Shown here: positions 1-64,000 of the stretch, one piece after another
How the letters are laid out: each line of letters starts with the position of its first letter
Numbering within the stretch: the stretch's first letter is position 1
Assembly (NCBI RefSeq): GCF_009708005.2
Contig: NZ_CP052758.1
Span: 1 to 64,000, forward strand
From: Cellulosimicrobium protaetiae
Lineage (GTDB): Bacteria > Actinomycetota > Actinomycetes > Actinomycetales > Cellulomonadaceae
Direction of reading: 5' to 3'
DNA: 64,000 bases
The notes under the pieces: model-generated
Databases searched by the model: none
Told to the model about the DNA's origin: nothing
The model's input: the letters and a program-made list of their open reading frames with translations, nothing else
Made by a program: the position numbers and the translations under genes

Positions 1-366
1 CGCGGTGCGTTGCTCTGTGCTGGCAGCCGCTTCCGCTCTATCAACTGCTGCCTCCCACTCATCAGCGAAGGCATCGATCTTGACCGTGTGCTGCTCCGCA
101 AGCACGGCAGCAACTCCAGCCTCATCACCTCGCCCAGCTGACGCGAGAGCGCGGTCCACAAGGTCGAAGGCCTCCCAGCCTCCGTCCCGCCGATGGGCGG
201 AAGCAACTTGATGCCACTGGATGTTCGACAGATTCGGTAGAGAGTCGAGGAAGGCGACTACGGCCTCCTTGTTAGAGCCGTTGTACCGACTCCCTGCGGA
301 GGCGCTACTCGGAGCCGGCCCCTCAACTGCTCGACGGCGGCCGCGAAGTGCATCGAAGAATCTCAT
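1..366 (-). CDS. Unknown protein, C-terminus cut by window edge
   Basis: An open frame runs from an ATG at 366 to the left edge without a stop, giving the first 122 residues of a longer protein. It begins MRFFDALRGRRRAV and then becomes acidic and alanine-rich with tryptophans (NIQWHQ, DEWEAAVD), which looks like helical soluble protein. No domain is recognised. It is on the same strand as the helicase-like gene that ends at 505, with a 138-bp gap, and may be the next gene of that run. The ribosome site is weak, so the start is chosen as the only good ATG preceding the coding-looking sequence. Confidence 0.6.
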   Translation of the reverse strand, partial: MRFFDALRGRRRAVEGPAPSSASAGSRYNGSNKEAVVAFLDSLPNLSNIQWHQVASAHRRDGGWEAFDLVDRALASAGRGDEAGVAAVLAEQHTVKIDAFADEWEAAVDRAEAAASTEQRTA

Positions 367-504
367 CGACAGAGCGTATCGCCTGCCTTGCCTTGGTCGG
401 GCTCGGTTGCGCAACTCATTCGACGATCCGGCCCCGACAGCGAGGAAGGAGTACACGGATGCGGGATTGTTATCGTTTCGTGATTGTCTGGCCTCGGTCA
501 CGGG

Positions 505-1797
505 TCAGGCCAGCAGGGCGTCAAGCAGGGTTCGGTGGGCGGCAATGGCCCCATCGGGTTCGGCTGTGCGCAGGACGGCGGGTGTTGTGACGTCGGTGAC
601 GACGGTCAGGTGAGCGCGGTGGCGAGAGAGCATGACGCAGGTGCGGCCGAGGTCGGTGGCGAAGGTGTTGGGGTCGCGGTAACCGGCCAGGGGGTGCAGG
701 ACGACCGCAGCGGTGCGCTCCATACCCTGCAGCTGGTTGGCAGTGCCCACGAGCACGTCGGGCAGGTCGACCAGCAAGGCGCGCACCGCGGCGGCCTGGG
801 AGACGTGGGAGGCGACGACGGCGAGGTCGCCGGGCGTGACGGGGCGGGTGCCGTCTCCGGTGGTCAGGGTCGTGGTGAGCAGGTTGCGGGCGGCGTCGGC
901 ACAGGCACCAATCAGTGCAAGGTCGCCCGGTCCGGCGGTGGCGGTGACCAGGCGGGCGTCGATCTCGGGCAGGCGCTCGCCCGTCTTGGCTGTCAGGTGC
1001 TCGGGTGGGCGGCGGCTGGTGAAGGGCAGGTCGGGGTAGAACGCGGGCTGGATCAGGGCTGTGGTGTCGGGACCGAGGCGCCACGTGTGGCGAAGCGTGA
1101 CGACGGAGACGGCCTCGCGGTGGGCCGCGAGCAATGCGGCGGGGGCCGGGACGTGGGGGCCGGTCGGAGAGTCGGCCCAGCGGCGCGTCTGCCCGGTCAC
1201 GACGGGGTCGATCTGGCCGGGGTCACCGACGCACACGACCTGGGGGGCGAAGGCGCCGAGCGCGCCGAGGTCGGCGTAGGTAGCCTGCCATGCCTCGTCC
1301 ACGATCAGCACGTCGCAGGCGAGCGTCTGCGGGTCGGTGTAGGTCCAGCGCGCGGTGGTTGCCACGATCACCCCGCCGCCCGAGGTCGGGTAGCGCACGG
1401 ACCGTCCGGCCACGACGCTCGCGGTGCCGGGGCCGAGGTCGGGGTGGGCGCGCTTGACGGGCCACACGAGGCGGGCGGGGCAGTCGAGCGCTCCCAGGCG
1501 GCGGGCTATCTCGGCGGCCTGGTCGCGGGTCTGTGCTGCGATGCCTACGCGCAGGTCCGCGCGTGAGGCGAGCGTCGCGGCCAGCAGGGCCACGAGCCGG
1601 GTCTTGCCCGCGCCGGGCGGGGACGGGACGACGACGGCGGGATCGCCGGACCATGCCGAGTGCAGGACGCCTGCCGTGATCGGGTCGTCCAGAATCGCCG
1701 CGGCCGGGTGCCGGGGCGCCGGGGCCAGCGCGGGCCGGGCGGGGAGCGCGGGGCCGCTTGCGGGCGGTGTCGGGGTCAGGGTCGGGATGGTGCGCAT
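505..1797 (-). CDS. SF1 helicase-like P-loop ATPase
   Basis: This 430-residue protein carries a Walker A motif (PPGAGKT, Lys about 65), a Walker B (LIVDEAW, about 164-170), a GDPGQ motif III and a late NQLQGME...LSRHRAHL segment that matches motifs V/VI of superfamily 1 helicases (RecD/Pif1/UvrD type). It should therefore hydrolyse ATP and move on or remodel nucleic acid. The frame stays open far upstream to 2985, but protein-like composition begins at the ATG at 1797. It lies 11 bp after the gene ending at 1809 and is the last gene of a five-gene minus-strand run with the MoxR/VWA pair. The substrate is unknown. Confidence 0.8.
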   Translation of the reverse strand: MRTIPTLTPTPPASGPALPARPALAPAPRHPAAAILDDPITAGVLHSAWSGDPAVVVPSPPGAGKTRLVALLAATLASRADLRVGIAAQTRDQAAEIARRLGALDCPARLVWPVKRAHPDLGPGTASVVAGRSVRYPTSGGGVIVATTARWTYTDPQTLACDVLIVDEAWQATYADLGALGAFAPQVVCVGDPGQIDPVVTGQTRRWADSPTGPHVPAPAALLAAHREAVSVVTLRHTWRLGPDTTALIQPAFYPDLPFTSRRPPEHLTAKTGERLPEIDARLVTATAGPGDLALIGACADAARNLLTTTLTTGDGTRPVTPGDLAVVASHVSQAAAVRALLVDLPDVLVGTANQLQGMERTAAVVLHPLAGYRDPNTFATDLGRTCVMLSRHRAHLTVVTDVTTPAVLRTAEPDGAIAAHRTLLDALLA

Positions 1798-1808
1798 GGC
1801 GTTTCCGA

Positions 1809-2975
1809 TCAGGAGGGTTCGGCACCGGCCACGAGCACGTCGAGCGGCACGGGGCGGCGAGTGGTTGTCGGGGTGCGGCCCGTGGTCAGCCACGAGCGGC
1901 GGGCGCTGTAGAGCGTGCGGTAGGTGCGCCGCCCCTGGCGCTGGCGGGAGAGGGACGGTGGCTGGGGGATCAGGGTCACCGTGGCCCCGTCGCTGGGGGC
2001 GCCGGTGCCGGTGGTGCCGGAGAGGGTCAGGACCAGGCGTCCGGCGCGGACGGTGGCGCTGGCGATGGTCGCGGAGAACGCGGGGCCGCTGGACGCGGGC
2101 GGGCCGGTCCAGCCGTGGACGTCGTTGCCGGGTCGCAGGCGGGCGTCCAGGCGCGCAGCGGTGACCTCGACGCGCCGCAGCTTGTCCGCGAGCGGGTGGG
2201 CGGTGCCGGTAACGACGTGCCCGGTGTGGAGGGCGCGGCGGCGGTAGATCGGGTCGGTGAGCAGCGCGGCGGCGTGCAGGTCGCTCGCGTCGCACCGTGA
2301 GCGCAGGCCGAGCGCGGCACGGCTTGTGGTGTCGGGGCGCCTCCAGTCGTAGCCGTCGCCGTGGTCGGTCTGCGCGCGCCCGTAGGCGTATTCGTCGTCG
2401 TCCGCGAGCGCGTCGAGCCACTGCAGCGGGTCGCCGTCGCCCAGCATCGCGTGGAGGGCGAGCAGCCCGGTCACCGAGTCGTCGGTGATGCCGAGCCAGC
2501 GGCGCCAGGTGGTCGGCGCGCGTTCGGACTCGGGGGCCGTGCCGAGCAGCCAGCGGGTGCGGCAGGCGTCGAGCGTCTCGACCACGGCACGTCCGCCCGG
2601 GAAGTCGGCGCGGTCGCGCCACCAGGCGATGTGCGCCGCCACGGCGTCGAGGTCGGTGTCGGGCTCGGCGGTACGGCCCAGGCGGTGCAGCAGCGGCAGG
2701 GTGGCCGGGTCGTCGGTGACCAGGGTTGCGCCGGTGTCGGAGGCGACGGTGACGCCGAGGGTGCCGAGCAGGTCGAGTGCGGCTGGGCCGGTGGCGTGAG
2801 CGGGTTCGACGCCCTCCACGCCCGCCGTGATGCTCACCTGGTCGCCGTCGCGTCGGGCTCGCACCGCGACAGGGCAGGGTGCGTCCACGATGGGGGCGTG
2901 GGCGAGGCGGGCGACGGGCTGGCCGGTGCGGGCGGCGTAGAGGCGCTGGCCAAGGTCGAACCACTCGACGGTCAC
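1809..2975 (-). CDS. Unknown 388-aa protein, coupled to helicase-like gene
   Basis: The GTG start at 2975 overlaps the stop of the small gene before it (GTGA arrangement), so the two are translationally coupled. The product begins VTVEWFDLGQRLYAA and is acidic in its centre (LADDDEYAYGRAQTDHGDGYDW), with a basic C-terminal third rich in Thr and Arg. No catalytic motif, signal peptide or membrane segment is visible. Its position between a MoxR-VWA pair and an SF1-like ATPase suggests a partner or substrate-recognition role in the same system, which is inference only. Confidence 0.75.
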   Translation of the reverse strand: MTVEWFDLGQRLYAARTGQPVARLAHAPIVDAPCPVAVRARRDGDQVSITAGVEGVEPAHATGPAALDLLGTLGVTVASDTGATLVTDDPATLPLLHRLGRTAEPDTDLDAVAAHIAWWRDRADFPGGRAVVETLDACRTRWLLGTAPESERAPTTWRRWLGITDDSVTGLLALHAMLGDGDPLQWLDALADDDEYAYGRAQTDHGDGYDWRRPDTTSRAALGLRSRCDASDLHAAALLTDPIYRRRALHTGHVVTGTAHPLADKLRRVEVTAARLDARLRPGNDVHGWTGPPASSGPAFSATIASATVRAGRLVLTLSGTTGTGAPSDGATVTLIPQPPSLSRQRQGRRTYRTLYSARRSWLTTGRTPTTTRRPVPLDVLVAGAEPS

Positions 2976-3151
2976 GACCGCACACCGCCCTGGGCAGCGG
3001 TCCAGCCGTCGCGCAGCGCGGCGGTGAGGGTGCTGGTGACCTGGGTGGTCCCGGAAGCGGCCGCGAGCGCCGTGGCGGGTGTGTGGTCGGTGCCGAGCAG
3101 GAGCCGGGCAGCGTGGTCGGTGAGAGCGGGGTCGGGGGTCGGGTTGGTCAT
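2972..3151 (-). CDS. Small 59-aa unknown protein
   Basis: A short frame starts MTNPTPDPALTDHAARLLLG and ends TAAQGGVRS; its TGA overlaps the GTG start of the 388-aa gene by two bases. The ATG sits 68 bp downstream of a TAGCGT box that also precedes three other starts in this window, which supports a real transcription start here. The protein is Ala/Thr-rich, probably helical, with no recognised domain. Confidence 0.65.
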   Translation of the reverse strand: MTNPTPDPALTDHAARLLLGTDHTPATALAAASGTTQVTSTLTAALRDGWTAAQGGVRS

Positions 3152-3208
3152 GGCCGTCTCCGGTGGGTGGGAGTCGTGGCGGTTGGTTGGGCCGCCGTGG
3201 TGGTGGTG

Positions 3209-3219
3209 TCTCGACGCTA
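3209..3219 (-). promoter_or_regulatory. Repeated promoter/leader copy 1 (TAGCGTCGAGA)
   Basis: Read on the minus strand, TAGCGT fits an actinobacterial -10 hexamer (TAGxxT). It lies 68 bp before the ATG at 3151, and the leader that follows is similar to those before 5648, 9435 and (plus strand) 30722. A CCCATGCCG motif lies 47 bp upstream at 3266-3274. The TAG is also the stop codon of the VWA gene, so the promoter overlaps the 3' end of that gene. Confidence 0.55.
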
Positions 3220-4548
3220 CGTGGTGGGGGCACTCCGGCCGGGTGTCTCGGTCTGCCTGACGGGCCCCATGCCGCCCGGCCCCGCGACTGGTGCGGGACC
3301 GGGCAGGCGGTCAGACGGGATGTGAACCGTGGTGGCCCAGGTCGGGGTGCCGCGGGGAGGGCGATTGGAGATGACGGCGCACACGAGCCGGGCGCGGGTG
3401 GGCTGGTCGGGCCAGGGGGTGTCGCCGTCGGTGAGGACGACGACGACGTGGGGTGCCGGGGTGGCGGCTTCGGCGGCGGCGATACCGACGCGCATGTCGG
3501 TGCCTCCTCCCCCGGTCAGCCGGACGGCGGTGACGGAGCGCACGCGCTGGGGCGTGGTGGCGGCGGCGTCCACGGACAGCAGGCGCAGGTGTTCGCGGGC
3601 GACGCCCGTGGTGCGCAGGACGCCGGTGACTTCGCTCATGGCGGCGTCGAGGTCGGCCTGGCTCATGGAGCCGGACGTGTCCACGACGAGCGTCACGACG
3701 ACGGACGGGGCGCGCATGGCGGGCTTGATGATGCGGGGAAGTTGGCGGCGTGAGGGGCGGGCGTAGGTGTAGTCGATGCGTCCGGCGCGGTCGGCTACAG
3801 CGCGGCGGACGGCGGCGCGCAGCACGCGTTCCCAGGGCACGGTGGGTGGGGCGAGAACGCCGGATGCCCAGCGGTCCATGCCTGCGGGGACCGAGCCGCG
3901 GCCCTTGGCGGCGATGGTGGCCTGCACGTCTTGGGCGACGCGGCGGCGCACGAGGTCGCTTTCGGCGGGCGAGACGGGGGTGGCGGTGCCGTCGTCGAGC
4001 GCGACGCCTGCGGGCAGCTCGCCCGGTGCGGGTGGGCAGCCGGACCCGGAACCGCACCCGGCCGAGCCGTCGTCGGGCAGTGCGGGCGGGGCGCCGTGCG
4101 GTGGCACCAGGTGGGCGTAGTACGTCTCCGCGAGGTCGCCGTCGTCGCAGCCCAGGGCGCCCGGGGTGACGACGCCTTCGGGCAGCGGGACGCCTGCGGC
4201 GAGCAGGTCGTCGTTGATTTCCGCGTCTCCGGCTAGGTTCCACGCCAGGTGGTGGCGGGGCGTGGGCAGCGCGTCGGCGCGTCCGGCGTGGTCGCGCAGC
4301 AGGTGGCCGACCTCGTGCAGCAGGACGGCGCCGATGGTGGTGGAATCCCAGCGGGCCGGGCCGGTGAGCAGGTCGGGGTCCATGTAGAGGCGCCAGGCGC
4401 CGTCCACGGCGAACGTGCCCAGGCCGGGCGCGGCGACGGGGGCGGCGGCGAACAGCGCGTGCATGAAGTACGGGGCGGTCTCGGCGGCGACGAGGCGTCC
4501 GAGCCGGAACGCTTCGCGCTCGGTGGCGGTCAGGGGGCGGGTGTTCAT
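3217..4548 (-). CDS. Metallopeptidase-like / VWA-like protein (DUF2201 type)
   Basis: The 443-residue product has two recognisable parts. The N-terminal part has a zinc-protease HEVGH motif (His78-His82) followed by NLAGDAEIND, as in the putative metallopeptidase domain found in front of VWA-like domains. The C-terminal part holds a VWA fold with an intact metal-ion site, DTSGS (about 290-294), and a later LTDGDTPW. A Gly/Pro/acidic linker with CGSGSGCPP separates them. Such proteins usually act with a MoxR-type AAA+ ATPase, which is encoded directly upstream with a 4-bp stop-start overlap at 4545-4548. A chaperone- or protease-like role on an unknown target is likely. Confidence 0.85.
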   Translation of the reverse strand: MNTRPLTATEREAFRLGRLVAAETAPYFMHALFAAAPVAAPGLGTFAVDGAWRLYMDPDLLTGPARWDSTTIGAVLLHEVGHLLRDHAGRADALPTPRHHLAWNLAGDAEINDDLLAAGVPLPEGVVTPGALGCDDGDLAETYYAHLVPPHGAPPALPDDGSAGCGSGSGCPPAPGELPAGVALDDGTATPVSPAESDLVRRRVAQDVQATIAAKGRGSVPAGMDRWASGVLAPPTVPWERVLRAAVRRAVADRAGRIDYTYARPSRRQLPRIIKPAMRAPSVVVTLVVDTSGSMSQADLDAAMSEVTGVLRTTGVAREHLRLLSVDAAATTPQRVRSVTAVRLTGGGGTDMRVGIAAAEAATPAPHVVVVLTDGDTPWPDQPTRARLVCAVISNRPPRGTPTWATTVHIPSDRLPGPAPVAGPGGMGPVRQTETPGRSAPTT

Positions 4549-5648
4549 GCCACGGCCTGCCCGGTCAGCCCGGCCGCGTCAAGCACGGGCTTGAACTTCT
4601 CTCGCACGGCGGCGGGCACCTTGGCGGCGGCGGGGCGGCACGCGGCCAGGGGGCGGGCGGCGGCGGCGGCAACGTCGGGCGCGCCTGCCTCGGCGGCGGC
4701 GAGCAGCGGCCCCCACGCCTTGCGCCAGGCGTCCACGCTCCCGGCGCTGGCAGCCCAGCCCACGACGGCGGACAGCACGGCCCACACGCGGTCGGGACGC
4801 CCGGTCCAGTCCACGAGGGTGGGGTCGTCCAGCACGGCGGCGGGGTCAGGCAGGTCGGCCTGGTCGCACCAGACCAGGAACTCCACGCCCACGCCCTCCC
4901 CGACGAGGCCGAAGGTGATCGCCTGGCGCGCGGCGGCGTCGTCGTCGCGGACGTTGGCGAGCGCAGCAGCGAGCATCGCCCACACGCGCCGTGAGGGCCA
5001 GGGTCCGCCCGTGCCCTCGGCGGTGCGCGGGAAGGTGTGCAGGTGCTCGGGCTTGTGCCGGATGAAGCCGGTGACCAACGCCTTGACGGCCTCGGCGCGG
5101 GTCGGGTCGGCGGTGATCGCGCGCGAGGCGGGCGGTGCGGCCCAGCCCACCGTCATACCGTCGAGCCAGTCGTCCACCGACGGGGCGAACTGGACATGGC
5201 AGAAGCGGTTGGCCAGCGGCGGGCTCATCTCCCAGCCGTCGGCCGCACGGTCGGGCGGGTTGGCCCCGGCCACCACGCGCACGCCGTCGGGCAGGGCGAG
5301 GTCCCCCACCACCCGGTCGAGCGCCACGGCGAGCATCGCGGCCTGCACGGCGGGCGGGCACGTGGTCAGTTCGTCCAGGAACAGGTAGCCCGCGCGGGAC
5401 TCGGCCAGCCGTCGCGCCCAGGCGGGCGGAGACAGCACGACCCCGGTGTCGGTGACGACGGGCAGCCCGGCCACGTCGGCCGGTTCGCGCACCGAGCCCA
5501 GGACGGTCTCACAGGGCACGCCCTCGGCGCGGGCGAGGCCGCGCACCAGGGACGACTTGCCCATGCCGGGGTCGGACAACAGCAGGACGGGGACAGCCGC
5601 ACGCCCGCAGGCGTCGATCACAGTCACGGTCGTTGCGAGGTCGCTCAT
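4545..5648 (-). CDS. MoxR-like AAA+ ATPase
   Basis: This 367-residue AAA+ protein has Walker A DPGMGKSS (Lys31), Walker B YLFLDEL (Asp92-Glu93) and a sensor-1-like VVAGANPPD segment followed by NRFCHV, the arrangement of MoxR/RavA-type ATPases. It overlaps the VWA/metallopeptidase gene by four bases (ATGA), and the pair probably forms one machine in which the VWA protein docks on the ATPase ring. The C-terminal half (about residues 180-367) is Ala-rich and helical. It is the first gene of the minus-strand run ending at 505 and is preceded by promoter/leader copy 2. Confidence 0.85.
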   Translation of the reverse strand: MSDLATTVTVIDACGRAAVPVLLLSDPGMGKSSLVRGLARAEGVPCETVLGSVREPADVAGLPVVTDTGVVLSPPAWARRLAESRAGYLFLDELTTCPPAVQAAMLAVALDRVVGDLALPDGVRVVAGANPPDRAADGWEMSPPLANRFCHVQFAPSVDDWLDGMTVGWAAPPASRAITADPTRAEAVKALVTGFIRHKPEHLHTFPRTAEGTGGPWPSRRVWAMLAAALANVRDDDAAARQAITFGLVGEGVGVEFLVWCDQADLPDPAAVLDDPTLVDWTGRPDRVWAVLSAVVGWAASAGSVDAWRKAWGPLLAAAEAGAPDVAAAAARPLAACRPAAAKVPAAVREKFKPVLDAAGLTGQAVA

Positions 5649-5703
5649 CGCCAGGAACTCCGTTCGGGAGACGGCTGGTCGGGCCGTCAGGTGGGTTGGT
5701 AGT

Positions 5704-5714
5704 TCCCGACGCTA
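5704..5714 (-). promoter_or_regulatory. Repeated promoter/leader copy 2 (TAGCGTCGGGA)
   Basis: On the minus strand TAGCGTCGGGA lies 66 bp before the ATG of the MoxR-like gene at 5648. The leader contains the shared GGCCCGACCAGCC stretch, and a CCCATGCCG motif lies 48 bp upstream (5762-5770). Base order and spacing closely match the copies at 3209-3219 and 9492-9502. Confidence 0.6.
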
Positions 5715-5809
5715 GGCCACTTAACCCACGCCCGAGCGCCCCAAACGAACCCCTCTGGCACCCCATGCCGTCCGGCCCGGAGCACTCGCGCTCGTCTTGC
5801 CGGCCCTCT

Positions 5810-7198
5810 CTAGTTCGACTGCTCGGTCTTAAGCCAGCCGCCGCGACGGCGCCTTGCGCCGGCGCGCGCATTCGGCGGAGCAGGATCAGAGATGACACTC
5901 TGCGGCTGGCCCAACGCCGCGTCGGCCCAGCGGTCGTGCACGTCGAAGCTCTCCTCCGTCTTGGTCTCGAGCTCGCCGGACCGGTCGGCCGGGGGCTGAC
6001 CCTGGGGAGACGCGTCCAAGAGACGCGCGCGCAGGTCCCGCATCAAACGACGAGCGGTGAACCAGCCGAGGTCCCACTCGATGTTCCACGGGTCGTTTGA
6101 CGCGGGGCCCAGGTCGACGGTCCCGATGTTGACCAGCTCGTTGCCGCCGCAACACAGCGGCTTCGTGTGACTTCCCCACAGGCGGCGGTGGTCAGAATGT
6201 AGTCGCCCGATCTCGTCGCCGACGAGGTAAACGTCCACGGATCCTGCACCGCCGAGCATCCGGTAGCCCAGAATCGCGACATGGGCCGCTGGGTACACCC
6301 ATCGTGCAATGAGCCAGTCGAGGTCGGGACGCGCGCGGCGGGCGCCACCGTCGCCGGGCCTGTCATCACCAGTGGTGTAGTCGGCGAAGAAGGCACACAC
6401 ACCCCCGTGCCTCCACGCCTGTATGCCGGCGTGTGCCTCGACCGGAGCACGAAGACCACGCCGCAGGTCTCCGTGAATTGCCAAGTAATCACCGCCGAAG
6501 CTGTGCTCCGTGTGGATCCCTTGTCCTTGCCCACGCAGGCTCTTCTCTTCCAGAAGCATCGACATCCGGGCGTGGACCATTGGGTTGTAAATGGTGTCGA
6601 AGACGTCGTCCTGGCGATCGGCGGACCGCGGTGCCACGGCGACGGCGCCGAAGGCCCGCCTGGTGCGGGTGGTCGACAATCGGCGTTCGGCCCACTGGGC
6701 GGTCGCGTAGGCGAAGTGCGGCGCGCGGACGAAGGGGACCGGGGTAGCGAAGGGGTCGCCGTCGTCCGCAGGTGATCGGCTGGGGTGTGCCTTGGCGCGC
6801 GCGAGCATCTGCGTCAGTCGCGGAAGAGCTGTCGCTCCCCGCTTCTCATCTGGCCACAGGTGGTCGGCGGCCGCGGCGAGCGAGCTTAGCTGAGCGAGCG
6901 TCGGCTCCGCGTGGGTGCCCCTCAAGAGTTGCCATACGCGCGTGTGGCTAAGAGTCTCAATACGCCGCGCGGAACTCCTGGGCTCTGCATTCCGTGACGA
7001 CGCAACTTCTCGTGTCTTGGCTGCAGCGGCTTCCACCACTTCTGCGATGGCGGTTTCGATCCGCTTGGAAGACGCTGTCCGGCGTTCCTTGCCAGACGGG
7101 TCGTGCGGATCCGGGCCATCGTCGAACAGCACGTGCAGCTCCTGGACGAGCTCCCGACGATGTGTCGGAGGCAGGTCGCTTTCCGGCGTCGTTGCCAC
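5810..7198 (-). CDS. Unknown 462-aa protein with HTH-like segment
   Basis: The GTG start at 7198 has an excellent ribosome site (GAGGAGG, five bases upstream), although the frame remains open to 7267. Residues about 83-110 (LSHTRVWQLLRG...LAQLSSLA) resemble the helix-turn-helix of XRE-type regulators. The middle holds a hydrophobic stretch around WVYPAAHVAILGYRMLGG and the last 40 residues are very basic. A short CCGG-type Cys pair occurs near residue 355. No catalytic family is recognised. It may be a DNA-binding regulator with a large ligand- or partner-binding part. It is a single gene flanked by gaps of about 160 and 260 bp. Confidence 0.75.
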   Translation of the reverse strand: MATTPESDLPPTHRRELVQELHVLFDDGPDPHDPSGKERRTASSKRIETAIAEVVEAAAAKTREVASSRNAEPRSSARRIETLSHTRVWQLLRGTHAEPTLAQLSSLAAAADHLWPDEKRGATALPRLTQMLARAKAHPSRSPADDGDPFATPVPFVRAPHFAYATAQWAERRLSTTRTRRAFGAVAVAPRSADRQDDVFDTIYNPMVHARMSMLLEEKSLRGQGQGIHTEHSFGGDYLAIHGDLRRGLRAPVEAHAGIQAWRHGGVCAFFADYTTGDDRPGDGGARRARPDLDWLIARWVYPAAHVAILGYRMLGGAGSVDVYLVGDEIGRLHSDHRRLWGSHTKPLCCGGNELVNIGTVDLGPASNDPWNIEWDLGWFTARRLMRDLRARLLDASPQGQPPADRSGELETKTEESFDVHDRWADAALGQPQSVISDPAPPNARAGARRRRGGWLKTEQSN

Positions 7199-7460
7199 AC
7201 TGCCTCCTCGCGTCCGAATGAGCGCCACTGTGGCACTCCGCCGCTGTCGCTGTCCATGCTGCCCCACCGGGCAGGGCTATACGGTCGACGCGACCGCCGG
7301 CACACGAGGGCAAGTCCATCCACGCACGTCCACGAGACGTCCACGAGAATGGCGCTCGTCCACTTTTCATCCCGTTGCTGGACGTCGCCCAGGAGTGGCA
7401 TGGCCCACTTGAAGCGCAACGTCGAAACAGGTCGGCGCTGCGGATCGAGAGGAGCGGGAC

Positions 7461-7691
7461 ATGCGACGTCAGAGGTTGAACCGGCTGCATCCGCGGCACT
7501 GGTCCTGGCACGGCGAACTCGCCGCCCGCTTGGGCCTCGGGGTCGGCGTGAGCATCGCGGTCATGGCGGTGACGCGCGACGCCAGCGTCGCACTTGAGGC
7601 GGGCGGACTTGTCCTGGCCGCGATGCCTCCGTGGCCGCCGCCGCCGCACGGGGCAGCGGCCACGGCGCCGGGAACCGGCTGCGAGCACTGA
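7461..7691 (+). CDS. Small unknown protein, possible single-pass membrane protein
   Basis: The 76-residue frame begins MRRQRLNRLHPRHW after a GAGGAG ribosome site. It has one moderately hydrophobic segment (LGLGVGVSIAVMAV, then LEAGGLVLAAM) and a Pro-rich tail. A perfect 12-bp hairpin starts five bases after the stop, which supports a real transcript. No family is recognised. Confidence 0.5.
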   Translation: MRRQRLNRLHPRHWSWHGELAARLGLGVGVSIAVMAVTRDASVALEAGGLVLAAMPPWPPPPHGAAATAPGTGCEH

Positions 7692-7696
7692 CCGGC

Positions 7697-7726
7697 GGGG
7701 CCGCCGCGGCCGTACGCGGCGGCCCC
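7697..7726. terminator. Strong hairpin between convergent genes
   Basis: GGGGCCGCCGCG pairs perfectly with CGCGGCGGCCCC around a six-base loop. It lies five bases after the small plus-strand gene and 55 bases beyond the end of the convergent CPBP protease gene, so it could stop transcription from both sides. No T-run follows, as is usual in actinobacteria. Confidence 0.65.
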
Positions 7727-7780
7727 ACACCCACCGACAGCCCATGCCGTCCGGCGCGCAGGCTCTGCAGCCACGCGCAG

Positions 7781-8611
7781 CTACCCGATGACCCAGGCGA
7801 GACCGACTCCGGCGTTCATGACGGTGTGCGCCACGAAGGCCGGCCACAGCGACCTGGTCATCACGGCGGCGGTCCCGTAGAGCAGGCCGCTCGTGGTTGC
7901 AGTGACCGCGTTGAGCACTGACCAGTCGAGGTGTGCCAGCCCGAAGTTGACGCTGCTGACGACGAGAGCGCCCACAACGAGCGCACGCCTGATACCGGAC
8001 CGAGGCACCCACCAGGCCACCGCTGCTACGACCAGGAGGAGCGTGCCGCGGTGCCAGACCTCTTCCCACGCTGGGGAGTAGATAGCGAGGTAGAGGACGG
8101 CGGCCCACGACGGCGCACCGGCGACGGCGTCGTTGCGGGCGTCCGGCGCGGCGGTGGCCGCGAGTGCCGGGACGGCGGTGAGCGCAAGGTTGGCGGCGAA
8201 CGCCAGAAGGCCGGCCGCGAGCCCGACGGCGAGGATGTGCACGGCGTGGCGGCGGTTCCGTGGCGTGAGCCCGAGGTGATCGGCGAAGAGTCCGATCCAG
8301 ACTCGGGTGCGTCGCCACGCGCGGGCGAAGTCGCCCCTGACGGAGGTGTGCCGGCGCAGTGTCACCAGCTCGATCACGACGAGCACCGCGACGAGGGCAA
8401 GTGCCACTGTCAGGGCGATGACCAGCAGCCCGCGGACGTCTTCGAACGGAACGATGCCGGGAAGGGTGTTCGCGACGGTGATGCTCGTCGCGGCCGCGAG
8501 CAGGAACAGCGCGATGAAGAGCACGAGCTCAGCGAAGGCGGCTTGGCCGAACGTGCTGATGCGTCGCCATGTCGCGTTCGGCCGGCGGAGGTCTGTGCTG
8601 ATGGTGGTCAT
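7781..8611 (-). CDS. CPBP-family intramembrane metalloprotease
   Basis: This 276-residue, six-to-eight-helix membrane protein carries the CPBP/CAAX-protease signature: EEVWHR (Glu183-Glu184, Arg188), FGLAH (His227) and HTVMN (His262, Asn266). These residues form the glutamate/histidine metal site inside the membrane. Bacterial members process peptides such as bacteriocins or act in immunity; the substrate here is unknown. The ATG at 8611 is chosen because AGGGGG lies just upstream; an in-frame ATG at 8629 is the alternative. The gene stands alone and converges on the small gene at 7461. Confidence 0.8.
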   Translation of the reverse strand: MTTISTDLRRPNATWRRISTFGQAAFAELVLFIALFLLAAATSITVANTLPGIVPFEDVRGLLVIALTVALALVAVLVVIELVTLRRHTSVRGDFARAWRRTRVWIGLFADHLGLTPRNRRHAVHILAVGLAAGLLAFAANLALTAVPALAATAAPDARNDAVAGAPSWAAVLYLAIYSPAWEEVWHRGTLLLVVAAVAWWVPRSGIRRALVVGALVVSSVNFGLAHLDWSVLNAVTATTSGLLYGTAAVMTRSLWPAFVAHTVMNAGVGLAWVIG

Positions 8612-8689
8612 GGTGCCCCCTGAAGTCATGCGCGGGATCGTCTCGCGCCCCACCCACACGCCGGTGAGGGTGGGGCAAGAGGTGTTCCG

Positions 8690-9178
8690 TCAGTGCCAGT
8701 TGATGCGGTCTCGGTCGACCTCGCGGCGGGCTGGGCACAGGTCGCACCTGAGGTGGTCGTCGCCGGCGCCCGTCTCGCTCCAGTCGCTCGTGCCGTTGAA
8801 GACGGCCGTGACCCGTCCACCGAGGTGCACGGTCGTGCGCCAGGTGCGCTCGTAGCCGGTCTCGGTCAGGGTCCAGCGGTGGCGTCCGTCGTGGTGGCCG
8901 GGGCACGGCGCGTCACCGAGCGCTTGGGCGGCGGCGTCGTCGCGCTCGTCGAGTAGCGCGAGGGCGTCGCCGAGGGCCTTGCGAACGTCTGTCGCGGTGC
9001 CGGCGATGATGACGGCGTCGTCGGAGCCGAAGACGATGCCGAGCTCGTCGCTGACGACGAGGTGGTCGTCGTCGACGTCGGTGCCGGGCGGCTCGCCGTC
9101 CCAGCGCTGGCCCTGCTCGACGAGCGTGAGGCCCAGGAAGGGGTGGCCGGCCTCGATCCACTCCACGTGGGTGCTCAT
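8690..9178 (-). CDS. Unknown 162-aa acidic protein with Cys/His pairs
   Basis: The ATG at 9178 overlaps the stop of the 86-aa gene upstream by four bases, so the two form a coupled pair. The product starts MSTHVEWIEAGHPFLG and is Asp-rich (DVDDDHLVVSDELG). Its second half has spaced Cys/His residues (CPGHHDGRHRW and LRCDLCPARRE) that could bind zinc. No known family is recognised. Confidence 0.7.
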   Translation of the reverse strand: MSTHVEWIEAGHPFLGLTLVEQGQRWDGEPPGTDVDDDHLVVSDELGIVFGSDDAVIIAGTATDVRKALGDALALLDERDDAAAQALGDAPCPGHHDGRHRWTLTETGYERTWRTTVHLGGRVTAVFNGTSDWSETGAGDDHLRCDLCPARREVDRDRINWH

Positions 9179-9435
9179 GCGGAGCGCTCGATGACGACGG
9201 CGTTGTCCTGGCCGAGCGAGGCCGTCAGGCGGCGGCACTCGCACGTGAGCGCGCCCAGGCCGGCCCGCTCCCAGCCGATGACATCGTCGGCCGCGACGGG
9301 GCGCAGCCGTGCGCCACTTGTCGTGGCGCCGATGTGCTGCGCGGTGATACCTGCACAGGCCGCCTCTCCGCAGACCCAGCGGTCGTGCGAGAGGTAGATC
9401 TGGTCGGGGTCGAGCACGGGCGTGGGGTGCGTCAT
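9175..9435 (-). CDS. Small 86-aa unknown protein
   Basis: The frame starts MTHPTPVLDPDQIYLSHDRW after a strong GGAGGAG ribosome site and contains VCGEAACAGI and LTCECRRL cysteine groups. It is the first gene of a two-gene unit with the 162-aa protein and lies 67 bp after a TAGCGTCGGGA promoter box (copy 3). Function is unknown; the cysteines may bind a metal. Confidence 0.7.
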   Translation of the reverse strand: MTHPTPVLDPDQIYLSHDRWVCGEAACAGITAQHIGATTSGARLRPVAADDVIGWERAGLGALTCECRRLTASLGQDNAVVIERSA

Positions 9436-9491
9436 GGCTCCTCCAGCGGGAGTCCGGGGCCGGTGGTCAGCCGGCCGAGGTGGTTTGGCGC

Positions 9492-9502
9492 TCCCGACGC
9501 TA
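9492..9502 (-). promoter_or_regulatory. Repeated promoter/leader copy 3 (TAGCGTCGGGA)
   Basis: TAGCGTCGGGA on the minus strand lies 67 bp before the ATG at 9435, with CCCATGCCG 49 bp upstream (9551-9559) inside a perfect inverted repeat, CCTGCGCCAG/CTGGCGCAGG. Sequence and spacing match copies 1 and 2. Confidence 0.6.
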
Positions 9503-9685
9503 CCCAAGCCCGCCCACGCTGGGCGGCCGTTCTCTCCCTGCGCCAGGGACCCCATGCCGCCCGCCCCCGCGTCGAGCTGGCGCAGGCGTGTCGGTCACAC
9601 CGCACTTCTCACTGCGCGGGTGTGTCTCTGAGTGTTGGGCGGGTCTCGGGTCCGAAGTCGGGAGGTCGTGCCTGACAGTAGAGGC

Positions 9686-10363
9686 GTGAACAACGACGAT
9701 CCGATTCTGACGTGGCCGCTGGGTGACCGGTACCGGGAGGTTCACCGGGCCCTTGGCCTCTTGAGTTCTCCTGACGACGCCCTCTCGTCTCCGGACGACC
9801 CCTTCCCCGAGGTGGTCGATGATCTGGAGCGTCTAGTGCGACATGCTCGAGAAGCGGCGGCAGCTAGTCTCGGCCCCTCGCATCACTGGTCCGGTCCGAA
9901 GGACCAGGTCGACTCTGAGTGGGGGTCGGTCGTCTTGCAGCTCGATTTCGACGCAGGCGAGTTGGACGAGCCGGAAGGTTCGTCGCGCTTCGGCGACTGG
10001 GACGGATCGGGCCTGGACCTTGCCGCACGCGCCTACCGGCGTGAATGTGGCTGGGACTTCTCACCGCGAGATGCTGGGATCTGGCTGCTCTCGGTCAAGC
10101 CGTACCGGGGATGGGGAACAGACACGCAAATGACGTGGGCCGGCGTCGTCACCGCATTCGCGATCCTCTATGACCGCGACGAAGACGATAGCTACGAGAC
10201 GCTGGGTCACGTGTGGACCGCTCAGCACTGGCGGCGGCGCGGGATCGCCGCCGAGCTCGTTCGACTGGCCCGACAACGCTTCCCCGTCAGGCATGTCGAC
10301 GGCCTCTCGAAGAGCGGCGGTCTTTTCCTGAGAGCGTGCGCACCCGACCTGCTGGCCCGCTGA
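9686..10363 (+). CDS. GNAT-like acetyltransferase, divergent family
   Basis: The last 70 residues of this 225-aa protein (WAGVVTAFAILYDRD...HVWTAQHWRRRGIAAELVRLA) fit the core of a GNAT fold: beta4, then an RRRGIA acetyl-CoA loop and its helix. The first 150 residues are acidic and unassigned. It may acetylate a small molecule or protein, but the target is unknown. The start is uncertain: GTG at 9686 is used, with GTG codons at 9668 and 9632 also in frame. It is a single plus-strand gene between minus-strand operons. Confidence 0.6.
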   Translation: MNNDDPILTWPLGDRYREVHRALGLLSSPDDALSSPDDPFPEVVDDLERLVRHAREAAAASLGPSHHWSGPKDQVDSEWGSVVLQLDFDAGELDEPEGSSRFGDWDGSGLDLAARAYRRECGWDFSPRDAGIWLLSVKPYRGWGTDTQMTWAGVVTAFAILYDRDEDDSYETLGHVWTAQHWRRRGIAAELVRLARQRFPVRHVDGLSKSGGLFLRACAPDLLAR

Positions 10364-10387
10364 CTCGGCTGCGACTGGGTCGGCGGC

Positions 10388-10657
10388 TCAGCTCGCGCGC
10401 GGGTACACCGGCAGGTCGATGACTTCTGCTCGGCGGTCGAGCTCGGGCGCGTGCTGCTCGTCCACGAGTCGCCCAGCGATGTCGACATGGCACCTGGTGG
10501 TCGAGCCATCAGGGTGCGCCACGATGACAGTGTCGCCGGGGCGTACAAGGTGGCTCGCGGCCTCATCGCCCCCTGGGGCGCCGTGTTGCTCCCACCACGT
10601 GGACGGGTGCCAAGTGGTGGTGACCGGCGGCAGTGTCGGGACGCCGAGGTTACCCAT
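10388..10657 (-). CDS. Small 89-aa unknown protein
   Basis: It starts MGNLGVPTLPPVTTTWHP with GGGAGG eight bases before the ATG. The middle (LVRPGDTVIVAHPDGSTTRCHVDIAG) is a compact beta-rich stretch reminiscent of small OB/SH3-like folds, but no family can be named. An upstream GGAAGGTG-N16-TGTGACAG element is shared with three other operons. Confidence 0.6.
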   Translation of the reverse strand: MGNLGVPTLPPVTTTWHPSTWWEQHGAPGGDEAASHLVRPGDTVIVAHPDGSTTRCHVDIAGRLVDEQHAPELDRRAEVIDLPVYPRAS

Positions 10658-10719
10658 CGTGCCCGCCTCCCTGCTTCGTGTTTGCGGTGGTGCCGTTGCT
10701 GCACCGCCTCCTCACCAAT

Positions 10720-10751
10720 GGAAGGTGACCGCCGGGCTTGTGCTGTGACAG
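10720..10751 (-). promoter_or_regulatory. Repeated upstream element, copy A (GGAAGGTG-N16-TGTGACAG)
   Basis: Written on the plus strand, GGAAGGTG and TGTGACAG are separated by 16 bp. On the minus strand this reads CTGTCACA-N16-CACCTTCC and lies 63 bp before the ATG at 10657. Three more copies precede minus-strand operons starting at 12061, 36086 and 44798. It may be a promoter class or a regulator site. Confidence 0.5.
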
Positions 10752-10778
10752 CGCGACGGCGCCGCCACGAGGTGCGGG

Positions 10779-11891
10779 TCAGACGGCCACGCTCGCGCGG
10801 GCGAGCCTGATTGCCTCGAGGACGTCGGCGCGCTGGCTAGAGCGAGCACGCTCCTCGATCGACCTGATCTGGACGCCAGCGCGGGTCGCGGCGCGCTCGA
10901 GGTCCTCACCGCTGCGTACGAGGTGGAGGAACTCGTCGAGGTCGACGGTCCTCGGAGACGATGCGCTCCGGCGGGCGTAGAAGTGCTTGGAGCACAGCCC
11001 GTGAGCGAGGAGCTCGGTCTCGGGACAGCCGGGCGCCAGACACTCGTCCTCGCGCCACCCCGGGGCGGGAAGTGCTGCGGGGTCGTCGATCTCGTCGTCA
11101 TCCCATGCCAGGGGTGGTGGCCAGCCCTCGCTGCGCGCCCGGTTGAGGGCTCGAGTCTTGCCCGGCGACTCGGGCACGGGCGCCACCCAGAGCTCGTCGT
11201 AGGCCCCGCGAACGGCCCGAGCCGTCGAGACCGCGACAGAGGGCCGGATCGCGTTCACCGCGGCATCGAGTACTTGCCGATCGATGCCCGTCCGGTCCGC
11301 GAGCGCCGCAATGGACCATCCGTGGGCGACGAGGGCGCGGACTCGGCGTGTAGTGCCGGTGGCGTCGGTCGTGGCGCCGGGTGCGAGGTCGTCGACGGTG
11401 GGCATGGGGACGGCCAGGAGCTTGTCGACGATGCTCTGTCGGGTGGCGGTGCGGGTCCCGCGGAGCAGAGCGGCCAGGGTCGATCGGGACACGTCGGCGA
11501 GCTCGGCGATTCGTCTCGATCCAAGTCCTGCACTCGTGAGCTTGCGGGCATGCCGGACGGCTCCATGGCCGTCGACGAATGCCGGGTGGCCGTAGGCGCG
11601 ATCGCGCGTGCGCTGAGCCTCGTACTCACTGTTCGCGGTCGTGCAGGGGACGCAGCGGCAGTCGTCGAACGCGTAGCAGGCGCGGGTGCCGTGCTCGTGC
11701 TGGGCGTGCTCGTGCAGGCACGGCTGGGGCGTGCGGTCTCGAGCAGCCTCTCGAGCGAGCACGTCGCGGACGGCGGCGCGGCGGGCGAGCTCGCGCTCGC
11801 AGGAGTGCCGGGCTATCCCAGCAAGGGCGAGCCGGTGCGTTGCCGATCGAGTGGTGTGGCCACAGTCCAAGCAGCGTGCCTCCGTGCTCAT
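10779..11891 (-). CDS. Cys-rich HTH protein, likely DNA-binding
   Basis: The 370-residue product has a zinc-ribbon-like N-terminus (CLDCGHTTRSATH, then CYAFDDCRCVPC at about 72-83), a clear helix-turn-helix (SAGLGSRRIAELADVSRSTLAALLRG, about 120-145) and a second HTH-like stretch around SIAALADRTGIDRQVL. A CLAPGCPETELLAHGLCSKHF knot follows near residue 300. It probably binds DNA as a regulator of the element. Its ATG overlaps the stop of the 56-aa gene upstream (11889-11893), so the pair is coupled. Confidence 0.75.
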   Translation of the reverse strand: MSTEARCLDCGHTTRSATHRLALAGIARHSCERELARRAAVRDVLAREAARDRTPQPCLHEHAQHEHGTRACYAFDDCRCVPCTTANSEYEAQRTRDRAYGHPAFVDGHGAVRHARKLTSAGLGSRRIAELADVSRSTLAALLRGTRTATRQSIVDKLLAVPMPTVDDLAPGATTDATGTTRRVRALVAHGWSIAALADRTGIDRQVLDAAVNAIRPSVAVSTARAVRGAYDELWVAPVPESPGKTRALNRARSEGWPPPLAWDDDEIDDPAALPAPGWREDECLAPGCPETELLAHGLCSKHFYARRSASSPRTVDLDEFLHLVRSGEDLERAATRAGVQIRSIEERARSSQRADVLEAIRLARASVAV

Positions 11892-12061
11892 CAGTCCTCG
11901 CGCTCGCCGGCGGCCGCGCGCTGACGGTCGAACGTGGGCGGCGGCGTCGACCGGCGGGAGTGCCGGCACAGGGCGCATCGGTGGGGCCGGGGGTCGCCGT
12001 GGACGCACTCCCCCCGCTCGGAGTCTCCCCAGGCGGGTGCGGCAATCGTCGGCTGGGCCAT
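11891..12061 (-). CDS. Small 56-aa zinc-ribbon-like protein
   Basis: It starts MAQPTIAAPAWGDSERG after GGGAGG (eight-base spacing) and contains CVHGDPRPHRCALCRHS, a spacing of Cys and His that could hold one zinc. It is coupled to the HTH protein by a 3-bp stop-start overlap and may be its partner. It is preceded by repeated upstream element copy B at 12116-12147. Confidence 0.65.
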   Translation of the reverse strand: MAQPTIAAPAWGDSERGECVHGDPRPHRCALCRHSRRSTPPPTFDRQRAAAGERED

Positions 12062-12115
12062 GGCTCGCGCCTCCCTCGGTACCGGTAGCGGCGCTCTCGC
12101 CGCCACTTCATCAGG

Positions 12116-12147
12116 GGAAGGTGCCGCGGGCCGCGGCCGTGTGACGG
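12116..12147 (-). promoter_or_regulatory. Repeated upstream element, copy B
   Basis: GGAAGGTG and TGTGACGG are separated by 16 bp, 55 bp before the ATG at 12061. The surrounding gap between the divergent genes (12062-12477) holds no convincing gene. Confidence 0.5.
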
Positions 12148-12477
12148 TGCGGTATCTCTTCGCGGCTGGAGCCCAACCCGTCGAGGCCGGCGTCGCCGGC
12201 GAGATGGTCCTGCAAGTACGAGCTCGCGTCGATGGCGTGTCTCCGTGCTGAGCTTCGGACAGGACGACGCCCGACGCCCGACGCCCCGGTCCGCGTCGAG
12301 CAGGGTGACGAGCAGGCAGCCACCCCTCGCTACCGCGTCCGGATCGCCACTGTCTGACCGTTGACACTGTGTCGTGTGGGGCGGGCGCTCCTCGAGGAAC
12401 ACCCTCCCCCACGCCGTCTCGGAGCCCGTGCGATCCTTGGCGGCGACGCCTGGCACAACGGGATGGAGGCGGCGACG

Positions 12478-14439
12478 ATGGGGCGCCAGACGGTGACCGA
12501 CGAGGAGTTCGCTCAGGCGTGGCTGGACTTCGCCGCCAACATGCAGAGCGATCCCCACGACCCCCTGGACACGAGCACCCTCACGATGCGCGTCCACACG
12601 CCACAGGCACCGACCCACCCGCGGATCCTGCTCAAGCAAGGCCGCGAGATCGTGTCGCGGCTCCTGCTGCCGGTGAATGTCCTACTCGCCGAGGACGAGC
12701 GCGACCGACGTGCCCTCGCAGAGGCGTACGAGCGCGCCGGCCACCACGTCACTCCCCCCGTCGACGGATGGGGCGCGGCCCTCCCAGCACACGCCGCCGA
12801 GGTGGAGCACGTCGCGTCATGGCGAGCGTGGCGGGTGAGCCTCGGGCGCTCGACCGCGCTCACGAGCCGTGGCGTCATCGACGGGGTCACGGCCGGGTTC
12901 TTCCTCCCGGAGAGCAACACGCTCGTGTGCGTCCTCCCGCAATGGGTCGGACCCGTCACTGAGATCCTGCGCTGGCACGGGTTCGACGTCGAGAACGTCG
13001 TCGACGAAGTGCCCAATCACGTGGACCCGAACAACCTCACCGCCACCCTGCGGTCCGCGCTGGCGTTGAGGTTGCTCCCGGACACGCCGTATACGTCGGA
13101 GGCCATGTACGGGGTCGAGGAGGCCCCCGCATCGCCGGCGCGCTCACTGACGCCCGCGGCGCGGGGCGCCCAGGTGCCGGCCGAGGTCATCGCGGGCGTC
13201 GAGGAGTGGCTCGCCGGCAAGCCGCTCGACACGTTCCTGCCCAGCGGGGGCGGTAGCCACCTCCGGTGGGCGCACAGGGTGCCGCTGATCGATGGCAACC
13301 AGGTGCGGACCCTGCTCGCCCTGACCGAGCCGCTCCCGGTCCCGTCCGAAGCCCAGGAAGCGGCGAACTGGGCGCTTCAGGTCGCACCGGAGCACGCCCT
13401 CTTCCTCGCGGCCTACCGGTTGAAGACCACCGCCCCGGCATGGTGGCGGCGACTGCCCTGGCGCAAGGTCCGCGTCGACGCGCTCGTCGGCCCTGGAGCG
13501 TTGACGGCCAAGCAGGCGAACGCGACCGGGCAGCCCGCGCTGTGCGCTGCGGTCCGGGAGTCGAAGATCCCTGCCCCGGACCTGCCGAAGGGTGACCACG
13601 AGGCGAACGATGGTGGCCGCCTACTGCTCGCAGTCTCCGCCTTGGCGCGGGCAGGCGTCCTCGGGCCGGGCAAGCGTCGGCTCAAGCGGCGGTGCTTGAT
13701 CTGTGGCCGCAACTACTTCGTTGGTGGGGTGTTCCTGGAGACGCTGCTCGCGGCGCAGACCGACCGACTGTGCTCGTGCTGCGTCTACGCCGCGACTCTC
13801 GTCAACGGTGTATCGGGCATGCCAGCCCTGTACCCATGGACCGCGACCCGTGAGGCCGCGTCCTGGGCAGCATTGCGAGTCCTGACCGACGAAGGCGGCG
13901 GCCCGCCTTCACGGCCCGCACTATCGCGGCTGGTGTGGCGCGACGAAGAGGACCTGGTGCGCCAGGCCTTGCTCCGCATCCCCCTCCCCAAGAAGGTGGC
14001 AGAGCCGCGCGAGGTCCCGCCGTGGACCACGCTCCTGCAAGACGCCGGCGTGCTGGCCGGTGGCTGGCGACCGTCCCGGGGCGTGTACTCGACCGCACAG
14101 GATGGGCACCCGTGCCGGTCCATGCTCGAGCGGCACGTCGACGACTGGCTCCACGCACACGCGATCAAGCACGACGTCGAGCCGGCCTATCCGTATGACG
14201 CTGACCTGAACCCGACCGGCATGCGCGCGGACTGGCTGATCGACGACGTGCTCGTCGAGGCCGCCGGCATGATGACGAAGACCGAGTACGCAGACCGGAT
14301 CGAGCGCAAGAAGCGGCTGGCGGCGAAGAGCGGCGTCGACCTGATCGTGCTCACCGAGGACGACCTGGGGAACCTGGAACGCGTGTTCGCCCGGTGGCTG
14401 GAAACGGACGAAGAACCAGCGCCGCTTCCACCGGACTAG
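12478..14439 (+). CDS. Large protein with zinc ribbon and C-terminal PD-(D/E)XK-like nuclease domain
   Basis: This 653-residue protein starts at an ATG eight bases after GGAGG. Residues about 406-435 hold CLICG...CSCC, a zinc-ribbon-like pair. The C-terminal 110 residues (SMLERHVDDW...RADWLIDDVLVEAAG...YADRIERKKRLAAKSGVDLIVLTEDDL) have the order of a PD-(D/E)XK fold nuclease: an early Glu on a helix, Asp in a strand, Glu in the next strand, then a basic helix and a final strand. The first 400 residues are unassigned. A single- or double-strand nuclease acting on foreign or damaged DNA is likely. Its stop overlaps that of the convergent HhH gene. Confidence 0.75.
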   Translation: MGRQTVTDEEFAQAWLDFAANMQSDPHDPLDTSTLTMRVHTPQAPTHPRILLKQGREIVSRLLLPVNVLLAEDERDRRALAEAYERAGHHVTPPVDGWGAALPAHAAEVEHVASWRAWRVSLGRSTALTSRGVIDGVTAGFFLPESNTLVCVLPQWVGPVTEILRWHGFDVENVVDEVPNHVDPNNLTATLRSALALRLLPDTPYTSEAMYGVEEAPASPARSLTPAARGAQVPAEVIAGVEEWLAGKPLDTFLPSGGGSHLRWAHRVPLIDGNQVRTLLALTEPLPVPSEAQEAANWALQVAPEHALFLAAYRLKTTAPAWWRRLPWRKVRVDALVGPGALTAKQANATGQPALCAAVRESKIPAPDLPKGDHEANDGGRLLLAVSALARAGVLGPGKRRLKRRCLICGRNYFVGGVFLETLLAAQTDRLCSCCVYAATLVNGVSGMPALYPWTATREAASWAALRVLTDEGGGPPSRPALSRLVWRDEEDLVRQALLRIPLPKKVAEPREVPPWTTLLQDAGVLAGGWRPSRGVYSTAQDGHPCRSMLERHVDDWLHAHAIKHDVEPAYPYDADLNPTGMRADWLIDDVLVEAAGMMTKTEYADRIERKKRLAAKSGVDLIVLTEDDLGNLERVFARWLETDEEPAPLPPD

Positions 14440-15050
14440 CCCTGGGTCGATCCCCAAATCGCGGCGTCGAGATCTCCGGGCCGCCAACCACGAATCGCTG
14501 CGGCTTCGTGAAGCACGATCTCGAGGTGGCTCGTCGTGACGTCGGTGATGCCGGCCGCGCGCGCCACCGCCCGGACCTGGACGTCGATCGCCACGACGTG
14601 AGCGTCACCCGCGAGGATGCTCAGGTAGTTCAGCGTCTTCGGACCCACCCCCCACAGGGCACCGAGCTCCGCGCGCAGGACGTCACGCTCGGGGCCCGCG
14701 AGCGCCTCGGCGAGTTCGGGGACGGTCTCGATGGTGTGCTGCTGGAGGACGGTGGCCATGGCCGGGATCTTGGCGAGTCGGCGGGGGCCGTTCCAGGGCA
14801 GGGTGGCGCTGATGTCGTCGGTGTTGAGGCGTCGTAGGAGTCCGGTCGTGGTGTTGGCGTCGGGCCAGGCGGTGATGAGCCGGCGGACGCGGGGCAGGAC
14901 CTGGGTCTTGTACCGGCGGCCGGACTGCAGGGCTGCGTCGGTGAGGACGGCGCCCATGTGGTCCCAGCCGCGGGTGACGGCGCCGGCGCCGGTGATGCCT
15001 TCGCGGTCGAGGTGGCCGAGGAGGAGTTCGGCGTCAGAGGTTGTCGTCAC
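14436..15050 (-). CDS. HhH-GPD-like DNA glycosylase/endonuclease III-type protein
   Basis: Residues about 131-160 (ALWGVGPKTLNYLSIL...VVAIDVQVR) match the helix-hairpin-helix (GVGPKT, Lys138) and the catalytic Asp (Asp156) region of endonuclease III-type base-excision enzymes. At 204 residues it has the size of the core domain, but it lacks the C-terminal 4Fe-4S cysteines of Nth. The canonical Lys of bifunctional enzymes is not obvious, so it may be a monofunctional or non-catalytic member. It starts 17 bp inside the end of the PIN-domain gene and is co-transcribed with it. Confidence 0.75.
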   Translation of the reverse strand: MTTTSDAELLLGHLDREGITGAGAVTRGWDHMGAVLTDAALQSGRRYKTQVLPRVRRLITAWPDANTTTGLLRRLNTDDISATLPWNGPRRLAKIPAMATVLQQHTIETVPELAEALAGPERDVLRAELGALWGVGPKTLNYLSILAGDAHVVAIDVQVRAVARAAGITDVTTSHLEIVLHEAAAIRGWRPGDLDAAIWGSTQG

Positions 15051-16518
15051 CGGAGGCCTCTTCGGGCTCGTGGGCGCCTTTCGGGGCGCCAGGGTGCGAT
15101 CCGCCGGCGTGCTGGAGTGCCGCGATGGTCGCGACGATCGTCGGCAGGTTGGTCAGCTCCTCGTGGTCGTCGCCGGCGGTTCGCTCGCCGGTGATGACGG
15201 CGGCGTCGAGCTCTGGCGATGTGGGGTCGGAGGTCGCGTCGACGTGGAGCGTGAGGTGGTGGGTGTCGGCGACGACCAGGTGGGCCTCCCAGTGCGCTCG
15301 CGTCGCCCTTGCCGGCTGGTCGTCCAGGGCGTGGAGGCCGTCGGTCGGCGGCGTCGCGGTGCCGGTCGTGAAGAGCGTCCGCCACCAGTCCTCGCCTGGC
15401 AGCGTGGGGAAGGAGCCGAGAGCGGAGATCAGAATGTCGACGGCCTTCCCGTGCGAGTCGTAGAGGTCCTGGTACTCCGTGGGCAGGTCGATCCGCGCGA
15501 TGCCGGGGCCAGCGGGTTCGAGGCCACTGACGCGCCCATCGGGCTCGAGCGTGGCGGAGAGCGGAACCTCGAGGACCGCGCCGTGCTCGGTGCGCGCGTC
15601 GAGGTTTCCTTCGATCTCTGCGGGCATGCTGACGGTCTCGAGGTCGACGAGGAGATCGACGACAACGGTGGCGAGAGCCCCGTCGGTTCGGTAGTAGCGG
15701 ACGCCGGCGACCGCATGAACGGCCGAGACCTCGCAGCTGACGACGAGGGGGTCGTTTTCAAAGCGCCGTCGCACGAGGTACGACGGGACGAACAGGGCCC
15801 GTGCGAGGGCCTGGCGGCGCGTCTCATCGGCGATCTCGTCGAGCACGTAGGCAGCAAGGTCGCGCACGAGCTCGCGGCGCACTTCCGCGACGAGGTCACG
15901 CAGCGCGTTCACGGCCGCGATCCGGCTCCCGAACGTACGCGGAGGCTCGATGTCCTGCGCGCGGCACGCGCTCGCAGGATCGGAGTCCTTCGTGAGGAAA
16001 GCGAGACGGGCAGGGTCCCCGCCTGCGAGGCTGAGAGCGTCGTGAACCCACGCTGCGTCCGCTGCACCGGTCTTCGTCCCGGTGACGGCCGGCTTGCGGC
16101 GCCCGGCGCCTGTCTGAAGAACTTGCGCCCGCAGGCCAGCGAGCGCCGCCTCGGGGGTCGTCGGCAAGACGCGGACGTTGGGCAGCGCCTCCAGCCGGGC
16201 TCGCATGCGATCCACAATCTCCTGCACGTCGGGGATCTCGCTGGCTCCAGCGGCGGCTGCAGGGTGGAGGTCATCGAGGCCTGCGCGGCCGAGCCGCTTG
16301 CGCAGTTGTCGGGCGGTCTCCTCGATGCCGGCAAGGTCGTTCCGGGCGTGCTCGGCCCACTCCCAGATCACGACCTCGGGCACGACGACCTCGACGTCGA
16401 CGTAGAGCAGCTCGTCCGCGAGGCCCTCGATCTGGTCGATCTGCAAGCGCCCGGCACCGAGGACGTTCGTATCGACGACGACCCATCGCACGGGTTGGCG
16501 CGCCCTCTCGCTGCTCAC
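15034..16518 (-). CDS. PIN-domain ribonuclease-like protein
   Basis: The 494-residue protein opens with VVVDTNVLGAG (Asp16), followed by VVIWEWAEHA, then KTGAADAAWVHDAL and LAFLTKDSD. This gives the four acidic positions of a PIN-domain (DUF4935-like) nuclease in about the first 190 residues. The remaining 300 residues are unassigned and acidic. The GTG at 16518 is the first start; the ribosome site is weak. It overlaps the HhH gene downstream by 17 bp, so RNA and DNA processing proteins are paired in one operon. Confidence 0.75.
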   Translation of the reverse strand: MSSERARQPVRWVVVDTNVLGAGRLQIDQIEGLADELLYVDVEVVVPEVVIWEWAEHARNDLAGIEETARQLRKRLGRAGLDDLHPAAAAGASEIPDVQEIVDRMRARLEALPNVRVLPTTPEAALAGLRAQVLQTGAGRRKPAVTGTKTGAADAAWVHDALSLAGGDPARLAFLTKDSDPASACRAQDIEPPRTFGSRIAAVNALRDLVAEVRRELVRDLAAYVLDEIADETRRQALARALFVPSYLVRRRFENDPLVVSCEVSAVHAVAGVRYYRTDGALATVVVDLLVDLETVSMPAEIEGNLDARTEHGAVLEVPLSATLEPDGRVSGLEPAGPGIARIDLPTEYQDLYDSHGKAVDILISALGSFPTLPGEDWWRTLFTTGTATPPTDGLHALDDQPARATRAHWEAHLVVADTHHLTLHVDATSDPTSPELDAAVITGERTAGDDHEELTNLPTIVATIAALQHAGGSHPGAPKGAHEPEEASGDDNL

Positions 16519-16561
16519 CGTCCGAACTCTCCCATGGATCCTCGGAGTCAGGCTGGCGAGC

Positions 16562-17536
16562 TCAGGTCGCAGTCGGCGGGCGCACCGCGTCGACCTCGGC
16601 GTCCGGCCGCGCCCGAAGAAAGCGCAGCCCGTGCCTGAACGACTTCCCGTTCCACGCGACGTCGGCGGACACCTCGACGACGAACGGCTCGACCAACGCG
16701 AGGTCGATCGGCGACGTGCGCGGGTTGAAGCGCTCGAAGGTGCCTGGCGAGATCCTGGCCGGCCACGGGTGCTCGCCCTCTGGCGGGCGCAGGAGAGGCG
16801 CCAGGTGCCGGCGGGCGGCAGGCGTGAGCGGCGTCGTTCGGCCGACGACGCGGAGATCGCCCTCGATCGGCAGGCCGGCGACGATCTCCTGGGGCTGGGA
16901 CCGGCTCCCGGTGACCGCGGCGCACACGACGTCGATGGTGGAGCGGTGCTTGACCTTCAGCCAGATCCGGTCCGCCCGGTAGGGCTGGGCGCCGCCCTTG
17001 ACGACCAACCCCTCGACCCCGACCACGGCGTACGTCTCGAACCACTCGGCCGCCTCGTCGGCGTCAGCCGTCACCGGGCTCAGGTTGAGCGGTGGACGCC
17101 ACGAGGCCGCGAGCTCGACCAGGAGCGCCCGCCGCTCGTCGAAAGGGCGCGAGCGGATGTCGCGACCCTCGAGCGCCAGGACGTCGAACGCGGCGAGGGA
17201 TGCCGGGCGGGCGCGTGCGGCGGATGCGGCGGTTCGTGGGCCGCGGCCCATGCGCTCCTGCAGGGCCTCGAAGGTGAGTCTGCCGTCGAGCCAGATGACG
17301 AGCTCACCGTCGAGCACGGTGCGAGGCGGGAGCTGAGCGTGGGCTGCGGTGGTGATCTCGGGGAAGGTCGCACTGAGGTCGGTGCCGCGCCTGGACCAGA
17401 CGCTGGCCTCGTCTTCGCCGACGTCGACGAGTGCCCGGTAGCCATCCCATTTCGGCTCAAACCTACAGCCGCCCTCGAGCGCGCCCGGCGCAGGCATCTT
17501 CTCGACGGCGCGCGCGAGCGCGACCCCGAAAGGCAT
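16562..17536 (-). CDS. ATP-dependent DNA ligase, short form
   Basis: This 324-residue protein has the adenylation motif EPKWDGYRA with nucleophile Lys29, then GELVIW, FDVLALEG, VEGLVVK and RIWLKVKH, the ordered motifs I-V of ATP-dependent DNA ligases, and a C-terminal OB-like part. It seals nicks in DNA using ATP. It is the size of the stand-alone LigC/D-type ligases common in actinobacteria; no Ku or polymerase domain is attached. The ATG at 17536 is used; an ATG at 17581 is also in frame. Confidence 0.88.
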   Translation of the reverse strand: MPFGVALARAVEKMPAPGALEGGCRFEPKWDGYRALVDVGEDEASVWSRRGTDLSATFPEITTAAHAQLPPRTVLDGELVIWLDGRLTFEALQERMGRGPRTAASAARARPASLAAFDVLALEGRDIRSRPFDERRALLVELAASWRPPLNLSPVTADADEAAEWFETYAVVGVEGLVVKGGAQPYRADRIWLKVKHRSTIDVVCAAVTGSRSQPQEIVAGLPIEGDLRVVGRTTPLTPAARRHLAPLLRPPEGEHPWPARISPGTFERFNPRTSPIDLALVEPFVVEVSADVAWNGKSFRHGLRFLRARPDAEVDAVRPPTAT

Positions 17537-17620
17537 CGTGCGGCCACCGCCCACCAGCGCCTCCCCTCGCCTGCACTCCATGGTGCGGGCGGGAGATCTG
17601 CGGGCGCACGGCGAGCGCGG

Positions 17621-17935
17621 TCAGCCTCGGGCGTCGTACGCCTCGAGGACCGCGGCCGGGATCTTCCCGCGGTCGCTCACATCGTGCCCATTGGCGCGGG
17701 CCCACGCCCGAACCTCAGCCCCGTCCGTGCGCGTCCTGGTCGTCGCGCTGGCGGATGCGCGCCCGACCCGGCGCGCGGCCTTGATGTACGGCGCGAGCGC
17801 CGCGAGCAGCTCGTCGCGGTGCTCGTCGCTCAGGTCGATCTCGTACCGCCCCTGCTGCCAGGAGAACGCGTACGTGCGCGCGCCCTCCGAGCCGTCGAGG
17901 TCGTCGGTGATGATCACGTGCCGCTGCTGAACCAT
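17621..17935 (-). CDS. lsr2: Lsr2 family nucleoid-associated protein
   Basis: The 104-residue product shows the Lsr2 layout: an N-terminal dimerisation part (VIITDDLDGSEGARTYAFSW), a flexible linker, and a C-terminal DNA-binding part (VRAWARANGHDVSDRGKIPAAVLEAY). Lsr2 bridges AT-rich DNA and silences horizontally acquired genes. The usual RGR minor-groove hook reads RGK here, a conservative change. It is adjacent to the ligase gene within a foreign-looking region, which suits a xenogeneic silencer carried by or near an element. Confidence 0.9.
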   Translation of the reverse strand: MVQQRHVIITDDLDGSEGARTYAFSWQQGRYEIDLSDEHRDELLAALAPYIKAARRVGRASASATTRTRTDGAEVRAWARANGHDVSDRGKIPAAVLEAYDARG

Positions 17936-18080
17936 GGCGCACATCGTGCCAGCAGCTCGATGGGGCGGTACACAGCAGCGTTGATCGGGGGTGAAGTGTC
18001 GCAGTGGCCCTGGGCCAGGGAGCGCAGGTCATCCACACTTCTCGGAGCACGCAATGCACCGGGCGTCGAGGAGGACACGA

Positions 18081-19043
18081 ATGGACTTGAGGCGCCGGGT
18101 AACGATCGCATTCTTGGCTGGAGGGGTCCTCGCGTGGCACTTGGCAAAGCGAGCGACACGCCCGGGGTCTAGTGGCCCAGCGTCCGCCCAGTCACCGCTG
18201 ACCGAGCCCCCACTCGTCGAGGATCCTGCGCTGCCAGAGCCCGACGCGGCGTCCAGCGCGCCTGCGCCGCGTGCGCGGTCCACGGGAGAGATAGCGGCGC
18301 TGGGCGCTGGGGTCCTCGGGCTTTCAACCTGGATGGGCATCCTGATCGATCAATTGCTCTTGGTCCCAGTGATTGGCCCCGCGGCGCTCGTCCTTGTAGT
18401 GGCTGTCGGCTGGCTTGTGCCGGCAGTTTATTGTGTCGTCGCGGTCCGGCGGTACAAACGGCCGAGTCGCTTACGCCGCACTCTGCCAGCTCTCGCCATC
18501 CCGGGCATTCTCATTATGCTGCACATCCTCGCGTTCTCGGTGCCCACATTCACCGAGCGAATTGACCTCTGGCTATGGCCCTGGTTCGTGGCAATTTTCG
18601 CATGGTCCGCGTTCTACCATCTTTACAAACAGCACTCCGTCGCATCTGGTGCATGGCTCTGCATACTCGACGTCGCCGGGTCATTCGCGGCCACACGGGA
18701 CGTGTGGCCGATTGCGGCGGGCTACGCGAAGATGCTTGTCGACTCACCAGCCCCCTGGGATCAGCTCGCGCCATTCGCCTTCGTATTGCTCGCGATCCTC
18801 GCAACTGTCCTACTGACATCTGATATTGGAGTCGAGCAATCCCCTCTCGGCCGGACCGGCGCCTTTCTCGCAGGATTGGCCATTACCTTGTTCATATTGT
18901 TCTCAAATCAAGAGAGCTGGGAGAGCGTTGGAGTGTGGCGATCGATCATCGTTGGGATCATTGGCGTTGTCGGGACCCTGATGTTCATCGGGGCACGAAC
19001 GATTCACCTCTCAGGCGACAAGAACGTCACGAAGGACTCGTGA
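18081..19043 (+). CDS. Unknown multi-pass membrane protein
   Basis: The ATG at 18081 follows GAGGAGG by six bases, a strong site. The 320-residue product has a signal-anchor-like start, a Ser/Pro/Ala-rich linker to about residue 75, then seven or so hydrophobic helices. No family signature is seen. Its base composition is visibly less GC-rich than its neighbours, which suggests recent arrival. It is a single gene between minus-strand genes. Confidence 0.7.
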   Translation: MDLRRRVTIAFLAGGVLAWHLAKRATRPGSSGPASAQSPLTEPPLVEDPALPEPDAASSAPAPRARSTGEIAALGAGVLGLSTWMGILIDQLLLVPVIGPAALVLVVAVGWLVPAVYCVVAVRRYKRPSRLRRTLPALAIPGILIMLHILAFSVPTFTERIDLWLWPWFVAIFAWSAFYHLYKQHSVASGAWLCILDVAGSFAATRDVWPIAAGYAKMLVDSPAPWDQLAPFAFVLLAILATVLLTSDIGVEQSPLGRTGAFLAGLAITLFILFSNQESWESVGVWRSIIVGIIGVVGTLMFIGARTIHLSGDKNVTKDS

Positions 19044-19064
19044 CGCTGAACCCAGCCCCCCGCC

Positions 19065-19775
19065 TCAGGGTCCGGATACCCAATCCCAACGGTCTGGCTC
19101 GGGAGTGAGCTGGCGCGGCTGGGGGCCGGCCCCCCGCGACCCGGAGATGACAGGTCTCGCCGCAGCCTCGGCGTACAGGACCCGAACCCCAGGGTGGTGC
19201 CTGACCTTGGCGAGCTTCGCGTCGAGATAGGTCCTCGAGTACGTCTTGGTCGGGTGGTTGTCCAAGATGCACGCGAACGCCAAGGGCGCCGGCACGCCAG
19301 GATGCGCGGCGTCGAACTCGTCGAGCAGCATCGACAGCTTCCACACGTCGCGTGCGACCTCGCCGTGGTCCAGCCCGCCGGCGACGCTGGAAGCGACCTT
19401 GAGCTCTGCGATCACCGCGAGCTGCTCGAGCACCGCCAGCCCCGTCCCGTCTGGCGAGCGCACGATGCCGGCGTAGTGCGGCAACTGGAGCCCGGGGGCG
19501 CGCGTGACGACTGCGTCAAGCTTGACCTCGCCGGTGCGTCCAAGCTGCGTTTTCCACGGGCTCTCCATGAACGACCCGATCCGGAAGATCGGCTCGCGTC
19601 CCACGCGGTCGATGCCGAACTGCGAGATCAGGTAGTGCGCGAACCAGGCTTGGAACGTCGCCTCGGGCGCGATGTACTGCCCGCATGTCGCAGCGAACAC
19701 GTCCCAGGCGGCCTCGAACTTGCGCGCCACCGGCTCGCCGGCCGCAGCGAGCTCTGGCAGGGGATCGCTCGTCAT
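19065..19775 (-). CDS. Unknown protein with PD-(D/E)XK-like core
   Basis: The 236-residue product has KLDAVVTRAP...LEQLAVIAELKVAS, an Asp then Glu-x-Lys spacing typical of PD-(D/E)XK nucleases. A basic stretch (TYSRTYLDAKLAKVRHH) follows. It starts MTSDPLPELAAAG with AGGAGG 13 bases upstream. It may be a DNA-cleaving enzyme, but the match rests on motif spacing only. It lies divergent from the SRAP gene with a 95-bp gap. Confidence 0.65.
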   Translation of the reverse strand: MTSDPLPELAAAGEPVARKFEAAWDVFAATCGQYIAPEATFQAWFAHYLISQFGIDRVGREPIFRIGSFMESPWKTQLGRTGEVKLDAVVTRAPGLQLPHYAGIVRSPDGTGLAVLEQLAVIAELKVASSVAGGLDHGEVARDVWKLSMLLDEFDAAHPGVPAPLAFACILDNHPTKTYSRTYLDAKLAKVRHHPGVRVLYAEAAARPVISGSRGAGPQPRQLTPEPDRWDWVSGP

Positions 19776-19870
19776 GGCGGCATCCTGCCTCCTCCCGCCG
19801 ACAACTGTGCACCGCGGGCCCCTGCGCCTCACGACGGCGGACGGCACACGGCCCGGGCAGACTGGGGCGC

Positions 19871-20584
19871 ATGTGCGGCAGATACGCGAGCGCGAGACGC
19901 GACGACGAGATCGCTCGGCACTTCCACGTCGCCGAGCTCGTCGGGAAAGAGCTCGGACCGTCGTGGAACGTCGCCCCCACCCAGGACGTGCGCGTCGTGC
20001 TCGAGCGCGAGGAGGCCGGCCACGTCGCCCGCCAGTTGCGCACCGTGCACTGGGGCCTGGTCCCGTCCTGGGCGAAGGACACCAAGATCGGCTCGCGCAT
20101 GATCAACGCGCGCGTCGAGACGATCACCGACAAGCCCGCCTTCCGCCGCGCCGCGGCCCGCCGTCGCGCGATCGTCCCCATGGACGGGTACTTCGAGTGG
20201 CAGGCACCCGAATCCGGCAAGGGCCGCAAGACCCCGTACTACCTCATCGACCCCGACGGCGCCCCGCTCGCCGCCGCTGGCCTGTATGAGCTGTGGCGCG
20301 ACCCCACCAAGCCCGACGACGCCCCCGACCGGTGGCTGTGGTCCATGACGGTCATCACGACCGCCGCCACCGACACCCTCGGCCACATCCACGACCGCTC
20401 CCCGCTGCTGCTGCCCGACGACCTCTGGGACGGCTGGCTCGACCCCGACCTCACTGACACCGGCGACGTCGACGCGCTCCTGCGCCGCGTCCCCGAGCCC
20501 CACCTCCACCCAATCGAGGTCTCCCCCGCCGTCGGCAACGTGCGCAACAACAGCCCTGCGCTCGTGGAGCCGGTCTCGCCCTAG
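19871..20584 (+). CDS. yedK: SRAP domain protein (HMCES/YedK family)
   Basis: This 237-residue protein begins MCGRY, with the catalytic Cys2 exposed after Met removal. It keeps NVAPTQ (Asn33), DGYFEW (Glu109) and GHIHDRSP (His174), the conserved active-site set of SRAP proteins. These form a covalent thiazolidine crosslink with abasic sites in single-stranded DNA and shield them from nucleases. Length and all key residues are normal. It ends in a CTAG shared with the stop of the convergent gene. Confidence 0.93.
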   Translation: MCGRYASARRDDEIARHFHVAELVGKELGPSWNVAPTQDVRVVLEREEAGHVARQLRTVHWGLVPSWAKDTKIGSRMINARVETITDKPAFRRAAARRRAIVPMDGYFEWQAPESGKGRKTPYYLIDPDGAPLAAAGLYELWRDPTKPDDAPDRWLWSMTVITTAATDTLGHIHDRSPLLLPDDLWDGWLDPDLTDTGDVDALLRRVPEPHLHPIEVSPAVGNVRNNSPALVEPVSP

Positions 20585-21396
20585 GGCCGGTCGAGCAACG
20601 CCCACCCGTCGCCCTTCGTCCAGTGCAGAAAGACCGGCGCGAACGGCGCGAAGAGCCACAGGTCCGTCAGCGGTCCGGCATCGAGGGCCGACGACGAGTC
20701 GATCCCCGTCGCCTTCATGAAGCTCACGAGCAGGTCCTCCGGAACCGCGACGTCGTGGAGCGAGACTGCGAGGTGCAGCTCGTCGAACCCGGACAGGACC
20801 AGCTTCTCGACGTTCGACGCGAACCATGACTCGGTGACCTGTCCGGACATCCACGCATCGAGGGTCCGCAGCCCCGGGTCGATGTTCCCGCCGCTGATCA
20901 GGGAGAAGGCGATCTGCGGCCGTTCGGGCGATCGTGTGAAGCGCTGCATGACGAGGCCGTGGCTCCGCGCGGCGACGTACCACCCCGCTGCGTTCGGGCC
21001 ACCGGCCCCGGGGAACCAGTTCTGGACCGCCGGCAGGGCATCAGGAGTCTCGACGCCCGCAGCCTCGCACTCCGTGATGAGCACCGGGAGGAACTTGGCC
21101 AGGATCTTCGGCGTGAGCCCCAGCCCAGCTGGGACCGTCACGGTCCAGTCGTACTCACCGGGCGCAGCCTTGGGCTCCGAGCAGTACTTCTCGAGCCAGA
21201 AGGCCGTGTCGTCGCCAGCACGGCTGATCTCGAGCGCGGCAGGCGTGCCGTCCGCGTGGGTGAGCCTGACGTCGTACATCGCCGGCTGGCTGTTGTCGTC
21301 GTGCGGATCCCAGGTCGCGCCGATGGCCAGCGCGACGCACTCGGCGATGTACCGCTCGTGCGGGCTCAGCTCCTTGGCCTTCGTGCTCTTCGCCAT
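20581..21396 (-). CDS. Unknown 271-aa soluble protein
   Basis: The product starts MAKSTKAKELSPHERYIAECV and runs through a beta-rich stretch (YDVRLTHADGTPAALEISRAGDD) that could be part of a nuclease-like fold, since an acidic residue followed by ALEISRA fits a weak D-x(n)-E-x-S pattern. Trp/Phe-rich segments follow. No known family is recognised. It converges on the SRAP gene; their stops overlap in a CTAG. Confidence 0.7.
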   Translation of the reverse strand: MAKSTKAKELSPHERYIAECVALAIGATWDPHDDNSQPAMYDVRLTHADGTPAALEISRAGDDTAFWLEKYCSEPKAAPGEYDWTVTVPAGLGLTPKILAKFLPVLITECEAAGVETPDALPAVQNWFPGAGGPNAAGWYVAARSHGLVMQRFTRSPERPQIAFSLISGGNIDPGLRTLDAWMSGQVTESWFASNVEKLVLSGFDELHLAVSLHDVAVPEDLLVSFMKATGIDSSSALDAGPLTDLWLFAPFAPVFLHWTKGDGWALLDRP

Positions 21397-21471
21397 GCTC
21401 GGAGCGTACGGGCAGCCCCGGACGACGAGACCCCTCCCATCGCCGAGGCCCGCCAGCTCGCGGGCAGGCCG

Positions 21472-21894
21472 CTACCCCCCGTTCCAGGCCTTCACAATCT
21501 GCCCGAGTGCAGCACCTAGGCGCTGCAGCCCGCTCGTCCCACCGTCCAACGTCGCGAGCCCCTCGAGGAAGCGCCAGAGGAAGGACAAGGCGATCAGCGT
21601 CAACCGAGGGACGAAGCTCGTCGACCGCGCGGCTGCCTGCGGAGGGACGGACGCCGGGGCCAAGACGATGGAAGCGTCGCCCCGCAGCGACACCGTGAGT
21701 CGCTCGCTCGTCGACGTCACGCGGCCGTTCGGGTCCCACGTGGACTTCCGGGAGGAGTTGACGACGATCTCGTCGGCCGTCAGCGTCATCCCGGGAGGCA
21801 GCCGGAGAGCGTCCCCCAGGCCGGGAGCAGAGTTGTCGGTGGTGGGGGCGGCGCTACGCGCCGCACCCGGGACAGTAGGACTTTCCTGAAGCAC
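21472..21894 (-). CDS. Small unknown protein
   Basis: This 140-residue frame from a GTG at 21894 has a middle of DEIVVNSSRKSTWDPNGRVTSTSERLTVSLRGD, which reads as structured protein, and an amphipathic C-terminus. The ribosome site is weak. No family is recognised. It lies between two other minus-strand genes, with gaps of 75 and 83 bp. Confidence 0.45.
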   Translation of the reverse strand: MLQESPTVPGAARSAAPTTDNSAPGLGDALRLPPGMTLTADEIVVNSSRKSTWDPNGRVTSTSERLTVSLRGDASIVLAPASVPPQAAARSTSFVPRLTLIALSFLWRFLEGLATLDGGTSGLQRLGAALGQIVKAWNGG

Positions 21895-21977
21895 GCCGCC
21901 CGTTCTAGAGGGCGGGTCTGGTTAGTGTCGCGGCCTGAGAAACTGCCGAGCTCAGGGTCGAGCTCGGCTCAACGCTG

Positions 21978-22562
21978 TCAGCCTCGGGAGACCGGACCGA
22001 GGATCCCGCGCGGATCTGTGCCGGGCAACGATGGCGACACGCGAACTGGGCCGGCGAGCCCCGCGCGCTTCGCCCGTCGCTTCGACCACTTGTACATCCA
22101 TGCTGGACGAGGGCGCGCCGTGCTCGGGCGCCAGAGCAGCGCGGTCGGGCGCAGTTCAACCGTGCCGTCCAGGGAGATCAGTCCCTGGCGGACGGTCACC
22201 TCCCCGAGGCGAAAGGTCCGGGCTGAGTAAGAGTCCACACGCGCTCCGTCGCGCGAGTCTGGGAACGGGTCCGGCCATCCGTTCGGTACCTCTCCCTCGA
22301 GGGCCCGAGCAGCCGACCACACCTCGTTCTTGAGGTCTCTCCCGACGAACTCGACTCCCACACCCTCGATCAGCACCGGCTCGTCGCCTGTGATGATCTG
22401 GACCGCGACTTCGTGCCGTTCCCGGCCATCTGGACCGTAGTGGGTCAGCGGATGCAACCGGACGTCGACGCGGCGCCGACGCACGCGCCACCGGAAGAGC
22501 GCGAACAGCGCGATGAGGACCGCGACGACATCGGCCGCGAGCGTGAGCAGGATCGAGTCCAC
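21978..22562 (-). CDS. Unknown membrane-anchored protein
   Basis: From the GTG at 22562 the 194-residue product begins with one strong transmembrane helix (ILLTLAADVVAVLIALFALF), then a basic RWRVRRRRVDVRL stop-transfer segment and a beta-rich cytoplasmic or exposed domain (EVAVQIITGDEPVLIEGVGVEFVG). The C-terminus is basic. No family is recognised. It is divergent from the Mrr-like gene at 22689 with a 126-bp gap, and may be its membrane partner, which is inference. Confidence 0.6.
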   Translation of the reverse strand: MDSILLTLAADVVAVLIALFALFRWRVRRRRVDVRLHPLTHYGPDGRERHEVAVQIITGDEPVLIEGVGVEFVGRDLKNEVWSAARALEGEVPNGWPDPFPDSRDGARVDSYSARTFRLGEVTVRQGLISLDGTVELRPTALLWRPSTARPRPAWMYKWSKRRAKRAGLAGPVRVSPSLPGTDPRGILGPVSRG

Positions 22563-22688
22563 CGCCGAAGTGTGCCGTCTCGGCCCGACGGCCGTCACGC
22601 TCTTGTTGGCGCTGGTGCGCGATCGCCGAGGCAGGCCGGGGGTGTCGGGGCCGCGGGCGGCGTCTGAGTTCTCTGCCACCATGTGCAA

Positions 22689-23930
22689 ATGAGTGAGTTC
22701 CGTCCGTCGCGGCACCGACGCCGCATCGTGCTCGCGGACTGGCGTGACGCGGAGGAGCTCGCCGCCTGGCACATGCGTCGCAGCGGGTTTCCCGAAGCGG
22801 CGGTCACGGGAGCCGGGGCTGACAAGGGCATCGACGTTGCCGACACGACGCGGCGTGCGGTCGCGCAGGTCAAGCACCTCGGATCCCCGGTCGGTGCTCC
22901 CGACGTGCAGCGACTCGTCGGCGCCGGACACTTGCTCAGCGAGTACCGGCTCTTCTACTCGCTGTCCGGGTACACGCGGCAGGCGGTCGAGTACGCGCAC
23001 GGCGTGGGGGTGAGCTTGTTTACCTACTCGATCTACGGCGACGTGACACCCGCCAACGACTACGCGCAGGGTCTCCTCGAGGCAGCGGTCCGCTGGGACG
23101 AGGGCCCCGCGCTCGACGAGGACGACGACGTCACGCACCTCGGCGACCGGATCGCACTGCGAGGGGATCTGACCGAGGCCGAGAACCACGACCTCCTGGT
23201 CTTCTGCACCCGAACCGCGCTCGACGCGCTCCTACCGCACGCCACGACGACGGAAGACCTCGGCGACATCGCCGAGCTGAGCGGGGAGAACCCGCGACTG
23301 GAGCCCCTGGCGCGGCGCTACCGCGACGGCGTGCTTGGCCTCACCAGCGACGTCATCGACTGCCTGCACGAGTCGAAGGACCAACACTGGCCCTCGTGGT
23401 GCGCCATGCTCGAGGACTGGCTGGAACGGATGCGCACCCTCGAGCTCCTCAAGGGGGCCCTGGAACGGTCAGACCGGTGGGACGACGTCGGCGACGTCGA
23501 GGAGCGCTACCTGCCGCGTTGCCCGAGCGGCGAAGACCTGCTGTGGCACTGGTGGGAACACCGGAAGCCGACCGTCGAGATCGACACCGAAGACCTCGGT
23601 CTGCTCTTCAAGCTCGCGCCGGCTCCGTTCACCTGGACGCTCCCCTCCGCCGAGAACATCACAGGCCTTCGCCGCGTGCTCAACGCGCACCGCGTCACCG
23701 ATCTGCCGTCCGACCGCAGTCGGATGAGCGAAGCGCAACACGATCAAGACGACCTGAACTGGGACCTCGACCGACTCGAGCGATGGGCAGGCGACGGCAA
23801 GCTGCACGTCGTGCGCGCCATCGTCGACGCGCAGCCGTTCGCCCTGACACGGGAGCAGGTCATCGACGTCATCGAGGAGTCGCAGAGCTCGAAGAAATAC
23901 CGCGCCGGCGAGCGCCGCGCACACGTGTAG
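22689..23930 (+). CDS. Mrr-like restriction endonuclease domain protein
   Basis: The first 130 of 413 residues carry a Mrr-type PD-(D/E)XK domain: DAEELAAWHMRRSGF, GADKGIDV (Asp49), AVAQVKHL (Gln60-x-Lys62) and DVQRLVGAG. Such domains cut modified or foreign DNA. It is clearly related to the gene at 28640, sharing QRLVGA, SGY and LFTYSxxGxVTxAN. The C-terminal 280 residues, acidic and Trp-rich with an EQVIDVIEESQSS tail, are unassigned and may sense a signal. The ATG at 22689 has no good ribosome site. Confidence 0.8.
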   Translation: MSEFRPSRHRRRIVLADWRDAEELAAWHMRRSGFPEAAVTGAGADKGIDVADTTRRAVAQVKHLGSPVGAPDVQRLVGAGHLLSEYRLFYSLSGYTRQAVEYAHGVGVSLFTYSIYGDVTPANDYAQGLLEAAVRWDEGPALDEDDDVTHLGDRIALRGDLTEAENHDLLVFCTRTALDALLPHATTTEDLGDIAELSGENPRLEPLARRYRDGVLGLTSDVIDCLHESKDQHWPSWCAMLEDWLERMRTLELLKGALERSDRWDDVGDVEERYLPRCPSGEDLLWHWWEHRKPTVEIDTEDLGLLFKLAPAPFTWTLPSAENITGLRRVLNAHRVTDLPSDRSRMSEAQHDQDDLNWDLDRLERWAGDGKLHVVRAIVDAQPFALTREQVIDVIEESQSSKKYRAGERRAHV

Positions 23931-23979
23931 CCCCCATCCCGCGGCTGCTCCGTGCCACCCGGCCCTCGATCGCGGGGAC

Positions 23980-24567
23980 TCACTCTGCGGCCGCAGCGTC
24001 CTTGATCGCCCGGTCGAGCTCGGCGTAGGCGGTCGGCCCACCGGTCTGCTCGCTCACCCACGCCAGCGACATCGCCGCGCCCGCACGATCCACGACCACC
24101 TGGCGCGGCAGGACGTAGAACTCCCACTGCGCCACGTCGAGGACGTCGTACGCGGCGTGCTCGCGCGCGGTGTGAACGCACAGCACGTACACGTCGGCGT
24201 TCCACCCCTGCTGGCCGCGGTACTCGCCCGTGGCGTGGTCCCACGAGTCCGCGGCCTTGATCTGGAACGAGCCGAGGCGGACCTGCTTCTGGGCCCACGA
24301 CTGCAGGTAGCCGCGGACCTTCACCTCCACCCGCACGCCGTCCGGCGTCAGGACGTCGTACGCGTCCCACTCGACCCTGTGACCGCTCGCGCCGACCGCA
24401 CGCGCGACCAAGAACTCCGCCAGGTAACCGCGCACGTTGTTCATCCGCAGGTCGTTCATCGCGAAGCGCCAGAAGTCGAGCACGCTCGCGTCCACGCCCA
24501 CGAACCGCTCGGAGCCGTCCAGCTCGACCGGGCTCGGCACCACCGTCTTCTCGTCCACGACCACCAT
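23980..24567 (-). CDS. Unknown protein with PD-(D/E)XK-like motif
   Basis: From MVVVDEKTVVPSP the 195-residue product has NVRGYLAEFLVARAVG, then YDVLTPDGVRVEVKVRGYLQSW, giving a helix Glu, an Asp and Glu-x-Lys in the order of restriction-type nucleases, followed by a Gln-rich segment (QKQVRLGSFQI). It converges on the Mrr-like gene, with 49 bp between them. The ATG at 24567 lacks a strong ribosome site; GTG starts upstream are possible. The function is inferred from motif only. Confidence 0.68.
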   Translation of the reverse strand: MVVVDEKTVVPSPVELDGSERFVGVDASVLDFWRFAMNDLRMNNVRGYLAEFLVARAVGASGHRVEWDAYDVLTPDGVRVEVKVRGYLQSWAQKQVRLGSFQIKAADSWDHATGEYRGQQGWNADVYVLCVHTAREHAAYDVLDVAQWEFYVLPRQVVVDRAGAAMSLAWVSEQTGGPTAYAELDRAIKDAAAAE

Positions 24568-24712
24568 CCAACCGCTCGCGAGCTCCAGGCCGCGAGCGCC
24601 GAGCGGGGAGGACGACGATCCGGCTGTCGGTGATCCCGGGCAGACTTGCCCGCGGCACGGAGCGCAGCAGGTCGTCGCGCTGCTGGCCCACGAGGACGCG
24701 AAGGAGCCGACC

Positions 24713-25087
24713 ATGGCTGAGGAGACCCTGCCGACACTGCCCGAGCTCACGCACATCCTGCCCGTGCCGAGGTCTTCGCTTGTGGCGGCGTTCGCCGTGG
24801 GGGCGACGACGGAGGCCCTCGCGCAGCGCGCCGTCCGGTCCCTGTGGGACTCCCTGCGCGACGTCGGCACCTTGCACGTGCTCGTGACCGTGCAGAAGGT
24901 GCGGCAGCGCAAGCCCTACCTGCTGGTGGGCCGGTGGGCGGGCGTGCAACGGTCCCAGACCGGCGTGGGCCTGCTCGTCGACACGGAGCGGTCGGTGTCG
25001 CGGCTCGTGGTCGCACTGTCGACGGTGGACGCGATCGCGGTGTGCGCCGTCCCGGCAGTGTCGGACTCTGCGGGCGAGCAGCCGTGA
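24713..25087 (+). CDS. Unknown 124-aa protein
   Basis: The ATG follows AAGGAG by six bases. The product starts MAEETLPTLPELTHILPVP and has a helical N-half (LAQRAVRSLWDSLRDVG) and a beta-rich C-half (LHVLVTVQKVRQRKPYLLVGRW). No family is recognised. It is divergent from the PD-(D/E)XK-like gene. Confidence 0.55.
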   Translation: MAEETLPTLPELTHILPVPRSSLVAAFAVGATTEALAQRAVRSLWDSLRDVGTLHVLVTVQKVRQRKPYLLVGRWAGVQRSQTGVGLLVDTERSVSRLVVALSTVDAIAVCAVPAVSDSAGEQP

Positions 25088-25316
25088 TCTAGCTGCGCCG
25101 CCCCCCGGCAGGACGGGCCGCTGTGCGCCCGATGCGGCCACTGCTACTGCTTCCCGTGCCGGACGAAGCGCCTCACGCGCGCCGCGCGCGGCTCGTGGCT
25201 CGCACCTCCCGACGGCGGCTACCACGGGTGCGCGCCCGCTGGACCGAAGCGACCGCTACCGCCCCCCAACCCCCACCGACCACCCCTGCAACACCCCACA
25301 CGAACGGAGCACCCAG

Positions 25317-25814
25317 ATGAGCACACCAGACAGCACCCCGAAGGCGACCCGCCGGCCCATGGCGACGTCCCAGCCGAAGGCCACGAACACGACGCCCAAG
25401 GCGACGTCCATGACGCCTAAGGCGACCTCGCGCCCACCCGCGAGCACGAGCACCGACGCCCTCCTCACGTTCCTGCGCGCCCGGCTCGACGAGGCCGAGG
25501 CCGTCGCGCTCGCCGTGCCCGTCGGGGTCATCAACCGGCCCCCGGCACACCTCGACGTGAGCAAGCACGCGCCCGACGGCGGGCGGGTCCTCATGGGCAC
25601 CGGCCCGGACTTCGAGGTCCCGACGCCCGAGCACGCCGCGCACATCGCCGCGCACGACCCCGCCGCCGTCATGGCCGACGTCGCCGCGAAGCGCCTGATC
25701 GTGGATGCGCACGCCGACGGCGACACCGACCCGCACGTCACCGGCTGGGTGCTGCGCTGCCTTGCTTCCGCGTACGCCGAGCACCGCGACTATGACCGGG
25801 CGTGGGCGCTGTGA
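25317..25814 (+). CDS. DUF6221-like protein with N-terminal PKAT repeats
   Basis: The C-terminal 115 of 165 residues (LLTFLRARLDEAEAVAL...HIAAHDPAAVMADVAAKRLIVD...LRCLASAYAEHRDYDRAW) follow the pattern of the DUF6221 family, small helical proteins common in actinobacterial prophages and elements. The first 45 residues hold five near-repeats of P-K/M-A-T, encoded by short imperfect DNA repeats. Its TGA overlaps the GTG of the next gene, so the two are coupled. Function is unknown. Confidence 0.75.
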   Translation: MSTPDSTPKATRRPMATSQPKATNTTPKATSMTPKATSRPPASTSTDALLTFLRARLDEAEAVALAVPVGVINRPPAHLDVSKHAPDGGRVLMGTGPDFEVPTPEHAAHIAAHDPAAVMADVAAKRLIVDAHADGDTDPHVTGWVLRCLASAYAEHRDYDRAWAL

Positions 25815-26575
25815 CCGCCCCGACGACCCCGGTCCCGTGGGACGAGGCCCGGCTCGCCGCGCACGAGGAGACGCTGCGCGGCTGGCTCGAGGAGGGCGTT
25901 CCGGGGCCGTGGGCAGACGCGCTTGAGTGCGCGGCCGCCCTGCGTTCTGCGAAGGGGACCGTTGACGGAAGGCTCGACCAGCTCAGGGTTGCCCGCCCGG
26001 AAGGGCCCCACGAGGACGAGGAGTACGCAGAGCGGCTGCGCGCCGCGTGGGCCGCGCTGGACGGCCCTGCGAGTATCTACCTCGAGTTCAAGAGCGGCCG
26101 CAGGTCGCGCGGCTACCCGTGGTTCGGGGTGTCCGATGGCAACCCCGCGACACTCGATATCGGCCCGGAGCAGTACGCCCGCGAACACCAGGACGTCGCG
26201 CTGAGCAGCAACATCGTCTCGTGCCTCATCTTGCCGGACCCCGTCGTGCTCCCGCCGGGGCACGGTCTCATCGCGGAGATCTCCACTCAGCACCTCGAGT
26301 GGCGCAAGGCGTGGCGCGTCCTCAACGCCCTGTACGAGGCCGTGCCTGCCGGGTCGTGGGTCACCATCTACGGGAGCGCGAGCGGCCCGTCGCGCGGGCC
26401 CTGGCTCGGCCCGGGGACGTTCGGGCAAGCGGGCGAGCCGGGCATCCGGTTCAACCCTCTGCCGGGCCGTCGTGACGGCAAGGTCTCGGTCGTGACGCTC
26501 GCGCTGCGCGAGATCCGGCACCTCCTGGTCACGATGCCCCCGCCCGACGAGCGTCCGGCCTCGCAGCCCGTCTGA
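25811..26575 (+). CDS. Unknown 254-aa protein
   Basis: Its GTG overlaps the stop of the DUF6221-like gene. The product begins VTAPTTPVPWDEARLAAHEETL, has an acidic helical N-third, then a beta-rich central part (ASIYLEFKSGRRSRGYPWFGV) and ends with LREIRHLLVTMPPP. It is soluble and shows no known motif. Confidence 0.65.
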   Translation: MTAPTTPVPWDEARLAAHEETLRGWLEEGVPGPWADALECAAALRSAKGTVDGRLDQLRVARPEGPHEDEEYAERLRAAWAALDGPASIYLEFKSGRRSRGYPWFGVSDGNPATLDIGPEQYAREHQDVALSSNIVSCLILPDPVVLPPGHGLIAEISTQHLEWRKAWRVLNALYEAVPAGSWVTIYGSASGPSRGPWLGPGTFGQAGEPGIRFNPLPGRRDGKVSVVTLALREIRHLLVTMPPPDERPASQPV

Positions 26576-26776
26576 CCGGGTGCTGACCCACGCCCGGCCA
26601 CCGCCCACCAGCGGTGCGCCGGGCGTCGCCGTCCACAAGCACGACCGCAACGGAGGATTCAGCCTCGCCGGGCTGCCTCACTGGACGAGCACCAACCCGC
26701 ACGACCCCTGGCGCAAAGCGACCGCGCCCCGACCCACGGCAGACCCGTAGATCGGGGCGGAGCCCGTTGAGCGCGC

Positions 26777-27103
26777 TCACGTTCCGGCTGTGAATCGCTG
26801 CCCGGTCGACCAGGACGGGTAGGTACCGAGTGCCTTCGTCGTCGGGCGGTCGTGCGCGGGCAGCGGGTAGCACCATGCGCAGGTGTGCGGGTGTTCGACG
26901 ACGTCGTGCTCGTGGGCTTCCTGGTCCCCGATCGAGATCCCGGCCTGGCACGCGTGAAGGCCGGCGCGGTGGTCCTCGGCGCAGCCCGGGCACCAGCCGA
27001 CGCAGGTAGGCCAGTCGTGCAGGTCGCATCGGGCGTGCCAGCGCGGCATCCGCGGCGGCAGCTGGAGCCCGGTGGGTCGGGCGGATGCTGCTGCCTCGCT
27101 CAT
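26777..27103 (-). CDS. Cys/His-rich small protein, probable zinc binder
   Basis: The 108-residue protein starts MSEAAASARPTGLQLPP and has CDLHDWPTCVGWCPGCAEDH, HACQAG and HPHTCAWCYPLPAHD, giving seven cysteines and many histidines that could hold two zinc ions. Its ATG overlaps the stop of the upstream 214-aa gene (27100-27103). No family is recognised. The 200 bp downstream (26576-26776) hold no gene. Confidence 0.65.
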   Translation of the reverse strand: MSEAAASARPTGLQLPPRMPRWHARCDLHDWPTCVGWCPGCAEDHRAGLHACQAGISIGDQEAHEHDVVEHPHTCAWCYPLPAHDRPTTKALGTYPSWSTGQRFTAGT

Positions 27104-27744
27104 CGGCTGCGGACCGTGACGGGGCGGGCGCCCGGGTTCGCGACGACGAGGTCTCCGTCCGTCGTGAGCGCCAGACTGTAGTGGCCGTCGGCATCGCGCT
27201 CCTCGACGAAGTCCTCGCCCCCGCCCTTGAGCCCTGTGCGCACCGTGACGTCGCGGCCGCGAGGGCCGACGACGAGGAGTTCGCCGCTGGCCGTGACCGA
27301 GATCTCGTACACCCCGGCCATCTCGGTGCGGTGCACGATCTCGTCGCCCGCCGGTTCCAGGAGTTCGGTCAGCTCGGTGATCTCCTCCCCCAGCCCGACG
27401 TGCTGCACGGGCCATCCCTGCCCGCGAACCCAGGCGTACGGCTTGGCCAGGCGGCGCCCGATGAGATCGTCGGCGCCTTCCATCTCGCGAGTCAGGAACC
27501 GGACGCGGCCGTCCTCGGGGTCGACGGCGTGCCCGGTGATGCTGCGGACCTCGACGACGACGTTCTTGCGGACCGCGAGCAGGACGTCAGCGTGTGCGAG
27601 GAGCTCGGCCGCGGCGGGCGAGGTGTCGAAGTCGGCGCCGAACTTCACGTGGCGGACGGGCCAGGAGCGCTCCACGGACTCGAGCTTCTCGGCGCTGCTG
27701 CCGTTGATGGGGTATGTCTGGGTGACGTTGACGAGGATCGGCAC
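27100..27744 (-). CDS. Unknown 214-aa protein
   Basis: Two adjacent GTG codons follow GGAGG; the second (27744, five-base spacing) is used. The product starts VPILVNVTQTYPING and is beta-rich and acidic, with a C-terminal repeat-like part (GVYEISVTASGELLVVGPRGRDVTVRTG then GHYSLALTTDGDLVVANPGARPVTVRSR). These two near-equal blocks suggest an internal duplication of a small beta domain. It is coupled to the zinc-binder gene downstream. Confidence 0.65.
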   Translation of the reverse strand: MPILVNVTQTYPINGSSAEKLESVERSWPVRHVKFGADFDTSPAAAELLAHADVLLAVRKNVVVEVRSITGHAVDPEDGRVRFLTREMEGADDLIGRRLAKPYAWVRGQGWPVQHVGLGEEITELTELLEPAGDEIVHRTEMAGVYEISVTASGELLVVGPRGRDVTVRTGLKGGGEDFVEERDADGHYSLALTTDGDLVVANPGARPVTVRSR

Positions 27745-27863
27745 CACTACCTCCAGGTGTACTTGACGCGCGATGTTGACTCCCAGCGTCTCACACATCG
27801 CGCGCGATGTACACGCCCCCGAGAGAACCTCCGCCCGTCAGCGTGTACCCCTACGATCAGGGC

Positions 27864-28034
27864 GTGCTCGTCCGTGCCACCATCCAGCAGATCCCGCCCG
27901 ACAACGCCCGCACCTACGACCTCGAAACCCGCGACGTCGTCATCGACGACGCCGCCTCGTACGAAGAGGGCAAGGCCCGGATCGCCCCCGAGGTGCCCGA
28001 GGGGTGGCGGGTCATCGGCTACTCGACCTGGTAG
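27864..28034 (+). CDS. Small 56-aa unknown protein
   Basis: From a GTG at 27864 the frame reads VLVRATIQQIPPDNARTYDLETRDVVIDD and ends EGWRVIGYSTW, a compact alpha/beta pattern like small phage proteins. The frame is open to 27807 upstream. The ribosome site is weak. No family is recognised. Confidence 0.5.
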   Translation: MLVRATIQQIPPDNARTYDLETRDVVIDDAASYEEGKARIAPEVPEGWRVIGYSTW

Positions 28035-28083
28035 CTCACGGCTCACGTGGTCGCACCCTGCGACCGGTGGCAGCATCGCAGGC

Positions 28084-28557
28084 ATGAGCCGAGCCGAGGA
28101 TGGACGCTCCGCCCGCGCACACGTCGTCGCCGCGACGTTGGGCGCGCTGGCCCTGACGATCCTCGGAGGGTGCGGCGCCAACGAGGCGCCGGCCGCGCAG
28201 TCGCCGTCGGACCCCGCCTGCACGCAGGCCAGCGGGGAGCAGGTCGACCAGATCACCGCGACGTTCATCGCGCCGGTCGACGTCGTCGCCGCCTACTCGG
28301 TGACCTCCACGGAGCACGACGACCTCGTCTTCGTCACGGTGGGCACCGACGGCTTCCCCGACGAGGTCTCCCACAAGAGCGGCGAGTTCGCCGGCCCGAC
28401 GTACGCGTACTCGGCCGGCGAGCTGCTCGCCGCGAGCGGGCAGGCCTCGCGCTACTCCCCCGACCTCCCGAGCCTGAGCGACAGCGGAGACCGCTCCGTC
28501 GTCTACGACGACGCCGCGAGCGACTCGTTCAACTGCGTCCGCGACGCACTCGGCTGA
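28084..28557 (+). CDS. Small secreted lipoprotein, unknown role
   Basis: The 157-residue product has a lipoprotein signal peptide: charged start, hydrophobic AATLGALALTILGGC with lipobox Cys at about residue 31, then an Ala/Pro/Ser spacer. The mature domain is acidic and has two further cysteines (CTQ and NCV) that could form a disulfide. It should be attached to the outer face of the membrane. No known family is recognised. Confidence 0.7.
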   Translation: MSRAEDGRSARAHVVAATLGALALTILGGCGANEAPAAQSPSDPACTQASGEQVDQITATFIAPVDVVAAYSVTSTEHDDLVFVTVGTDGFPDEVSHKSGEFAGPTYAYSAGELLAASGQASRYSPDLPSLSDSGDRSVVYDDAASDSFNCVRDALG

Positions 28558-28639
28558 GACGTCGCGGTTGACGACGGCGGGCCACCCAGAGCCGTCTGAG
28601 CCGGGCGCACCCGTCCCAGTGCTGTCCGCTCGAGTCCGC

Positions 28640-29374
28640 CTAGAGGTGGCGCAGCCACCGGCGGAGCAGCGCGCGTACCACGAGCGCTCCCACGCCGACC
28701 GCCAGCGGGCCAACCGCCTCGTGCAACTCGGCGTCAGGACCACTCGGCACGAGGGCCTGGCACGAGATCCCGACCGCGAAGACCAGCCCGACGATGCCGA
28801 CGACCAGGAGCGCCTTGACCAGCCAGCCGGCGAACCCGCCCCACGCCTCCACGACCTCACCCCACGCCTCGGCGGGCGTCTGCTCAGCCGCGCGGGCTCG
28901 CGCTTCGCCGAACGTCGCACGGGCGGACGCGCCGGCGCCTGGGGTCGCGCGAGCGGTCATGCTCGTGCGAGCCCTACGGGGTGCGGCCCGCCGCGGTGCG
29001 GCGCACTCGAGCTCGCGGGCGTGGCCGTTGGCCGCGGTGACCTCCCCGCGCACGGAGTAGGTGAACAGCGCGATCGCCATCTCCTCGGCGTACGCGGCGG
29101 CCGGCGGGGAGTACCCGCTGGCGGAGAAGAACGCGAGGGCGAGGTGGTGCTGGGCGCCGCGGGCGCCGACGAGCCGCTGGAGCAGCGGGCGCCCCACCAC
29201 GGCGGTGAGCTGCTTGACCTCGGCCAGGATCCGGCTGGACCGGACATCGACGCCACCGTCGGCACTCGCGGGCGTCAGCTGCGCGTCGTCGAACCCGAGC
29301 TCGCGCAGGTGCCAGACCGCGCACTCCTCGGCCTCACGCGGGGTCGTGATGTGCTCGCCCGGCCTCCATGTCAC
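28640..29374 (-). CDS. Membrane-anchored Mrr-like nuclease
   Basis: The first 120 of 244 residues form a Mrr-type nuclease domain: REAEECAVWHLRELGF, GGVDV (Asp43), ILAEVKQL (Glu52-x-Lys54) and LLQRLVGA. Two hydrophobic helices follow near the C-terminus (WLVKALLVVGIVGLVFAVGI and VGPLAVGVGALVVRALL), so the nuclease is tethered to the inner face of the membrane. This Mrr_cat plus TM design is known for DNA-uptake-linked or membrane defence nucleases. It is paralogous to the gene at 22689. GTG start at 29374. Confidence 0.78.
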   Translation of the reverse strand: MTWRPGEHITTPREAEECAVWHLRELGFDDAQLTPASADGGVDVRSSRILAEVKQLTAVVGRPLLQRLVGARGAQHHLALAFFSASGYSPPAAAYAEEMAIALFTYSVRGEVTAANGHARELECAAPRRAAPRRARTSMTARATPGAGASARATFGEARARAAEQTPAEAWGEVVEAWGGFAGWLVKALLVVGIVGLVFAVGISCQALVPSGPDAELHEAVGPLAVGVGALVVRALLRRWLRHL

Positions 29375-29480
29375 GCCCGAAGGCTACAAGCCCGACGGCC
29401 CAGGGAACCCCAGGACGTCGGCGGCTGCCCCCTCCTCACGCCACGACATGCTCGCCGGCCAACTACCCGTAGACCTGGCG

Positions 29481-30191
29481 CTAGCCGACCAGGCGCAGCG
29501 GCCCGCGCCGCATCGAGACGGCCAGCCGCGCCTGCCCCTCGACCGGGTCGGCCAGAAGGCCGCCTGGCATCGGCAGCGTGAGCGTCCACCGGTCCGTGAT
29601 GCCGCGGGCCGTGCGGGCGACGTCGAGCTCGCACCGTCGGAGGTAGCCCGCGCCGGCGCCAGTGCCGGACCACCGATGCCCGACGACGTCGAGGCGCACC
29701 GCGGCATGCTCCCACGCGCTGACAGCGACCAGCCCGGAACCGCGCTCGCGCGCCCGGGCGAGCAGCCGTCGGCGCTCGGACGCCGTGAGCCGGGCGTCCG
29801 GCCCGACGACGACGTACGTCATGCCGTCGAGCAGCGCCGCGACGACCCCGGCGGGATCGTCCCCGGCGCGCGGCACGAGCGCGACGCGCTCGAGCGCCAC
29901 GCCGGCGTCGGCGGCCGCGAGCATCCCGAGGTCGGGCGCCCCCACCGCGGCGAGCCAGTCCGAGGTGCCCTGCGACGTCGCGAGCAACGCGAGCAGGAGC
30001 GACGTCGAGCCCGTCACGACGCTGGCCGCACCACGCGGCAGACGCCCGTCGTCGAGTATCGCGCCGAGCGGGCGCGAGCCGTCGTCGAGGTCTACGACAC
30101 CCGGCGTCGACGCGCGCACGCCCGTGCGCAGCTCGGCGCGACGCAGGGTCGCGCGAGCCACCTCGAGCGGGTCCAGCGCGGTCGTCGGCAC
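29481..30191 (-). CDS. ImuA'-like protein with degenerate RecA-type P-loop
   Basis: The 236-residue protein has the shape of actinobacterial ImuA' proteins: a RecA-like N-part with GSTSLLLALLA (58-71), then VALVPRAGDDPAGVVAALLDG, VVVGPDARLTASERRRLLARARERGS and an Arg-rich end. ImuA' works with ImuB and DnaE2 in error-prone lesion bypass. The P-loop Lys is missing (GSTS in place of GKT/S), as in other ImuA' proteins that do not bind ATP. No imuB or dnaE2 follows; a Mrr-like gene does. A perfect LexA box stands 22 bp before the ATG. Confidence 0.68.
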   Translation of the reverse strand: MPTTALDPLEVARATLRRAELRTGVRASTPGVVDLDDGSRPLGAILDDGRLPRGAASVVTGSTSLLLALLATSQGTSDWLAAVGAPDLGMLAAADAGVALERVALVPRAGDDPAGVVAALLDGMTYVVVGPDARLTASERRRLLARARERGSGLVAVSAWEHAAVRLDVVGHRWSGTGAGAGYLRRCELDVARTARGITDRWTLTLPMPGGLLADPVEGQARLAVSMRRGPLRLVG

Positions 30192-30212
30192 CCTTCCAGG
30201 CTACGCCGTGGT

Positions 30213-30228
30213 TCGAACTGGTGTTCGA
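30213..30228. promoter_or_regulatory. LexA (SOS) box TCGAACTGGTGTTCGA
   Basis: TCGAAC-N4-GTTCGA is a perfect palindrome and matches the actinobacterial LexA consensus (Mycobacterium type). It sits between the ImuA'-like gene (ATG at 30191) and the divergent small gene (GTG at 30242), so LexA could repress both, with release after DNA damage. Confidence 0.85.
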
Positions 30229-30241
30229 ATACGATTGTGTC

Positions 30242-30535
30242 GTGGGTACTCGTCGACGTCCGCCTCCGGGCGGCTGGCCGTCCGGCATCGAGACGGTGCC
30301 GCTGCGTGACCATGCCGAGGAAGCGCCCGAGCTCGCGCGCCGCGGCGTGGCGATCGTGCGCCCGCCCGAGGGCATCCCGGTGCGCGCGTGGATCACGCAG
30401 CGCCAGAGCGGCGAGGCCCGCGTCGACGGCGAGGCGGTCGCGTGGGCCGGCCGCCAGGTCCACATCCGCTACATCTCGCGCGAGGGGCGCGAGGGCTGGG
30501 CCTGGCTCTGGGCCGATGCCGTCGAGCGCCGCTGA
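30242..30535 (+). CDS. Small SOS-controlled protein, unknown
   Basis: From GTG at 30242 the 97-residue product reads VGTRRRPPPGGWPSGIETVPL and ends with a beta-rich stretch (VHIRYISREGREGWAWLWADAVERR), a pattern like small SH3-type domains. Its start lies 14 bp from the LexA box, which suggests DNA-damage control. A GTG at 30221 inside the LexA box is also in frame. It is followed by a 12-bp perfect hairpin. Confidence 0.65.
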   Translation: MGTRRRPPPGGWPSGIETVPLRDHAEEAPELARRGVAIVRPPEGIPVRAWITQRQSGEARVDGEAVAWAGRQVHIRYISREGREGWAWLWADAVERR

Positions 30536-30591
30536 CACGCGGCTTGATCGTTGCCCGGGCGGGTCACCATCGAGAGGCCGGCAACCCATGG

Positions 30592-30623
30592 CCGGGTCGG
30601 GCGCCCCATGCCGCCCGACCCGG
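30592..30623. terminator. Hairpin with CCCCATGC loop
   Basis: CCGGGTCGGGCG pairs perfectly with CGCCCGACCCGG around the loop CCCCATGC. It lies 57 bp after the stop of the small SOS gene and 35 bp before a TAGCGT box. The loop is the repeated CCCATGCCG element found five other times in the first 31 kb. It may end the upstream transcript and also mark the next promoter. Confidence 0.6.
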
Positions 30624-30657
30624 CGGTCGGTGCGGTCCGAGCGTGGGTGGTGGGCGG

Positions 30658-30663
30658 TAGCGT
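30658..30663 (+). promoter_or_regulatory. Repeated promoter/leader copy 4 (TAGCGT)
   Basis: TAGCGTTGG lies 64 bp before the ATG at 30722 and its leader (TACCAGCAC, GGACTGACCA, then TGGAGG) aligns with the three minus-strand copies. CCCATGCCG lies 45 bp upstream. Confidence 0.55.
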
Positions 30664-30721
30664 TGGCGGTACCAGCACATCGGCGGACTGACCATCTGCC
30701 CAGATATCCCGTGGAGGGATC

Positions 30722-31090
30722 ATGTCGAACACGTCGTTTCGCGCCGTCACGATCAGCGCTGAGTCCGAGCCTGCAGAGGTCATCTGGGACGCCTCGGGCG
30801 GCCTCCTGAGTCACCTTCAGAGCGCGGTCGGGGGGTTCGTGGACGTGGTCCGGCTCGGCCCGAACCTCGACATGTGGGTCAACGACGACGGCTTCGCGCT
30901 CGAGCTGCCGCGCAACGTCGCGGCGACGGGCATCGCGTGGCACTACGGCTTCCGCCACCAGATCTACGTGGGCCCGGCGGTCTTCACGGGTGGAGTGGAC
31001 GAGGAGGGCGAGAGCCTGCCGCTCGCTCCCGTCTCGGCGGCTGCCCTGGTCGAGATGGCGGGCAAGGTCTTGCAGGGCATCGCGCTCTAG
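30722..31090 (+). CDS. DUF3846-like protein
   Basis: The 122-residue product begins MSNTSFRAVTISAESEPAEV and has VDVVRLGPNLDMWVNDDGF followed by an Asn/Ala/Thr segment, the pattern of the DUF3846 family, small proteins common on actinobacterial elements and phages. A GGAGGG ribosome site precedes the ATG. Function is unknown. It is driven by promoter/leader copy 4. Confidence 0.75.
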   Translation: MSNTSFRAVTISAESEPAEVIWDASGGLLSHLQSAVGGFVDVVRLGPNLDMWVNDDGFALELPRNVAATGIAWHYGFRHQIYVGPAVFTGGVDEEGESLPLAPVSAAALVEMAGKVLQGIAL

Positions 31091-31189
31091 CAGCAGACGC
31101 GCGCGGCGGCTGGCGTCCCCCTCGCCCGTCGCCGCGCGCCTCCCCCGGAGCACCCCATGCCGTCGGTCTCGGTGGCGCGGCCTGCTCGC

Positions 31190-31845
31190 CTACCGGCGCA
31201 GTGGCGTGCCGGTCTGGACTGGGCCGAGGGCTGCCCGGACCGTTGCGCCGGTCATCGTGCGGTGCTCGAGGAGGGCTGCCGTGAGGGATGCCAGATCCTC
31301 GCTGCGGGTCGTGAGGATCTGGTCGGCGCGCGCGCGGGCGGCGGTGATCAGTGCGTCGCTGTTGAGGGGGCCGTCGTATCCCGTGGGGGTTCGCCCCGTC
31401 GCGATGATCGTTGCGGTCAGCTGGAGGACTTGCGCGATGTCGGCTCGGGAGCCGCTGTCGTGGACGTCGTGGGCGTGGTCGGTGCTCTGTCCGGCGAGCA
31501 GGGCGGTCATCTGGATCCATGCGCCGTCGTGCGCGGGCGGGAGCGGCAGAGGCAGGACGAAAGCCGCGCGGCCTCCGGAGTCCCCGTGGGCTTCGATGGT
31601 GACGTTGGTGACCGTGCAGCCGAGCTCGTGAGCGACGATGGCGTGCGCGGCTTCGTGCCGTGCTCGTCGGGGCAGGCTGTCGTCTGCTCCGATGCCCTGC
31701 TGCCAGGTCGGGTGCCACCGGGACGCGTAGTCGACCGCTTCGGCGACGGAGGCCGCGGGATCTACGCGTGCGAGGACCCAGGCGACGAACGCTTGGTCGC
31801 GGTACGTCGCGAGCAGGTGCCCGTAGGCGGGGTGGTGACCACTAG
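31190..31845 (-). pseudogene. 3' part of HEAAH metalloprotease gene, cut by IS5 element
   Basis: The frame encodes SGHHPAYGHLLATYRDQ, then RRARHEAAHAIVAHELG, an HExxH zinc-protease motif of the FtsH/M41 type, and runs to a stop at 31190. Its 5' part lies beyond the insertion at 33160-33455. Removing the IS and one CTAG copy rejoins the halves in the same frame (codons ACT AGT GGT CAC), giving a protein of about 315 residues. As it stands, this half has no start of its own. Confidence 0.82.
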
Positions 31846-31863
31846 GGCCTGTTTCGGAAGTGG

Positions 31864-32187
31864 TCAGCGGTGGCTGATCCAGTCCAGGAGGTGGCTCGTG
31901 ATGGTGGTGTGGTCTGCCTCGGTGGTCGTGGTGTGCTCGCTGGTGGCGGCGTCGTGGTGCTCGATCTCGTAGCCGCCGAGTGCTCCGGGGCGGGTATGGA
32001 CCGAGATCGACCAGTCGATGTCCTCGTCGTCGGGGTAGATCACGAAGAACGTGTTGGTCGTGGCGTTCAGGTCCGCGAGCATGCCCAGGATCTCGACGTG
32101 GCCGGGGTCCTGGACGTAGTCGCCGTCCTCGGTGTCGGCGTAGCACGGCGGCCGCTTGGACAGCCAGGACGGCAGCGAGTCGTTCAC
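31864..32187 (-). CDS. Passenger gene inside the IS5 element
   Basis: The 107-residue acidic product (MNDSLPSWLSKRPP..., with NTFFVIYPDDEDIDWS and HHDAATSEHTTTTEAD) starts at a GTG five bases after the transposase stop and ends with its TGA touching the left inverted repeat. It therefore lies wholly within the element and is probably read from the transposase transcript. No family is recognised; small acidic partners of this size include immunity-type and regulatory proteins, but nothing here proves that. Confidence 0.7.
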   Translation of the reverse strand: MNDSLPSWLSKRPPCYADTEDGDYVQDPGHVEILGMLADLNATTNTFFVIYPDDEDIDWSISVHTRPGALGGYEIEHHDAATSEHTTTTEADHTTITSHLLDWISHR

Positions 32188-32192
32188 ACCGC

Positions 32193-33113
32193 TCAGGATG
32201 CCAGCGCCTGGCCCGCCCGGACGACGGCGGTGATCCAGTCGTCGAGCGCGGCGACCTTGACGGTCGCCTCGTAGCGGAGCTGGAGCTTGTCATACCGGGT
32301 CGCGACGGCCCGGTGGCGTTTGAGGCGGTTGAACATGCACTCCACCGCGTGGCGGGCCTTGTAGTCCTCGTAGTCGACCTTCGGTGGGCGACCACCTTTG
32401 GAGCCCTTCGCGAGGCGGTTCGCGCGGTGGTCCTTCTTGTCCGGGATCGTCGCCGCGATGCCCCGCCCACGCAGCCGCTTGCGGTTCGCGGCCGAGGCGT
32501 AGCCCTTGTCCGCCCGCACCCGCTCTGGCCGCGTCCTGGGCCGACCGCCGCGCCCGCCGGGCCGCTTCACGCGGATCTGGTCCAGGACCGGCCCGAACTG
32601 TGGGCTGTCGCCCCGGTGGCCGGCGGTCACGACCATGCCCATGAGCTTTTGCCCCTGCTCGCACGCTGCGTGGATCTTCGTGGTCCACCCGCCCCGTGAC
32701 CTGCCCAGCCCATGATCTGCGGGCTCGACCCCGGGCGACTCCTTCTGCCCGGCCGGGTCCCGGCGGGCGCCCGCAGCGTGCTGGTGCGCGCGGGCGATCG
32801 TGGAGTCGACCGAAACCTCCCAGCAGATCTGTCCACCACCGTCAGCCAAAGACCGCAACGCGTCCAGCACCCGGTCCCACACCCCGTCGCGCTGATAGCG
32901 ACGGAACACCCGATACAGGCTGGACCACGGCCCATACCGGTCCGGGACATCCCGCCACGGGCACCCCGCCCGGGTCCGGTGACGGATCCCATCGACCTGA
33001 CGACGCAGATTCCGCGCAGGACGCCCCAACGACGCGACAGGCAGCAAAGACTCGATCACCGCCCACGCCGCATCACTCAGATCATGCCGCCCCGCAACCT
33101 CAGCCACGACCAC
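32193..33113 (-). CDS. IS5-family transposase (IS427 group)
   Basis: This 306-residue DDE transposase starts at a GTG and has HDLSDAAWAVIESLLP and a GCPWRDVPDRYGPWSSLYRVFRRY DNA-binding part, then the catalytic residues: Asp in VDSTIARAHQ, Asp in VRADKGYAS and Glu in HAVECMFNRLK. It is a single frame, full length and apparently intact, so the element may still be mobile. Confidence 0.95.
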   Translation of the reverse strand: MVVAEVAGRHDLSDAAWAVIESLLPVASLGRPARNLRRQVDGIRHRTRAGCPWRDVPDRYGPWSSLYRVFRRYQRDGVWDRVLDALRSLADGGGQICWEVSVDSTIARAHQHAAGARRDPAGQKESPGVEPADHGLGRSRGGWTTKIHAACEQGQKLMGMVVTAGHRGDSPQFGPVLDQIRVKRPGGRGGRPRTRPERVRADKGYASAANRKRLRGRGIAATIPDKKDHRANRLAKGSKGGRPPKVDYEDYKARHAVECMFNRLKRHRAVATRYDKLQLRYEATVKVAALDDWITAVVRAGQALAS

Positions 33114-33159
33114 GCAGCATGCCGAACCCGCAGGTCAGACACCACTTCCGAAACAGGCC

Positions 33160-33455
33160 CTAGTCGCCGCCACCGCCAAGTGCCGGGTGGGCGCAACTGG
33201 GAAGCCGCTGGCCTGGGCGTGATAGCGGTGCCGCAGCAGGACGCGCGCCGCCACGACCCCGATGAGGACTGAGCCGAGGAGGCGGACGAGTTCGTCCTGG
33301 GCTCCGTCGGGTAGGACCGCGGCACTGCGGACGATCTCGACGAAGACGGTGCCGCCTCCCAGGAGCCACGTCAGGAAGACGACGAACCAGAGGACGAGGA
33401 GCCGCCAGGTCTCACGGAGCCAGTTCAGCAGGGGGTCGAGGAGGAGAGCGCGCAT
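33160..33455 (-). pseudogene. 5' part of the IS5-interrupted protease gene
   Basis: From the ATG at 33455 the frame encodes MRALLLDPLLNWLRETWRLL and two hydrophobic helices (LLVLWFVVFLTWLLGGGTVF and LLGSVLIGVVAARVLL), ending HLAVAAT at the IS. The original gene thus made a membrane protein whose cytoplasmic part was the HEAAH protease, an FtsH-like layout without the AAA+ domain. At present the frame runs 26 bp into the element and stops, giving a truncated 106-residue membrane peptide. Confidence 0.82.
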
Positions 33456-33499
33456 CGGTTGCCCTTCAGTAGTGGTGGCGGCTCGTGGCCTGTTGCGGT

Positions 33500-34036
33500 T
33501 CAGGCGTGGCACAGCGGCAGGTGCTCGCGGACGACGTCGACGAGCGCGCCGGCATCGAGCTGGTCACGGCGGGGGTGCGCGCGCTTGTAGGCGTCCACGC
33601 GGGCGGCGACCAGCGTGGTGTCGTCGGCGGGGAGCACGCCGGTGTGTCCGTATAGGGCGTAGCGCCGCACGGCGTCGAGGTAGGACGCATGCTCGCCGTC
33701 GTCCCAGAGGATCGCCTGGGCCACCAGGATGTAGCGGGTGGGGCCGAGTTCCCAGCGCGCGGGGTCGAGCCGGGCCGAGGTGACGGGCAGGTTGCAGAGG
33801 CTGAGCTCGGCGGCGCCGGCCTCGAGGAAGGCGTAGCGGGCGAGCTCGCTGAGGAACATGGGCGACAGGCTCGGGTCCTCGATGGGCACGCCGTAGAACT
33901 GGACGCAAAGGCGGGCGCCGGCGAGTGCTCGGCTGCCGCGGAGCGCGGTGCGGATCTCGTCGACGTCGTGCGCGCTGGCCACGTGTGATGCGTGGCTGAC
34001 GAGCGCGGGACGGGGCAGTGTCGTGGTCGTGGTCAT
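33500..34036 (-). CDS. Unknown 178-aa protein
   Basis: The product starts MTTTTTLPRPALVSHASHV, and its ATG overlaps the redoxin stop by three bases. It has DEIRTALRGSRALAGARLCVQFYGVPIED, then LGPTRYILVAQAILWDDGEHASYLDAVRRYAL, an alpha/beta pattern without a known motif. It ends 44 bp before the interrupted protease gene and probably shares a transcript with it. Confidence 0.7.
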   Translation of the reverse strand: MTTTTTLPRPALVSHASHVASAHDVDEIRTALRGSRALAGARLCVQFYGVPIEDPSLSPMFLSELARYAFLEAGAAELSLCNLPVTSARLDPARWELGPTRYILVAQAILWDDGEHASYLDAVRRYALYGHTGVLPADDTTLVAARVDAYKRAHPRRDQLDAGALVDVVREHLPLCHA

Positions 34037-34290
34037 GACGCCTTCTCCCGGGAGCTGAGCGCGTTGATCCGGTCGGGGCGGAAGCCCGACCAGTGGTCGT
34101 CGCCGGCGACGACGACCGGCACCTGCAGGTAGCCGAGCTCGCGCACGCGCTCGAGGGCCGCGGCGTCCTGGGTGACGTCGACGACGGAGTACTCGATGCC
34201 CTTCTTGTCCAGGGCCCGGTAGGTCGCGTCGCACTGGACACAGGACTTCTTGCCCATGACGACTACGTCGGTCGTGGCTCCGTTGACCAT
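34033..34290 (-). CDS. NrdH/glutaredoxin-like redoxin
   Basis: The 85-residue protein has the CVQC active site (Cys17, Cys20) in MGKKSCVQCDATYRALDKKG, then the VDVTQDAA and GYLQVPVVVAGDDHWSGFRPDRI segments typical of NrdH redoxins, which pass electrons from thioredoxin reductase to ribonucleotide reductase. No nrdEF is nearby; elements and phages often carry stand-alone copies. Both ends overlap neighbouring genes (ATGA). Confidence 0.85.
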   Translation of the reverse strand: MVNGATTDVVVMGKKSCVQCDATYRALDKKGIEYSVVDVTQDAAALERVRELGYLQVPVVVAGDDHWSGFRPDRINALSSREKAS

Positions 34291-34565
34291 CAGACGCTCA
34301 CCTCGGCGAGACGGAAACGCTGCTCGGCGCTCACACCGGGCATCCCGACGCGGGTGCGCGCGCAGGCTTCGCAGAGCACGGCGCTGTGCTGGTGGACGCA
34401 GCTCGCGCACTCCCACACGGCGAGCAGGGTGGCAGGGTCTCCGCACTGCCACTGGCCGTCGCCGATCTGCTGGGAGTTGGCGCCGGGCCGGTCGCCGTCC
34501 TTGGAGCTGTGGATGCAGGTGCACCGCGCGGTGATCGTCGCGGGCTGGGATTCGATGAGGCTCAT
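34290..34565 (-). CDS. Small Cys-rich protein
   Basis: The 91-residue product starts MSLIESQPATITARCTCIH and has WQCGDPATLLAVWECASCVHQHSAVLCEACARTR, with seven cysteines spaced like a zinc ribbon. It is the first gene of the 34565-33500 run and is coupled to the redoxin gene by a 3-bp overlap. No family is recognised. Confidence 0.65.
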   Translation of the reverse strand: MSLIESQPATITARCTCIHSSKDGDRPGANSQQIGDGQWQCGDPATLLAVWECASCVHQHSAVLCEACARTRVGMPGVSAEQRFRLAEVSV

Positions 34566-34600
34566 GTCAGGTCGCTTCCTTCGGGACGGGTCCTGGTCGT

Positions 34601-35338
34601 TCACCGGTGGATGAGGGTGATGGGGAACGCGCCGGGGGTCGTGCCGGTGATCTGGTGTCGGGGTGCCCAGGTCACGACCCAGCCGGGGTCATGGGAGGCG
34701 ATGCGGTGCAGGACGACGGCGTGGGTGTGTTCGACGTCGTCGACCTGCAGCGGCTGGATCAGGTGGTCACGGGTGAGGTCGACGTCGTAGTCCGTCACCG
34801 CGGCCGCGAAGCGCGCGGGGTCGTGGTGGCCGAGCGCCCAGACGGCGGCGTCGTCGAGGTCTTCCTGTAGGTCGATGCCGCGGAACGTGCCGAGGGGTGC
34901 GAACTCCTCGGCGTTCGGGGCCGGCAGCGCGGGGCCGGGCAGGCCGCTGGGTGTGATGGTGCGGACGGGGCTCGCGGGCGTGTGCGTCTCGTGGATCTCG
35001 ATGGGCAGGTTGTTGCGGTGGGAGACCTCGACGCGCAGTCCTGGAGCGTTGTCGGCGTGGCGCAGCAGGGCGTCCAGTAGACGCTCGCATCCGCCGGGCT
35101 CCTCGATGTCCCAGCCCTGCCCGATGAGGTTGCAGGGGCCGCGCACGCCGCGCTCGCGGTCGATGATCGTGTAGAGCAGCTCGCCCTTGACCCGGAACGG
35201 ACGCTGCCTGGTCAGAACGGTGAAGCGGGTGTCCGTGGCGCGCACGTCCCACCACCAGGTGCTCTCGTCGGACGGCCGGGCGAACCGGACGCGCTCGCCG
35301 ACGGCGAGGGCTGGTGCGGTGACGGTCGTGGTGGTCAT
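34601..35338 (-). CDS. Unknown 245-aa protein
   Basis: From the ATG at 35338 the product reads MTTTTVTAPALAVGERVRFARP, then STWWWDVRATDTRFTVLTRQ and a long acidic end (LDDAAVWALGHHDPARFAAAVTDYDVDL). It looks like a soluble element-encoded protein. No motif is recognised. It overlaps the 85-aa gene upstream by four bases and is the last gene of a three-gene run. Confidence 0.7.
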   Translation of the reverse strand: MTTTTVTAPALAVGERVRFARPSDESTWWWDVRATDTRFTVLTRQRPFRVKGELLYTIIDRERGVRGPCNLIGQGWDIEEPGGCERLLDALLRHADNAPGLRVEVSHRNNLPIEIHETHTPASPVRTITPSGLPGPALPAPNAEEFAPLGTFRGIDLQEDLDDAAVWALGHHDPARFAAAVTDYDVDLTRDHLIQPLQVDDVEHTHAVVLHRIASHDPGWVVTWAPRHQITGTTPGAFPITLIHR

Positions 35339-35592
35339 GCGGGCGCTCCTTCGTGGGTGGTGTCGGTGTGGGGGTCGTGCGCGGCCGCGAGCTCGCGAAG
35401 GCGTCGGGCTTCGCCGGGGTGGCCCTCGAGCTCGAGGACTCGGGCGGATGCCCGGCACGCGATCGCGTACCGGGTGCGGGTCGTCGTGTCTCGGACGCTC
35501 GGGGGCGCGCCGAGTCGCGGCGGCGCAGCCGCCAGCGGCTGCGTCGCGGCGGCGCCGGCGTCGACTACCAGCCGGGGCGTGACCGTGGTCAT
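35335..35592 (-). CDS. Small 85-aa unknown protein
   Basis: The product begins MTTVTPRLVVDAGAAATQPL and ends with a helical stretch (YAIACRASARVLELEGHPGEARRLRELAAAH). It overlaps the genes on both sides by four bases, so all three are coupled. Function is unknown. Confidence 0.6.
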   Translation of the reverse strand: MTTVTPRLVVDAGAAATQPLAAAPPRLGAPPSVRDTTTRTRYAIACRASARVLELEGHPGEARRLRELAAAHDPHTDTTHEGAPA

Positions 35593-36086
35593 CGCACACC
35601 CCGGGACGGAGGCCGCGGGGCGCCCGCGAGCGCCGGGTGCTTGGCGGGGTGCCTGATCAGGGCGCGCAGGCCTTCGGAGAACAGGACCGTGATCGCGGGG
35701 ATCGTCCAGAAGAAGATCGGCGTGACGAGCAGGAGCATCGTGATCAGGACGACGAGAGCGAGCCAGCCGAGCTGGCCGCGCCGGCTACGCGGGAGGTGGG
35801 TGCCGTACCAGACCCATGCGGCCAGTGGTGCGGTGACGAGCAGGACGGGCAGCGTCGTCGACACGAGGGCGCTCGCGAGGCCGAACTCGGCTGCGGTCGC
35901 GATGACGGCCGGGATGGAGAGCAGGGGCAGCACGCCGAACACGATCAGCCCGAGCACGAAGTTGATCCGCCACCACACGGACGCCCGGGCTGGTCTCGGT
36001 GGTACCGCGGTCGGGGCGGCACTGGAACCTGCGCGGGCTTCGTGCGTGGGGACAACGGCTCGGCCGTGGGTCGCTCTGAGGTTCAT
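35589..36086 (-). CDS. Unknown integral membrane protein
   Basis: The 165-residue product has a basic N-terminus, then four hydrophobic helices (INFVLGLIVFGVLPLLSIPA, STTLPVLLVTAPLAAWVW, LGWLALVVLITMLLLVT, IFFWTIPAITVLF) and a basic tail. It is the first gene of a coupled trio, preceded by repeated upstream element copy D. A role in the transfer machinery is possible but unproven. Confidence 0.7.
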   Translation of the reverse strand: MNLRATHGRAVVPTHEARAGSSAAPTAVPPRPARASVWWRINFVLGLIVFGVLPLLSIPAVIATAAEFGLASALVSTTLPVLLVTAPLAAWVWYGTHLPRSRRGQLGWLALVVLITMLLLVTPIFFWTIPAITVLFSEGLRALIRHPAKHPALAGAPRPPSRGVR

Positions 36087-36121
36087 CGGGTGCACCTTCG
36101 TCAGGGGTTGCTCTCATCCCT

Positions 36122-36153
36122 GGAAGGTGCGTGAGGATGCCGGCGTGTGACGG
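36122..36153 (-). promoter_or_regulatory. Repeated upstream element, copy D
   Basis: GGAAGGTG and TGTGACGG are separated by 16 bp, 36 bp before the ATG at 36086; same strand and layout as copies A, B and C. Confidence 0.5.
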
Positions 36154-36289
36154 GACGGGTGCGCCCAGCCTGCGCCGTCGACGCGGGTGACGAGCGAGGG
36201 GGCCGGGCCTCGTTGAGGTCCGGCCCCCTCGGGGTCACCGTGTTCTGCGGGAGTCTTGGACCAGCTGCCCGTGGGCTCGCTGGGTGGCG

Positions 36290-36610
36290 TCAGCCTTCGT
36301 TCGAGGCCAGCGGCGCGGGAGCGTCCTGGCGCGGCTGGGGGTGCTGGGCCTCGTGGGCGCAGGCGATGCAGACGCGCGCGGTCTCCGGTTGTCGCTCGAG
36401 TCGGTCGGCCACGTGGTGTGGGTCGGCGAAGGCGAGGTCCCAGCCCCCGGCGAGGTCGCGCCCGCACAGTGCCTGGGTGAACAGCCCGCCGCCGGTACGC
36501 AGGGGCTCACCCGGGGTGAGTGCGCGCAGGTGGTTGGGCGTCAGGGCGCCGGCGGTGGACGTCTCGCACCAGGCGAGTCGCTGGCGTGCGCCGCGGCGGC
36601 CGTGCTTCAC
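36290..36610 (-). CDS. Unknown 106-aa protein with Cys pairs
   Basis: The GTG at 36610 overlaps the stop of the 94-aa gene. The product reads VKHGRRGARQRLAWCETSTAG, then LTPNHLRALTPGEPLRTGGG, and ends CIACAHEAQHPQPRQ. Three or four cysteines could bind a metal. It is the last gene of a three-gene run from 37211. Confidence 0.6.
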   Translation of the reverse strand: MKHGRRGARQRLAWCETSTAGALTPNHLRALTPGEPLRTGGGLFTQALCGRDLAGGWDLAFADPHHVADRLERQPETARVCIACAHEAQHPQPRQDAPAPLASNEG

Positions 36611-36891
36611 GAGGTGGCCTGCTTCGCCAGGCGCGCCTCGTCTGCCTCGGCGGCCTCCTTGGTGAGGCGCTCGAGCGAGGCGTTGGCGACTCCCCACGCG
36701 ACCGCGTGCTGCGCGTCCGCGGCGAGCGAGGAGTAGCGGCGCGAGCTGGGCAGGGTGGCCGGGTCGGCGTCGACGGCGGCCTGGTCGATCTTGTCGGCGA
36801 TGGCGCGCAGGTAGGCCGCGGTGCGGCGCATGGACCGCTGGAGGTTGGCGGCCATGACCTGCTCGGCGTCGAGCGGGGTGTTCGTGGTCAT
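36607..36891 (-). CDS. Small helical protein
   Basis: The 94-residue product (MTTNTPLDAEQVMAANLQRS...SLERLTKEAAEADEARLAKQ) is almost wholly helical and charged, with coiled-coil potential at its C-terminus. It is coupled at both ends to its neighbours. No family is recognised. Confidence 0.65.
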   Translation of the reverse strand: MTTNTPLDAEQVMAANLQRSMRRTAAYLRAIADKIDQAAVDADPATLPSSRRYSSLAADAQHAVAWGVANASLERLTKEAAEADEARLAKQATS

Positions 36892-37211
36892 GACGCTGCG
36901 CTCCAGGGGGTCTCGTCGGGCTGCTCGTTGGCGGGTTCGGGCTCAAGGTACTGCTGTTCGAACTGGGCGAAGGTCTGGCGACCGTGGTTGGCGAACCACT
37001 CGCGCAGCTCGGGCGAGGCGTAGGCGTCGACGCGTACGCGGGGCCCGTAGAAGAGGCTGAAGGGGTCGATGCGGGCCTCGCGCCCGCGCGCGTTGAGCAG
37101 GACGGTGTTGCAGTCGTTGACGGCGGCCGCGTACCGCGCTTCGAGGAGGTCCTGGAACTGCTCGCGCACCTGGCGGCGGTAGTCGAACGCGGCGCGGATG
37201 ATCGCGCTCAT
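36888..37211 (-). CDS. Unknown 107-aa protein
   Basis: The product starts MSAIIRAAFDYRRQVREQFQ and has LLEARYAAAVNDCNTVLLNARGRE and ELREWFANHGRQTFAQFEQQYLE. It is soluble, mostly helical and acidic at the end. It is the first gene of a three-gene coupled run. The 226 bp upstream (37212-37437) contain no gene. Confidence 0.65.
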   Translation of the reverse strand: MSAIIRAAFDYRRQVREQFQDLLEARYAAAVNDCNTVLLNARGREARIDPFSLFYGPRVRVDAYASPELREWFANHGRQTFAQFEQQYLEPEPANEQPDETPWSAAS

Positions 37212-37437
37212 GGTCGCACCAGCTGATGGGCGCCGGCCCGCGTCGTCGTCGAGCGGGTGGCTGGCCCGAACATCCGCGGGGCCGGGCCACCGGGGACCAA
37301 CCCGATGGTGCTCCCGGCCCCGACGGATGACAGGCTGAGGGCGGGTACCACCCCGCTGGTCTCAGCCCGGGGAGTCGGACGAATCCGACCGTGCCCAGTG
37401 TACGGGCGGTGCCCCGCGCGAGCGGCATCGCAGCGGG

Positions 37438-38223
37438 TCATGCCCGGCTCCGGTGCTCGACGAATTCGCGGTCGGGGGCCTGGATCTGGTCGGCGAGCCA
37501 GGGGCGGCACGCCGGCCAGAAGAGGGCGAGGGTCTGCATCTCGAGGGAGGTCAGCGCCTCCCAGACCGTGTTGTCCGGTTCACCATCCGCGAGTACGAAC
37601 ACGCCAGAGCGCGGTGGGAGGTCCGCGGGGACCCGCACGGCAGCGGGAACGGTGACCACGACGATCGGGGCGCTGATCCAGTGCTCTCGCAGCTCGTCCG
37701 GTGCGACCCACGTCAGGCCGGGGACCTCGGGGTGCGCGCCGTCGAGCGCGACCCCGATGGCGTGCCCGTCGCGGCGCTGGGGCCGGGTCCAGGACCAGGG
37801 CGCGTCGGAGTACCCCTCGAGGCGGTGGGTGGCGGCGGTGACGATCGCGGCCAGGAGCGACCGTGCGGTGCTCTGCGGCCATGTGGGGCTGGCCGAGCAC
37901 ACCGCCTGCGCGGCGTGGGCCGCCTTGATGACCTCCACGGGCACGAGGTGCTCGACCGGGCGGTGCGTGTACGGCACCGGGTGGCCGCGGTCCACCAGGC
38001 GCGTGCGGCCCTGGTCGGACAGCCAGCGCACAGCTGCGCTGTTCTCGGCCTGCAGCAGCCGGCCCGCCTCGGTCGGCGATGCCGTGAGCGCGTGCTGCTC
38101 CACGGTCCCGCGCGCGAACGCGGCCGTCGTGCGTGACGCGAGCACGTGCCACGCGGCGGCCGCGGTGATGAGGAGGTCGATGTGGTCGTTGCTCAGAACA
38201 GGGGTCGGGCTGGTCGTCGCCAT
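37438..38223 (-). CDS. Unknown 261-aa protein
   Basis: From the ATG at 38223 the product reads MATTSPTPVLSNDHIDLLITAAAAWHVL, with a helical N-half and a C-half with IVVVTVPAAVRVPADLPPRSGVFVLAD and ALFWPACRPWLADQIQAP. No catalytic motif is seen. Its upstream region is closely similar to that of the gene at 41848. Confidence 0.7.
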   Translation of the reverse strand: MATTSPTPVLSNDHIDLLITAAAAWHVLASRTTAAFARGTVEQHALTASPTEAGRLLQAENSAAVRWLSDQGRTRLVDRGHPVPYTHRPVEHLVPVEVIKAAHAAQAVCSASPTWPQSTARSLLAAIVTAATHRLEGYSDAPWSWTRPQRRDGHAIGVALDGAHPEVPGLTWVAPDELREHWISAPIVVVTVPAAVRVPADLPPRSGVFVLADGEPDNTVWEALTSLEMQTLALFWPACRPWLADQIQAPDREFVEHRSRA

Positions 38224-38285
38224 CGGGATCACTTCCGAAGGTCGCGGGCTGGTCGGGCCCTCGAGCGGGTGGTGGCTCCACCTTC

Positions 38286-38326
38286 ACACCGCTTGCTGCG
38301 GACCGTCCACCCGCTGTGGGTCGTAC
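38286..38326 (-). promoter_or_regulatory. Duplicated upstream sequence, copy 1
   Basis: About 40 bp starting 63 bp before the ATG at 38223 align with 41908-41948, 60 bp before the ATG at 41848: ACACCGCTTGCTGCGG against GCACCGCTCGCCGCGA, then CTGTGGGTCGT against TGTGGGTTGT. Both leaders also share GGGCTGGTC(A/G)GGCCC. A duplicated promoter is the likely cause. Confidence 0.5.
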
Positions 38327-38353
38327 CGGCGACATGTTGCTCGGCCGATGACG

Positions 38354-38434
38354 CTACTTTCGTTTCCCCAGTCCGGGGAGACCACCCCTCACAACACGAA
38401 CCGAGGTGGGCTGCTGGATATTCGCTCGGTCTAT
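38354..38434 (-). pseudogene. 3' tail of IS3-interrupted gene
   Basis: When the IS3 element and one TAT copy are removed, the frame from 40007 continues through GAC CGA GCG AAT ATC CAG and ends at a TAG at 38354-38356. The lost C-terminus was about 25 residues. Confidence 0.65.
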
Positions 38435-38464
38435 GGGGCTGCTGCATGATTCCGTGACAGTTGG

Positions 38465-39340
38465 TTAGGCAGCTTGGTCGGCGGCCTGGCTCATGATGAT
38501 CTCGAACTCGATCGGGGTCAATCGTGCGAGTCTGGCCTGGCGTCGGCGACGGTGGTAGGTCCGTTCGATCCAGGTCACGATCGCGATCCGCAACTCCTCT
38601 CGGCTGGTCCATCTCTGCCGGTCCAGGACGTTGCGCTGAAGCAGGCTGAAGAAGCTCTCCATGGCGGCGTTGTCACCGGCTGATCCGACCTGGCCCATGG
38701 ATCCGCGCATCTGGTGGCGCCAGAGGGACTGCTGCAGCTTTCGGCTTCGAAACTGGCCGCCGCGGTCCGAGTGCAGGGTGCAGCCGGCCACGCGCACCCC
38801 GCGCCGCGAGACCGCCGATTCCAGGGCGTCGACGGCCAGCTGGGACGTCATGCGGTCGGCGATGGAGTACCCCACGATCCGGTTCGACCACACGTCCTTG
38901 ACCGCACACAGGTAGACCTTGCCTTCGCCGGTGGGATGCTCGGTGATGTCCGTCAACCACAACCGGTTCGGGCCAGGCGCCGTGAATTCGCGACGCACCA
39001 GGTCATCGTGCGCGGGCGCGCCGGGCCGCCCATTCTTCCCGCGGCGCTTCTTGCCGAACACGCACCACCACTGGTTCGCCGAGCAGATCTTCCACACCGT
39101 GCGCTCACTGACCTCGTGCCCGGCCGCGTTCACCTCGTCGAACAGCAGCCGGTAGCCGAACTCGGGGTCCTCACGGTGGGCATCGAAGACCGCGTTCGCG
39201 AGATACGCCTCCTCGAGCTCGCCGCCGGTGACCGGCTGGGCGAGCCAGGCGTAGTAGTGCTGGCGGTGGAGCTTGAGCACCCGGCACGCCACCGCGACCG
39301 GCACCCTGATCGGGGCACCGGCCGCGGCGAGCTCTCTCAC
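38465..39340 (-). CDS. IS3-family transposase, orfB (DDE integrase)
   Basis: The 291-residue product has an HTH_21-like start (HRQHYYAWLAQP) and an rve integrase core: Asp in RLWLTDITEHPTG, Asp in LHSDRGGQF and Glu in GDNAAMESFFSLLQ. It is full length. Its GTG overlaps the orfA stop (GTGA), so coupling rather than the usual -1 frameshift may produce it; a fused product remains possible. Confidence 0.93.
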   Translation of the reverse strand: MRELAAAGAPIRVPVAVACRVLKLHRQHYYAWLAQPVTGGELEEAYLANAVFDAHREDPEFGYRLLFDEVNAAGHEVSERTVWKICSANQWWCVFGKKRRGKNGRPGAPAHDDLVRREFTAPGPNRLWLTDITEHPTGEGKVYLCAVKDVWSNRIVGYSIADRMTSQLAVDALESAVSRRGVRVAGCTLHSDRGGQFRSRKLQQSLWRHQMRGSMGQVGSAGDNAAMESFFSLLQRNVLDRQRWTSREELRIAIVTWIERTYHRRRRQARLARLTPIEFEIIMSQAADQAA

Positions 39341-39645
39341 GAGCGGGTAGAGCCTTTTCCCGGCAGCTGAGCCTGGGACAGGTACGCCGCCGCCCGCCGC
39401 AGGACCTCGTTCTCCTGCTCCAGCAACCGAATCCGACGTCGAGCCTCACGCAACTCCCGTGCGTGCTCCGAGGTGACGCCGGGCTTCACGCCGTCCTCGA
39501 CATCGGCGGCACGCAACCACTTCGTGATCGTCATCTCATGGACCCCGAAGTCCTGGGCGATCTGTGCCAGCGTCACACCGGGACCACGGTTCCGGGCGAC
39601 CCGCACGACGTCCTCACGAAACTCACGGGGATAGGGCCTGGGCAC
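39337..39645 (-). CDS. IS3-family orfA, HTH protein
   Basis: The 102-residue product (MPRPYPREFREDVVRVARNR) has an HTH_Tnp_1 fold (VTLAQIAQDFGVHEMTITKWLRAAD) and a leucine-zipper-like helix (LREARRRIRLLEQENEVLRRAAAYL), as in orfA proteins that bind the IS ends. Confidence 0.92.
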   Translation of the reverse strand: MPRPYPREFREDVVRVARNRGPGVTLAQIAQDFGVHEMTITKWLRAADVEDGVKPGVTSEHARELREARRRIRLLEQENEVLRRAAAYLSQAQLPGKGSTRS

Positions 39646-40007
39646 AGCAACATCCTTCCAGCCTGCTCGGCGAGCAAGCGATCTGAGATGTCACAGATCC
39701 GTGCAGCAGCCCCTATGTCCGCCGCGGCGCGGCCAGTAGCGTGCCGAGCGCGCTGGTCTTGTATCCGTGCACGACGGGCTTCCTTCTCAGGGTCAACCAG
39801 CCAATCTCGACCCTTGTACTTCCCCTTCTTGCTGTACTTGAGCTTGCACGCTACGCACAGCGACCGGAACTCAGCGCGTCCGACTTCGATCGCGCGTTCG
39901 TCGTCGAACCGCTCACCGTCAGCTGGAGGCGCCCCACACAAAGCGAGGCCACCCGTGTCAAGCTCGTGAAGTCGGTGCCCCTCTCGGAACCACGTCCGCT
40001 CCTCCAT
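39573..40007 (-). pseudogene. Cys-containing unknown gene truncated by IS3 element
   Basis: From the ATG at 40007 the frame encodes MEERTWFREGHRLHELDTGG, LALCGAPPADGERF and FRSLCVACKLKYSKKGKYKGRDW, a short zinc-ribbon-like protein. After residue 98 it enters the IS at 39713 and reads 46 foreign residues before a stop at 39573. The repaired gene would give about 123 residues. The N-terminal part may still fold. Confidence 0.7.
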
Positions 40008-40111
40008 GGCGTTTCAGATTACGCCGGGCCATGCTCTCTTGCCGGTCCCTCTTCGGATAGTTCACCCGCGCGATCGCCAGGCCGGTCCGTCCTGCCTGGT
40101 TGGATCACGAC

Positions 40112-40909
40112 ATGAAGATCGCGCGCCCGCTTGTCGCCTTGACCCTTCTCGCTGTGCTCTCGGCCTGCGGGTCGTCCTCGGAGCAGGCTGCGTCGACGAC
40201 GCCGAGCGAGGCCGCCACGACGCAGGCGGCGCCCCAGACGACGCCGAGCCCGACGCCCATCACACCCGCCAAGGCCGGCGCTGGCGATCCTCTGACGTTC
40301 CTGTACAGCTGCGGCGACTTGCTCACGACCGACGTGGTCGAGGCCCAGGCCAAGGGCGGGTGCCGCGAGGCCGAGGCCTGGGGCGGGACGATCAGCGCGG
40401 AGCAGCAGGCGATCCTGGACTTCTTGGGCCCCGCCGGTCTGCTCGAGGACGAGGAGCGCCTGGTCTCGCTGTACTCGCACTGCGCGTACGAGGACTTCGA
40501 GAACGGCTACTACGGCCCGAAGATGGACCACGCGGCATCGAACTGGGAGGCCGCGAAGGCTCTCACGATGGCGTGCACCGAGCACCCGATGATCGCCGAG
40601 CTCACCGCTGAGGTCGACCGTGTCGCCGAACTCCCGCACATCAAGAACGAGCGCGAGGACAAGGTGCGCAAGGAGAACGGTCAGCTCATCGAGGCCGGGT
40701 CGTACCTGGTGGGCACCGAGATCCCCGCGGGCGTGTGGCAGACCGTCTCGGACAAGGTCTCCGACTGCTACTGGGAGATCAGCGACGCGCAGGGCAACAC
40801 CATCGACAACAATTTCATCAGCGTCTCCCCGCAGCTCGAGGTGACCGTTCCCGAGAGCGCCGCTGGGTTCACCACAAGCGGGTGCGGCAAGTGGCGTTGG
40901 CTGCGCTGA
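40112..40909 (+). CDS. Lipoprotein, unknown role
   Basis: The 265-residue product has a lipoprotein signal (MKIARPLVALTLLAVLSAC, Cys at about 19), then a Thr/Pro/Ala linker and a mature domain. The last 80 residues (IEAGSYLVGTEIPAGVWQT...CYWEI...VPESAAGFTTSGCGKW) form the beta-rich module with a paired cysteine found at the end of many actinobacterial and phage lipoproteins. It should sit on the cell surface, where such proteins can act in surface exclusion; that is inference. Confidence 0.75.
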   Translation: MKIARPLVALTLLAVLSACGSSSEQAASTTPSEAATTQAAPQTTPSPTPITPAKAGAGDPLTFLYSCGDLLTTDVVEAQAKGGCREAEAWGGTISAEQQAILDFLGPAGLLEDEERLVSLYSHCAYEDFENGYYGPKMDHAASNWEAAKALTMACTEHPMIAELTAEVDRVAELPHIKNEREDKVRKENGQLIEAGSYLVGTEIPAGVWQTVSDKVSDCYWEISDAQGNTIDNNFISVSPQLEVTVPESAAGFTTSGCGKWRWLR

Positions 40910-40999
40910 GACAGACCGACTCGCGGAGGCATGCGCTGACACTCGGCGCGGTCTTGCTCACGGTCGGCGTCACCCCATCGATGATCGCCGCCGCAGTAA

Positions 41000-41848
41000 T
41001 CAGAGCCACCGCCCGTCGAGCGAAGAGGGGACCGGGCCGAGGAGGCGCAGGACGTCGATCGTCTCGATCATCTCCTCACCGTCGCCGGCAGCAGCACGCA
41101 CCTGTTCGACCGCCGTGGTGATGATCGGGTCGATCGCAGTGAGCCTGGAGGACGGCTCGCGCTTGATCCGGCGCGCGATAGCCAGGTCCACCGCCGCGGC
41201 CAGGCGCGCGGTCGCCGCGAGGCTCGACTCGATCATCGCGGCCAAGGCGCGCAGCTGGCCCAGCCGGACGTCGGCGCCGCCGAGTGCGCCCTGCGCGATC
41301 ACCAACTCGACCGCCAGGGTGTGCAATCGCGCTTGGACAGCGGACCCGTTGCGCGACTCGACCCCGACCTGCAGCGCGGTGATCACCACCTGGAGATCGC
41401 CCACCGCACCCACGAGCTCGTGCTGGGCAACCTCGATGCCCTGCCGGGTGAGGGTGAGCTCGTCGCGGAGCTCGACGAGGTGCTGCAGGTCGGCGCCGAT
41501 CTCGTGCCCACGCCGCGCGAGGTTCTGGGCGCGGCGCCCGCGGCGTAGTGGACTGCGCCGACCAGCGAGCAGGCGCACGGTCGCGCTGGTGCGGTGACTC
41601 ACCATTCGAAAGCTCGACTCGGTGGCGTACTGCGGCGACCAGGCGCGACCCATCGCCGTGTGGAGCGCCTTGATCGCGCGCGCCACGGCGGCGATCTCGC
41701 GCGCGCCGACAAGCCAGATGAGGTCGGTGCTGGTGGAGTCGGCCAGCGCGGCCTGGACGAGACGCGTCGACGAGGAGGCGTCCTCGTCGACGACGCTTGC
41801 CCCTGCCCGCGGCTGCGGCTCGCGTCCGTGGTCACGCTCGAAGCTCAT
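41000..41848 (-). CDS. Unknown helical protein
   Basis: The 282-residue product is Ala/Leu-rich and nearly all helical, with long heptad-like stretches (LVELRDELTLTRQGIEVAQHELV, AALQVGVESRNGSAVQARLHTL) that suggest coiled coils. No signal or membrane segment is seen. It may be an assembly or adaptor protein of the transfer module. The ATG at 41848 follows a leader like that of 38223. Confidence 0.65.
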   Translation of the reverse strand: MSFERDHGREPQPRAGASVVDEDASSSTRLVQAALADSTSTDLIWLVGAREIAAVARAIKALHTAMGRAWSPQYATESSFRMVSHRTSATVRLLAGRRSPLRRGRRAQNLARRGHEIGADLQHLVELRDELTLTRQGIEVAQHELVGAVGDLQVVITALQVGVESRNGSAVQARLHTLAVELVIAQGALGGADVRLGQLRALAAMIESSLAATARLAAAVDLAIARRIKREPSSRLTAIDPIITTAVEQVRAAAGDGEEMIETIDVLRLLGPVPSSLDGRWL

Positions 41849-41907
41849 GGGTTCTCCCGAAGAGTCGCGGGCTGGTCAGGCCCAGGTGGTGGTGGGGTCC
41901 AAGTTGG

Positions 41908-41948
41908 CACCGCTCGCCGCGATGCGTCTACTCGGTGTGGGTTGTCCC
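41908..41948 (-). promoter_or_regulatory. Duplicated upstream sequence, copy 2
   Basis: This is the partner of 38286-38326 and lies 60 bp before the ATG at 41848; the match runs across about 40 bp with scattered changes. Confidence 0.5.
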
Positions 41949-41953
41949 GAGCG

Positions 41954-42265
41954 TCAGCTCGCCAGCGACCTGGGCGGGTGCCCCGGCACCCACGCCGGCG
42001 GCGTCGCCTTCCCGTCCTCCCACGCCTGGCCGGCCGCGATCCCCGTGTACCGGTCCAGGCGCGCCCAGGTCTCGCAGGCCTGGACCATGGGGCACTCCGA
42101 GCAGAGCTTGAGGAGCGGTTTGGCCGCGCGCAGCGCCGCGGTCTGCGTCCTCGCCGCCGCGTGCTTGGCCTCCTGCTTGGTCCACAGCTCAGCCTCGTCC
42201 TTGCACTCGGCGGCGCGCAGCTCGCGCGCCGCCGCCCGCGCAAGAAGCACCGTGCTGCGGCTCAT
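41954..42265 (-). CDS. WhiB-like iron-sulfur protein
   Basis: The 103-residue product has Cys21, Cys55, Cys58 and Cys64 (C-x33-C-x2-C-x5-C, with LCSECPMVQACETWARL) followed by RYTGIAAGQAWEDG, the position of the WhiB G(I/V)WGG turn. WhiB proteins bind a 4Fe-4S cluster and act with sigma factor to control transcription; they are limited to actinobacteria and their phages. The turn here reads GIAAG, so it is a divergent member. It overlaps the membrane-protein gene upstream. Confidence 0.75.
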   Translation of the reverse strand: MSRSTVLLARAAARELRAAECKDEAELWTKQEAKHAAARTQTAALRAAKPLLKLCSECPMVQACETWARLDRYTGIAAGQAWEDGKATPPAWVPGHPPRSLAS

Positions 42266-42585
42266 GCCAGGTGCTCGCGACGACGGAGGCGAGAGATCGC
42301 GCGGACCGCAGCGCTGACGCTCAGCACGACGACGCCGAGCAGGACCCCGCCGGCGATCGCGATCCGCGGCAGGTCGAGTCCAGCGCCGTCGCTCGCTGGG
42401 AGCACGAGCAGCGGCTCGGCACTCGCGGCGACCAGGATGTTGTGCTCGATGAGCCACGTGACGCCCTTGAGCCACAGGAAGCCAGCGGATCCGGCGATGG
42501 CGCCGAGGGCGACGAGCGCGGCGTTGATGACGATGAGCTCGTCTTCTGGGGTGTCGGCGAAGCCGTTGCCGTGCGTGTTGCTCAT
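42262..42585 (-). CDS. Small two-helix membrane protein
   Basis: The 107-residue product (MSNTHGNGFADTPEDELIVIN) has two hydrophobic helices (LVALGAIAGSAGFLWL and IAIAGGVLLGVVVLSVSAAV) and a basic end. It is coupled to the FtsK-like gene upstream (ATGA, 42582-42585) and to the WhiB-like gene downstream. A helper of the DNA pump is plausible. Confidence 0.7.
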   Translation of the reverse strand: MSNTHGNGFADTPEDELIVINAALVALGAIAGSAGFLWLKGVTWLIEHNILVAASAEPLLVLPASDGAGLDLPRIAIAGGVLLGVVVLSVSAAVRAISRLRRREHLA

Positions 42586-44798
42586 GAGGCCTCCTCGGGT
42601 CGGCGGACGGAGATGTAGGAGTCGGAGGACACCGAGAGCGATCCGCGCTCGTCGGCATCGCTGCGCCAGGACAGGGCGACCAGGCCGGGTTCGAGGACGT
42701 CGTCCTCGGGGTCTTCCTCGACCACGACCCACTCGCCGGGTGCGTCGTCGACCTGGATGAGGTCGCCGATGGACACGTCGTGGGGGCGCATCTGCAGGGG
42801 TGCGGTGTAGCCGGTGTAGTCGTCGAGGTCGACGATGACGGCGTAGTCGTCGACGTAGCTCTCCTCGGTGGGGCCGGAGCTGAGGAGGCGGGGCGCGGGC
42901 GGGGTGCCGAATGCGCGCGTGCGTCCGTCCGGGCGCAGCCCGAGCACGGCCATCGTCGAGGAGGCCTCGCGGGCGTCGTCGGCCGACCGGCGTCGGGCGC
43001 CCTGGACGACCGGGTCGAGGTCAGGCCGGTGCTCAGCGCGGACCCACTCGGTCATGGCGTAGTCCCAGAAGCCGAGCTCTTGCCCCTCGTCCTTCTGCGC
43101 GGGCGGCAGGACCAGGAGGCGGGGGTGGCGGGCGCGGGTGGGACGCAGGCGCTCGCGCAGGCGGCCCTCGTCGCTGTCCTCCGGTGCGGTCATGGAGGGG
43201 AACCGGTAGCACTGGACCTCGACCGGGAGGCCGTCGGCGTTCGTCGTCATGGCGCGCTGGCGTGCGCCGCGCGGGATGGTCGTGCCGACCGAGGGGTTCT
43301 GCCACATCATCATGGCGCCCTGCGGGTCCAGTCGTCCGACGGAGATGCGCTGGCCGAAGTTGGACCGCGCCTCGCCGCCGTCCTTGCTCCCGAACAGGGA
43401 GACGTCGGGGCGCTGCATGGTCTGGATGATGTGGATCCGGGCCGTGCGCGCCTTGCGGGCGAGGGAGGAGTGTTCGCGCAGTGTGGGCGGCTGGGTGGGG
43501 TCGCCCTTCTGCTTCACGGTCCCGTACCAGCTGAGGAGCTCGGCGACGAACTCGGTGAACTCGTCCAGGATCACGACGAGGGGTTCGAAGTCCTCGACCC
43601 GCACGCCCTCCTCTTCCATGAGGCGGTAGCGCTCTTCCTGGAGTCGCCAGACCCGGTGGATCATCGCGACCTGCTGCGCGACGGTGGTCGCGACGATCTG
43701 CACGTTGGGCCAGGTGCGGTGGTGGAGGAACTCGACGCGCTTGCCGTCCAGGACCCACACGGGCCAGCCAAACTGGGTGATCTTGCCCAGGATCGCGTGG
43801 CCGGTGGAGGTCTTGCCGGTGCCGGTGCCTCCGGTCATGAGGACCTGGGGGATCCGCGCGGGCTCCCAGAAGATCTCTTCGCCGTCCTCGTCGACGCCGA
43901 GGGGGATGCGCACCTGCTCGTAGTTGGACAGGAGGTCGTCGACGTCGTCGGGCATCTCGGTGGGGAGCCAGATGCTCGTGGGGAGCGTGGGGCGCTGCTC
44001 GAAGCAGACCGTGTCACCCTCGAGGTCCCACTTCGCGCGCCACCGGCCCGGGAGCATCGTCGACATGGTCCGCTCCACCCGGGCACGGGCGCCGGCGGCG
44101 GTCATCTTCTCGGCGGCCTCGTGGCGGATCGTGATCGACAGCAGCTCCTCCGCGTCGTCGAGCTCGGCCCCGAGCAGGGCGACCGAGGGGTCGATGAGCT
44201 TGGTGAGCGCGCGCTCGGCGCGCGTCTGGGCGTAGGGGACCTCGATATCGTTCACGACCGTGGTGTCGAGCCCGACCCAGACGACGCAGTGCAGACGGTC
44301 GTGCTCGACGACCTTGTACGGCACGAGGAGCCGGCGCTGCAGCACCTCGGCAAGGGCGGCCGCCCACTCGGGCGACTGGTCCTGCACCGTGGGCGAGTAA
44401 CGGAGGCGGATGCGCTGGGGCACCCCGGGCCACCCCCGGGTCCAGTGGGAGAACTTCACGACGGCCCGGTCCAGCGCCGGGACGCGCAGCACGGAGCCCA
44501 TGCCGTCGGCGGCCAGCGCCTCGAGCACACGGTCCTCGAGGTCGCGGCGCTCCTTGGCCCGATGGCCGGAGGCCGCCACGGCTACTCCCCCGCCGACGCC
44601 TGCGATCAGGGCCGCCGGGGCCAGTCCGGGGTACCCGAGCAGCGGCGCCGCGCCGAAGCCTGCGATGCCCGCGGCCGAGAGCAGGAAGCCGTCGCGCACG
44701 TGGGTGTAGGTCCGGGGTCGGACGCGGGCGGCCGGCCGAGGCAGTTCTGGTGCGACAGCTCGTCCAGGTGCTGGTCGGCGGGGTGCCGTTCGGGCCAT
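42582..44798 (-). CDS. FtsK/SpoIIIE-like DNA translocase (conjugative type)
   Basis: This 738-residue protein has two N-terminal hydrophobic helices (about 37-75), a middle region and an FtsK/HerA ATPase core with Walker A TGGTGTGKT (about 329) and Walker B LVVILDEF (about 408-415), then IIQTMQRPDV and GARQRAMTTN. Single FtsK-like pumps of this kind (TraB, TraSA) move double-stranded DNA between mycelial or non-mycelial actinobacteria without a type IV pore. It heads a run with a small membrane protein and a WhiB-like gene. A GAGGAG site precedes the ATG. Confidence 0.87.
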   Translation of the reverse strand: MARTAPRRPAPGRAVAPELPRPAARVRPRTYTHVRDGFLLSAAGIAGFGAAPLLGYPGLAPAALIAGVGGGVAVAASGHRAKERRDLEDRVLEALAADGMGSVLRVPALDRAVVKFSHWTRGWPGVPQRIRLRYSPTVQDQSPEWAAALAEVLQRRLLVPYKVVEHDRLHCVVWVGLDTTVVNDIEVPYAQTRAERALTKLIDPSVALLGAELDDAEELLSITIRHEAAEKMTAAGARARVERTMSTMLPGRWRAKWDLEGDTVCFEQRPTLPTSIWLPTEMPDDVDDLLSNYEQVRIPLGVDEDGEEIFWEPARIPQVLMTGGTGTGKTSTGHAILGKITQFGWPVWVLDGKRVEFLHHRTWPNVQIVATTVAQQVAMIHRVWRLQEERYRLMEEEGVRVEDFEPLVVILDEFTEFVAELLSWYGTVKQKGDPTQPPTLREHSSLARKARTARIHIIQTMQRPDVSLFGSKDGGEARSNFGQRISVGRLDPQGAMMMWQNPSVGTTIPRGARQRAMTTNADGLPVEVQCYRFPSMTAPEDSDEGRLRERLRPTRARHPRLLVLPPAQKDEGQELGFWDYAMTEWVRAEHRPDLDPVVQGARRRSADDAREASSTMAVLGLRPDGRTRAFGTPPAPRLLSSGPTEESYVDDYAVIVDLDDYTGYTAPLQMRPHDVSIGDLIQVDDAPGEWVVVEEDPEDDVLEPGLVALSWRSDADERGSLSVSSDSYISVRRPEEAS

Positions 44799-44833
44799 CT
44801 GCTGCTCCTCTTCCGCTGGGGTTCTTCACCATG

Positions 44834-44864
44834 GGAAGGTGTGCGCGGAGGGTCTGTGTGACAG
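44834..44864 (-). promoter_or_regulatory. Repeated upstream element, copy C
   Basis: GGAAGGTG and TGTGACAG are separated by 15 bp, 36 bp before the FtsK-like start at 44798; this element is shared with three other minus-strand operons. Confidence 0.5.
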
Positions 44865-45327
44865 CCGGAGGCGTAGTGGTGTGCGTGTGGTGGGAGCCCG
44901 TTCACGGATGTCGACATGCAGCGCAGATTGCACGGACACGCCGCCCTGTTTTGCACGACCCCGGGCGTGTTGCAGGTCGTGCGCAAACTAGGTCGCATCA
45001 TGCCTGCCCAGCGGGCTGTCAGCGTCGACGACGGATCCTGCGGAAACAAGCCACCCAGTCACCGATCGGCCAACCTGCCCGGTCTTTACTCCTCGGTATT
45101 GACCCAGGATCTGAGTGTTTGGGAGCACGGAAATCATCGAGCGAGGCGCCGTCGAGCGGTGGCCCTAGAAGTGCCTCCGCACTGTGCAGCTCTCGACATT
45201 CCTTGGACGCGCGTGCAGAGGTATGGCCTTTCACAATCCGTCCGACGCCGAAGACACTGCCGCTGTCGGAGTGCGGCCCGAAGGTCGTGCCTTCCCGACC
45301 GCGGCAGCGCCGTCGACTCACCTCGGG
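44865..45327. other. Gap between accessory DNA and sugar locus, no gene seen
   Basis: No frame here has convincing protein composition or a ribosome site, and no tRNA, integrase or clear direct repeat is seen. Gene style changes across it, from small coupled element genes to standard catabolic genes, so the right border of the accessory region may lie here. Confidence 0.45.
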
Positions 45328-47418
45328 CTAGACGTCGCCGACCCTGAGAACGCGAACGGCCCCTGCTGGCACGTCGATCGCTCCGTGCAGTTCCTCCATC
45401 GTGACCACGTCGCGTGCGCCCGCAGGAAGGCTCTCTAGCTTCGCATCACTCGGGGCATGGTTGATCGCGAACACGTACTCGGTCGCTCCCCTCCGTCGTC
45501 GCACGACCTCAAAGTCGGTCGGCAGGTCGGATGCGGTGATGCCCGCGTCGGCGTAGATCCGGTTGAACACGGTGGCCAGCGCTTCGGCGTCCAGACGAGT
45601 GGACAGGTACCACGCGGTGCCGGCACCGCGGCGGTTGCGGGTGATGGCCGGTGCGCCGTCGGCGGGGCCGCCCTGGTATCGGCCGACGACGTCCGCCGTT
45701 TCGACCACGAGGTCGTCTGCCCACACGTCAGCCGGCACGACGTCCGGGTCCAAGGCTCCCTCAGTCGCCTCCGGTGACATGAAGCGGACCTTGAGGGTCT
45801 CGCCTGCGCGCAGCGGCAGGAACTCCTCGACGCTCACACCGAGGACGGCGCGCAGCGGGCCGAGGAACCCTCCCTGGTGGACGGCGTCGTTCTCGTCGAC
45901 GATGCCGGAGAAGTACGAAACCAGCAGCGTTCCCCCGGCGTCGACGAACCCGGTCAGATTGGCCGCGGCCTTCGCGGTGAGCAGGTACGACGCAGGGGCG
46001 AGAACGAGCTTGTAGCCGGAAAGGTCCTGCTCAGGGTGGGCGAAGTCGACCGTGATGCCGTCGCGCCACAACCGGTCGTAGAACGCCTCGACCCGCTCAC
46101 GGTGGTCGAGGTCGACGCTCGGTCGCCACTCGAGGTCCTGTGCCCAGAACGACTCCTGGTCCCACAGGATGGCGACGTCGGCATGCACCCGCGAGCCACG
46201 GACCTCACCCAGAGACGCGAGGGTGCGACCGAGCTCGACAACCTCACGCCACACCCGCGTGCTCGTGCCGGAGTGCGGGAGCATCGCGGAGTGGAACTTC
46301 TCCGCACCCGATCGCGAGGCTCGCCATTGGAAGAACATGATGGCGTCGGCACCGCGGGCGGTATGCGTGAGGGCGTTGCGGGCCATCTCCCCCGGCCGCT
46401 TGGCGACGTTGCGCTCCTGCCAGTTGACCGCGGAGGTGGAGTGCTCAAGCAGCATCCACGGCTTGCCGCCCGCCACGGACCGGGTGAGGTCGGCCGCCAG
46501 CGCGAGCCCCACGTGGTTCCGCGGGTCGGCCGCGGTCAGGTAGTGGTCGTTGGAGACGATGTCGACCTCGCGTGCCCAGGCCCACAGGTCGGTCGCGGGG
46601 CACGAGGCGGCCATGAAGTTGGTCGTGACCGGGCGGTCCGAGTGGGCCCGGATCGCTTCTCGCTCGGCGACGAAGCACGCGAGGAGGGCATCGTTGGTGA
46701 ACCGGGCGAAGTCCAGGCGCTGGGCGGGGTTCGCGACCGTGGGGGTCGCGGCGGGGACGCCGACGTGTGCCCATTCCCCGTAGACCTGCCCCCAGAATCG
46801 GGTTCCCCAGGCGGCGTTGAGCGCCTCGAGCGTGCCGTACCGGCGGCGCAGCCACAGCCGGAACGCCGTCTGGGACGCGACGGAGTAGTCCTCGGACACC
46901 GGTGCGCCGTACTCGTTGTGCACGTGCCAAAGGACCACCGCGGGGTGCTTGCCGTACCGCGTGGCGAGCTCGGTGGTGATGCGCTCCGCCGCCGCCCGGT
47001 ACGCGGGGTGGCTGGGCGAGGCCATCCCACGGGATCCAAAGCCCAGGACGGTCCCCTCGCGCGTGACCACTCGAGCATCGGGGTGGGCGTGGAAGAACCA
47101 CGCCGGGGGCGATGCGGTCGGCGTCCCGAGGTCGACCTTGATGCCGTTGGCTTGCAGTAGGTCGATGACCCGGTCCAGCCACGCGAAGTCGAACTCACCC
47201 TGCCGCGGCTCGAGGAGCGCCCAGCTGAAGATCCCCACGCTGACGAGGTTGACCCCGGCTTCGCGCATCAGGGCGACATCCTCGGCCCACACCTCCTCAG
47301 GCCACTGCTCGGGGTTGTAATCACCCCCGTAGACCAGGCCCTCCATGCCGGACAACCAGCCGTCGAAGGTCGGTCCCACCGGACGCACGACGGGCGCGGG
47401 GGGTGTGGTCGAAGACAT
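45328..47418 (-). CDS. GH42 beta-galactosidase
   Basis: This 696-residue enzyme starts MSSTTPPAPV after GAGGAG and has the GH42 pattern LVYGGDYNPEQWPEEVW, then acid/base Glu169 in WHVHNEYG and nucleophile Glu325 in MLLEHST, with the trimerisation and C-terminal beta domains in place. It has no signal peptide, so it acts in the cytoplasm, releasing galactose from imported galacto-oligosaccharides. It is divergent from the transporter of the same locus, with an operator in its leader. Confidence 0.93.
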   Translation of the reverse strand: MSSTTPPAPVVRPVGPTFDGWLSGMEGLVYGGDYNPEQWPEEVWAEDVALMREAGVNLVSVGIFSWALLEPRQGEFDFAWLDRVIDLLQANGIKVDLGTPTASPPAWFFHAHPDARVVTREGTVLGFGSRGMASPSHPAYRAAAERITTELATRYGKHPAVVLWHVHNEYGAPVSEDYSVASQTAFRLWLRRRYGTLEALNAAWGTRFWGQVYGEWAHVGVPAATPTVANPAQRLDFARFTNDALLACFVAEREAIRAHSDRPVTTNFMAASCPATDLWAWAREVDIVSNDHYLTAADPRNHVGLALAADLTRSVAGGKPWMLLEHSTSAVNWQERNVAKRPGEMARNALTHTARGADAIMFFQWRASRSGAEKFHSAMLPHSGTSTRVWREVVELGRTLASLGEVRGSRVHADVAILWDQESFWAQDLEWRPSVDLDHRERVEAFYDRLWRDGITVDFAHPEQDLSGYKLVLAPASYLLTAKAAANLTGFVDAGGTLLVSYFSGIVDENDAVHQGGFLGPLRAVLGVSVEEFLPLRAGETLKVRFMSPEATEGALDPDVVPADVWADDLVVETADVVGRYQGGPADGAPAITRNRRGAGTAWYLSTRLDAEALATVFNRIYADAGITASDLPTDFEVVRRRRGATEYVFAINHAPSDAKLESLPAGARDVVTMEELHGAIDVPAGAVRVLRVGDV

Positions 47419-47434
47419 CTGCGGCTCCTCTTGG

Positions 47435-47448
47435 TGTGCACGATCACA
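47435..47448. promoter_or_regulatory. LacI-type operator-like palindrome 1 (TGTGCACGATCACA)
   Basis: An imperfect 14-bp palindrome with a central CG lies 17 bp before the GH42 start. It matches the sites at 47522 and 52159 and probably binds the LacI-family protein encoded at 50922. Confidence 0.6.
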
Positions 47449-47493
47449 GGTCTGTCGCGGCGTTTCGATCACATAACACCACGGCTGCCCGTG

Positions 47494-47524
47494 TTGACAA
47501 GCATTGGTGGACTCATCGTACTGT
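47494..47524 (+). promoter_or_regulatory. Promoter of the transporter operon
   Basis: TTGACA at 47494-47499 is a consensus -35; TACTGT at 47519-47524 is a fair -10 with 19-bp spacing. The -10 overlaps the operator that follows, so repressor binding would block RNA polymerase. Confidence 0.55.
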
Positions 47525-47535
47525 GACCGTGCACA
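47522..47535. promoter_or_regulatory. LacI-type operator-like palindrome 2 (TGTGACCGTGCACA)
   Basis: A palindrome with a central CG; a further half-site, GTGCACA, lies at 47541-47547. It lies between the -10 box and the binding-protein gene at 47610. Confidence 0.62.
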
Positions 47536-47609
47536 GAATCGTGCACAGCCGCTCAGTGAGCGGTTCGGGGGTCGCCGTGACGCAGCGGGGACCAGGACGA
47601 GGAGGTCAC

Positions 47610-48923
47610 ATGCGCCTGACGACAGGCACCCGGATCGCGGCGTTCGCCGCCACGACCGTCATGCTCGTCGCGGCTTGCTCGGGGGGCAGCAACGGCGGCG
47701 GCGGCAGTGCTGAGGACCCGGTCGAGCTCACGTTCTGGACGTGGGCGCCGAACATGGACAAGGTCGTCGAGATCTGGAACGAAGACCATCCCGAGATCCA
47801 GGTCACGGTGAACAAGCAGGACGGCGGCGACCCGGCGGTCACCAAGCTGCTGACGGCGATCAAGGCGGGCTCCGGCGCGCCGGACGTGATGCAGGCCGAG
47901 TACCAGAAGCTGCCGACCCTCGTGTCGGCCGACGCGCTCGCCGACATTTCAGGCATGGTCTCCGACGACCTGGCCGGGGAGTTCCCGGACAGTGTGTGGA
48001 ACTCGGTGACGCTGGGTTCGGACGCGGTGTACGCGGTTCCGCAGGACTCCGGTCCGATGCAGTTCTACTACCGTGCGGACGTGTTCGAGGAGCTCGGCCT
48101 GGCGGTGCCCACGACGTGGGAGGAGTACGCCGACGCGGCGCGCGCGATCCACGCGGCGGATCCGTCGAGGTACCTCGGGACGTTCTCGGCCAACGACGCG
48201 GGCTGGTTCACCGGACTTGCGCAGCAGGCCGGTGCGTCCTGGTGGGCCGTGGACGGTGACGCGTGGTCGGTCGACATCGACGCCGAGCCCACGCAGAAGG
48301 TCGCCGAGTACTGGGGTGGTCTGGTCGAGGAGGGCGTCATCAACAACAAGCCGATGTACACCCCGGAGTGGAACGCGGCCCTGAACGACGGCTCCGAGGT
48401 CGGCTGGCTGACCGCGGTCTGGGCCCCAGGTGTGCTGGCGGGCAACGCCGCCGACACCGAGGGCCTGTGGAAGATGGCCCCGATGCCGCAGTGGGACCCC
48501 GCCGACCCGGCGACCGGTAACTGGGGCGGGTCGGCCACGGCCGTGGTGAGCCAGTCCGAGCACCAGGAAGCCGCCGCGCAGTTCGTCGAGTGGCTCAACT
48601 CCGACCAGGCTGCCGTGGACGCGCTCGTGGAGCAGGCGGGCATCTACCCGGCCAACATCCCCGCGCAGGAGCAGGCGCTGTCCGAGCCGCCGGCGTTCTT
48701 CGCGAACCAGCCTGACTTTTACGAGATCGCCGGCCAGACCGCGCAGACGGCGAGCCCGTTCACCTACGGGCCCAACGTGAACGTGGCGTTCTCCGCCTAC
48801 AACGACGAGTTCGGCAAGGCCACGGAGTCGCGCTCTACCCAGGCGTTCGTCGACGCGGTGACGGCCATGCAGAAGGTCACCCTCGACGACCTGAAGAACC
48901 AGGGCTTCACGGTCAACGAGTGA
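47610..48923 (+). CDS. Sugar ABC transporter substrate-binding lipoprotein
   Basis: The 437-residue product has a lipoprotein signal (MRLTTGTRIAAFAATTVMLVAAC) and then a family-1 solute-binding fold: LTFWTWAPNMDKVVEIWNEDHP, AGSGAPDVMQAEYQKLPTLV, GGSATAVVSQSEHQEAAAQF. It should capture galacto-oligosaccharides, judging from the galactanase and galactosidase beside it. A GAGGAGG site precedes the ATG. Two hairpins separate it from the permease genes, which would keep its level higher than theirs. Confidence 0.9.
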   Translation: MRLTTGTRIAAFAATTVMLVAACSGGSNGGGGSAEDPVELTFWTWAPNMDKVVEIWNEDHPEIQVTVNKQDGGDPAVTKLLTAIKAGSGAPDVMQAEYQKLPTLVSADALADISGMVSDDLAGEFPDSVWNSVTLGSDAVYAVPQDSGPMQFYYRADVFEELGLAVPTTWEEYADAARAIHAADPSRYLGTFSANDAGWFTGLAQQAGASWWAVDGDAWSVDIDAEPTQKVAEYWGGLVEEGVINNKPMYTPEWNAALNDGSEVGWLTAVWAPGVLAGNAADTEGLWKMAPMPQWDPADPATGNWGGSATAVVSQSEHQEAAAQFVEWLNSDQAAVDALVEQAGIYPANIPAQEQALSEPPAFFANQPDFYEIAGQTAQTASPFTYGPNVNVAFSAYNDEFGKATESRSTQAFVDAVTAMQKVTLDDLKNQGFTVNE

Positions 48924-48928
48924 CCTGT

Positions 48929-48958
48929 CCCGCCCGGGGTGGCTGAACCTCGGGCGGG
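48929..48958 (+). terminator. First hairpin after binding-protein gene
   Basis: CCCGCCCG pairs with CGGGCGGG just after the stop, extended by GG/CC across one mismatch; likely partial termination or RNA protection. Confidence 0.5.
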
Positions 48959-48974
48959 GGCCCGCATGCTGCGC

Positions 48975-49003
48975 GGACGGGTCGCTTCCCTCGCGACCCG
49001 TCC
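48975..49003 (+). terminator. Second hairpin before permease gene
   Basis: GGACGGGTCGC pairs perfectly with GCGACCCGTCC around TTCCCTC, 22 bp before the permease start. A tandem pair of hairpins at this place fits an intra-operon attenuator. Confidence 0.55.
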
Positions 49004-49024
49004 GTGCCCCGGATTGGAGAACCC

Positions 49025-50005
49025 GTGACCACCCACGTCAGCGACGACACGCGCTCGTCCGCGCCGAACATCTCGTCCACGGCGACACGTCGTCGTGACC
49101 GGGGACGCGCCGGACGGCGACGTGCACCCTGGCTCTTCCTCGCGCCCGCCATCGTGCTGTTCGCGCTCTTTCTCGCCGCACCCATCCTGTACGCGGTCTA
49201 CCTGAGCTTCCGCACCGAGAAGGTCAGCGGACTCGGCCTGGGGTCGGGCAGCCGGACCGAGGTCTGGAACGGGCTGACGAACTACGCAAACGCGCTCGCC
49301 GACCCCGAGTTCCTCGCCTCGGTCGGCCGCGTCGCGATCTACGGCTTGATCGTCGTGCCCACCATGCTCGGTCTGGCTCTGCTGTTCGCCCTGCTGCTCG
49401 ACGCCCGTCGGGCCCGCGCACGAGGGTTCTCCCGGGTCTCGATCTTCTTGCCCTACGCCGTGCCGGCCGTCATCTCCTCACTGCTGTGGGGATTTCTCTA
49501 TCTGCCGGGCGTCTCGCCGTTCTACTACGTCTTCGACCAGCTCGGCTGGGACGTGCCCTCCATGTTCTCCTCCAACCTGGTGATGTTCGCCGTGGCGAAC
49601 ATCGCCGTGTGGGGCGGGGTCGGATTCAACATGGTGGTCATCTACACCTCGCTCAAGGCCATCCCGTCCGAGCTGTACGAGGCGGCCGAGCTCGACGGCG
49701 CGTCCCAGATCGGTGTGGCGTGGCGGATCAAGATCCCGATCGTCGTGCCTTCGATCATCATGACCTTCGTCTTCTCGATGATCGCCACCCTGCAGGTGTT
49801 CGCCGAGCCCACGACGCTGCGTCCCTTGAGCAACACCATCTCCTCCACGTGGACGCCGCTGATGAAGGTCTATCGCGACGCGTTTACTCGCGGGGACCTG
49901 TATTCGGCGGCCGCGACCTCGGTCATCATCGCCCTCGCCACGTTCGTGCTCTCGTTCGGCTTCCTGCGCCTGGTGCAGAGCCGCGCCTTCGGTCAGGAGA
50001 AGTGA
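49025..50005 (+). CDS. Sugar ABC permease, MalF type
   Basis: From the GTG at 49025 (GGAG nine bases upstream) the 326-residue product has six membrane helices and the EAA loop motif, ELYEAAELDGASQIGVAWRIKIPIV split across the coupling helix, as in MalF-type permeases. It forms the channel with the next permease. Confidence 0.9.
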   Translation: MTTHVSDDTRSSAPNISSTATRRRDRGRAGRRRAPWLFLAPAIVLFALFLAAPILYAVYLSFRTEKVSGLGLGSGSRTEVWNGLTNYANALADPEFLASVGRVAIYGLIVVPTMLGLALLFALLLDARRARARGFSRVSIFLPYAVPAVISSLLWGFLYLPGVSPFYYVFDQLGWDVPSMFSSNLVMFAVANIAVWGGVGFNMVVIYTSLKAIPSELYEAAELDGASQIGVAWRIKIPIVVPSIIMTFVFSMIATLQVFAEPTTLRPLSNTISSTWTPLMKVYRDAFTRGDLYSAAATSVIIALATFVLSFGFLRLVQSRAFGQEK

Positions 50006-50007
50006 CC

Positions 50008-50925
50008 ATGACCTCTCTCACCACCACCGCCAGCGCCGAAGCCGTCACCCTGCCCGGGCGACCCCAGCGAACGGGCCGCTCCACGCGCGGCGTGGGCGAA
50101 CGACCCAGCGGCGTGGCCACGATCATCCTCATCCTTGGAGCGCTGTACTGCCTGCTCCCCGTGGTGTGGGTCGTGATCGCCTCGACCAAGTCGGGCTCGG
50201 AGCTGTTCTCCACCTTCACCTTCGCCCCCTCCACCCACCTGGTCGACAACGTGACCGACCTCGCGGCCTACCGCGGCGGGCTGTTCTGGCGATGGATGGC
50301 CAACACCGCCCTGTATGCAGGCGTCGGCGCCCTGCTGTCGACCGTCGTGTCCGCGATGGCCGGCTACGGCCTGGCCAAGTACCGCTTCCCGGGCAAGACC
50401 GCGGTGTTCAACGTGCTGCTCGCCGGCGTCCTTGTCCCCGCGGTCGTCCTGGCCATCCCGCAGTACCTGCTGCTGGCCCAGGTCGGACTGACCAACACCT
50501 ACTGGGCGGTCCTGCTGCCCAGCATCATCAGCCCTTACGGCATCTACCTCGCCCGGATCTACGCCGCAGCCGCCGTGCCCGACGAGGTCGTCGAGGCCGC
50601 ACGCACCGACGGAGCGAGCGAGGGACGCACCTTCGCCCAGGTCGCCGTGCCCATGATGGCCCCCGGCCTGGTCACCGTCTTCCTGTTCCAGTTCGTCGCG
50701 ATCTGGAACAACTTCATGCTGCCCTACATCATGCTCGGCGACGACAAGCTGTTCCCCCTGACCGTCGGCCTCTCCGGCCTGCTCAACCAGGGCGCGACGC
50801 AGCCCGCCCTCTACACGCTCGTCATCACCGGCGCACTGCTGTCGATCATCCCGCTCGTCGCACTTTTCCTCGTCCTGCAGCGCTACTGGCAGGTCGACCT
50901 CGCGGCAGGAGCGGTCAAGTCATGA
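50008..50925 (+). CDS. Sugar ABC permease, MalG type
   Basis: The 305-residue product starts MTSLTTTASAEAVTLPG, two bases after the previous stop, and has six helices and the EAA loop EVVEAARTDGASEGRTFAQVAVP. No ATPase gene follows, so a shared MsiK-type ATPase elsewhere should power it. Its stop overlaps the regulator start (ATGA). Confidence 0.9.
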   Translation: MTSLTTTASAEAVTLPGRPQRTGRSTRGVGERPSGVATIILILGALYCLLPVVWVVIASTKSGSELFSTFTFAPSTHLVDNVTDLAAYRGGLFWRWMANTALYAGVGALLSTVVSAMAGYGLAKYRFPGKTAVFNVLLAGVLVPAVVLAIPQYLLLAQVGLTNTYWAVLLPSIISPYGIYLARIYAAAAVPDEVVEAARTDGASEGRTFAQVAVPMMAPGLVTVFLFQFVAIWNNFMLPYIMLGDDKLFPLTVGLSGLLNQGATQPALYTLVITGALLSIIPLVALFLVLQRYWQVDLAAGAVKS

Positions 50926-52028
50926 CCGGCTCCGTAAACTCGCCCACTATGACCACCGGCCCGGGCGCGGAGCCCGACAACACGAGTCACACGGTCTCCG
51001 CGCGTACCACGACGCGGACCAAGAACGGCTCGGCGCGGCGCCCCACCATCCGCGACGTCGCGGCCGCCGCCGGCGTCTCCCGCGGCACCGTCTCACGCGT
51101 GATCAACGGCGGCCACTGGGTCTCCCCCGACGCGCTGGCCGCCGTGCAGGAAGCGATCCGCACCACCGGGTACCAGGCCAACCAGCACGCCCGGTCCCTG
51201 GTCACCGGGAGGTCGAACTCCATCGCCTTCCTGCTCACCGAACCCCAGCACCTGCTGTTCGAGGACCCCAACTTCTCCGTGCTGCTGCGCGGGGCCGCCG
51301 AAGCCCTGGCCCGACGCGAGATGCCGCTGCTGCTCATGGTCGCCGGCACCAAGGAGGAACGCCGCCGTATCGCCGGCTACGTCGCCGCCGGCCACGTCGA
51401 CGGCGTCCTGCTCATCAGCTCCCACCAAGGCAACCCGATGCTCGCCGAGCTGCTCAAACACAAGGTCCCCACCGTCGCGTGCGGCGTCCCCCTCGGCTAC
51501 GAAGGCAAGGTCGGCTACGTCGCGGCCGACGACCGCACCGGCGCCTCGACCATGACCCGCCACCTGATCGACACCGGCCGCGAACGCGTCGCCACGATCA
51601 CCGGGCCGATGGACACCCCCGGCGGAACGTTGCGCCTGGACGGCTACCGCGACGCGCTCGGCGACCGGTATGACCAGACGCTCGTCGCCCACGGGGACTA
51701 CTCCCGCGAGAGCGGACGCCTGGCCATGCTCGAGCTGCTCGAGCGCCGCCCCGACGTCGACGCCGTCTTCGTCGCCTCCGACCTGATGGCCGCCGGCGCG
51801 CTCGTCGCGCTGCAGTCCAGTGGTCGCCGCGTCCCCGAGGACGTCGCCGTCGGCGGCTTCGACGACTCCGGGGTCGCAGCCGCCCTGCACCCCCCGTTGA
51901 CCACGATGCGCCAACCGTTCGAACGCATCAGCGCGGAGATGGTCCGCCTCTTGCTCGAGGTCATCGACGGCCAGGCGCCCGCCGCCGTCACCCTGCCCAC
52001 CTCCCTCGTCCGGCGCACGTCCGCCTGA
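50922..52028 (+). CDS. LacI-family regulator of the galactan locus
   Basis: The 368-residue protein has an HTH (RPTIRDVAAAAGVSRGTVSRVING), a hinge (ALAAVQEAIRTTGYQANQHARSL) and a periplasmic-binding-like sensor. It is the last gene of the transporter operon. The three TGTGxxCGxxCACA-like sites at 47435, 47522 and 52159 are its likely operators, relieved by a galacto-oligosaccharide. Confidence 0.9.
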   Translation: MTGSVNSPTMTTGPGAEPDNTSHTVSARTTTRTKNGSARRPTIRDVAAAAGVSRGTVSRVINGGHWVSPDALAAVQEAIRTTGYQANQHARSLVTGRSNSIAFLLTEPQHLLFEDPNFSVLLRGAAEALARREMPLLLMVAGTKEERRRIAGYVAAGHVDGVLLISSHQGNPMLAELLKHKVPTVACGVPLGYEGKVGYVAADDRTGASTMTRHLIDTGRERVATITGPMDTPGGTLRLDGYRDALGDRYDQTLVAHGDYSRESGRLAMLELLERRPDVDAVFVASDLMAAGALVALQSSGRRVPEDVAVGGFDDSGVAAALHPPLTTMRQPFERISAEMVRLLLEVIDGQAPAAVTLPTSLVRRTSA

Positions 52029-52158
52029 GTACAGCCGCACCGCGTCGGCACCGCGGCCACCCGCCGCAACCTGTGACCGAGAACACCATCCCGTTCTCGG
52101 ATGCGTCACCACCCTTAGTGAAGGCTTCTCAGAAGCCGATCCGACCTCGCGTTCACCT

Positions 52159-52172
52159 GGGACCGTGCACAG
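52159..52172. promoter_or_regulatory. LacI-type operator-like palindrome 3 (TGGGACCGTGCACA)
   Basis: A one-sided match to operators 1 and 2 (GTGCACA half perfect), 97 bp before the galactanase ATG. Confidence 0.5.
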
Positions 52173-52268
52173 CCTGTGGTCCAACCCGGCTCGTTCAGGG
52201 GCTTGAGCCAGCCACGGTGATATGACCCGGTCTTCGATCAACGCCGATCCGAGAGGACATCCGTTCCG

Positions 52269-54692
52269 ATGGCACGACTCCATGCACACCGATCAGGGCC
52301 GGCGCTGGGCGCCGTCGTGGCCCTGGTCGCCACCACAGCCCTGGCCGCGCTCCCCGCATCCGGTGCCGAGACCGAAGCCGACACCGAACCGGTCGAGGCC
52401 GGGATCGTGGTCGACAGGGTCGAGGGCATGCCCGACGACTTCGCCTCCGGCGTCGACGTCTCCACCGTCCTGTCCCTCGAGGAGAGCGGCGTGGTCTTCC
52501 GCGACGAGAGTGGCGAGCCTGCCGACCTCTTCACGGTGCTCGCCGACGCAGGGGTGAACTCGGTGCGTATCCGCGTCTGGAACGACCCCTACGACGGCGA
52601 GGGCCGCGGCTACGGCGGCGGCAACCTCGACACCGCCCGAGCCGTGCAGATCGGCGAGCGCGCGACCGCGGCGGGCATGTCCGTCCTGGTCGACTTCCAC
52701 TACTCCGACTTCTGGGCCGACCCGGCCAAGTACACCGTCCCCAAGGCCTGGAAGAACCTGACGGCCGCCCAGCGGGCCGACGCCGCCGGCGAGTTCACCA
52801 CCGCCGCCCTGAACGAGTTCAAGGCTGCCGGCGTCGACGTCACCATGGTCCAGGTTGGCAACGAGACGAACTCCGGTGTCGCGGGCCTGACGTCCTGGCC
52901 CGAGCGCGCCGCCCTCTTCAGCGCCGGGAGCGCCGCGGTGCGCGAGGTGTTCCCCGCAGCGCTGGTCGCCGTCCACTACACCAACCCCGAGCGCGCCGGC
53001 TTCTACGCCGACGTGGCCGCGAAGCTCGCCGAGTACGGAGTCGACTACGACGTCTTCGCCAGCTCCTACTACCCGTTCTGGCACGGCAGCCTGGACAACC
53101 TGACCTCTGTCCTGACCCAGGTCGCCCAGACCTACGACAAGAAGGTCATGGTCGCCGAGACCTCATGGGTGAACACGCTCGAGGAGGGCGACGGGCAGCG
53201 CAACGTCATCTACACCCAGCCCACCCAGTACCCCGTGAGCGTGCAGGGCCAGGCCACCGCCATCCGTGACGTCATCCAGGCCGTCGTGGACGTGCCCGAC
53301 GGCGCCGGCATCGGGGTCTACTACTGGGAGCCCGCGTGGCTCCCGGTCGGGCCCCCGGACCAGATCGAAGCCAACCGGCAGCTGTGGCAGCAGTTCGGCT
53401 CCGGCTGGGCCTCGAGCTACGCCGCCGACTACGACCCGACCGGAGACACCGCCGAGAACTGGGGCGGATCCGGCTGGGAGAACCAGGCACTGTTCGACTA
53501 CCAGGGACACCCGTTGGAGTCACTGAACGTCTTCACCTACGCCCGCACCGGCACGACCGCACCTCGCGAGGTCGCCTCGATCCAGCAGCCGTCGATCACT
53601 ATCGCCGACGGAGAGCCCGTGACCCTTCCGGCCACCGTCACCGTCACCTACAACGACGGCGAGCAGGAGCCGCTCGAGGTGACCTGGAGCGGCGCGCAGG
53701 ACTGGATCCGTGGAGCAGGTACCTACACGATCTCCGGCACCACGAGCGCCGGGAGCACCACCGCGACCGTCACCGTGCAGGCGCCCAACTACGTCACCAA
53801 CCCCGGCTTCGAGGCCGGCACGGCCCCGTGGAGCATCGCCGGGACCGGCGCAGCCATCACCGGCGACGACCCGTTTGCCGGCAGCAAGGCCCTGCACTTC
53901 TGGTCCGCCGCCCCCTACACCTTCACCGCCACCCAGCAGCTCACCGGCCTGCCCGCCGGTGACTACCTCCTGAGCGCACAGGCGCAGGGCGACGCCCTGG
54001 GCGGCGAGCTCACCCTCACCGGCACCGGGACTAGCGAGAGCTCCGAGCCGTTCGACCTCACCGGGTGGCACAACTGGTCCGCACCTCAGGTGCCCGTGAC
54101 GGTGTCCGATGACGGCACGGCCACCGTGCGGATCAGCGCCAACCTCCCCGCAGGCGCGTGGGGCACCCTCGACGAGGTTTCGCTGACCAAGGCGTCGGGC
54201 ACGACCGCCGACACGACCGCCCTGCAGGCAGCTCTTGGGCAGGTAGAGGAGGTCGAGCGCGCGCTGTACACCCCCGCCTCGCTCGCCGGCCTCGACCATG
54301 CCGCCGAGGTCGCCCGCGTGGTCCTCGCCGCCGCGGCTGCCGTTCAGGGCGACGTCGACCAGGCCACGATCCTGGTCGTCGACGCCCTGGAGGAACTGCG
54401 GCAGAACGGCGGTCCGCCGATCGAGACCACGGCCGAGGTCCGCTGCCTGGCCGGCAAGTCCTTCGTCGCGGTTCGGGCGACGAACGTGGGCGCGGAGCCG
54501 ATCGACGTCACCATCACGACGCCGTACGGCTCCAGGAAGTTCGAGCAGATCGATCCTCGCGGGAACGCCTACCAGTCCTTCGCCTCGAGAGCCGCTTTCA
54601 TCCCGGCGGGCACTGTGGAGATCCTCGCCACGGCACGCGAGTTCCGGACCACCCGGACGGTGGCGGACTACGACGCTCGCGCCTGCGGCTAG
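52269..54692 (+). CDS. Secreted GH53 endo-beta-1,4-galactanase
   Basis: The 807-residue protein has a Sec signal peptide (to about AALPASGAE), a GH53 domain with acid/base Glu199 (VQVGNET) and nucleophile Glu297 (MVAETSW), a Ig-like bacterial domain (about 440-500), a carbohydrate-binding-like beta-sandwich starting NPGFEAGTAPW (about 515-640), a helical FIVAR-like segment and a final small beta domain. It cuts galactan outside the cell to oligosaccharides for the adjacent transporter. No cell-wall anchor is seen. Confidence 0.92.
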   Translation: MARLHAHRSGPALGAVVALVATTALAALPASGAETEADTEPVEAGIVVDRVEGMPDDFASGVDVSTVLSLEESGVVFRDESGEPADLFTVLADAGVNSVRIRVWNDPYDGEGRGYGGGNLDTARAVQIGERATAAGMSVLVDFHYSDFWADPAKYTVPKAWKNLTAAQRADAAGEFTTAALNEFKAAGVDVTMVQVGNETNSGVAGLTSWPERAALFSAGSAAVREVFPAALVAVHYTNPERAGFYADVAAKLAEYGVDYDVFASSYYPFWHGSLDNLTSVLTQVAQTYDKKVMVAETSWVNTLEEGDGQRNVIYTQPTQYPVSVQGQATAIRDVIQAVVDVPDGAGIGVYYWEPAWLPVGPPDQIEANRQLWQQFGSGWASSYAADYDPTGDTAENWGGSGWENQALFDYQGHPLESLNVFTYARTGTTAPREVASIQQPSITIADGEPVTLPATVTVTYNDGEQEPLEVTWSGAQDWIRGAGTYTISGTTSAGSTTATVTVQAPNYVTNPGFEAGTAPWSIAGTGAAITGDDPFAGSKALHFWSAAPYTFTATQQLTGLPAGDYLLSAQAQGDALGGELTLTGTGTSESSEPFDLTGWHNWSAPQVPVTVSDDGTATVRISANLPAGAWGTLDEVSLTKASGTTADTTALQAALGQVEEVERALYTPASLAGLDHAAEVARVVLAAAAAVQGDVDQATILVVDALEELRQNGGPPIETTAEVRCLAGKSFVAVRATNVGAEPIDVTITTPYGSRKFEQIDPRGNAYQSFASRAAFIPAGTVEILATAREFRTTRTVADYDARACG

Positions 54693-54720
54693 GGCCGCAG
54701 CTCGAGCGTGCGATACGGCC

Positions 54721-54756
54721 GGTGGCCCCCGCAGACCGAGGTCTACGGGGGCCACC
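54721..54756. terminator. Hairpin between convergent galactanase and propeller genes
   Basis: GGTGGCCCCCG pairs perfectly with CGGGGGCCACC, 29 bp after the galactanase stop; it could serve both converging transcripts. Confidence 0.7.
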
Positions 54757-54887
54757 GTCGTAGTCACCGAGCACCGAGCACCGAGATCGTCGAGAGGAAG
54801 AGCGGACGTCCTCAGACGCGGGCGTCAACGCTGCGACCGAGCAATCAGGAAGTGCCCTGCGTCCTACTCAGCCTCCGATCGTCCTGG

Positions 54888-56708
54888 TCAGCTTCCGGTG
54901 TGGGGCACGAGCTTCCACTCCTGTGACGAGGGGTCGCTCGCCGCGTTGCTCTGGATGGTGAGTGGTGCACCTGCCGTCGCGGCCGTGACGTAGAGGCCAG
55001 GACCACGCACTGATTCCACTCGGACGTAGCCGTCCCGGGCAGGGACGAGCTTCCACCGCTTGTCGGTCGCGCCCTCGTCGACCCACTGGGCGAGGCGGTT
55101 GCCGGCTTGGGCGCTGCCGGTCCAGATCCCGATGGCGCGTCCACCGGCCTTGTTCAGGAAGGTCACTGCTCCGTCGGCGGCTGGCACGGCGTGCCACAGC
55201 TGGGTGTCAGGTGCCGTCGTCGCGCCAGCCGCTTCGAGGACGACGTCGGGCTGGTTGCCGGTGAGGGAGGCGTCCTGCTTCTTACCGCCGGTACCTGCGA
55301 CCTGGCCCGTCTTGCGGTTCACGAGGGAGTAGTACGTCCCTTGGGAGTTGCCGATGTCGACCTGGGCGAACGTGATCGGGGCGTTCCCCCAGGTGCCACG
55401 CAGGATCAGCAGCCGCCCGGTCTGCGGCACGTACTGCAGGTTGCGGCTGTACCCGCCGGCGATCGGCGTCTGGTAGTACAGCCACTCACCGTCGCTGCGC
55501 CCCGACTCGTTGATCCAGACGCCACCACCGGTGGACCCGCTGTTGAAGACCAGGCTCCACTTCGTCGGGTCGGTCGGGTGAGGGACCTTGATGATGACCG
55601 GGCTGCCACCGGTGCGGTGGAAGCCGGGAGCGCTGTTCGGCTTGTCCCAGAATCGCAGCGGGTTGTCGCTCACTCGCCATACGCCGAATTCTGCGGTGAG
55701 GATCCACTTGCCGTCCGTGGTCGGGACGACGTTGGTCATGCCAGGGCGGTCGAGGTAGCCGACGCCCTGGACGAACCGGCCGCTGGCGTCGAGGACGGGC
55801 TGGCTCCACGAGGTGGTGGACCGGCCGTTCCAGGTCTTGTGCAGCAGGATCTGGCCACCGGTGTCATTGGGATTCCGGCCAGACGTCGGCGTAGCGCCCG
55901 TGAAGTTGTCAGGGCGTTGGGTCAGCACGCCGGTGTTCGGGTCGTGTCCGAGCCAGTCGTTCTCGTCCGTGTAGTAGGCCACGAGCTGTCCGTTGTGGAC
56001 CATGAGGTATGGCTCCCACACGGGGTCCTGCTGGTGGTGGATGTTGCCGGAGGAGAACTTGTTCCCGTAGTCCGCAGACCAGCCGCCGGTGCCGATGATG
56101 TTGACGAAGTCCCAGGTCGCACCCTCGTTGGTGCTCGAGTACAGGGCGATGGCCAGGTCCCGACGGTCGCCGTCGCTGGTGGCGGTCCATCCGGGGTTCT
56201 GGTTCTTCTGGTCGCGGTACCAGCCGTCGTCGCCCGAGACGAGGGTGGCCATGAGCAGGGTCCCCTTGGCGAGATCCCCGACGGCCTGCGGGAGGACGTA
56301 GAGGTAGGGGTTGGTCCAGTTGCTCGTGTATCGGTCGTGGGCGGGGTCGTCGGACAGCTGAGCCGGTGAGGCGACGTCGGCGAGCTTCTGCCAGGTGGTG
56401 CCGAAGTCGTCGCTCTTGTACACGGGGATCGTCTGGCCGACGGGGTCGCCGATGCTGCGCTCGAAGGCCGCGACGATCCGGCCGCTCTCGAGCTGTGCCG
56501 ACTTCGGGTAGAGCACTGCGTTGCCCTTGTTCGCCTGCGCGAGCTCAGCGGGCGTCGGGGCGTAGATGGTGCCGACCGTCGGGTCGTACCGGTAGTTCTC
56601 GGGAACGGCCGAGTCGCTGCTCGCGACGGCGGCCGGAGCCAGGGCAAGTCCTGTGGTCAGTGCTGCCGCGAGCACGGCAGCCAGCGTTGTCGTCCTGCGT
56701 CTTGTCAC
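54888..56708 (-). CDS. Secreted BNR/sialidase-like propeller with ricin-type lectin domain
   Basis: The 606-residue protein has a signal peptide (to about VASSDSA), then a sialidase-like beta-propeller of about 400 residues with Asp-box-like turns (KSDDFGTTW, SSTNEGATW), and a C-terminal ricin-B lectin domain (GIWTGSAQAGNRLAQW, then QEWKLV). Such proteins are exo-glycosidases or sugar-binding proteins; the true substrate cannot be read from the motifs. It lies between the two sugar loci and could add another polysaccharide activity. Confidence 0.82.
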   Translation of the reverse strand: MTRRRTTTLAAVLAAALTTGLALAPAAVASSDSAVPENYRYDPTVGTIYAPTPAELAQANKGNAVLYPKSAQLESGRIVAAFERSIGDPVGQTIPVYKSDDFGTTWQKLADVASPAQLSDDPAHDRYTSNWTNPYLYVLPQAVGDLAKGTLLMATLVSGDDGWYRDQKNQNPGWTATSDGDRRDLAIALYSSTNEGATWDFVNIIGTGGWSADYGNKFSSGNIHHQQDPVWEPYLMVHNGQLVAYYTDENDWLGHDPNTGVLTQRPDNFTGATPTSGRNPNDTGGQILLHKTWNGRSTTSWSQPVLDASGRFVQGVGYLDRPGMTNVVPTTDGKWILTAEFGVWRVSDNPLRFWDKPNSAPGFHRTGGSPVIIKVPHPTDPTKWSLVFNSGSTGGGVWINESGRSDGEWLYYQTPIAGGYSRNLQYVPQTGRLLILRGTWGNAPITFAQVDIGNSQGTYYSLVNRKTGQVAGTGGKKQDASLTGNQPDVVLEAAGATTAPDTQLWHAVPAADGAVTFLNKAGGRAIGIWTGSAQAGNRLAQWVDEGATDKRWKLVPARDGYVRVESVRGPGLYVTAATAGAPLTIQSNAASDPSSQEWKLVPHTGS

Positions 56709-56876
56709 TCTTCAACCCTCTTTCAGTCCGTCATTGCACCGTGGGTCGCCCGGCTCGGCGGGCGTCGTTCTGTCCTCCTCTCCTTCGACCCGGACCTGCT
56801 CCGGGCACCCCTGGTAGCGCCCCGGTGACCCGGGGCGGTGGCTGTGGTCAGGTATGTGCTCGCGCTGGTGCGAGGA

Positions 56877-59234
56877 TCAGCGTCCGGCGGACCGCCGGAC
56901 CCGTACGGGTGTCGTGAGCACCGGTCGCTCGACGTTGCGGGTGCGGCCGACGAGGTGCACGCGGGCTGACTCGGCGATGTCGGTGCTCGAGTGCCCGACC
57001 GCGAGCACGATCTCCCCGGGCTCGACCGTCCGCTTCAGATCAGCGCCGGTGAAGACAGTCCGGTCGGCGTGCACCGTGAACTCGACGGTGCAGCTCTCCC
57101 GCGGGCCGAGCTCGACTCGGGCGAAGCCCAAGAGTGAACGCACGGGCCGTGTGACCGACGCGACCGGGTCGCTCAGGTAGAGCTGGACGACGTCCGCGCC
57201 CACCCGGTCTCCGATGTTGGTGACGCGGACGCTGACGGTGACGCTGCCGTCGGTCGCCATCTGTGCCGCGGAGGTCCGTAGCTCGTCGTACGCGAACCGT
57301 GTGTATGACAGCCCGTGGCCGAAGGGGAAGGCCGGCGTGGGATCGAGGTTCGAGATGCCGTCGCTGTGATGCCCGAGCGGCGGTGCGAGGTAGGTGTGCG
57401 GCTGACCGCCGGGGGTACGCGGGATCGCGACGGGGAGGTGACCCGAGGGGTTGACCGCGCCGGTGATCACGCGGGCGATCGCTGCCGCACCCTCCTCCCC
57501 CGGCATGAAGGCTTGGACGATCGCGGCGCACTGGTCGCTGTACTGGCCGAGAGCGTAGGGACGCCCCGTGACGGCGACCAGGACGACCGGCTTGCCGATC
57601 TTGAGCACGAGCCGGACGAGCTGGTCCTGAAGCCCGGGCAAGCTGAGGTCTTCCGCGTCGCACCCCTCTCCCGATGTTCCCCGCCCGAAGAGCGCGGCGA
57701 GGTCGCCGATCGCGAGGATGACGAGGTCTGCTTCGCCCGCCGCGCGCACAGCGGCGTCGATCCCTCGGGGATCGGGGTCGAGGATCGGCACGCCTTGCTC
57801 GTAGCGGATGTCGGCGAACGGCAATGTGTCCCTCAGCCCGTCGAGCAAGGAGGGGACGTCGACGCCGAGGTCGTCGTCGCTGTGGTGCACCATCACGTGG
57901 TTCGGGAAGGAGTAGCAGCCCAGGAACGAACGTGGCTCGTCCGCGGTCGGCCCGATGATGGCGATCCGACCCGCGAAGCGGTCGTTCAGCGGGAGCACCC
58001 CGTCGTTGGACACCAGCACGATCGACTTCTCGGCGACCTCACGAGCGAGCCTTCGGTTGTGGGCGCTGTCCAGGTTGATCGCGGTGCCGTCACCGGTGTG
58101 TGCGGGTACGGGCTCCCAGCCCGGGTCGAGCAGTCCAAGCCGGGCCTTCTGCGTCAAGACCCGCAGGACCGCGCGGTTGACGTATCGCACGTCGAGCTCG
58201 CCGCTCGCCACGGCCTCGGCGAGCCTGGCGTACCCGTCCGCTTCGGGAAGCTCGACGTCGATTCCGGCCACGAGGGCAGCAGCCCCGGACTGGGCGCGGT
58301 CGCTCGTGACCCGATGCATCAGGTCGAGGAAGGCCACGGCCCAGTAGTCGGAGACGACCGTTCCCTCGAACTTCCAACGATCGCGCAGGATCGTCGTGAG
58401 CAGCTCTGCCGAGGCTGCTGCGGGAACCCCGTCGAGGTCGGAGTAGGAGTTCATGACCGATCCGACCTGCCCTTCGCGCACGGCCATCTCGAATGGCATC
58501 AGAATGACGTCTTGGAACTCCCGCGGTCCGATCGAGACCGGTGCGTGGTTCCGTCCTGCGCGCGAGGCGGAGTAGCCGGCGAAGTGCTTGAGCGTCGCGA
58601 TGACACCTGCCGACTGCAGGCCGCGCACGTAGGCCGTGCCGAGGGTGCCGACGAGGTAGGGGTCCTCGCCGATCGTCTCTTCGACGCGTCCCCACCGGTA
58701 GTCGCGCACGACGTCGAGCAGGGGCGACAACCCTTGCTGGATCCCGACTGATCGCATGTCGGTCCCGATAGCCGCCGCCATCCGCTCGATCAGCGACGGG
58801 TCGAACGTCGCCCCCCACGCGATCGCCGCGGGGTAGACCGTCGCACCGTAGGCGGTGAACCCGGTGAGGCACTCCTCGTGCGCGACGGCGGGGATGGAGA
58901 ACCGTGAGGCGCTCATGATCTGCTCCTGCGCGCTGCGCAGCGCCTTGACGCCTTCCTCGGGCGATACGGGCGCGGTGCCGAACACGCGGGTGAGCTGGCC
59001 GAGCCCGTTCTCGATGACCGTCGCGAAGGGACGGTGGGCCTCGTCGAACGCGTGCTGCAGCGGGGCCACGTCTTGATGCTCGCCCTGCTCTGCGGTGTCG
59101 GGGGCGGACGTCGCGCGGTCCCAGTACCCTCCGAGCTGGGCGAGCTTCTCGGCGAGGGTCATCGCCTCGACGAGTGCGGTAGCCCGCTCGAGCGGGGATG
59201 CGGTGGTGTCGTGCCAGGGCGCGGTGGTGCTCAC
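56877..59234 (-). CDS. GH3 beta-glycosidase
   Basis: The 785-residue enzyme has the GH3 (alpha/beta)8 barrel, with KHFAGY and the nucleophile Asp296 in VVSDYWAV, the alpha/beta sandwich and the C-terminal fibronectin-III-like domain (GADVVQLYLSDPVASV). No signal peptide, so it acts inside the cell on imported oligosaccharides. Beta-glucosidase or beta-xylosidase activity is likely; the residues seen do not decide. It is 22 bp after the permease gene and in one operon with it. Confidence 0.92.
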   Translation of the reverse strand: MSTTAPWHDTTASPLERATALVEAMTLAEKLAQLGGYWDRATSAPDTAEQGEHQDVAPLQHAFDEAHRPFATVIENGLGQLTRVFGTAPVSPEEGVKALRSAQEQIMSASRFSIPAVAHEECLTGFTAYGATVYPAAIAWGATFDPSLIERMAAAIGTDMRSVGIQQGLSPLLDVVRDYRWGRVEETIGEDPYLVGTLGTAYVRGLQSAGVIATLKHFAGYSASRAGRNHAPVSIGPREFQDVILMPFEMAVREGQVGSVMNSYSDLDGVPAAASAELLTTILRDRWKFEGTVVSDYWAVAFLDLMHRVTSDRAQSGAAALVAGIDVELPEADGYARLAEAVASGELDVRYVNRAVLRVLTQKARLGLLDPGWEPVPAHTGDGTAINLDSAHNRRLAREVAEKSIVLVSNDGVLPLNDRFAGRIAIIGPTADEPRSFLGCYSFPNHVMVHHSDDDLGVDVPSLLDGLRDTLPFADIRYEQGVPILDPDPRGIDAAVRAAGEADLVILAIGDLAALFGRGTSGEGCDAEDLSLPGLQDQLVRLVLKIGKPVVLVAVTGRPYALGQYSDQCAAIVQAFMPGEEGAAAIARVITGAVNPSGHLPVAIPRTPGGQPHTYLAPPLGHHSDGISNLDPTPAFPFGHGLSYTRFAYDELRTSAAQMATDGSVTVSVRVTNIGDRVGADVVQLYLSDPVASVTRPVRSLLGFARVELGPRESCTVEFTVHADRTVFTGADLKRTVEPGEIVLAVGHSSTDIAESARVHLVGRTRNVERPVLTTPVRVRRSAGR

Positions 59235-59256
59235 GGTGCTCCTCGAGAGTGCGGTG

Positions 59257-60087
59257 TTACTTGCCGAAGCCGGCGGTCAGCCCGGACACCAGGTGGCGGC
59301 GACCGATGATGTAGGCGGCGAGGATCGGCAGCACGGACAGCACGACGGCCGCCAGGACTGCGGGGATGTTCATGGTGAACTCGCCCTGGTAGGACCACAG
59401 GGACAAGGGGATGACGCGGGTCTCGGCGCTCTGCGTCAGGACCAGAGGGAACAGGAACCCGTTCCACACCTGCAGCGCGTTGTACACGCCGACCGTCACC
59501 ACTGCCGGCTTGGACAGGGGCAGGACGAGGTTCCACAGGGTGCGCATCTCCCCCGCGCCGTCGACGGTCATCGACTCGAACAGCTCCTTGGGCACGTCGC
59601 GGAGGAAGTTCGTCAGGATCAGGACGGACAGCGGGATGGCGAATGCGATCGAGGGCAGGATCAGCGCCGCCAGGGTGTCGTACAGGCCGAGCTGGATGAT
59701 GAGGTAGTAGACGGGGATGATCGTGGCCTGGATCGGGATCGCGATGCCGAGCAGGAACGCCTGGAAGATGCCGCGCGTGCGCGCGGTGTTCGAGCGCACG
59801 ACGACGAACGCCGCCATCAGGGACACCGCCAGGATCGCCGCGACCGACGTCAGCGTGACGACCACCGAGTTGCCGAAGTAGCGCAGGAAGTCGTTCTCCA
59901 GCACCTCCCGGTAGGCGTCCAGCGTCGGGTTCGCCGGGAACGCGAGGGGGTTCTCGGCGTAGTAGTCCGAACGGGGGCGCAGGCTGGTGACGAGGATGTA
60001 GTAGATCGGCACGATGATGATCGCGAGCCACAGCCAGCCGCCGATGCCGGCGAGGACGTTGGGCCTGGTGGTCGTGCGGAGCATCAT
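59257..60087 (-). CDS. Sugar ABC permease, MalG type
   Basis: The 276-residue product has six helices and the EAA loop KELFESMTVDGAGEMRTLWNLVLP. Its ATG overlaps the previous permease stop by four bases. It serves the second transporter. Confidence 0.9.
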   Translation of the reverse strand: MMLRTTTRPNVLAGIGGWLWLAIIIVPIYYILVTSLRPRSDYYAENPLAFPANPTLDAYREVLENDFLRYFGNSVVVTLTSVAAILAVSLMAAFVVVRSNTARTRGIFQAFLLGIAIPIQATIIPVYYLIIQLGLYDTLAALILPSIAFAIPLSVLILTNFLRDVPKELFESMTVDGAGEMRTLWNLVLPLSKPAVVTVGVYNALQVWNGFLFPLVLTQSAETRVIPLSLWSYQGEFTMNIPAVLAAVVLSVLPILAAYIIGRRHLVSGLTAGFGK

Positions 60088-61028
60088 GCCCCTTCCATCT
60101 GGCTGTCCATGCGGTTCGCGCCGGAGAGCCGGTTGAGTCCGAGCGAGATCGCCAGACCGAGGACGACGAGGAACACGGCGACGACGCTGGCCGTCCCCAT
60201 GTCGTAGCTGCGAAAACCACGCAGGTACATGTCCAGGGGCAGGATCCGGGTCGCGTTACCTGGGCCGCCGCCGGTCAGGACGAAGATCAGGTCGAAGTAC
60301 GTCAGCGAGCCCACGATCATCAGCGTCGAGGAGGTGATGATCGTGTACTTCAGCTGGGGCAGGGTGATGTGGAAGAACTGCTGTACCGTCCCTGCACCGT
60401 CCAGGCGCGCCGCCTCGTACATGCTGACCGGGATCTGCCGCACCCCCGCCTGGTAGAGCAGCGAGTGGAACGGGACGAAGCACCAGGCGATGACGAACAG
60501 CACAACCCCGAGAGCCAGGCTCGGGTCTCCGAGCCAGTCCTTGGCCAACCAGTCGACCCCGAGCGCAGACCCGACCCCGAAGTTCGGGTCCAGCAGCGAC
60601 TTGAACGCGATCCCGACCGCGGCCGCGGAGAACAGCAGCGGCAGGAAGAACAGCACCGACAGCACCGCGCGGTACCGCTGACGCCCAGCCATGAAGACGC
60701 CCAGGAGCAGCGAGAGCGGCGCCTGGATGAGCCAGGAGAAGACGGTGACCTTCACCGACAGGACGAACGCGTTGCGAGCCACCGGGTCGGCGACCACTGC
60801 GCTCCAGTTCTCGGTGCCCGCCCACTGCGGGGTCCCCAGCCCGTCCCACGACATGAACGACAGGACGACGACGCCGAGGAGGGGGACGAGAGCGAACAGC
60901 GCGAAGAACGCCAGAGCGGGCGCCGCCAGCCAGGTCGACGGACCGCGTCGACGAGCGCGCCGAGCAGGCCGGCCCGCGGCCGGGCGCACCGAGGCGCCCG
61001 GCCGGGACGTGAGGGACGTCGTGCTCAT
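60084..61028 (-). CDS. Sugar ABC permease, MalF type
   Basis: From the ATG at 61028 the 314-residue product has a basic start, six helices and the EAA loop SMYEAARLDGAGTVQQFFHITLP. The start shares one base with the stop of the binding-protein gene. Confidence 0.9.
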   Translation of the reverse strand: MSTTSLTSRPGASVRPAAGRPARRARRRGPSTWLAAPALAFFALFALVPLLGVVVLSFMSWDGLGTPQWAGTENWSAVVADPVARNAFVLSVKVTVFSWLIQAPLSLLLGVFMAGRQRYRAVLSVLFFLPLLFSAAAVGIAFKSLLDPNFGVGSALGVDWLAKDWLGDPSLALGVVLFVIAWCFVPFHSLLYQAGVRQIPVSMYEAARLDGAGTVQQFFHITLPQLKYTIITSSTLMIVGSLTYFDLIFVLTGGGPGNATRILPLDMYLRGFRSYDMGTASVVAVFLVVLGLAISLGLNRLSGANRMDSQMEGA

Positions 61029-62368
61029 CAGCCGAGGGTGGCGTTCATCGCGTCGACGAACTGCTCGGGGCTGATCTGCTTGAGGAAGACCTGCGAGAGG
61101 TTGTCCAGCAGCGCCTGCGCCTGGTCCGCCGGCAGCGCCTGGTCCCAGGACAGCTGGAAGTGCGGCGCGACCTTGACGGTGTTGTAGACGAAGCTCAGGT
61201 ACCCCGAGTCGTCGTCCGCCTCGGCGATCTTGTCCTCGAGACCGATCAGCGGCGGGACCGCACCCACCGACAAGAACTCGTCCACAGCCTCGTCGGAGTA
61301 CGTCTCCTCGACCAGGTAGTCGACCGCGGTCTTCTGGGCTTCGGGGGACGCCGACGCCGAGACGGACCAGAAGTTCGCCGGGTTGCCGACGATGTTCGCC
61401 GGGTCGCCCTGACCGCCCTCGACGGCCGGGAAGTTGGCGAAGCCAAGCTTGCCCGACTCGACGAACTCCGGCGCGTTGTTCAGGAAGTCCGGGTACACCC
61501 AGCTGCCCTGGAGCACCATCGCGGCCTTGCCCGTGTGCACCAGAGCCGTGTCGGCGCCGGCGTCGGCTGCGACCGACCCGAAGCTGTCGCCGAACGCGCC
61601 AGCGTCCACGAGCTCCTGGATCTTCGTCAGCGCCTCCAGCACAGCCGGATCCGACCACGCGTCCGGCTCACCGTTCACGATGCGCTGGAACACCTCCGGC
61701 CCACCGATCCGATCGGTCAGGTACTGGATGTACATCAGCTCAGGCCACTTGCTCTGACCCGCCAGCGCGATCGGCGTCACGCCCTGCGCCGACAGCTTCT
61801 CGACCGCATCGAGCAGCTCGTCATACGTGGTGGGCACAGAGACACCGGCCTGGTCGAACAGCTCCTGGTTGAAGTACAGGAGCACCGGCTGGCTCTGGTT
61901 GTTCGGGACCGCGTACCACCCCTCGCCGCCAGACGGGTCGACAACAGACCCGTTCGAGGCGACCGACGGAAGGATCCGGTCGAGCAGCGGCGCCGCATCC
62001 TCGCTCAGGTCGACCACGGAGTCGTTGGCGACGTAGTCAGCCAACGTCCCGCCCGCCCAGGAGAAGATGAGCGTCGGGGCGTTGCCCGACCCCACCGCCG
62101 TGCGGATCTTCTCCTTGTACGCGTCGTTGGCGAACCACTCCGAAGAGATCTGCGCGTCCGGGTTCGCCCCGTTCCACCTCTCGAACGACGACCGGAAGAC
62201 GGACTCGCTGCCGCCCGTCAGGGCCCACGCCGTCGCCTCGCCGCCACCGCCACTGCTACCGCCGTCCGGTCCACCGGGCTGGGCCCCGCCACCGCACGCC
62301 GCGACGGAAACCGCCAGGACACCGGTGACCAGGACGGCCAGTGACCGTCGTGCTGCGCTACGCCTCAT
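61028..62368 (-). CDS. Sugar ABC substrate-binding lipoprotein
   Basis: The 446-residue product has a lipoprotein signal (MRRSAARRSLAVLVTGVLAVSVAAC), a Gly/Ser spacer and a family-1 solute-binding fold (SSFERWNGANPDAQISSEW, GSGNAPTLIFSWAGGTLADYV). It is the first gene of the operon ending in the GH3 enzyme. Two palindromes lie upstream. The sugar is unknown but should be a beta-linked oligosaccharide. Confidence 0.9.
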   Translation of the reverse strand: MRRSAARRSLAVLVTGVLAVSVAACGGGAQPGGPDGGSSGGGGEATAWALTGGSESVFRSSFERWNGANPDAQISSEWFANDAYKEKIRTAVGSGNAPTLIFSWAGGTLADYVANDSVVDLSEDAAPLLDRILPSVASNGSVVDPSGGEGWYAVPNNQSQPVLLYFNQELFDQAGVSVPTTYDELLDAVEKLSAQGVTPIALAGQSKWPELMYIQYLTDRIGGPEVFQRIVNGEPDAWSDPAVLEALTKIQELVDAGAFGDSFGSVAADAGADTALVHTGKAAMVLQGSWVYPDFLNNAPEFVESGKLGFANFPAVEGGQGDPANIVGNPANFWSVSASASPEAQKTAVDYLVEETYSDEAVDEFLSVGAVPPLIGLEDKIAEADDDSGYLSFVYNTVKVAPHFQLSWDQALPADQAQALLDNLSQVFLKQISPEQFVDAMNATLG

Positions 62369-62407
62369 TGCCTTGCACCTCTCACGCCGTTGTTGGAGGC
62401 GGATCAA

Positions 62408-62421
62408 GCGAAAACTTTTCC
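62408..62421. promoter_or_regulatory. Operator-like palindrome GCGAAAACTTTTCC
   Basis: A 14-bp imperfect palindrome, 40 bp upstream of the binding-protein start. A reversed near-copy lies at 62488-62501. It is likely bound by the divergent LacI protein. Confidence 0.55.
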
Positions 62422-62487
62422 CCGGCTCGATCCGCGGAATGAGCGTGCTTGACGGCCGACTTTCGCGTCAAGCGAGGAGGCCTGGTT

Positions 62488-62501
62488 GGAAAATGTTTCG
62501 C
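62488..62501. promoter_or_regulatory. Operator-like palindrome GGAAAATGTTTCGC
   Basis: The reverse-orientation partner of 62408-62421 (two changes in the centre), with centres about 80 bp apart in the divergent control region; spacing allows looping. Confidence 0.55.
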
Positions 62502-62697
62502 ATATAGGGGTTCTCACGTCGAGCCTCAGCGGACGTTTTGTACCGTTCGTCGTATGCTGCGTGGCACCTGAGGGCGCAGATCGTCGCCTCGGCGTCGTAA
62601 CGTGTGCGAGGATCCACGGCAACCACATGAGCCGATCGCGAAAGATTCTCTTCGTTCGATGGTTGGCTGGAGTGTGTCTCGCGACGCTGAGAGGTCG

Positions 62698-63825
62698 ATG
62701 GTCAGGGAGATGCGTGTTCATGAAGGACGGTCAGAGTTGACGCTCGGAGTGAGCGCGGACGTCGTGCCCGGTCCGTCGACTCGTCCAGCACCGGCCCTGG
62801 GGACGCATCGCGTCACCCTCAGCGCCGTCGCGAACGAAGCCGGTGTCTCCATCGCGACGGTCTCCAAGGTCGTGAACGGACGGTCGGGCGTCGGCCGCCA
62901 GACGCGTGCGCGGGTGGAGGAGGCAATCACGGAGCTCGGCTATGTGAGCCTGGGCGAGCGGCAGGCCTCGCTGCACGCCGCACGCGAGATGAGCGTCGAG
63001 CTGGTCGTCGACCCTCGTGATGTCTCCAACCCCTACCTCTCGACCTTCCTGGGCGGCGCGATGGAAGCGGCGGCGCTCCACCATGTGGCGCTCGTCCTGC
63101 GCAGTCTGGACGCGGCCAACGAGGCGAGGCAGGTCTCCTGGGCTCAGGACCTGGCCAGGGCTGGTCGAACCGGTGTCATCGAGGTCACCAGTGCTTACTC
63201 CGCCGAGCGTGAGCGAGCGTTGAAGCGAGCCGGTCTGCCCATGGTCCTCGTCGATCCGATCGACGTCCCACGAACGTCCACCCCCAGCATCGGAGCCACC
63301 AACTGGGCGGGGGCGTACGCGGCCACACAGCACCTGATCGAGCTCGGGCACACCGATATCCGCTACATCGGTGGCCCGCCGGGGGCGCGGTGTGACGCCG
63401 TCCGCGCGCACGGCTGGGCAGCTGCGATGACCGAAGCGGGCCTCGTCGCCGACATCGAGGCTGTCCCCAAGGGCTCCTACACCTTCGGCCACGGGCTGGA
63501 GGCGGCCACCGCGCTGCTGAGCCACGACGCACCGCCCACCGCGATCTTTGCCGGCAGTGACGCGTCGGCGACCGGAGTCCTCGAGGCGGCGCGCCGCCTC
63601 GGACTCGGTATTCCCGCTGACTTGAGCGTCGTCGGGTTCGATGACACCCTTCTCGCTCAGACCAGTGCCCCTCCCCTGACGACCGTCCACCAGCCCATCG
63701 CGGACATCGGGCGCAACGCGGTCTCGACGATCGTCCGCCTGGCCCGCGGCGAAGTGCTCGCGACCAAACGGGTCGAGCTCTCCACGCATCTCGTCGTGCG
63801 GGATTCGACGGCGCCTCCCCGCTGA
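62698..63825 (+). CDS. LacI-family regulator of the GH3 locus
   Basis: The 375-residue product carries an HTH (VTLSAVANEAGVSIATVSKVVNG), a hinge and a sugar-binding sensor. It is divergent from the transporter-GH3 operon, 330 bp away, and probably represses it through the palindromes above. The ATG at 62698 is used; 62710 is also in frame. The stop lies inside the first unit of a 26-bp tandem repeat. Confidence 0.88.
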   Translation: MVREMRVHEGRSELTLGVSADVVPGPSTRPAPALGTHRVTLSAVANEAGVSIATVSKVVNGRSGVGRQTRARVEEAITELGYVSLGERQASLHAAREMSVELVVDPRDVSNPYLSTFLGGAMEAAALHHVALVLRSLDAANEARQVSWAQDLARAGRTGVIEVTSAYSAERERALKRAGLPMVLVDPIDVPRTSTPSIGATNWAGAYAATQHLIELGHTDIRYIGGPPGARCDAVRAHGWAAAMTEAGLVADIEAVPKGSYTFGHGLEAATALLSHDAPPTAIFAGSDASATGVLEAARRLGLGIPADLSVVGFDDTLLAQTSAPPLTTVHQPIADIGRNAVSTIVRLARGEVLATKRVELSTHLVVRDSTAPPR

Positions 63826-63882
63826 CGGGAGCCGCGCCCTCCGAGCGCTGACGGGAGCCGCGCCCTCCGAGCGCTGGCGGGT
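63821..63882. repeat. 26-bp tandem repeat, about 2.4 units
   Basis: Two exact 26-bp units (63821-63846 and 63847-63872, each starting GCTGACGGGAGCC) are followed by a degenerate third start (GCTGGCGGGTACC). The LacI stop codon is in the first. Confidence 0.85.
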
Positions 63883-63946
63883 ACCGGGAGGACCTGAACC
63901 CTTGGCCGATTCCTCAGCGAGCTGCTCGGGCGGCCGTGGGAACGGT

Positions 63947-63980
63947 GTAGGGTCGGCGCCCTGGCAGGCGCCGACCCTAC
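63947..63980. terminator. 14-bp perfect hairpin
   Basis: GTAGGGTCGGCGCC pairs with GGCGCCGACCCTAC around CTGGCA, 122 bp after the regulator stop; a strong terminator, usable from both sides. Confidence 0.8.
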
Positions 63981-64000
63981 AAGCCTTCCGCCCGCGGGGG

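Follow-up and report, generated by a model that had tools for sequence, protein, structure and literature searches.

Four genes in the stretch of DNA analysed here (64 kb, hereafter the window) are preceded by similar short elements, which raises the question of what these elements are and at which level of gene expression they could act. The window is the start of a 152,586-bp plasmid-like contig (C2) that is related to the Xylanimonas plasmid pXCEL01 (X). On the basis of our results, each element is probably one copy of a plasmid-specific control cassette with two layers, the copies together marking out accessory plasmid genes as a regulon. The original prediction had described a four-fold promoter-hairpin-leader unit; the main conserved feature, which its author missed, looks like RNA when the sequences are compared, with a covarying stem, an invariant loop and copies that lack the box or an intact -10.

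The features of the four copies are listed in Table 1. As predicted, TAGCGT-type sequences start 68, 66, 67 and 64 bp before the ATGs at 3151, 5648, 9435 and 30722, and CCCATGCCG/CGGCATGGG lies at a near-constant distance 5' of each of them, the 9-mer core GGCATGGGG being found at 45, 46, 47 and 45 bp. The extended form TAGCGTYGG had been assigned to all four copies, but copy 1 at 3219 reads TAGCGTCGA, with one mismatch. Every copy has CCCATGCCG on the + strand; relative to the gene, the core thus reads GGCATGGGG in the first three and CCCCATGCC in the fourth. The box of copy 4 sits within a 13-bp inverted repeat, and the pXCEL01 orthologue of its DUF3846 gene is also led by a unit with identical box orientation. 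No Pfam or PHROG family was assigned to the 59-aa and 86-aa ORFs at the cut-offs used.

Table 1. Coordinates of the unit features and the genes that follow them in the window
Feature	Position	Strand	Remark
Copy 1, DNA box GGCATGGGG	3265..3273	-	gene orientation; 45 bp 5' of -10
Copy 1, -10-like TAGCGT	3214..3219	-	
Copy 1, leader hairpin	3178..3196	-	5-bp stem, loop CCAACCA
Copy 1, 59-aa ORF	2972..3151	-	orthologue in pXCEL01
Copy 2, DNA box GGCATGGGG	5761..5769	-	46 bp 5' of -10
Copy 2, -10-like TAGCGT	5709..5714	-	GTGGGTT 15 bp before
Copy 2, leader hairpin	5670..5688	-	GACGGC-CCGACCA-GCCGTC
Copy 2, MoxR-type AAA ATPase gene	4545..5648	-	
Copy 3, DNA box GGCATGGGG	9550..9558	-	47 bp 5' of -10
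Copy 3, -10-like TAGCGT	9497..9502	-	
Copy 3, leader hairpin	9458..9476	-	GGCCGG-CTGACCA-CCGGCC
Copy 3, 86-aa ORF	9175..9435	-	
Copy 4, DNA box (CCCCATGCC on +)	30604..30612	-	opposite to gene; 45 bp 5' of -10
Copy 4, -10-like TAGCGT	30658..30663	+	GTGGGTG 15 bp before
Copy 4, leader hairpin	30682..30700	+	GGCGGA-CTGACCA-TCTGCC
Copy 4, DUF3846 protein gene	30722..31090	+	

The four-fold repeat is real and turned out to be part of a larger set. C2 carries nine full units and two hairpins without a box, X carries 12 full units and one such hairpin, and two further genomes have one unit each; unit genomes are 4 of the 221 genomes of the family, with one coding chance match set aside. It should be noted that C2 and X represent one plasmid family, and their copies are therefore not independent. 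No unit was detected on the host chromosome, and the proposal of a control unit duplicated before unrelated genes stood, the unit being restricted, in this genome, to the element. Both strands of C2 and of X carry unit-led genes. A first covariance model of the leader was built from C2 and X copies, and the 9 C2 and 10 X copies within its sample match by construction. It gave 11 matches on C2 (E 5.6e-14 to 0.008, the twelfth at 0.30) and a best match of E 0.14 on the 4.63-Mb chromosome, these E-values being approximate and too favourable (at a cut-off of 0.05, 75 of 200 genomes had a match). Its finds outside the sample were C2:150797, C2:147350, X:6826, X:88132 and one place each in G009 and G122, all of which are included in a second model. 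Two candidates were discarded: C2:140033, first found by eye, scored 7.5 bits, the corresponding place in X shows no such hairpin, and it was excluded from later counts; a match in G031 (L262) reads as coding sequence.

The distance between the GGCATGGGG box and the TARCGTCG-type -10 was 44-47 bp in 21 of the 23 full units (46 bp in 10, 45 in six, 47 in four and 44 in one) and 35 bp in the other two, that is, one helical turn shorter. The box had the same orientation as the gene in 15 units and the opposite one in eight. A box at helical spacing in either orientation suggests a DNA-bound activator, which agrees with one of the two regulators proposed originally, and the predicted common regulator gained support as well, since fixed spacing implies one factor. 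Mean identity of the -10 octamer was 83%; the 16-bp stretch between box and -10 (-36 to -20) was 33% identical, and no -35 consensus was seen in the units. GTGGGTG often occurs 15 bp before the -10; 10 of the 23 units have more than two mismatches to it there and were counted as lacking it. The expectation that matches would not scatter over the whole chromosome held for the composite unit and failed for each box alone. TAGCGTYGG by itself is uninformative and was rejected as a unit marker (25 genome matches, 21 of them chromosomal, versus 21 for the reversed control), and CGGCATGGGG gave 28 matches in the whole genome versus 28 in the control. On C2, CGGCATGGGG occurred nine times versus 0.8 expected, and all but one of these occurrences are parts of units.

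A hairpin had been predicted as part of the unit. The common one is in the leader, whereas just 5 of the 23 full units have a stem of at least 8 bp at the upstream box. This leader hairpin has a stem of 5-6 bp and the loop YGACCA, and its stems covary. Two-sided change cells numbered 13 versus 3.1 in shuffles for 25 leaders, and 29 versus 8.2 for 24 distinct hairpins that included those of Rhodococcus; none of 500 shuffles reached the two-sided cells, the covariation score or the percentage paired, and most of the covariation signal was gone when the stem partner was slid. Two weaker measures were reached more often for the 25 leaders and the 24 hairpins, respectively: pairs with two-sided change by 12 and 26 of 500 shuffles, and pair types by 158 and 72. 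In the loop control, C2 and X had 11 hairpins each, whereas 29 permuted loops averaged 1.0 and 0.8 (maxima 4 and 2). The hairpins at C2:148227 and C2:151984 pair poorly in the common register, that at X:6869 has four of six pairs, and the innermost stem pair fails in 12 of the 24 distinct hairpins.

Directly before start codons at C2:147350, C2:150797 and X:6826, the hairpin occurs without the box and without an intact TANNNT. These places retain degenerate -10-like hexamers (AAGCGT, TACGGC and CACCCT), and may thus be degraded units in which part of the promoter survives; first-model E-values for two of them (0.008 and 0.0014) fall in the range where they are optimistic. Orthologous genes can also exchange the two states: C2:150292 has a full unit and X:6813 the hairpin alone, and C2:150852 has the hairpin alone and X:2996 a full unit. 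No Rfam family matched at gathering score in the whole 64-kb window, and a permissive scan of positions 1-32000 gave three sub-threshold matches, none at a unit leader. An antisense RNA to the leader was considered and rejected (GTGGTTGGTC had nine matches, all chromosomal, versus 10 in the control), as was a complement-like cluster near C2:126178, for which the X listing shows no equivalent.

MoxR homologues of pXCEL01, G009 and Rhodococcus plasmids are preceded by the leader hairpin with an identical or nearly identical loop. Seven of the eight Rhodococcus plasmid MoxR leaders that were read have it (five distinct, with different stems), with the loop CTGACCA and in one case CTCACCA, and in Rhodococcus opacus-type leaders the loop is retained next to another -10-like sequence (TATAAT). 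The loop was found in none of six mycobacterial MoxR leaders read. Retention of the loop on plasmids of distant relatives while the stem changes points to plasmid-specific RNA control.

In the first layer of the proposed cassette, a primary-sigma-type promoter, whose -10 is mostly TARCGTCG, often with GTGGGTG and with no clear -35, would be activated by a DNA-binding factor at GGGCGGCATGGGG, which would act on one helical face from 44-47 or 35 bp upstream in either orientation. In the second, the leader (ACCAACC plus the 5-6 bp YGACCA-loop hairpin, ahead of the Shine-Dalgarno sequence) would be transcribed and read by a trans factor with sequence specificity, which would determine the translation or stability of each gene. 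We infer that transcription starts at the units, that the box factor is an activator and that the leader acts at the level of translation or mRNA through a trans factor, both factors presumably being plasmid-encoded; a host factor or a structural role for the unit is also possible.

With regard to these factors, a WhiB gene is common to C2 and X, the WhiB domain being found on both, and no other plasmid record matched at 1e-6; by this co-occurrence alone, WhiB is a plasmid-encoded candidate for the first-layer factor. Within the family, csf2 (type IV-B CRISPR) is present in both genomes that have multicopy units and in no others, and lies near the units, a proximity and co-occurrence that is suggestive of a link. 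One could imagine that the type IV-B CRISPR ribonucleoprotein of the plasmid, or its CasCysH enzyme, has the leader hairpins as natural RNA partners, the complex binding mRNAs of the plasmid itself at the YGACCA hairpin as a regulator and not for immunity, with each plasmid lineage having its own hairpin code, which would be YGACCA in the present plasmid and in Rhodococcus. We regard this idea as highly speculative. The RNA partner and function of type IV-B CRISPR are described as unknown in the available parts of two reports (PMC8175902, PMC7937560).

Several known systems resemble the unit in part. In CsrA-type leader regulons, a trans factor reads a short hairpin-loop motif in many leaders; that motif is GGA, whereas the unit motif is YGACCA and does not overlap the Shine-Dalgarno sequence. 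Actinobacterial Wbl/WhiB-activated promoters have a TANNNT -10 and no good -35, as do the units, and both plasmids carry a WhiB gene. However, known Wbl proteins act at the -35 position, far from the unit box at 44-47 bp from the -10. The SAS/ESAS sequences of cluster K mycobacteriophages, whose function is described as unknown in the part of the paper that we used (Pope et al., 2011, PMC3203893), are, like the units, multi-copy elements of actinobacterial mobile elements that are located at the start codons of some of the non-structural genes, part of them with an extra inverted repeat. According to the same part of that source (PMC3203893), SAS is a fixed 13-mer and the ESAS arms are imperfectly conserved 17-bp repeats, whereas the units have compensated stems, a fixed loop and an independent DNA box at helical spacing. 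The SAS 13-mer GGGATAGGAGCCC (up to two mismatches) was found five times on C2 versus 4.5 and once on X versus 1.9 in random sequence matched for dinucleotide composition, and in 0 of 23 units; nor do the unit stems, with 5-6 bp that vary with compensation, correspond to the 17-bp consensus inverted repeats of ESAS. Frpo/ssi leading-region promoters share a repeated promoter-hairpin before plasmid genes of anti-restriction type, as far as the consulted part of the report goes (PMC11541004). There, folded single-stranded DNA mimics a double-stranded promoter, whereas in the units the hairpin follows the -10 and would be part of the transcript; promoter hexamers inside the stem were not found, the -10 beginning 20-27 nt before the first stem base.

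It could be argued that the unit acts as DNA alone, being a duplicated promoter for an element-encoded sigma factor, as proposed originally, with leader likeness as a by-product of duplication. The conserved -10 octamer and a sigma-70-like gene common to C2 and X fit this explanation. However, relatives of this gene (E 1e-20) are present in 22 of the 221 family genomes, three with and 19 without units, and a sigma partner is therefore not supported; G122, which has a unit, is missing from these 22 genomes, no unit was found in the surroundings of the relatives in G100, G116, G072, G138 and G009, and two clearer sigma factors of X had no C2 counterpart in the C2-X comparison. TANNNT would also suit the primary sigma of the host. 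The kept pairing of differing stems, the hairpins that remain where the box and an intact -10 are missing and the conserved loop beside TATAAT in Rhodococcus opacus-type leaders also count against a promoter alone, which we consider unlikely. The parts might instead be generic, with the box as terminator or insulator of the previous gene, the hairpin as passive mRNA stabiliser or spacer, and no dedicated factor. Eleven of the 12 X unit boxes follow a co-directional gene (annotation read by eye), one lone X box lies between convergent genes, and four C2 boxes are inside inverted repeats of 11-17 bp. On the other hand, an intrinsic terminator was rejected for the box (TTTT within 35 nt in 1 of 23, and the scarcity of stems mentioned above), a terminator requires neither a fixed distance to the -10 nor an alternative one turn shorter, and a passive stabiliser needs no invariant loop. 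We find this explanation doubtful.

Two further possibilities concern the mobility of the element. The units could be recombination boundaries, that is, homology or site-specific sites for gain and loss of single-gene cassettes, which would suit the single units in two other genomes and the unit-led C2 genes at 9435, 146935, 147415, 148970 and 152049 that have no match in X, although much unit-less C2 cargo has none either. Such sites leave the start-codon proximity, the spacing phase and the box-less hairpins unexplained, and the most strongly conserved bases are in the transcribed loop; we think this very unlikely. Least probable to us is a single-stranded-DNA promoter of the Frpo kind, by which entry genes of a leading region would be expressed from the incoming T-strand. 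The gene types (ArdC-like, methylase and DUF3846) and repeated promoter-near hairpins resemble leading regions as presented in the consulted part of the report (PMC11541004), but unit genes occur on both strands, which may count against it, the -10 is outside the hairpin with no clear -35, and some hairpins lack an intact -10.

Wider searches covered plasmids, phages and genome contigs. BLAST with one X unit (E up to 10) matched 79 plasmid and 61 phage records; among the best 40 of 79 plasmid and 20 of 61 phage rows, X alone had 80% query coverage, and the records of four weak plasmid matches contained no model match better than E 0.05. Three pattern scans of viral contigs gave 21, 5 and 1 stretches, with no other unit features where inspected and a best model score of 26 bits among the 21. 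Scanning genome contigs with an overly degenerate pattern gave at least 120 stretches, 80 of which were scored by the model; these were mostly hairpin-only, and the best score among the 80 listed was 27.1 bits (L117). L117, before an apparent ribosomal protein gene, and L221, before a viral-contig ATG, are leader-like places with no visible box or -10, and were taken as probable chance matches. An order search found L084 (E 2.4e-4; TAGCGT, AACCAC and a GGACCA hairpin), which is within chance given the 396 genomes searched, as is L085.

If the two-layer cassette is right, these plasmids have a private post-transcriptional regulon, with one RNA signal before about a dozen genes that is kept by structural selection and separable from the promoter box, and the question of what reads YGACCA would become a tractable handle for actinobacterial megaplasmid biology. 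Unit-led genes adjoin the type IV-B CRISPR operon, and thus offer concrete candidate RNAs to test. Repeated leaders of other sequence were seen on two other type IV-B plasmids, one from Mycolicibacterium (a two-part GGGC-A-CGCC stem) and one from Gordonia (repeated GAGACACACGGTCT), which suggests that the architecture could be widespread, with a code specific to each lineage.

All four units of the original prediction, each a promoter and hairpin leader before a gene, were present, and details of their description needed correction. A full unit, as used here, consists of an upstream DNA box, a TARCGTCG-type -10 and a leader hairpin before a gene start. Besides the nine full units of the contig that holds the window (C2; see table), twelve were identified on plasmid pXCEL01 (88,604 bp) of Xylanimonas cellulosilytica DSM 15894. 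The C2 genome comprises two contigs (4,631,595 and 152,586 bp), and C2, the smaller, is plasmid-like: its gene order mostly matches pXCEL01, and both carry a Tad pilus, transfer ATPase, FtsK and type IV-B CRISPR genes, with a large cargo region of C2 lacking a counterpart on pXCEL01. On the basis of these and the following results, the unit is a real plasmid-wide two-layer control unit, apparently under selection, and the RNA hairpin is its newer and better-supported half.

Features located on C2, pXCEL01 and two further plasmids (full units by -10 and strand; L291, Mycolicibacterium vanbaalenii; L292, Gordonia)
Feature	Sequence	Position	Detail
Full unit	C2	3219-	copy 1
Full unit	C2	5714-	copy 2
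Full unit	C2	9502-	copy 3
Full unit	C2	30658+	copy 4
Full unit	C2	146876+	
Full unit	C2	148227+	
Full unit	C2	148908+	
Full unit	C2	150224+	
Full unit	C2	151984+	
Box-less hairpin	C2	147350	57-bp gap; AAGCGT
Box-less hairpin	C2	150797	134-bp gap; TACGGC
Box-less hairpin	pXCEL01	6826	57-bp gap; CACCCT
Repeated leader	L291	4784-	gene start
Repeated leader	L291	5685-	gene start
Repeated leader	L291	6867-	gene start
Repeated leader	L291	7318-	gene start
Repeated leader	L291	12618-	gene start
Repeated leader	L291	13148-	gene start
Repeated leader	L291	15508-	gene start
Repeated leader	L292	before 25449	TTAGTGTGTGGGTTAGTTCCGGTGAGACACACGGTCTG
Repeated leader	L292	before 28896	TTAGTGTGTGGGTTAGTTCCGGTGAGACACACGGTCTG
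Repeated leader	L292	before 30260	TTAGTGTGTGGGTTAGTTCCGGTGAGACACACGGTCTG
Repeated leader	L292	24233	related
Repeated leader	L292	26750	related
Repeated leader	L292	30924	related

Neither TAGCGTYGG, in a genome pattern scan, nor the box CGGCATGGGG (19 on the chromosome, 9 on C2) was specific by itself. A composite -10/loop/ATG pattern, written from the already known copies, gave 11 matches, 8 of them on C2, and its reversed control 2. The ninth exact CGGCATGGGG of C2 (window 31153-31162) has no unit and overlaps a potential start codon (31157); a lone box also lies between convergent genes at pXCEL01 65964. Among 221 genomes of the family, units occurred in four: those carrying C2 and pXCEL01, and two (G009 and G122) in which a contig of chromosome size holds a single unit. 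The G009 unit is located at a MoxR gene, and the G122 unit has csf1-like and cysH-like fragments beside it. A fifth genome, G031, gave a match that appears to be coding sequence. No convincing unit was found among 396 order-level and 394 class-level genomes, two order-level matches (L084 and L085) being judged chance. In Propionicicella superfundia (L117, 2636-2666), a hairpin GGCGG-TCCGACCAG-CCGCC about 26 nt 5' of an apparent ribosomal protein L11 start is possibly a chance match.

The leader runs from the -10 through ACCAACC, a 5-6 bp stem with loop YGACCA (A replacing G in two copies) and a Shine-Dalgarno sequence to the start codon, the first stem base lying 20-27 nt after the first base of the -10. 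YGACCA-loop hairpins were about ten-fold more frequent than those with permuted loops on both plasmids, and Rfam gave no family matches in the window. Cells with two-sided change numbered 10 in ten C2 rows (including 140033, dropped afterwards), 13 in 25 leaders and 29 in 24 distinct hairpins (34 collapsed, eight of them Rhodococcus), vs 3.0, 3.1 and 8.2 after shuffling, and the covariation score of the last set was 0.525 vs 0.142; none of 500 shuffles reached any of these values, two poorly registered C2 hairpins being left in the sets. Two stricter measures were weaker: for the number of pairs with two-sided change, 18, 12 and 26 of 500 shuffles reached the observed value, and for pair types 150, 158 and 72, respectively. 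Three hairpins without a box stand directly before start codons, in gaps between co-directional genes. Since their -10 places hold only degenerate hexamers, they resemble units in which the hairpin was kept after loss of the box and promoter. In two orthologous gene pairs, a full unit on one plasmid faced the hairpin alone on the other, in opposite directions.

In the DNA layer, the GGCATGGGG core was exact in 21 of 23 full units and lay 46 (10 units), 45 (6), 47 (4), 44 (1) or 35 bp (2) from the -10, oriented like the gene in 15 units and against it in 8; orientation was identical in all four orthologous pairs compared (MoxR, the 59-aa gene, DUF3846 and the 148283-type gene). GTGGGTG lay exactly 15 bp 5' of the -10 in 7 of the 23, with up to two mismatches in 6 more, and was missing in the other 10. 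A 16-bp stretch within the interval from box to -10 had a mean identity of 33%, the length of the interval being kept, and the two 35-bp outliers are one helical turn shorter. Such kept spacing without kept sequence suggests that a protein would bind the box on one helix face and contact RNA polymerase. That the box is instead a terminator does not serve as a general explanation, because a stem of at least 8 bp surrounds it in 5 of 23 units and TTTT lies within 35 nt in 1. The proposed two-layer mechanism is the best-supported interpretation and is probably correct, our confidence being slightly lowered by the degenerate -10 remnants of box-less hairpins and the two weaker shuffle measures. 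Within the MoxR cluster, the VWA gene (window 3217-4548) apparently continues about 33 aa past its alignment with the pXCEL01 orthologue, crossing the box of copy 1 and reaching into its -10.

Candidate trans factors common to both plasmids include a sigma-70-like protein (TIGR02937, E 1.6e-4, below cut-off) and a WhiB protein that found only pXCEL01 among plasmid records at 1e-6. Sigma relatives occur in 22 of the 221 family genomes but not in G122, and 19 of the 22 lack units. A third shared candidate is the type IV-B operon of csf1, cas11, csf2 and csf3 with a cysH-like gene; on C2 it lies at 141764-145508, outside the window and about 1.4 kb away from the closest unit in the array, and it is likewise near units on pXCEL01. 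Which RNA the type IV-B complexes bind is treated as an open question in the available portions of PMC8175902 and PMC7937560. At 1e-15, csf2 occurred in exactly the two family genomes with multicopy units; this is weak evidence because C2 and pXCEL01 form one plasmid family, and one genome with a unit, G009, lacks csf2. A csf2 relative was carried by 64 plasmid records, 45 of them Rhodococcus. A link between units and type IV-B CRISPR is a bold and very improbable possibility. Like SAS/ESAS elements of cluster K mycobacteriophages, as partially documented in PMC3203893 and PMC12699233, the units are multi-copy, start-associated and of unassigned function, whereas they fail the SAS/ESAS sequence definitions available there (13-mer in 0 of 23). 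They differ from the single-stranded Frpo promoters, judged by the accessible part of PMC11541004, in that the promoter hexamers are not inside the folded stem. Units lie on both strands of C2 and pXCEL01; how this compares with Frpo genes, all on the T-strand, depends on the position of oriT. No published description of the unit was found in searches on pXCEL01, actinobacterial plasmid-encoded sigma factors and plasmid leader hairpins, mostly outside subscription literature.

At 1e-30, 59 plasmid records, 33 of them Rhodococcus, held homologs of the copy 2 MoxR protein. In seven of eight Rhodococcus records the MoxR leader carried a hairpin of 5-7 bp, in five distinct versions; its loop was CTGACCA except in L297 (CTCACCA), and its stems did not resemble those on C2 or pXCEL01. 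For the eighth record, that of R. oxybenzonivorans, a sequence matching the R. opacus leader lay about 3.6 kb from the gene start. A further hairpin of this kind precedes an unannotated ATG in R. fascians, and the loop was found in none of six mycobacterial MoxR leaders. At seven genes, the M. vanbaalenii plasmid carries a repeated promoter and hairpin leader distinct from the YGACCA unit, with a two-part stem (GGGC-A-CGCC/GGCG-G-GCCC, one-by-one internal mismatch) and then an AAGGGG-like Shine-Dalgarno sequence; the MoxR leader of M. adipatum shares it. Over eight rows it gave 7 two-sided cells vs 2.1 (0 of 500 shuffles), with two-sided pairs reached by 4 and pair types by 214 of 500. Another repeated leader was found by eye on the Gordonia plasmid. 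Repeated leaders that combine a promoter with a hairpin may thus be a general design in this group of plasmids, the sequence differing by lineage.

Unit-led genes on C2 encode the MoxR ATPase, the DUF3846 protein, a protein that matches PHROG families 12598 (RusA-like resolvase) and 947 (polymerase processivity factor), and several proteins without a family at the cut-offs used. On pXCEL01, an ArdC-like gene directly follows a unit and an N-6 methylase gene stands second, behind a unit-led gene. We infer that such genes probably serve accessory or establishment roles for the plasmid. Clustered TGGTC/TGGTTGGTC repeats next to a ParA-like gene, in the gap at C2:126178-126240, are possible partition or replication repeats, and their complementarity to the unit leader is perhaps chance. 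The protein of C2:133925-134512 (L043) has a sub-cut-off match to the telomere-protecting terminal protein Tpg (NF047541, E 4e-8), and its orthologue lies at 17693-18286 of pXCEL01, which is recorded as circular.
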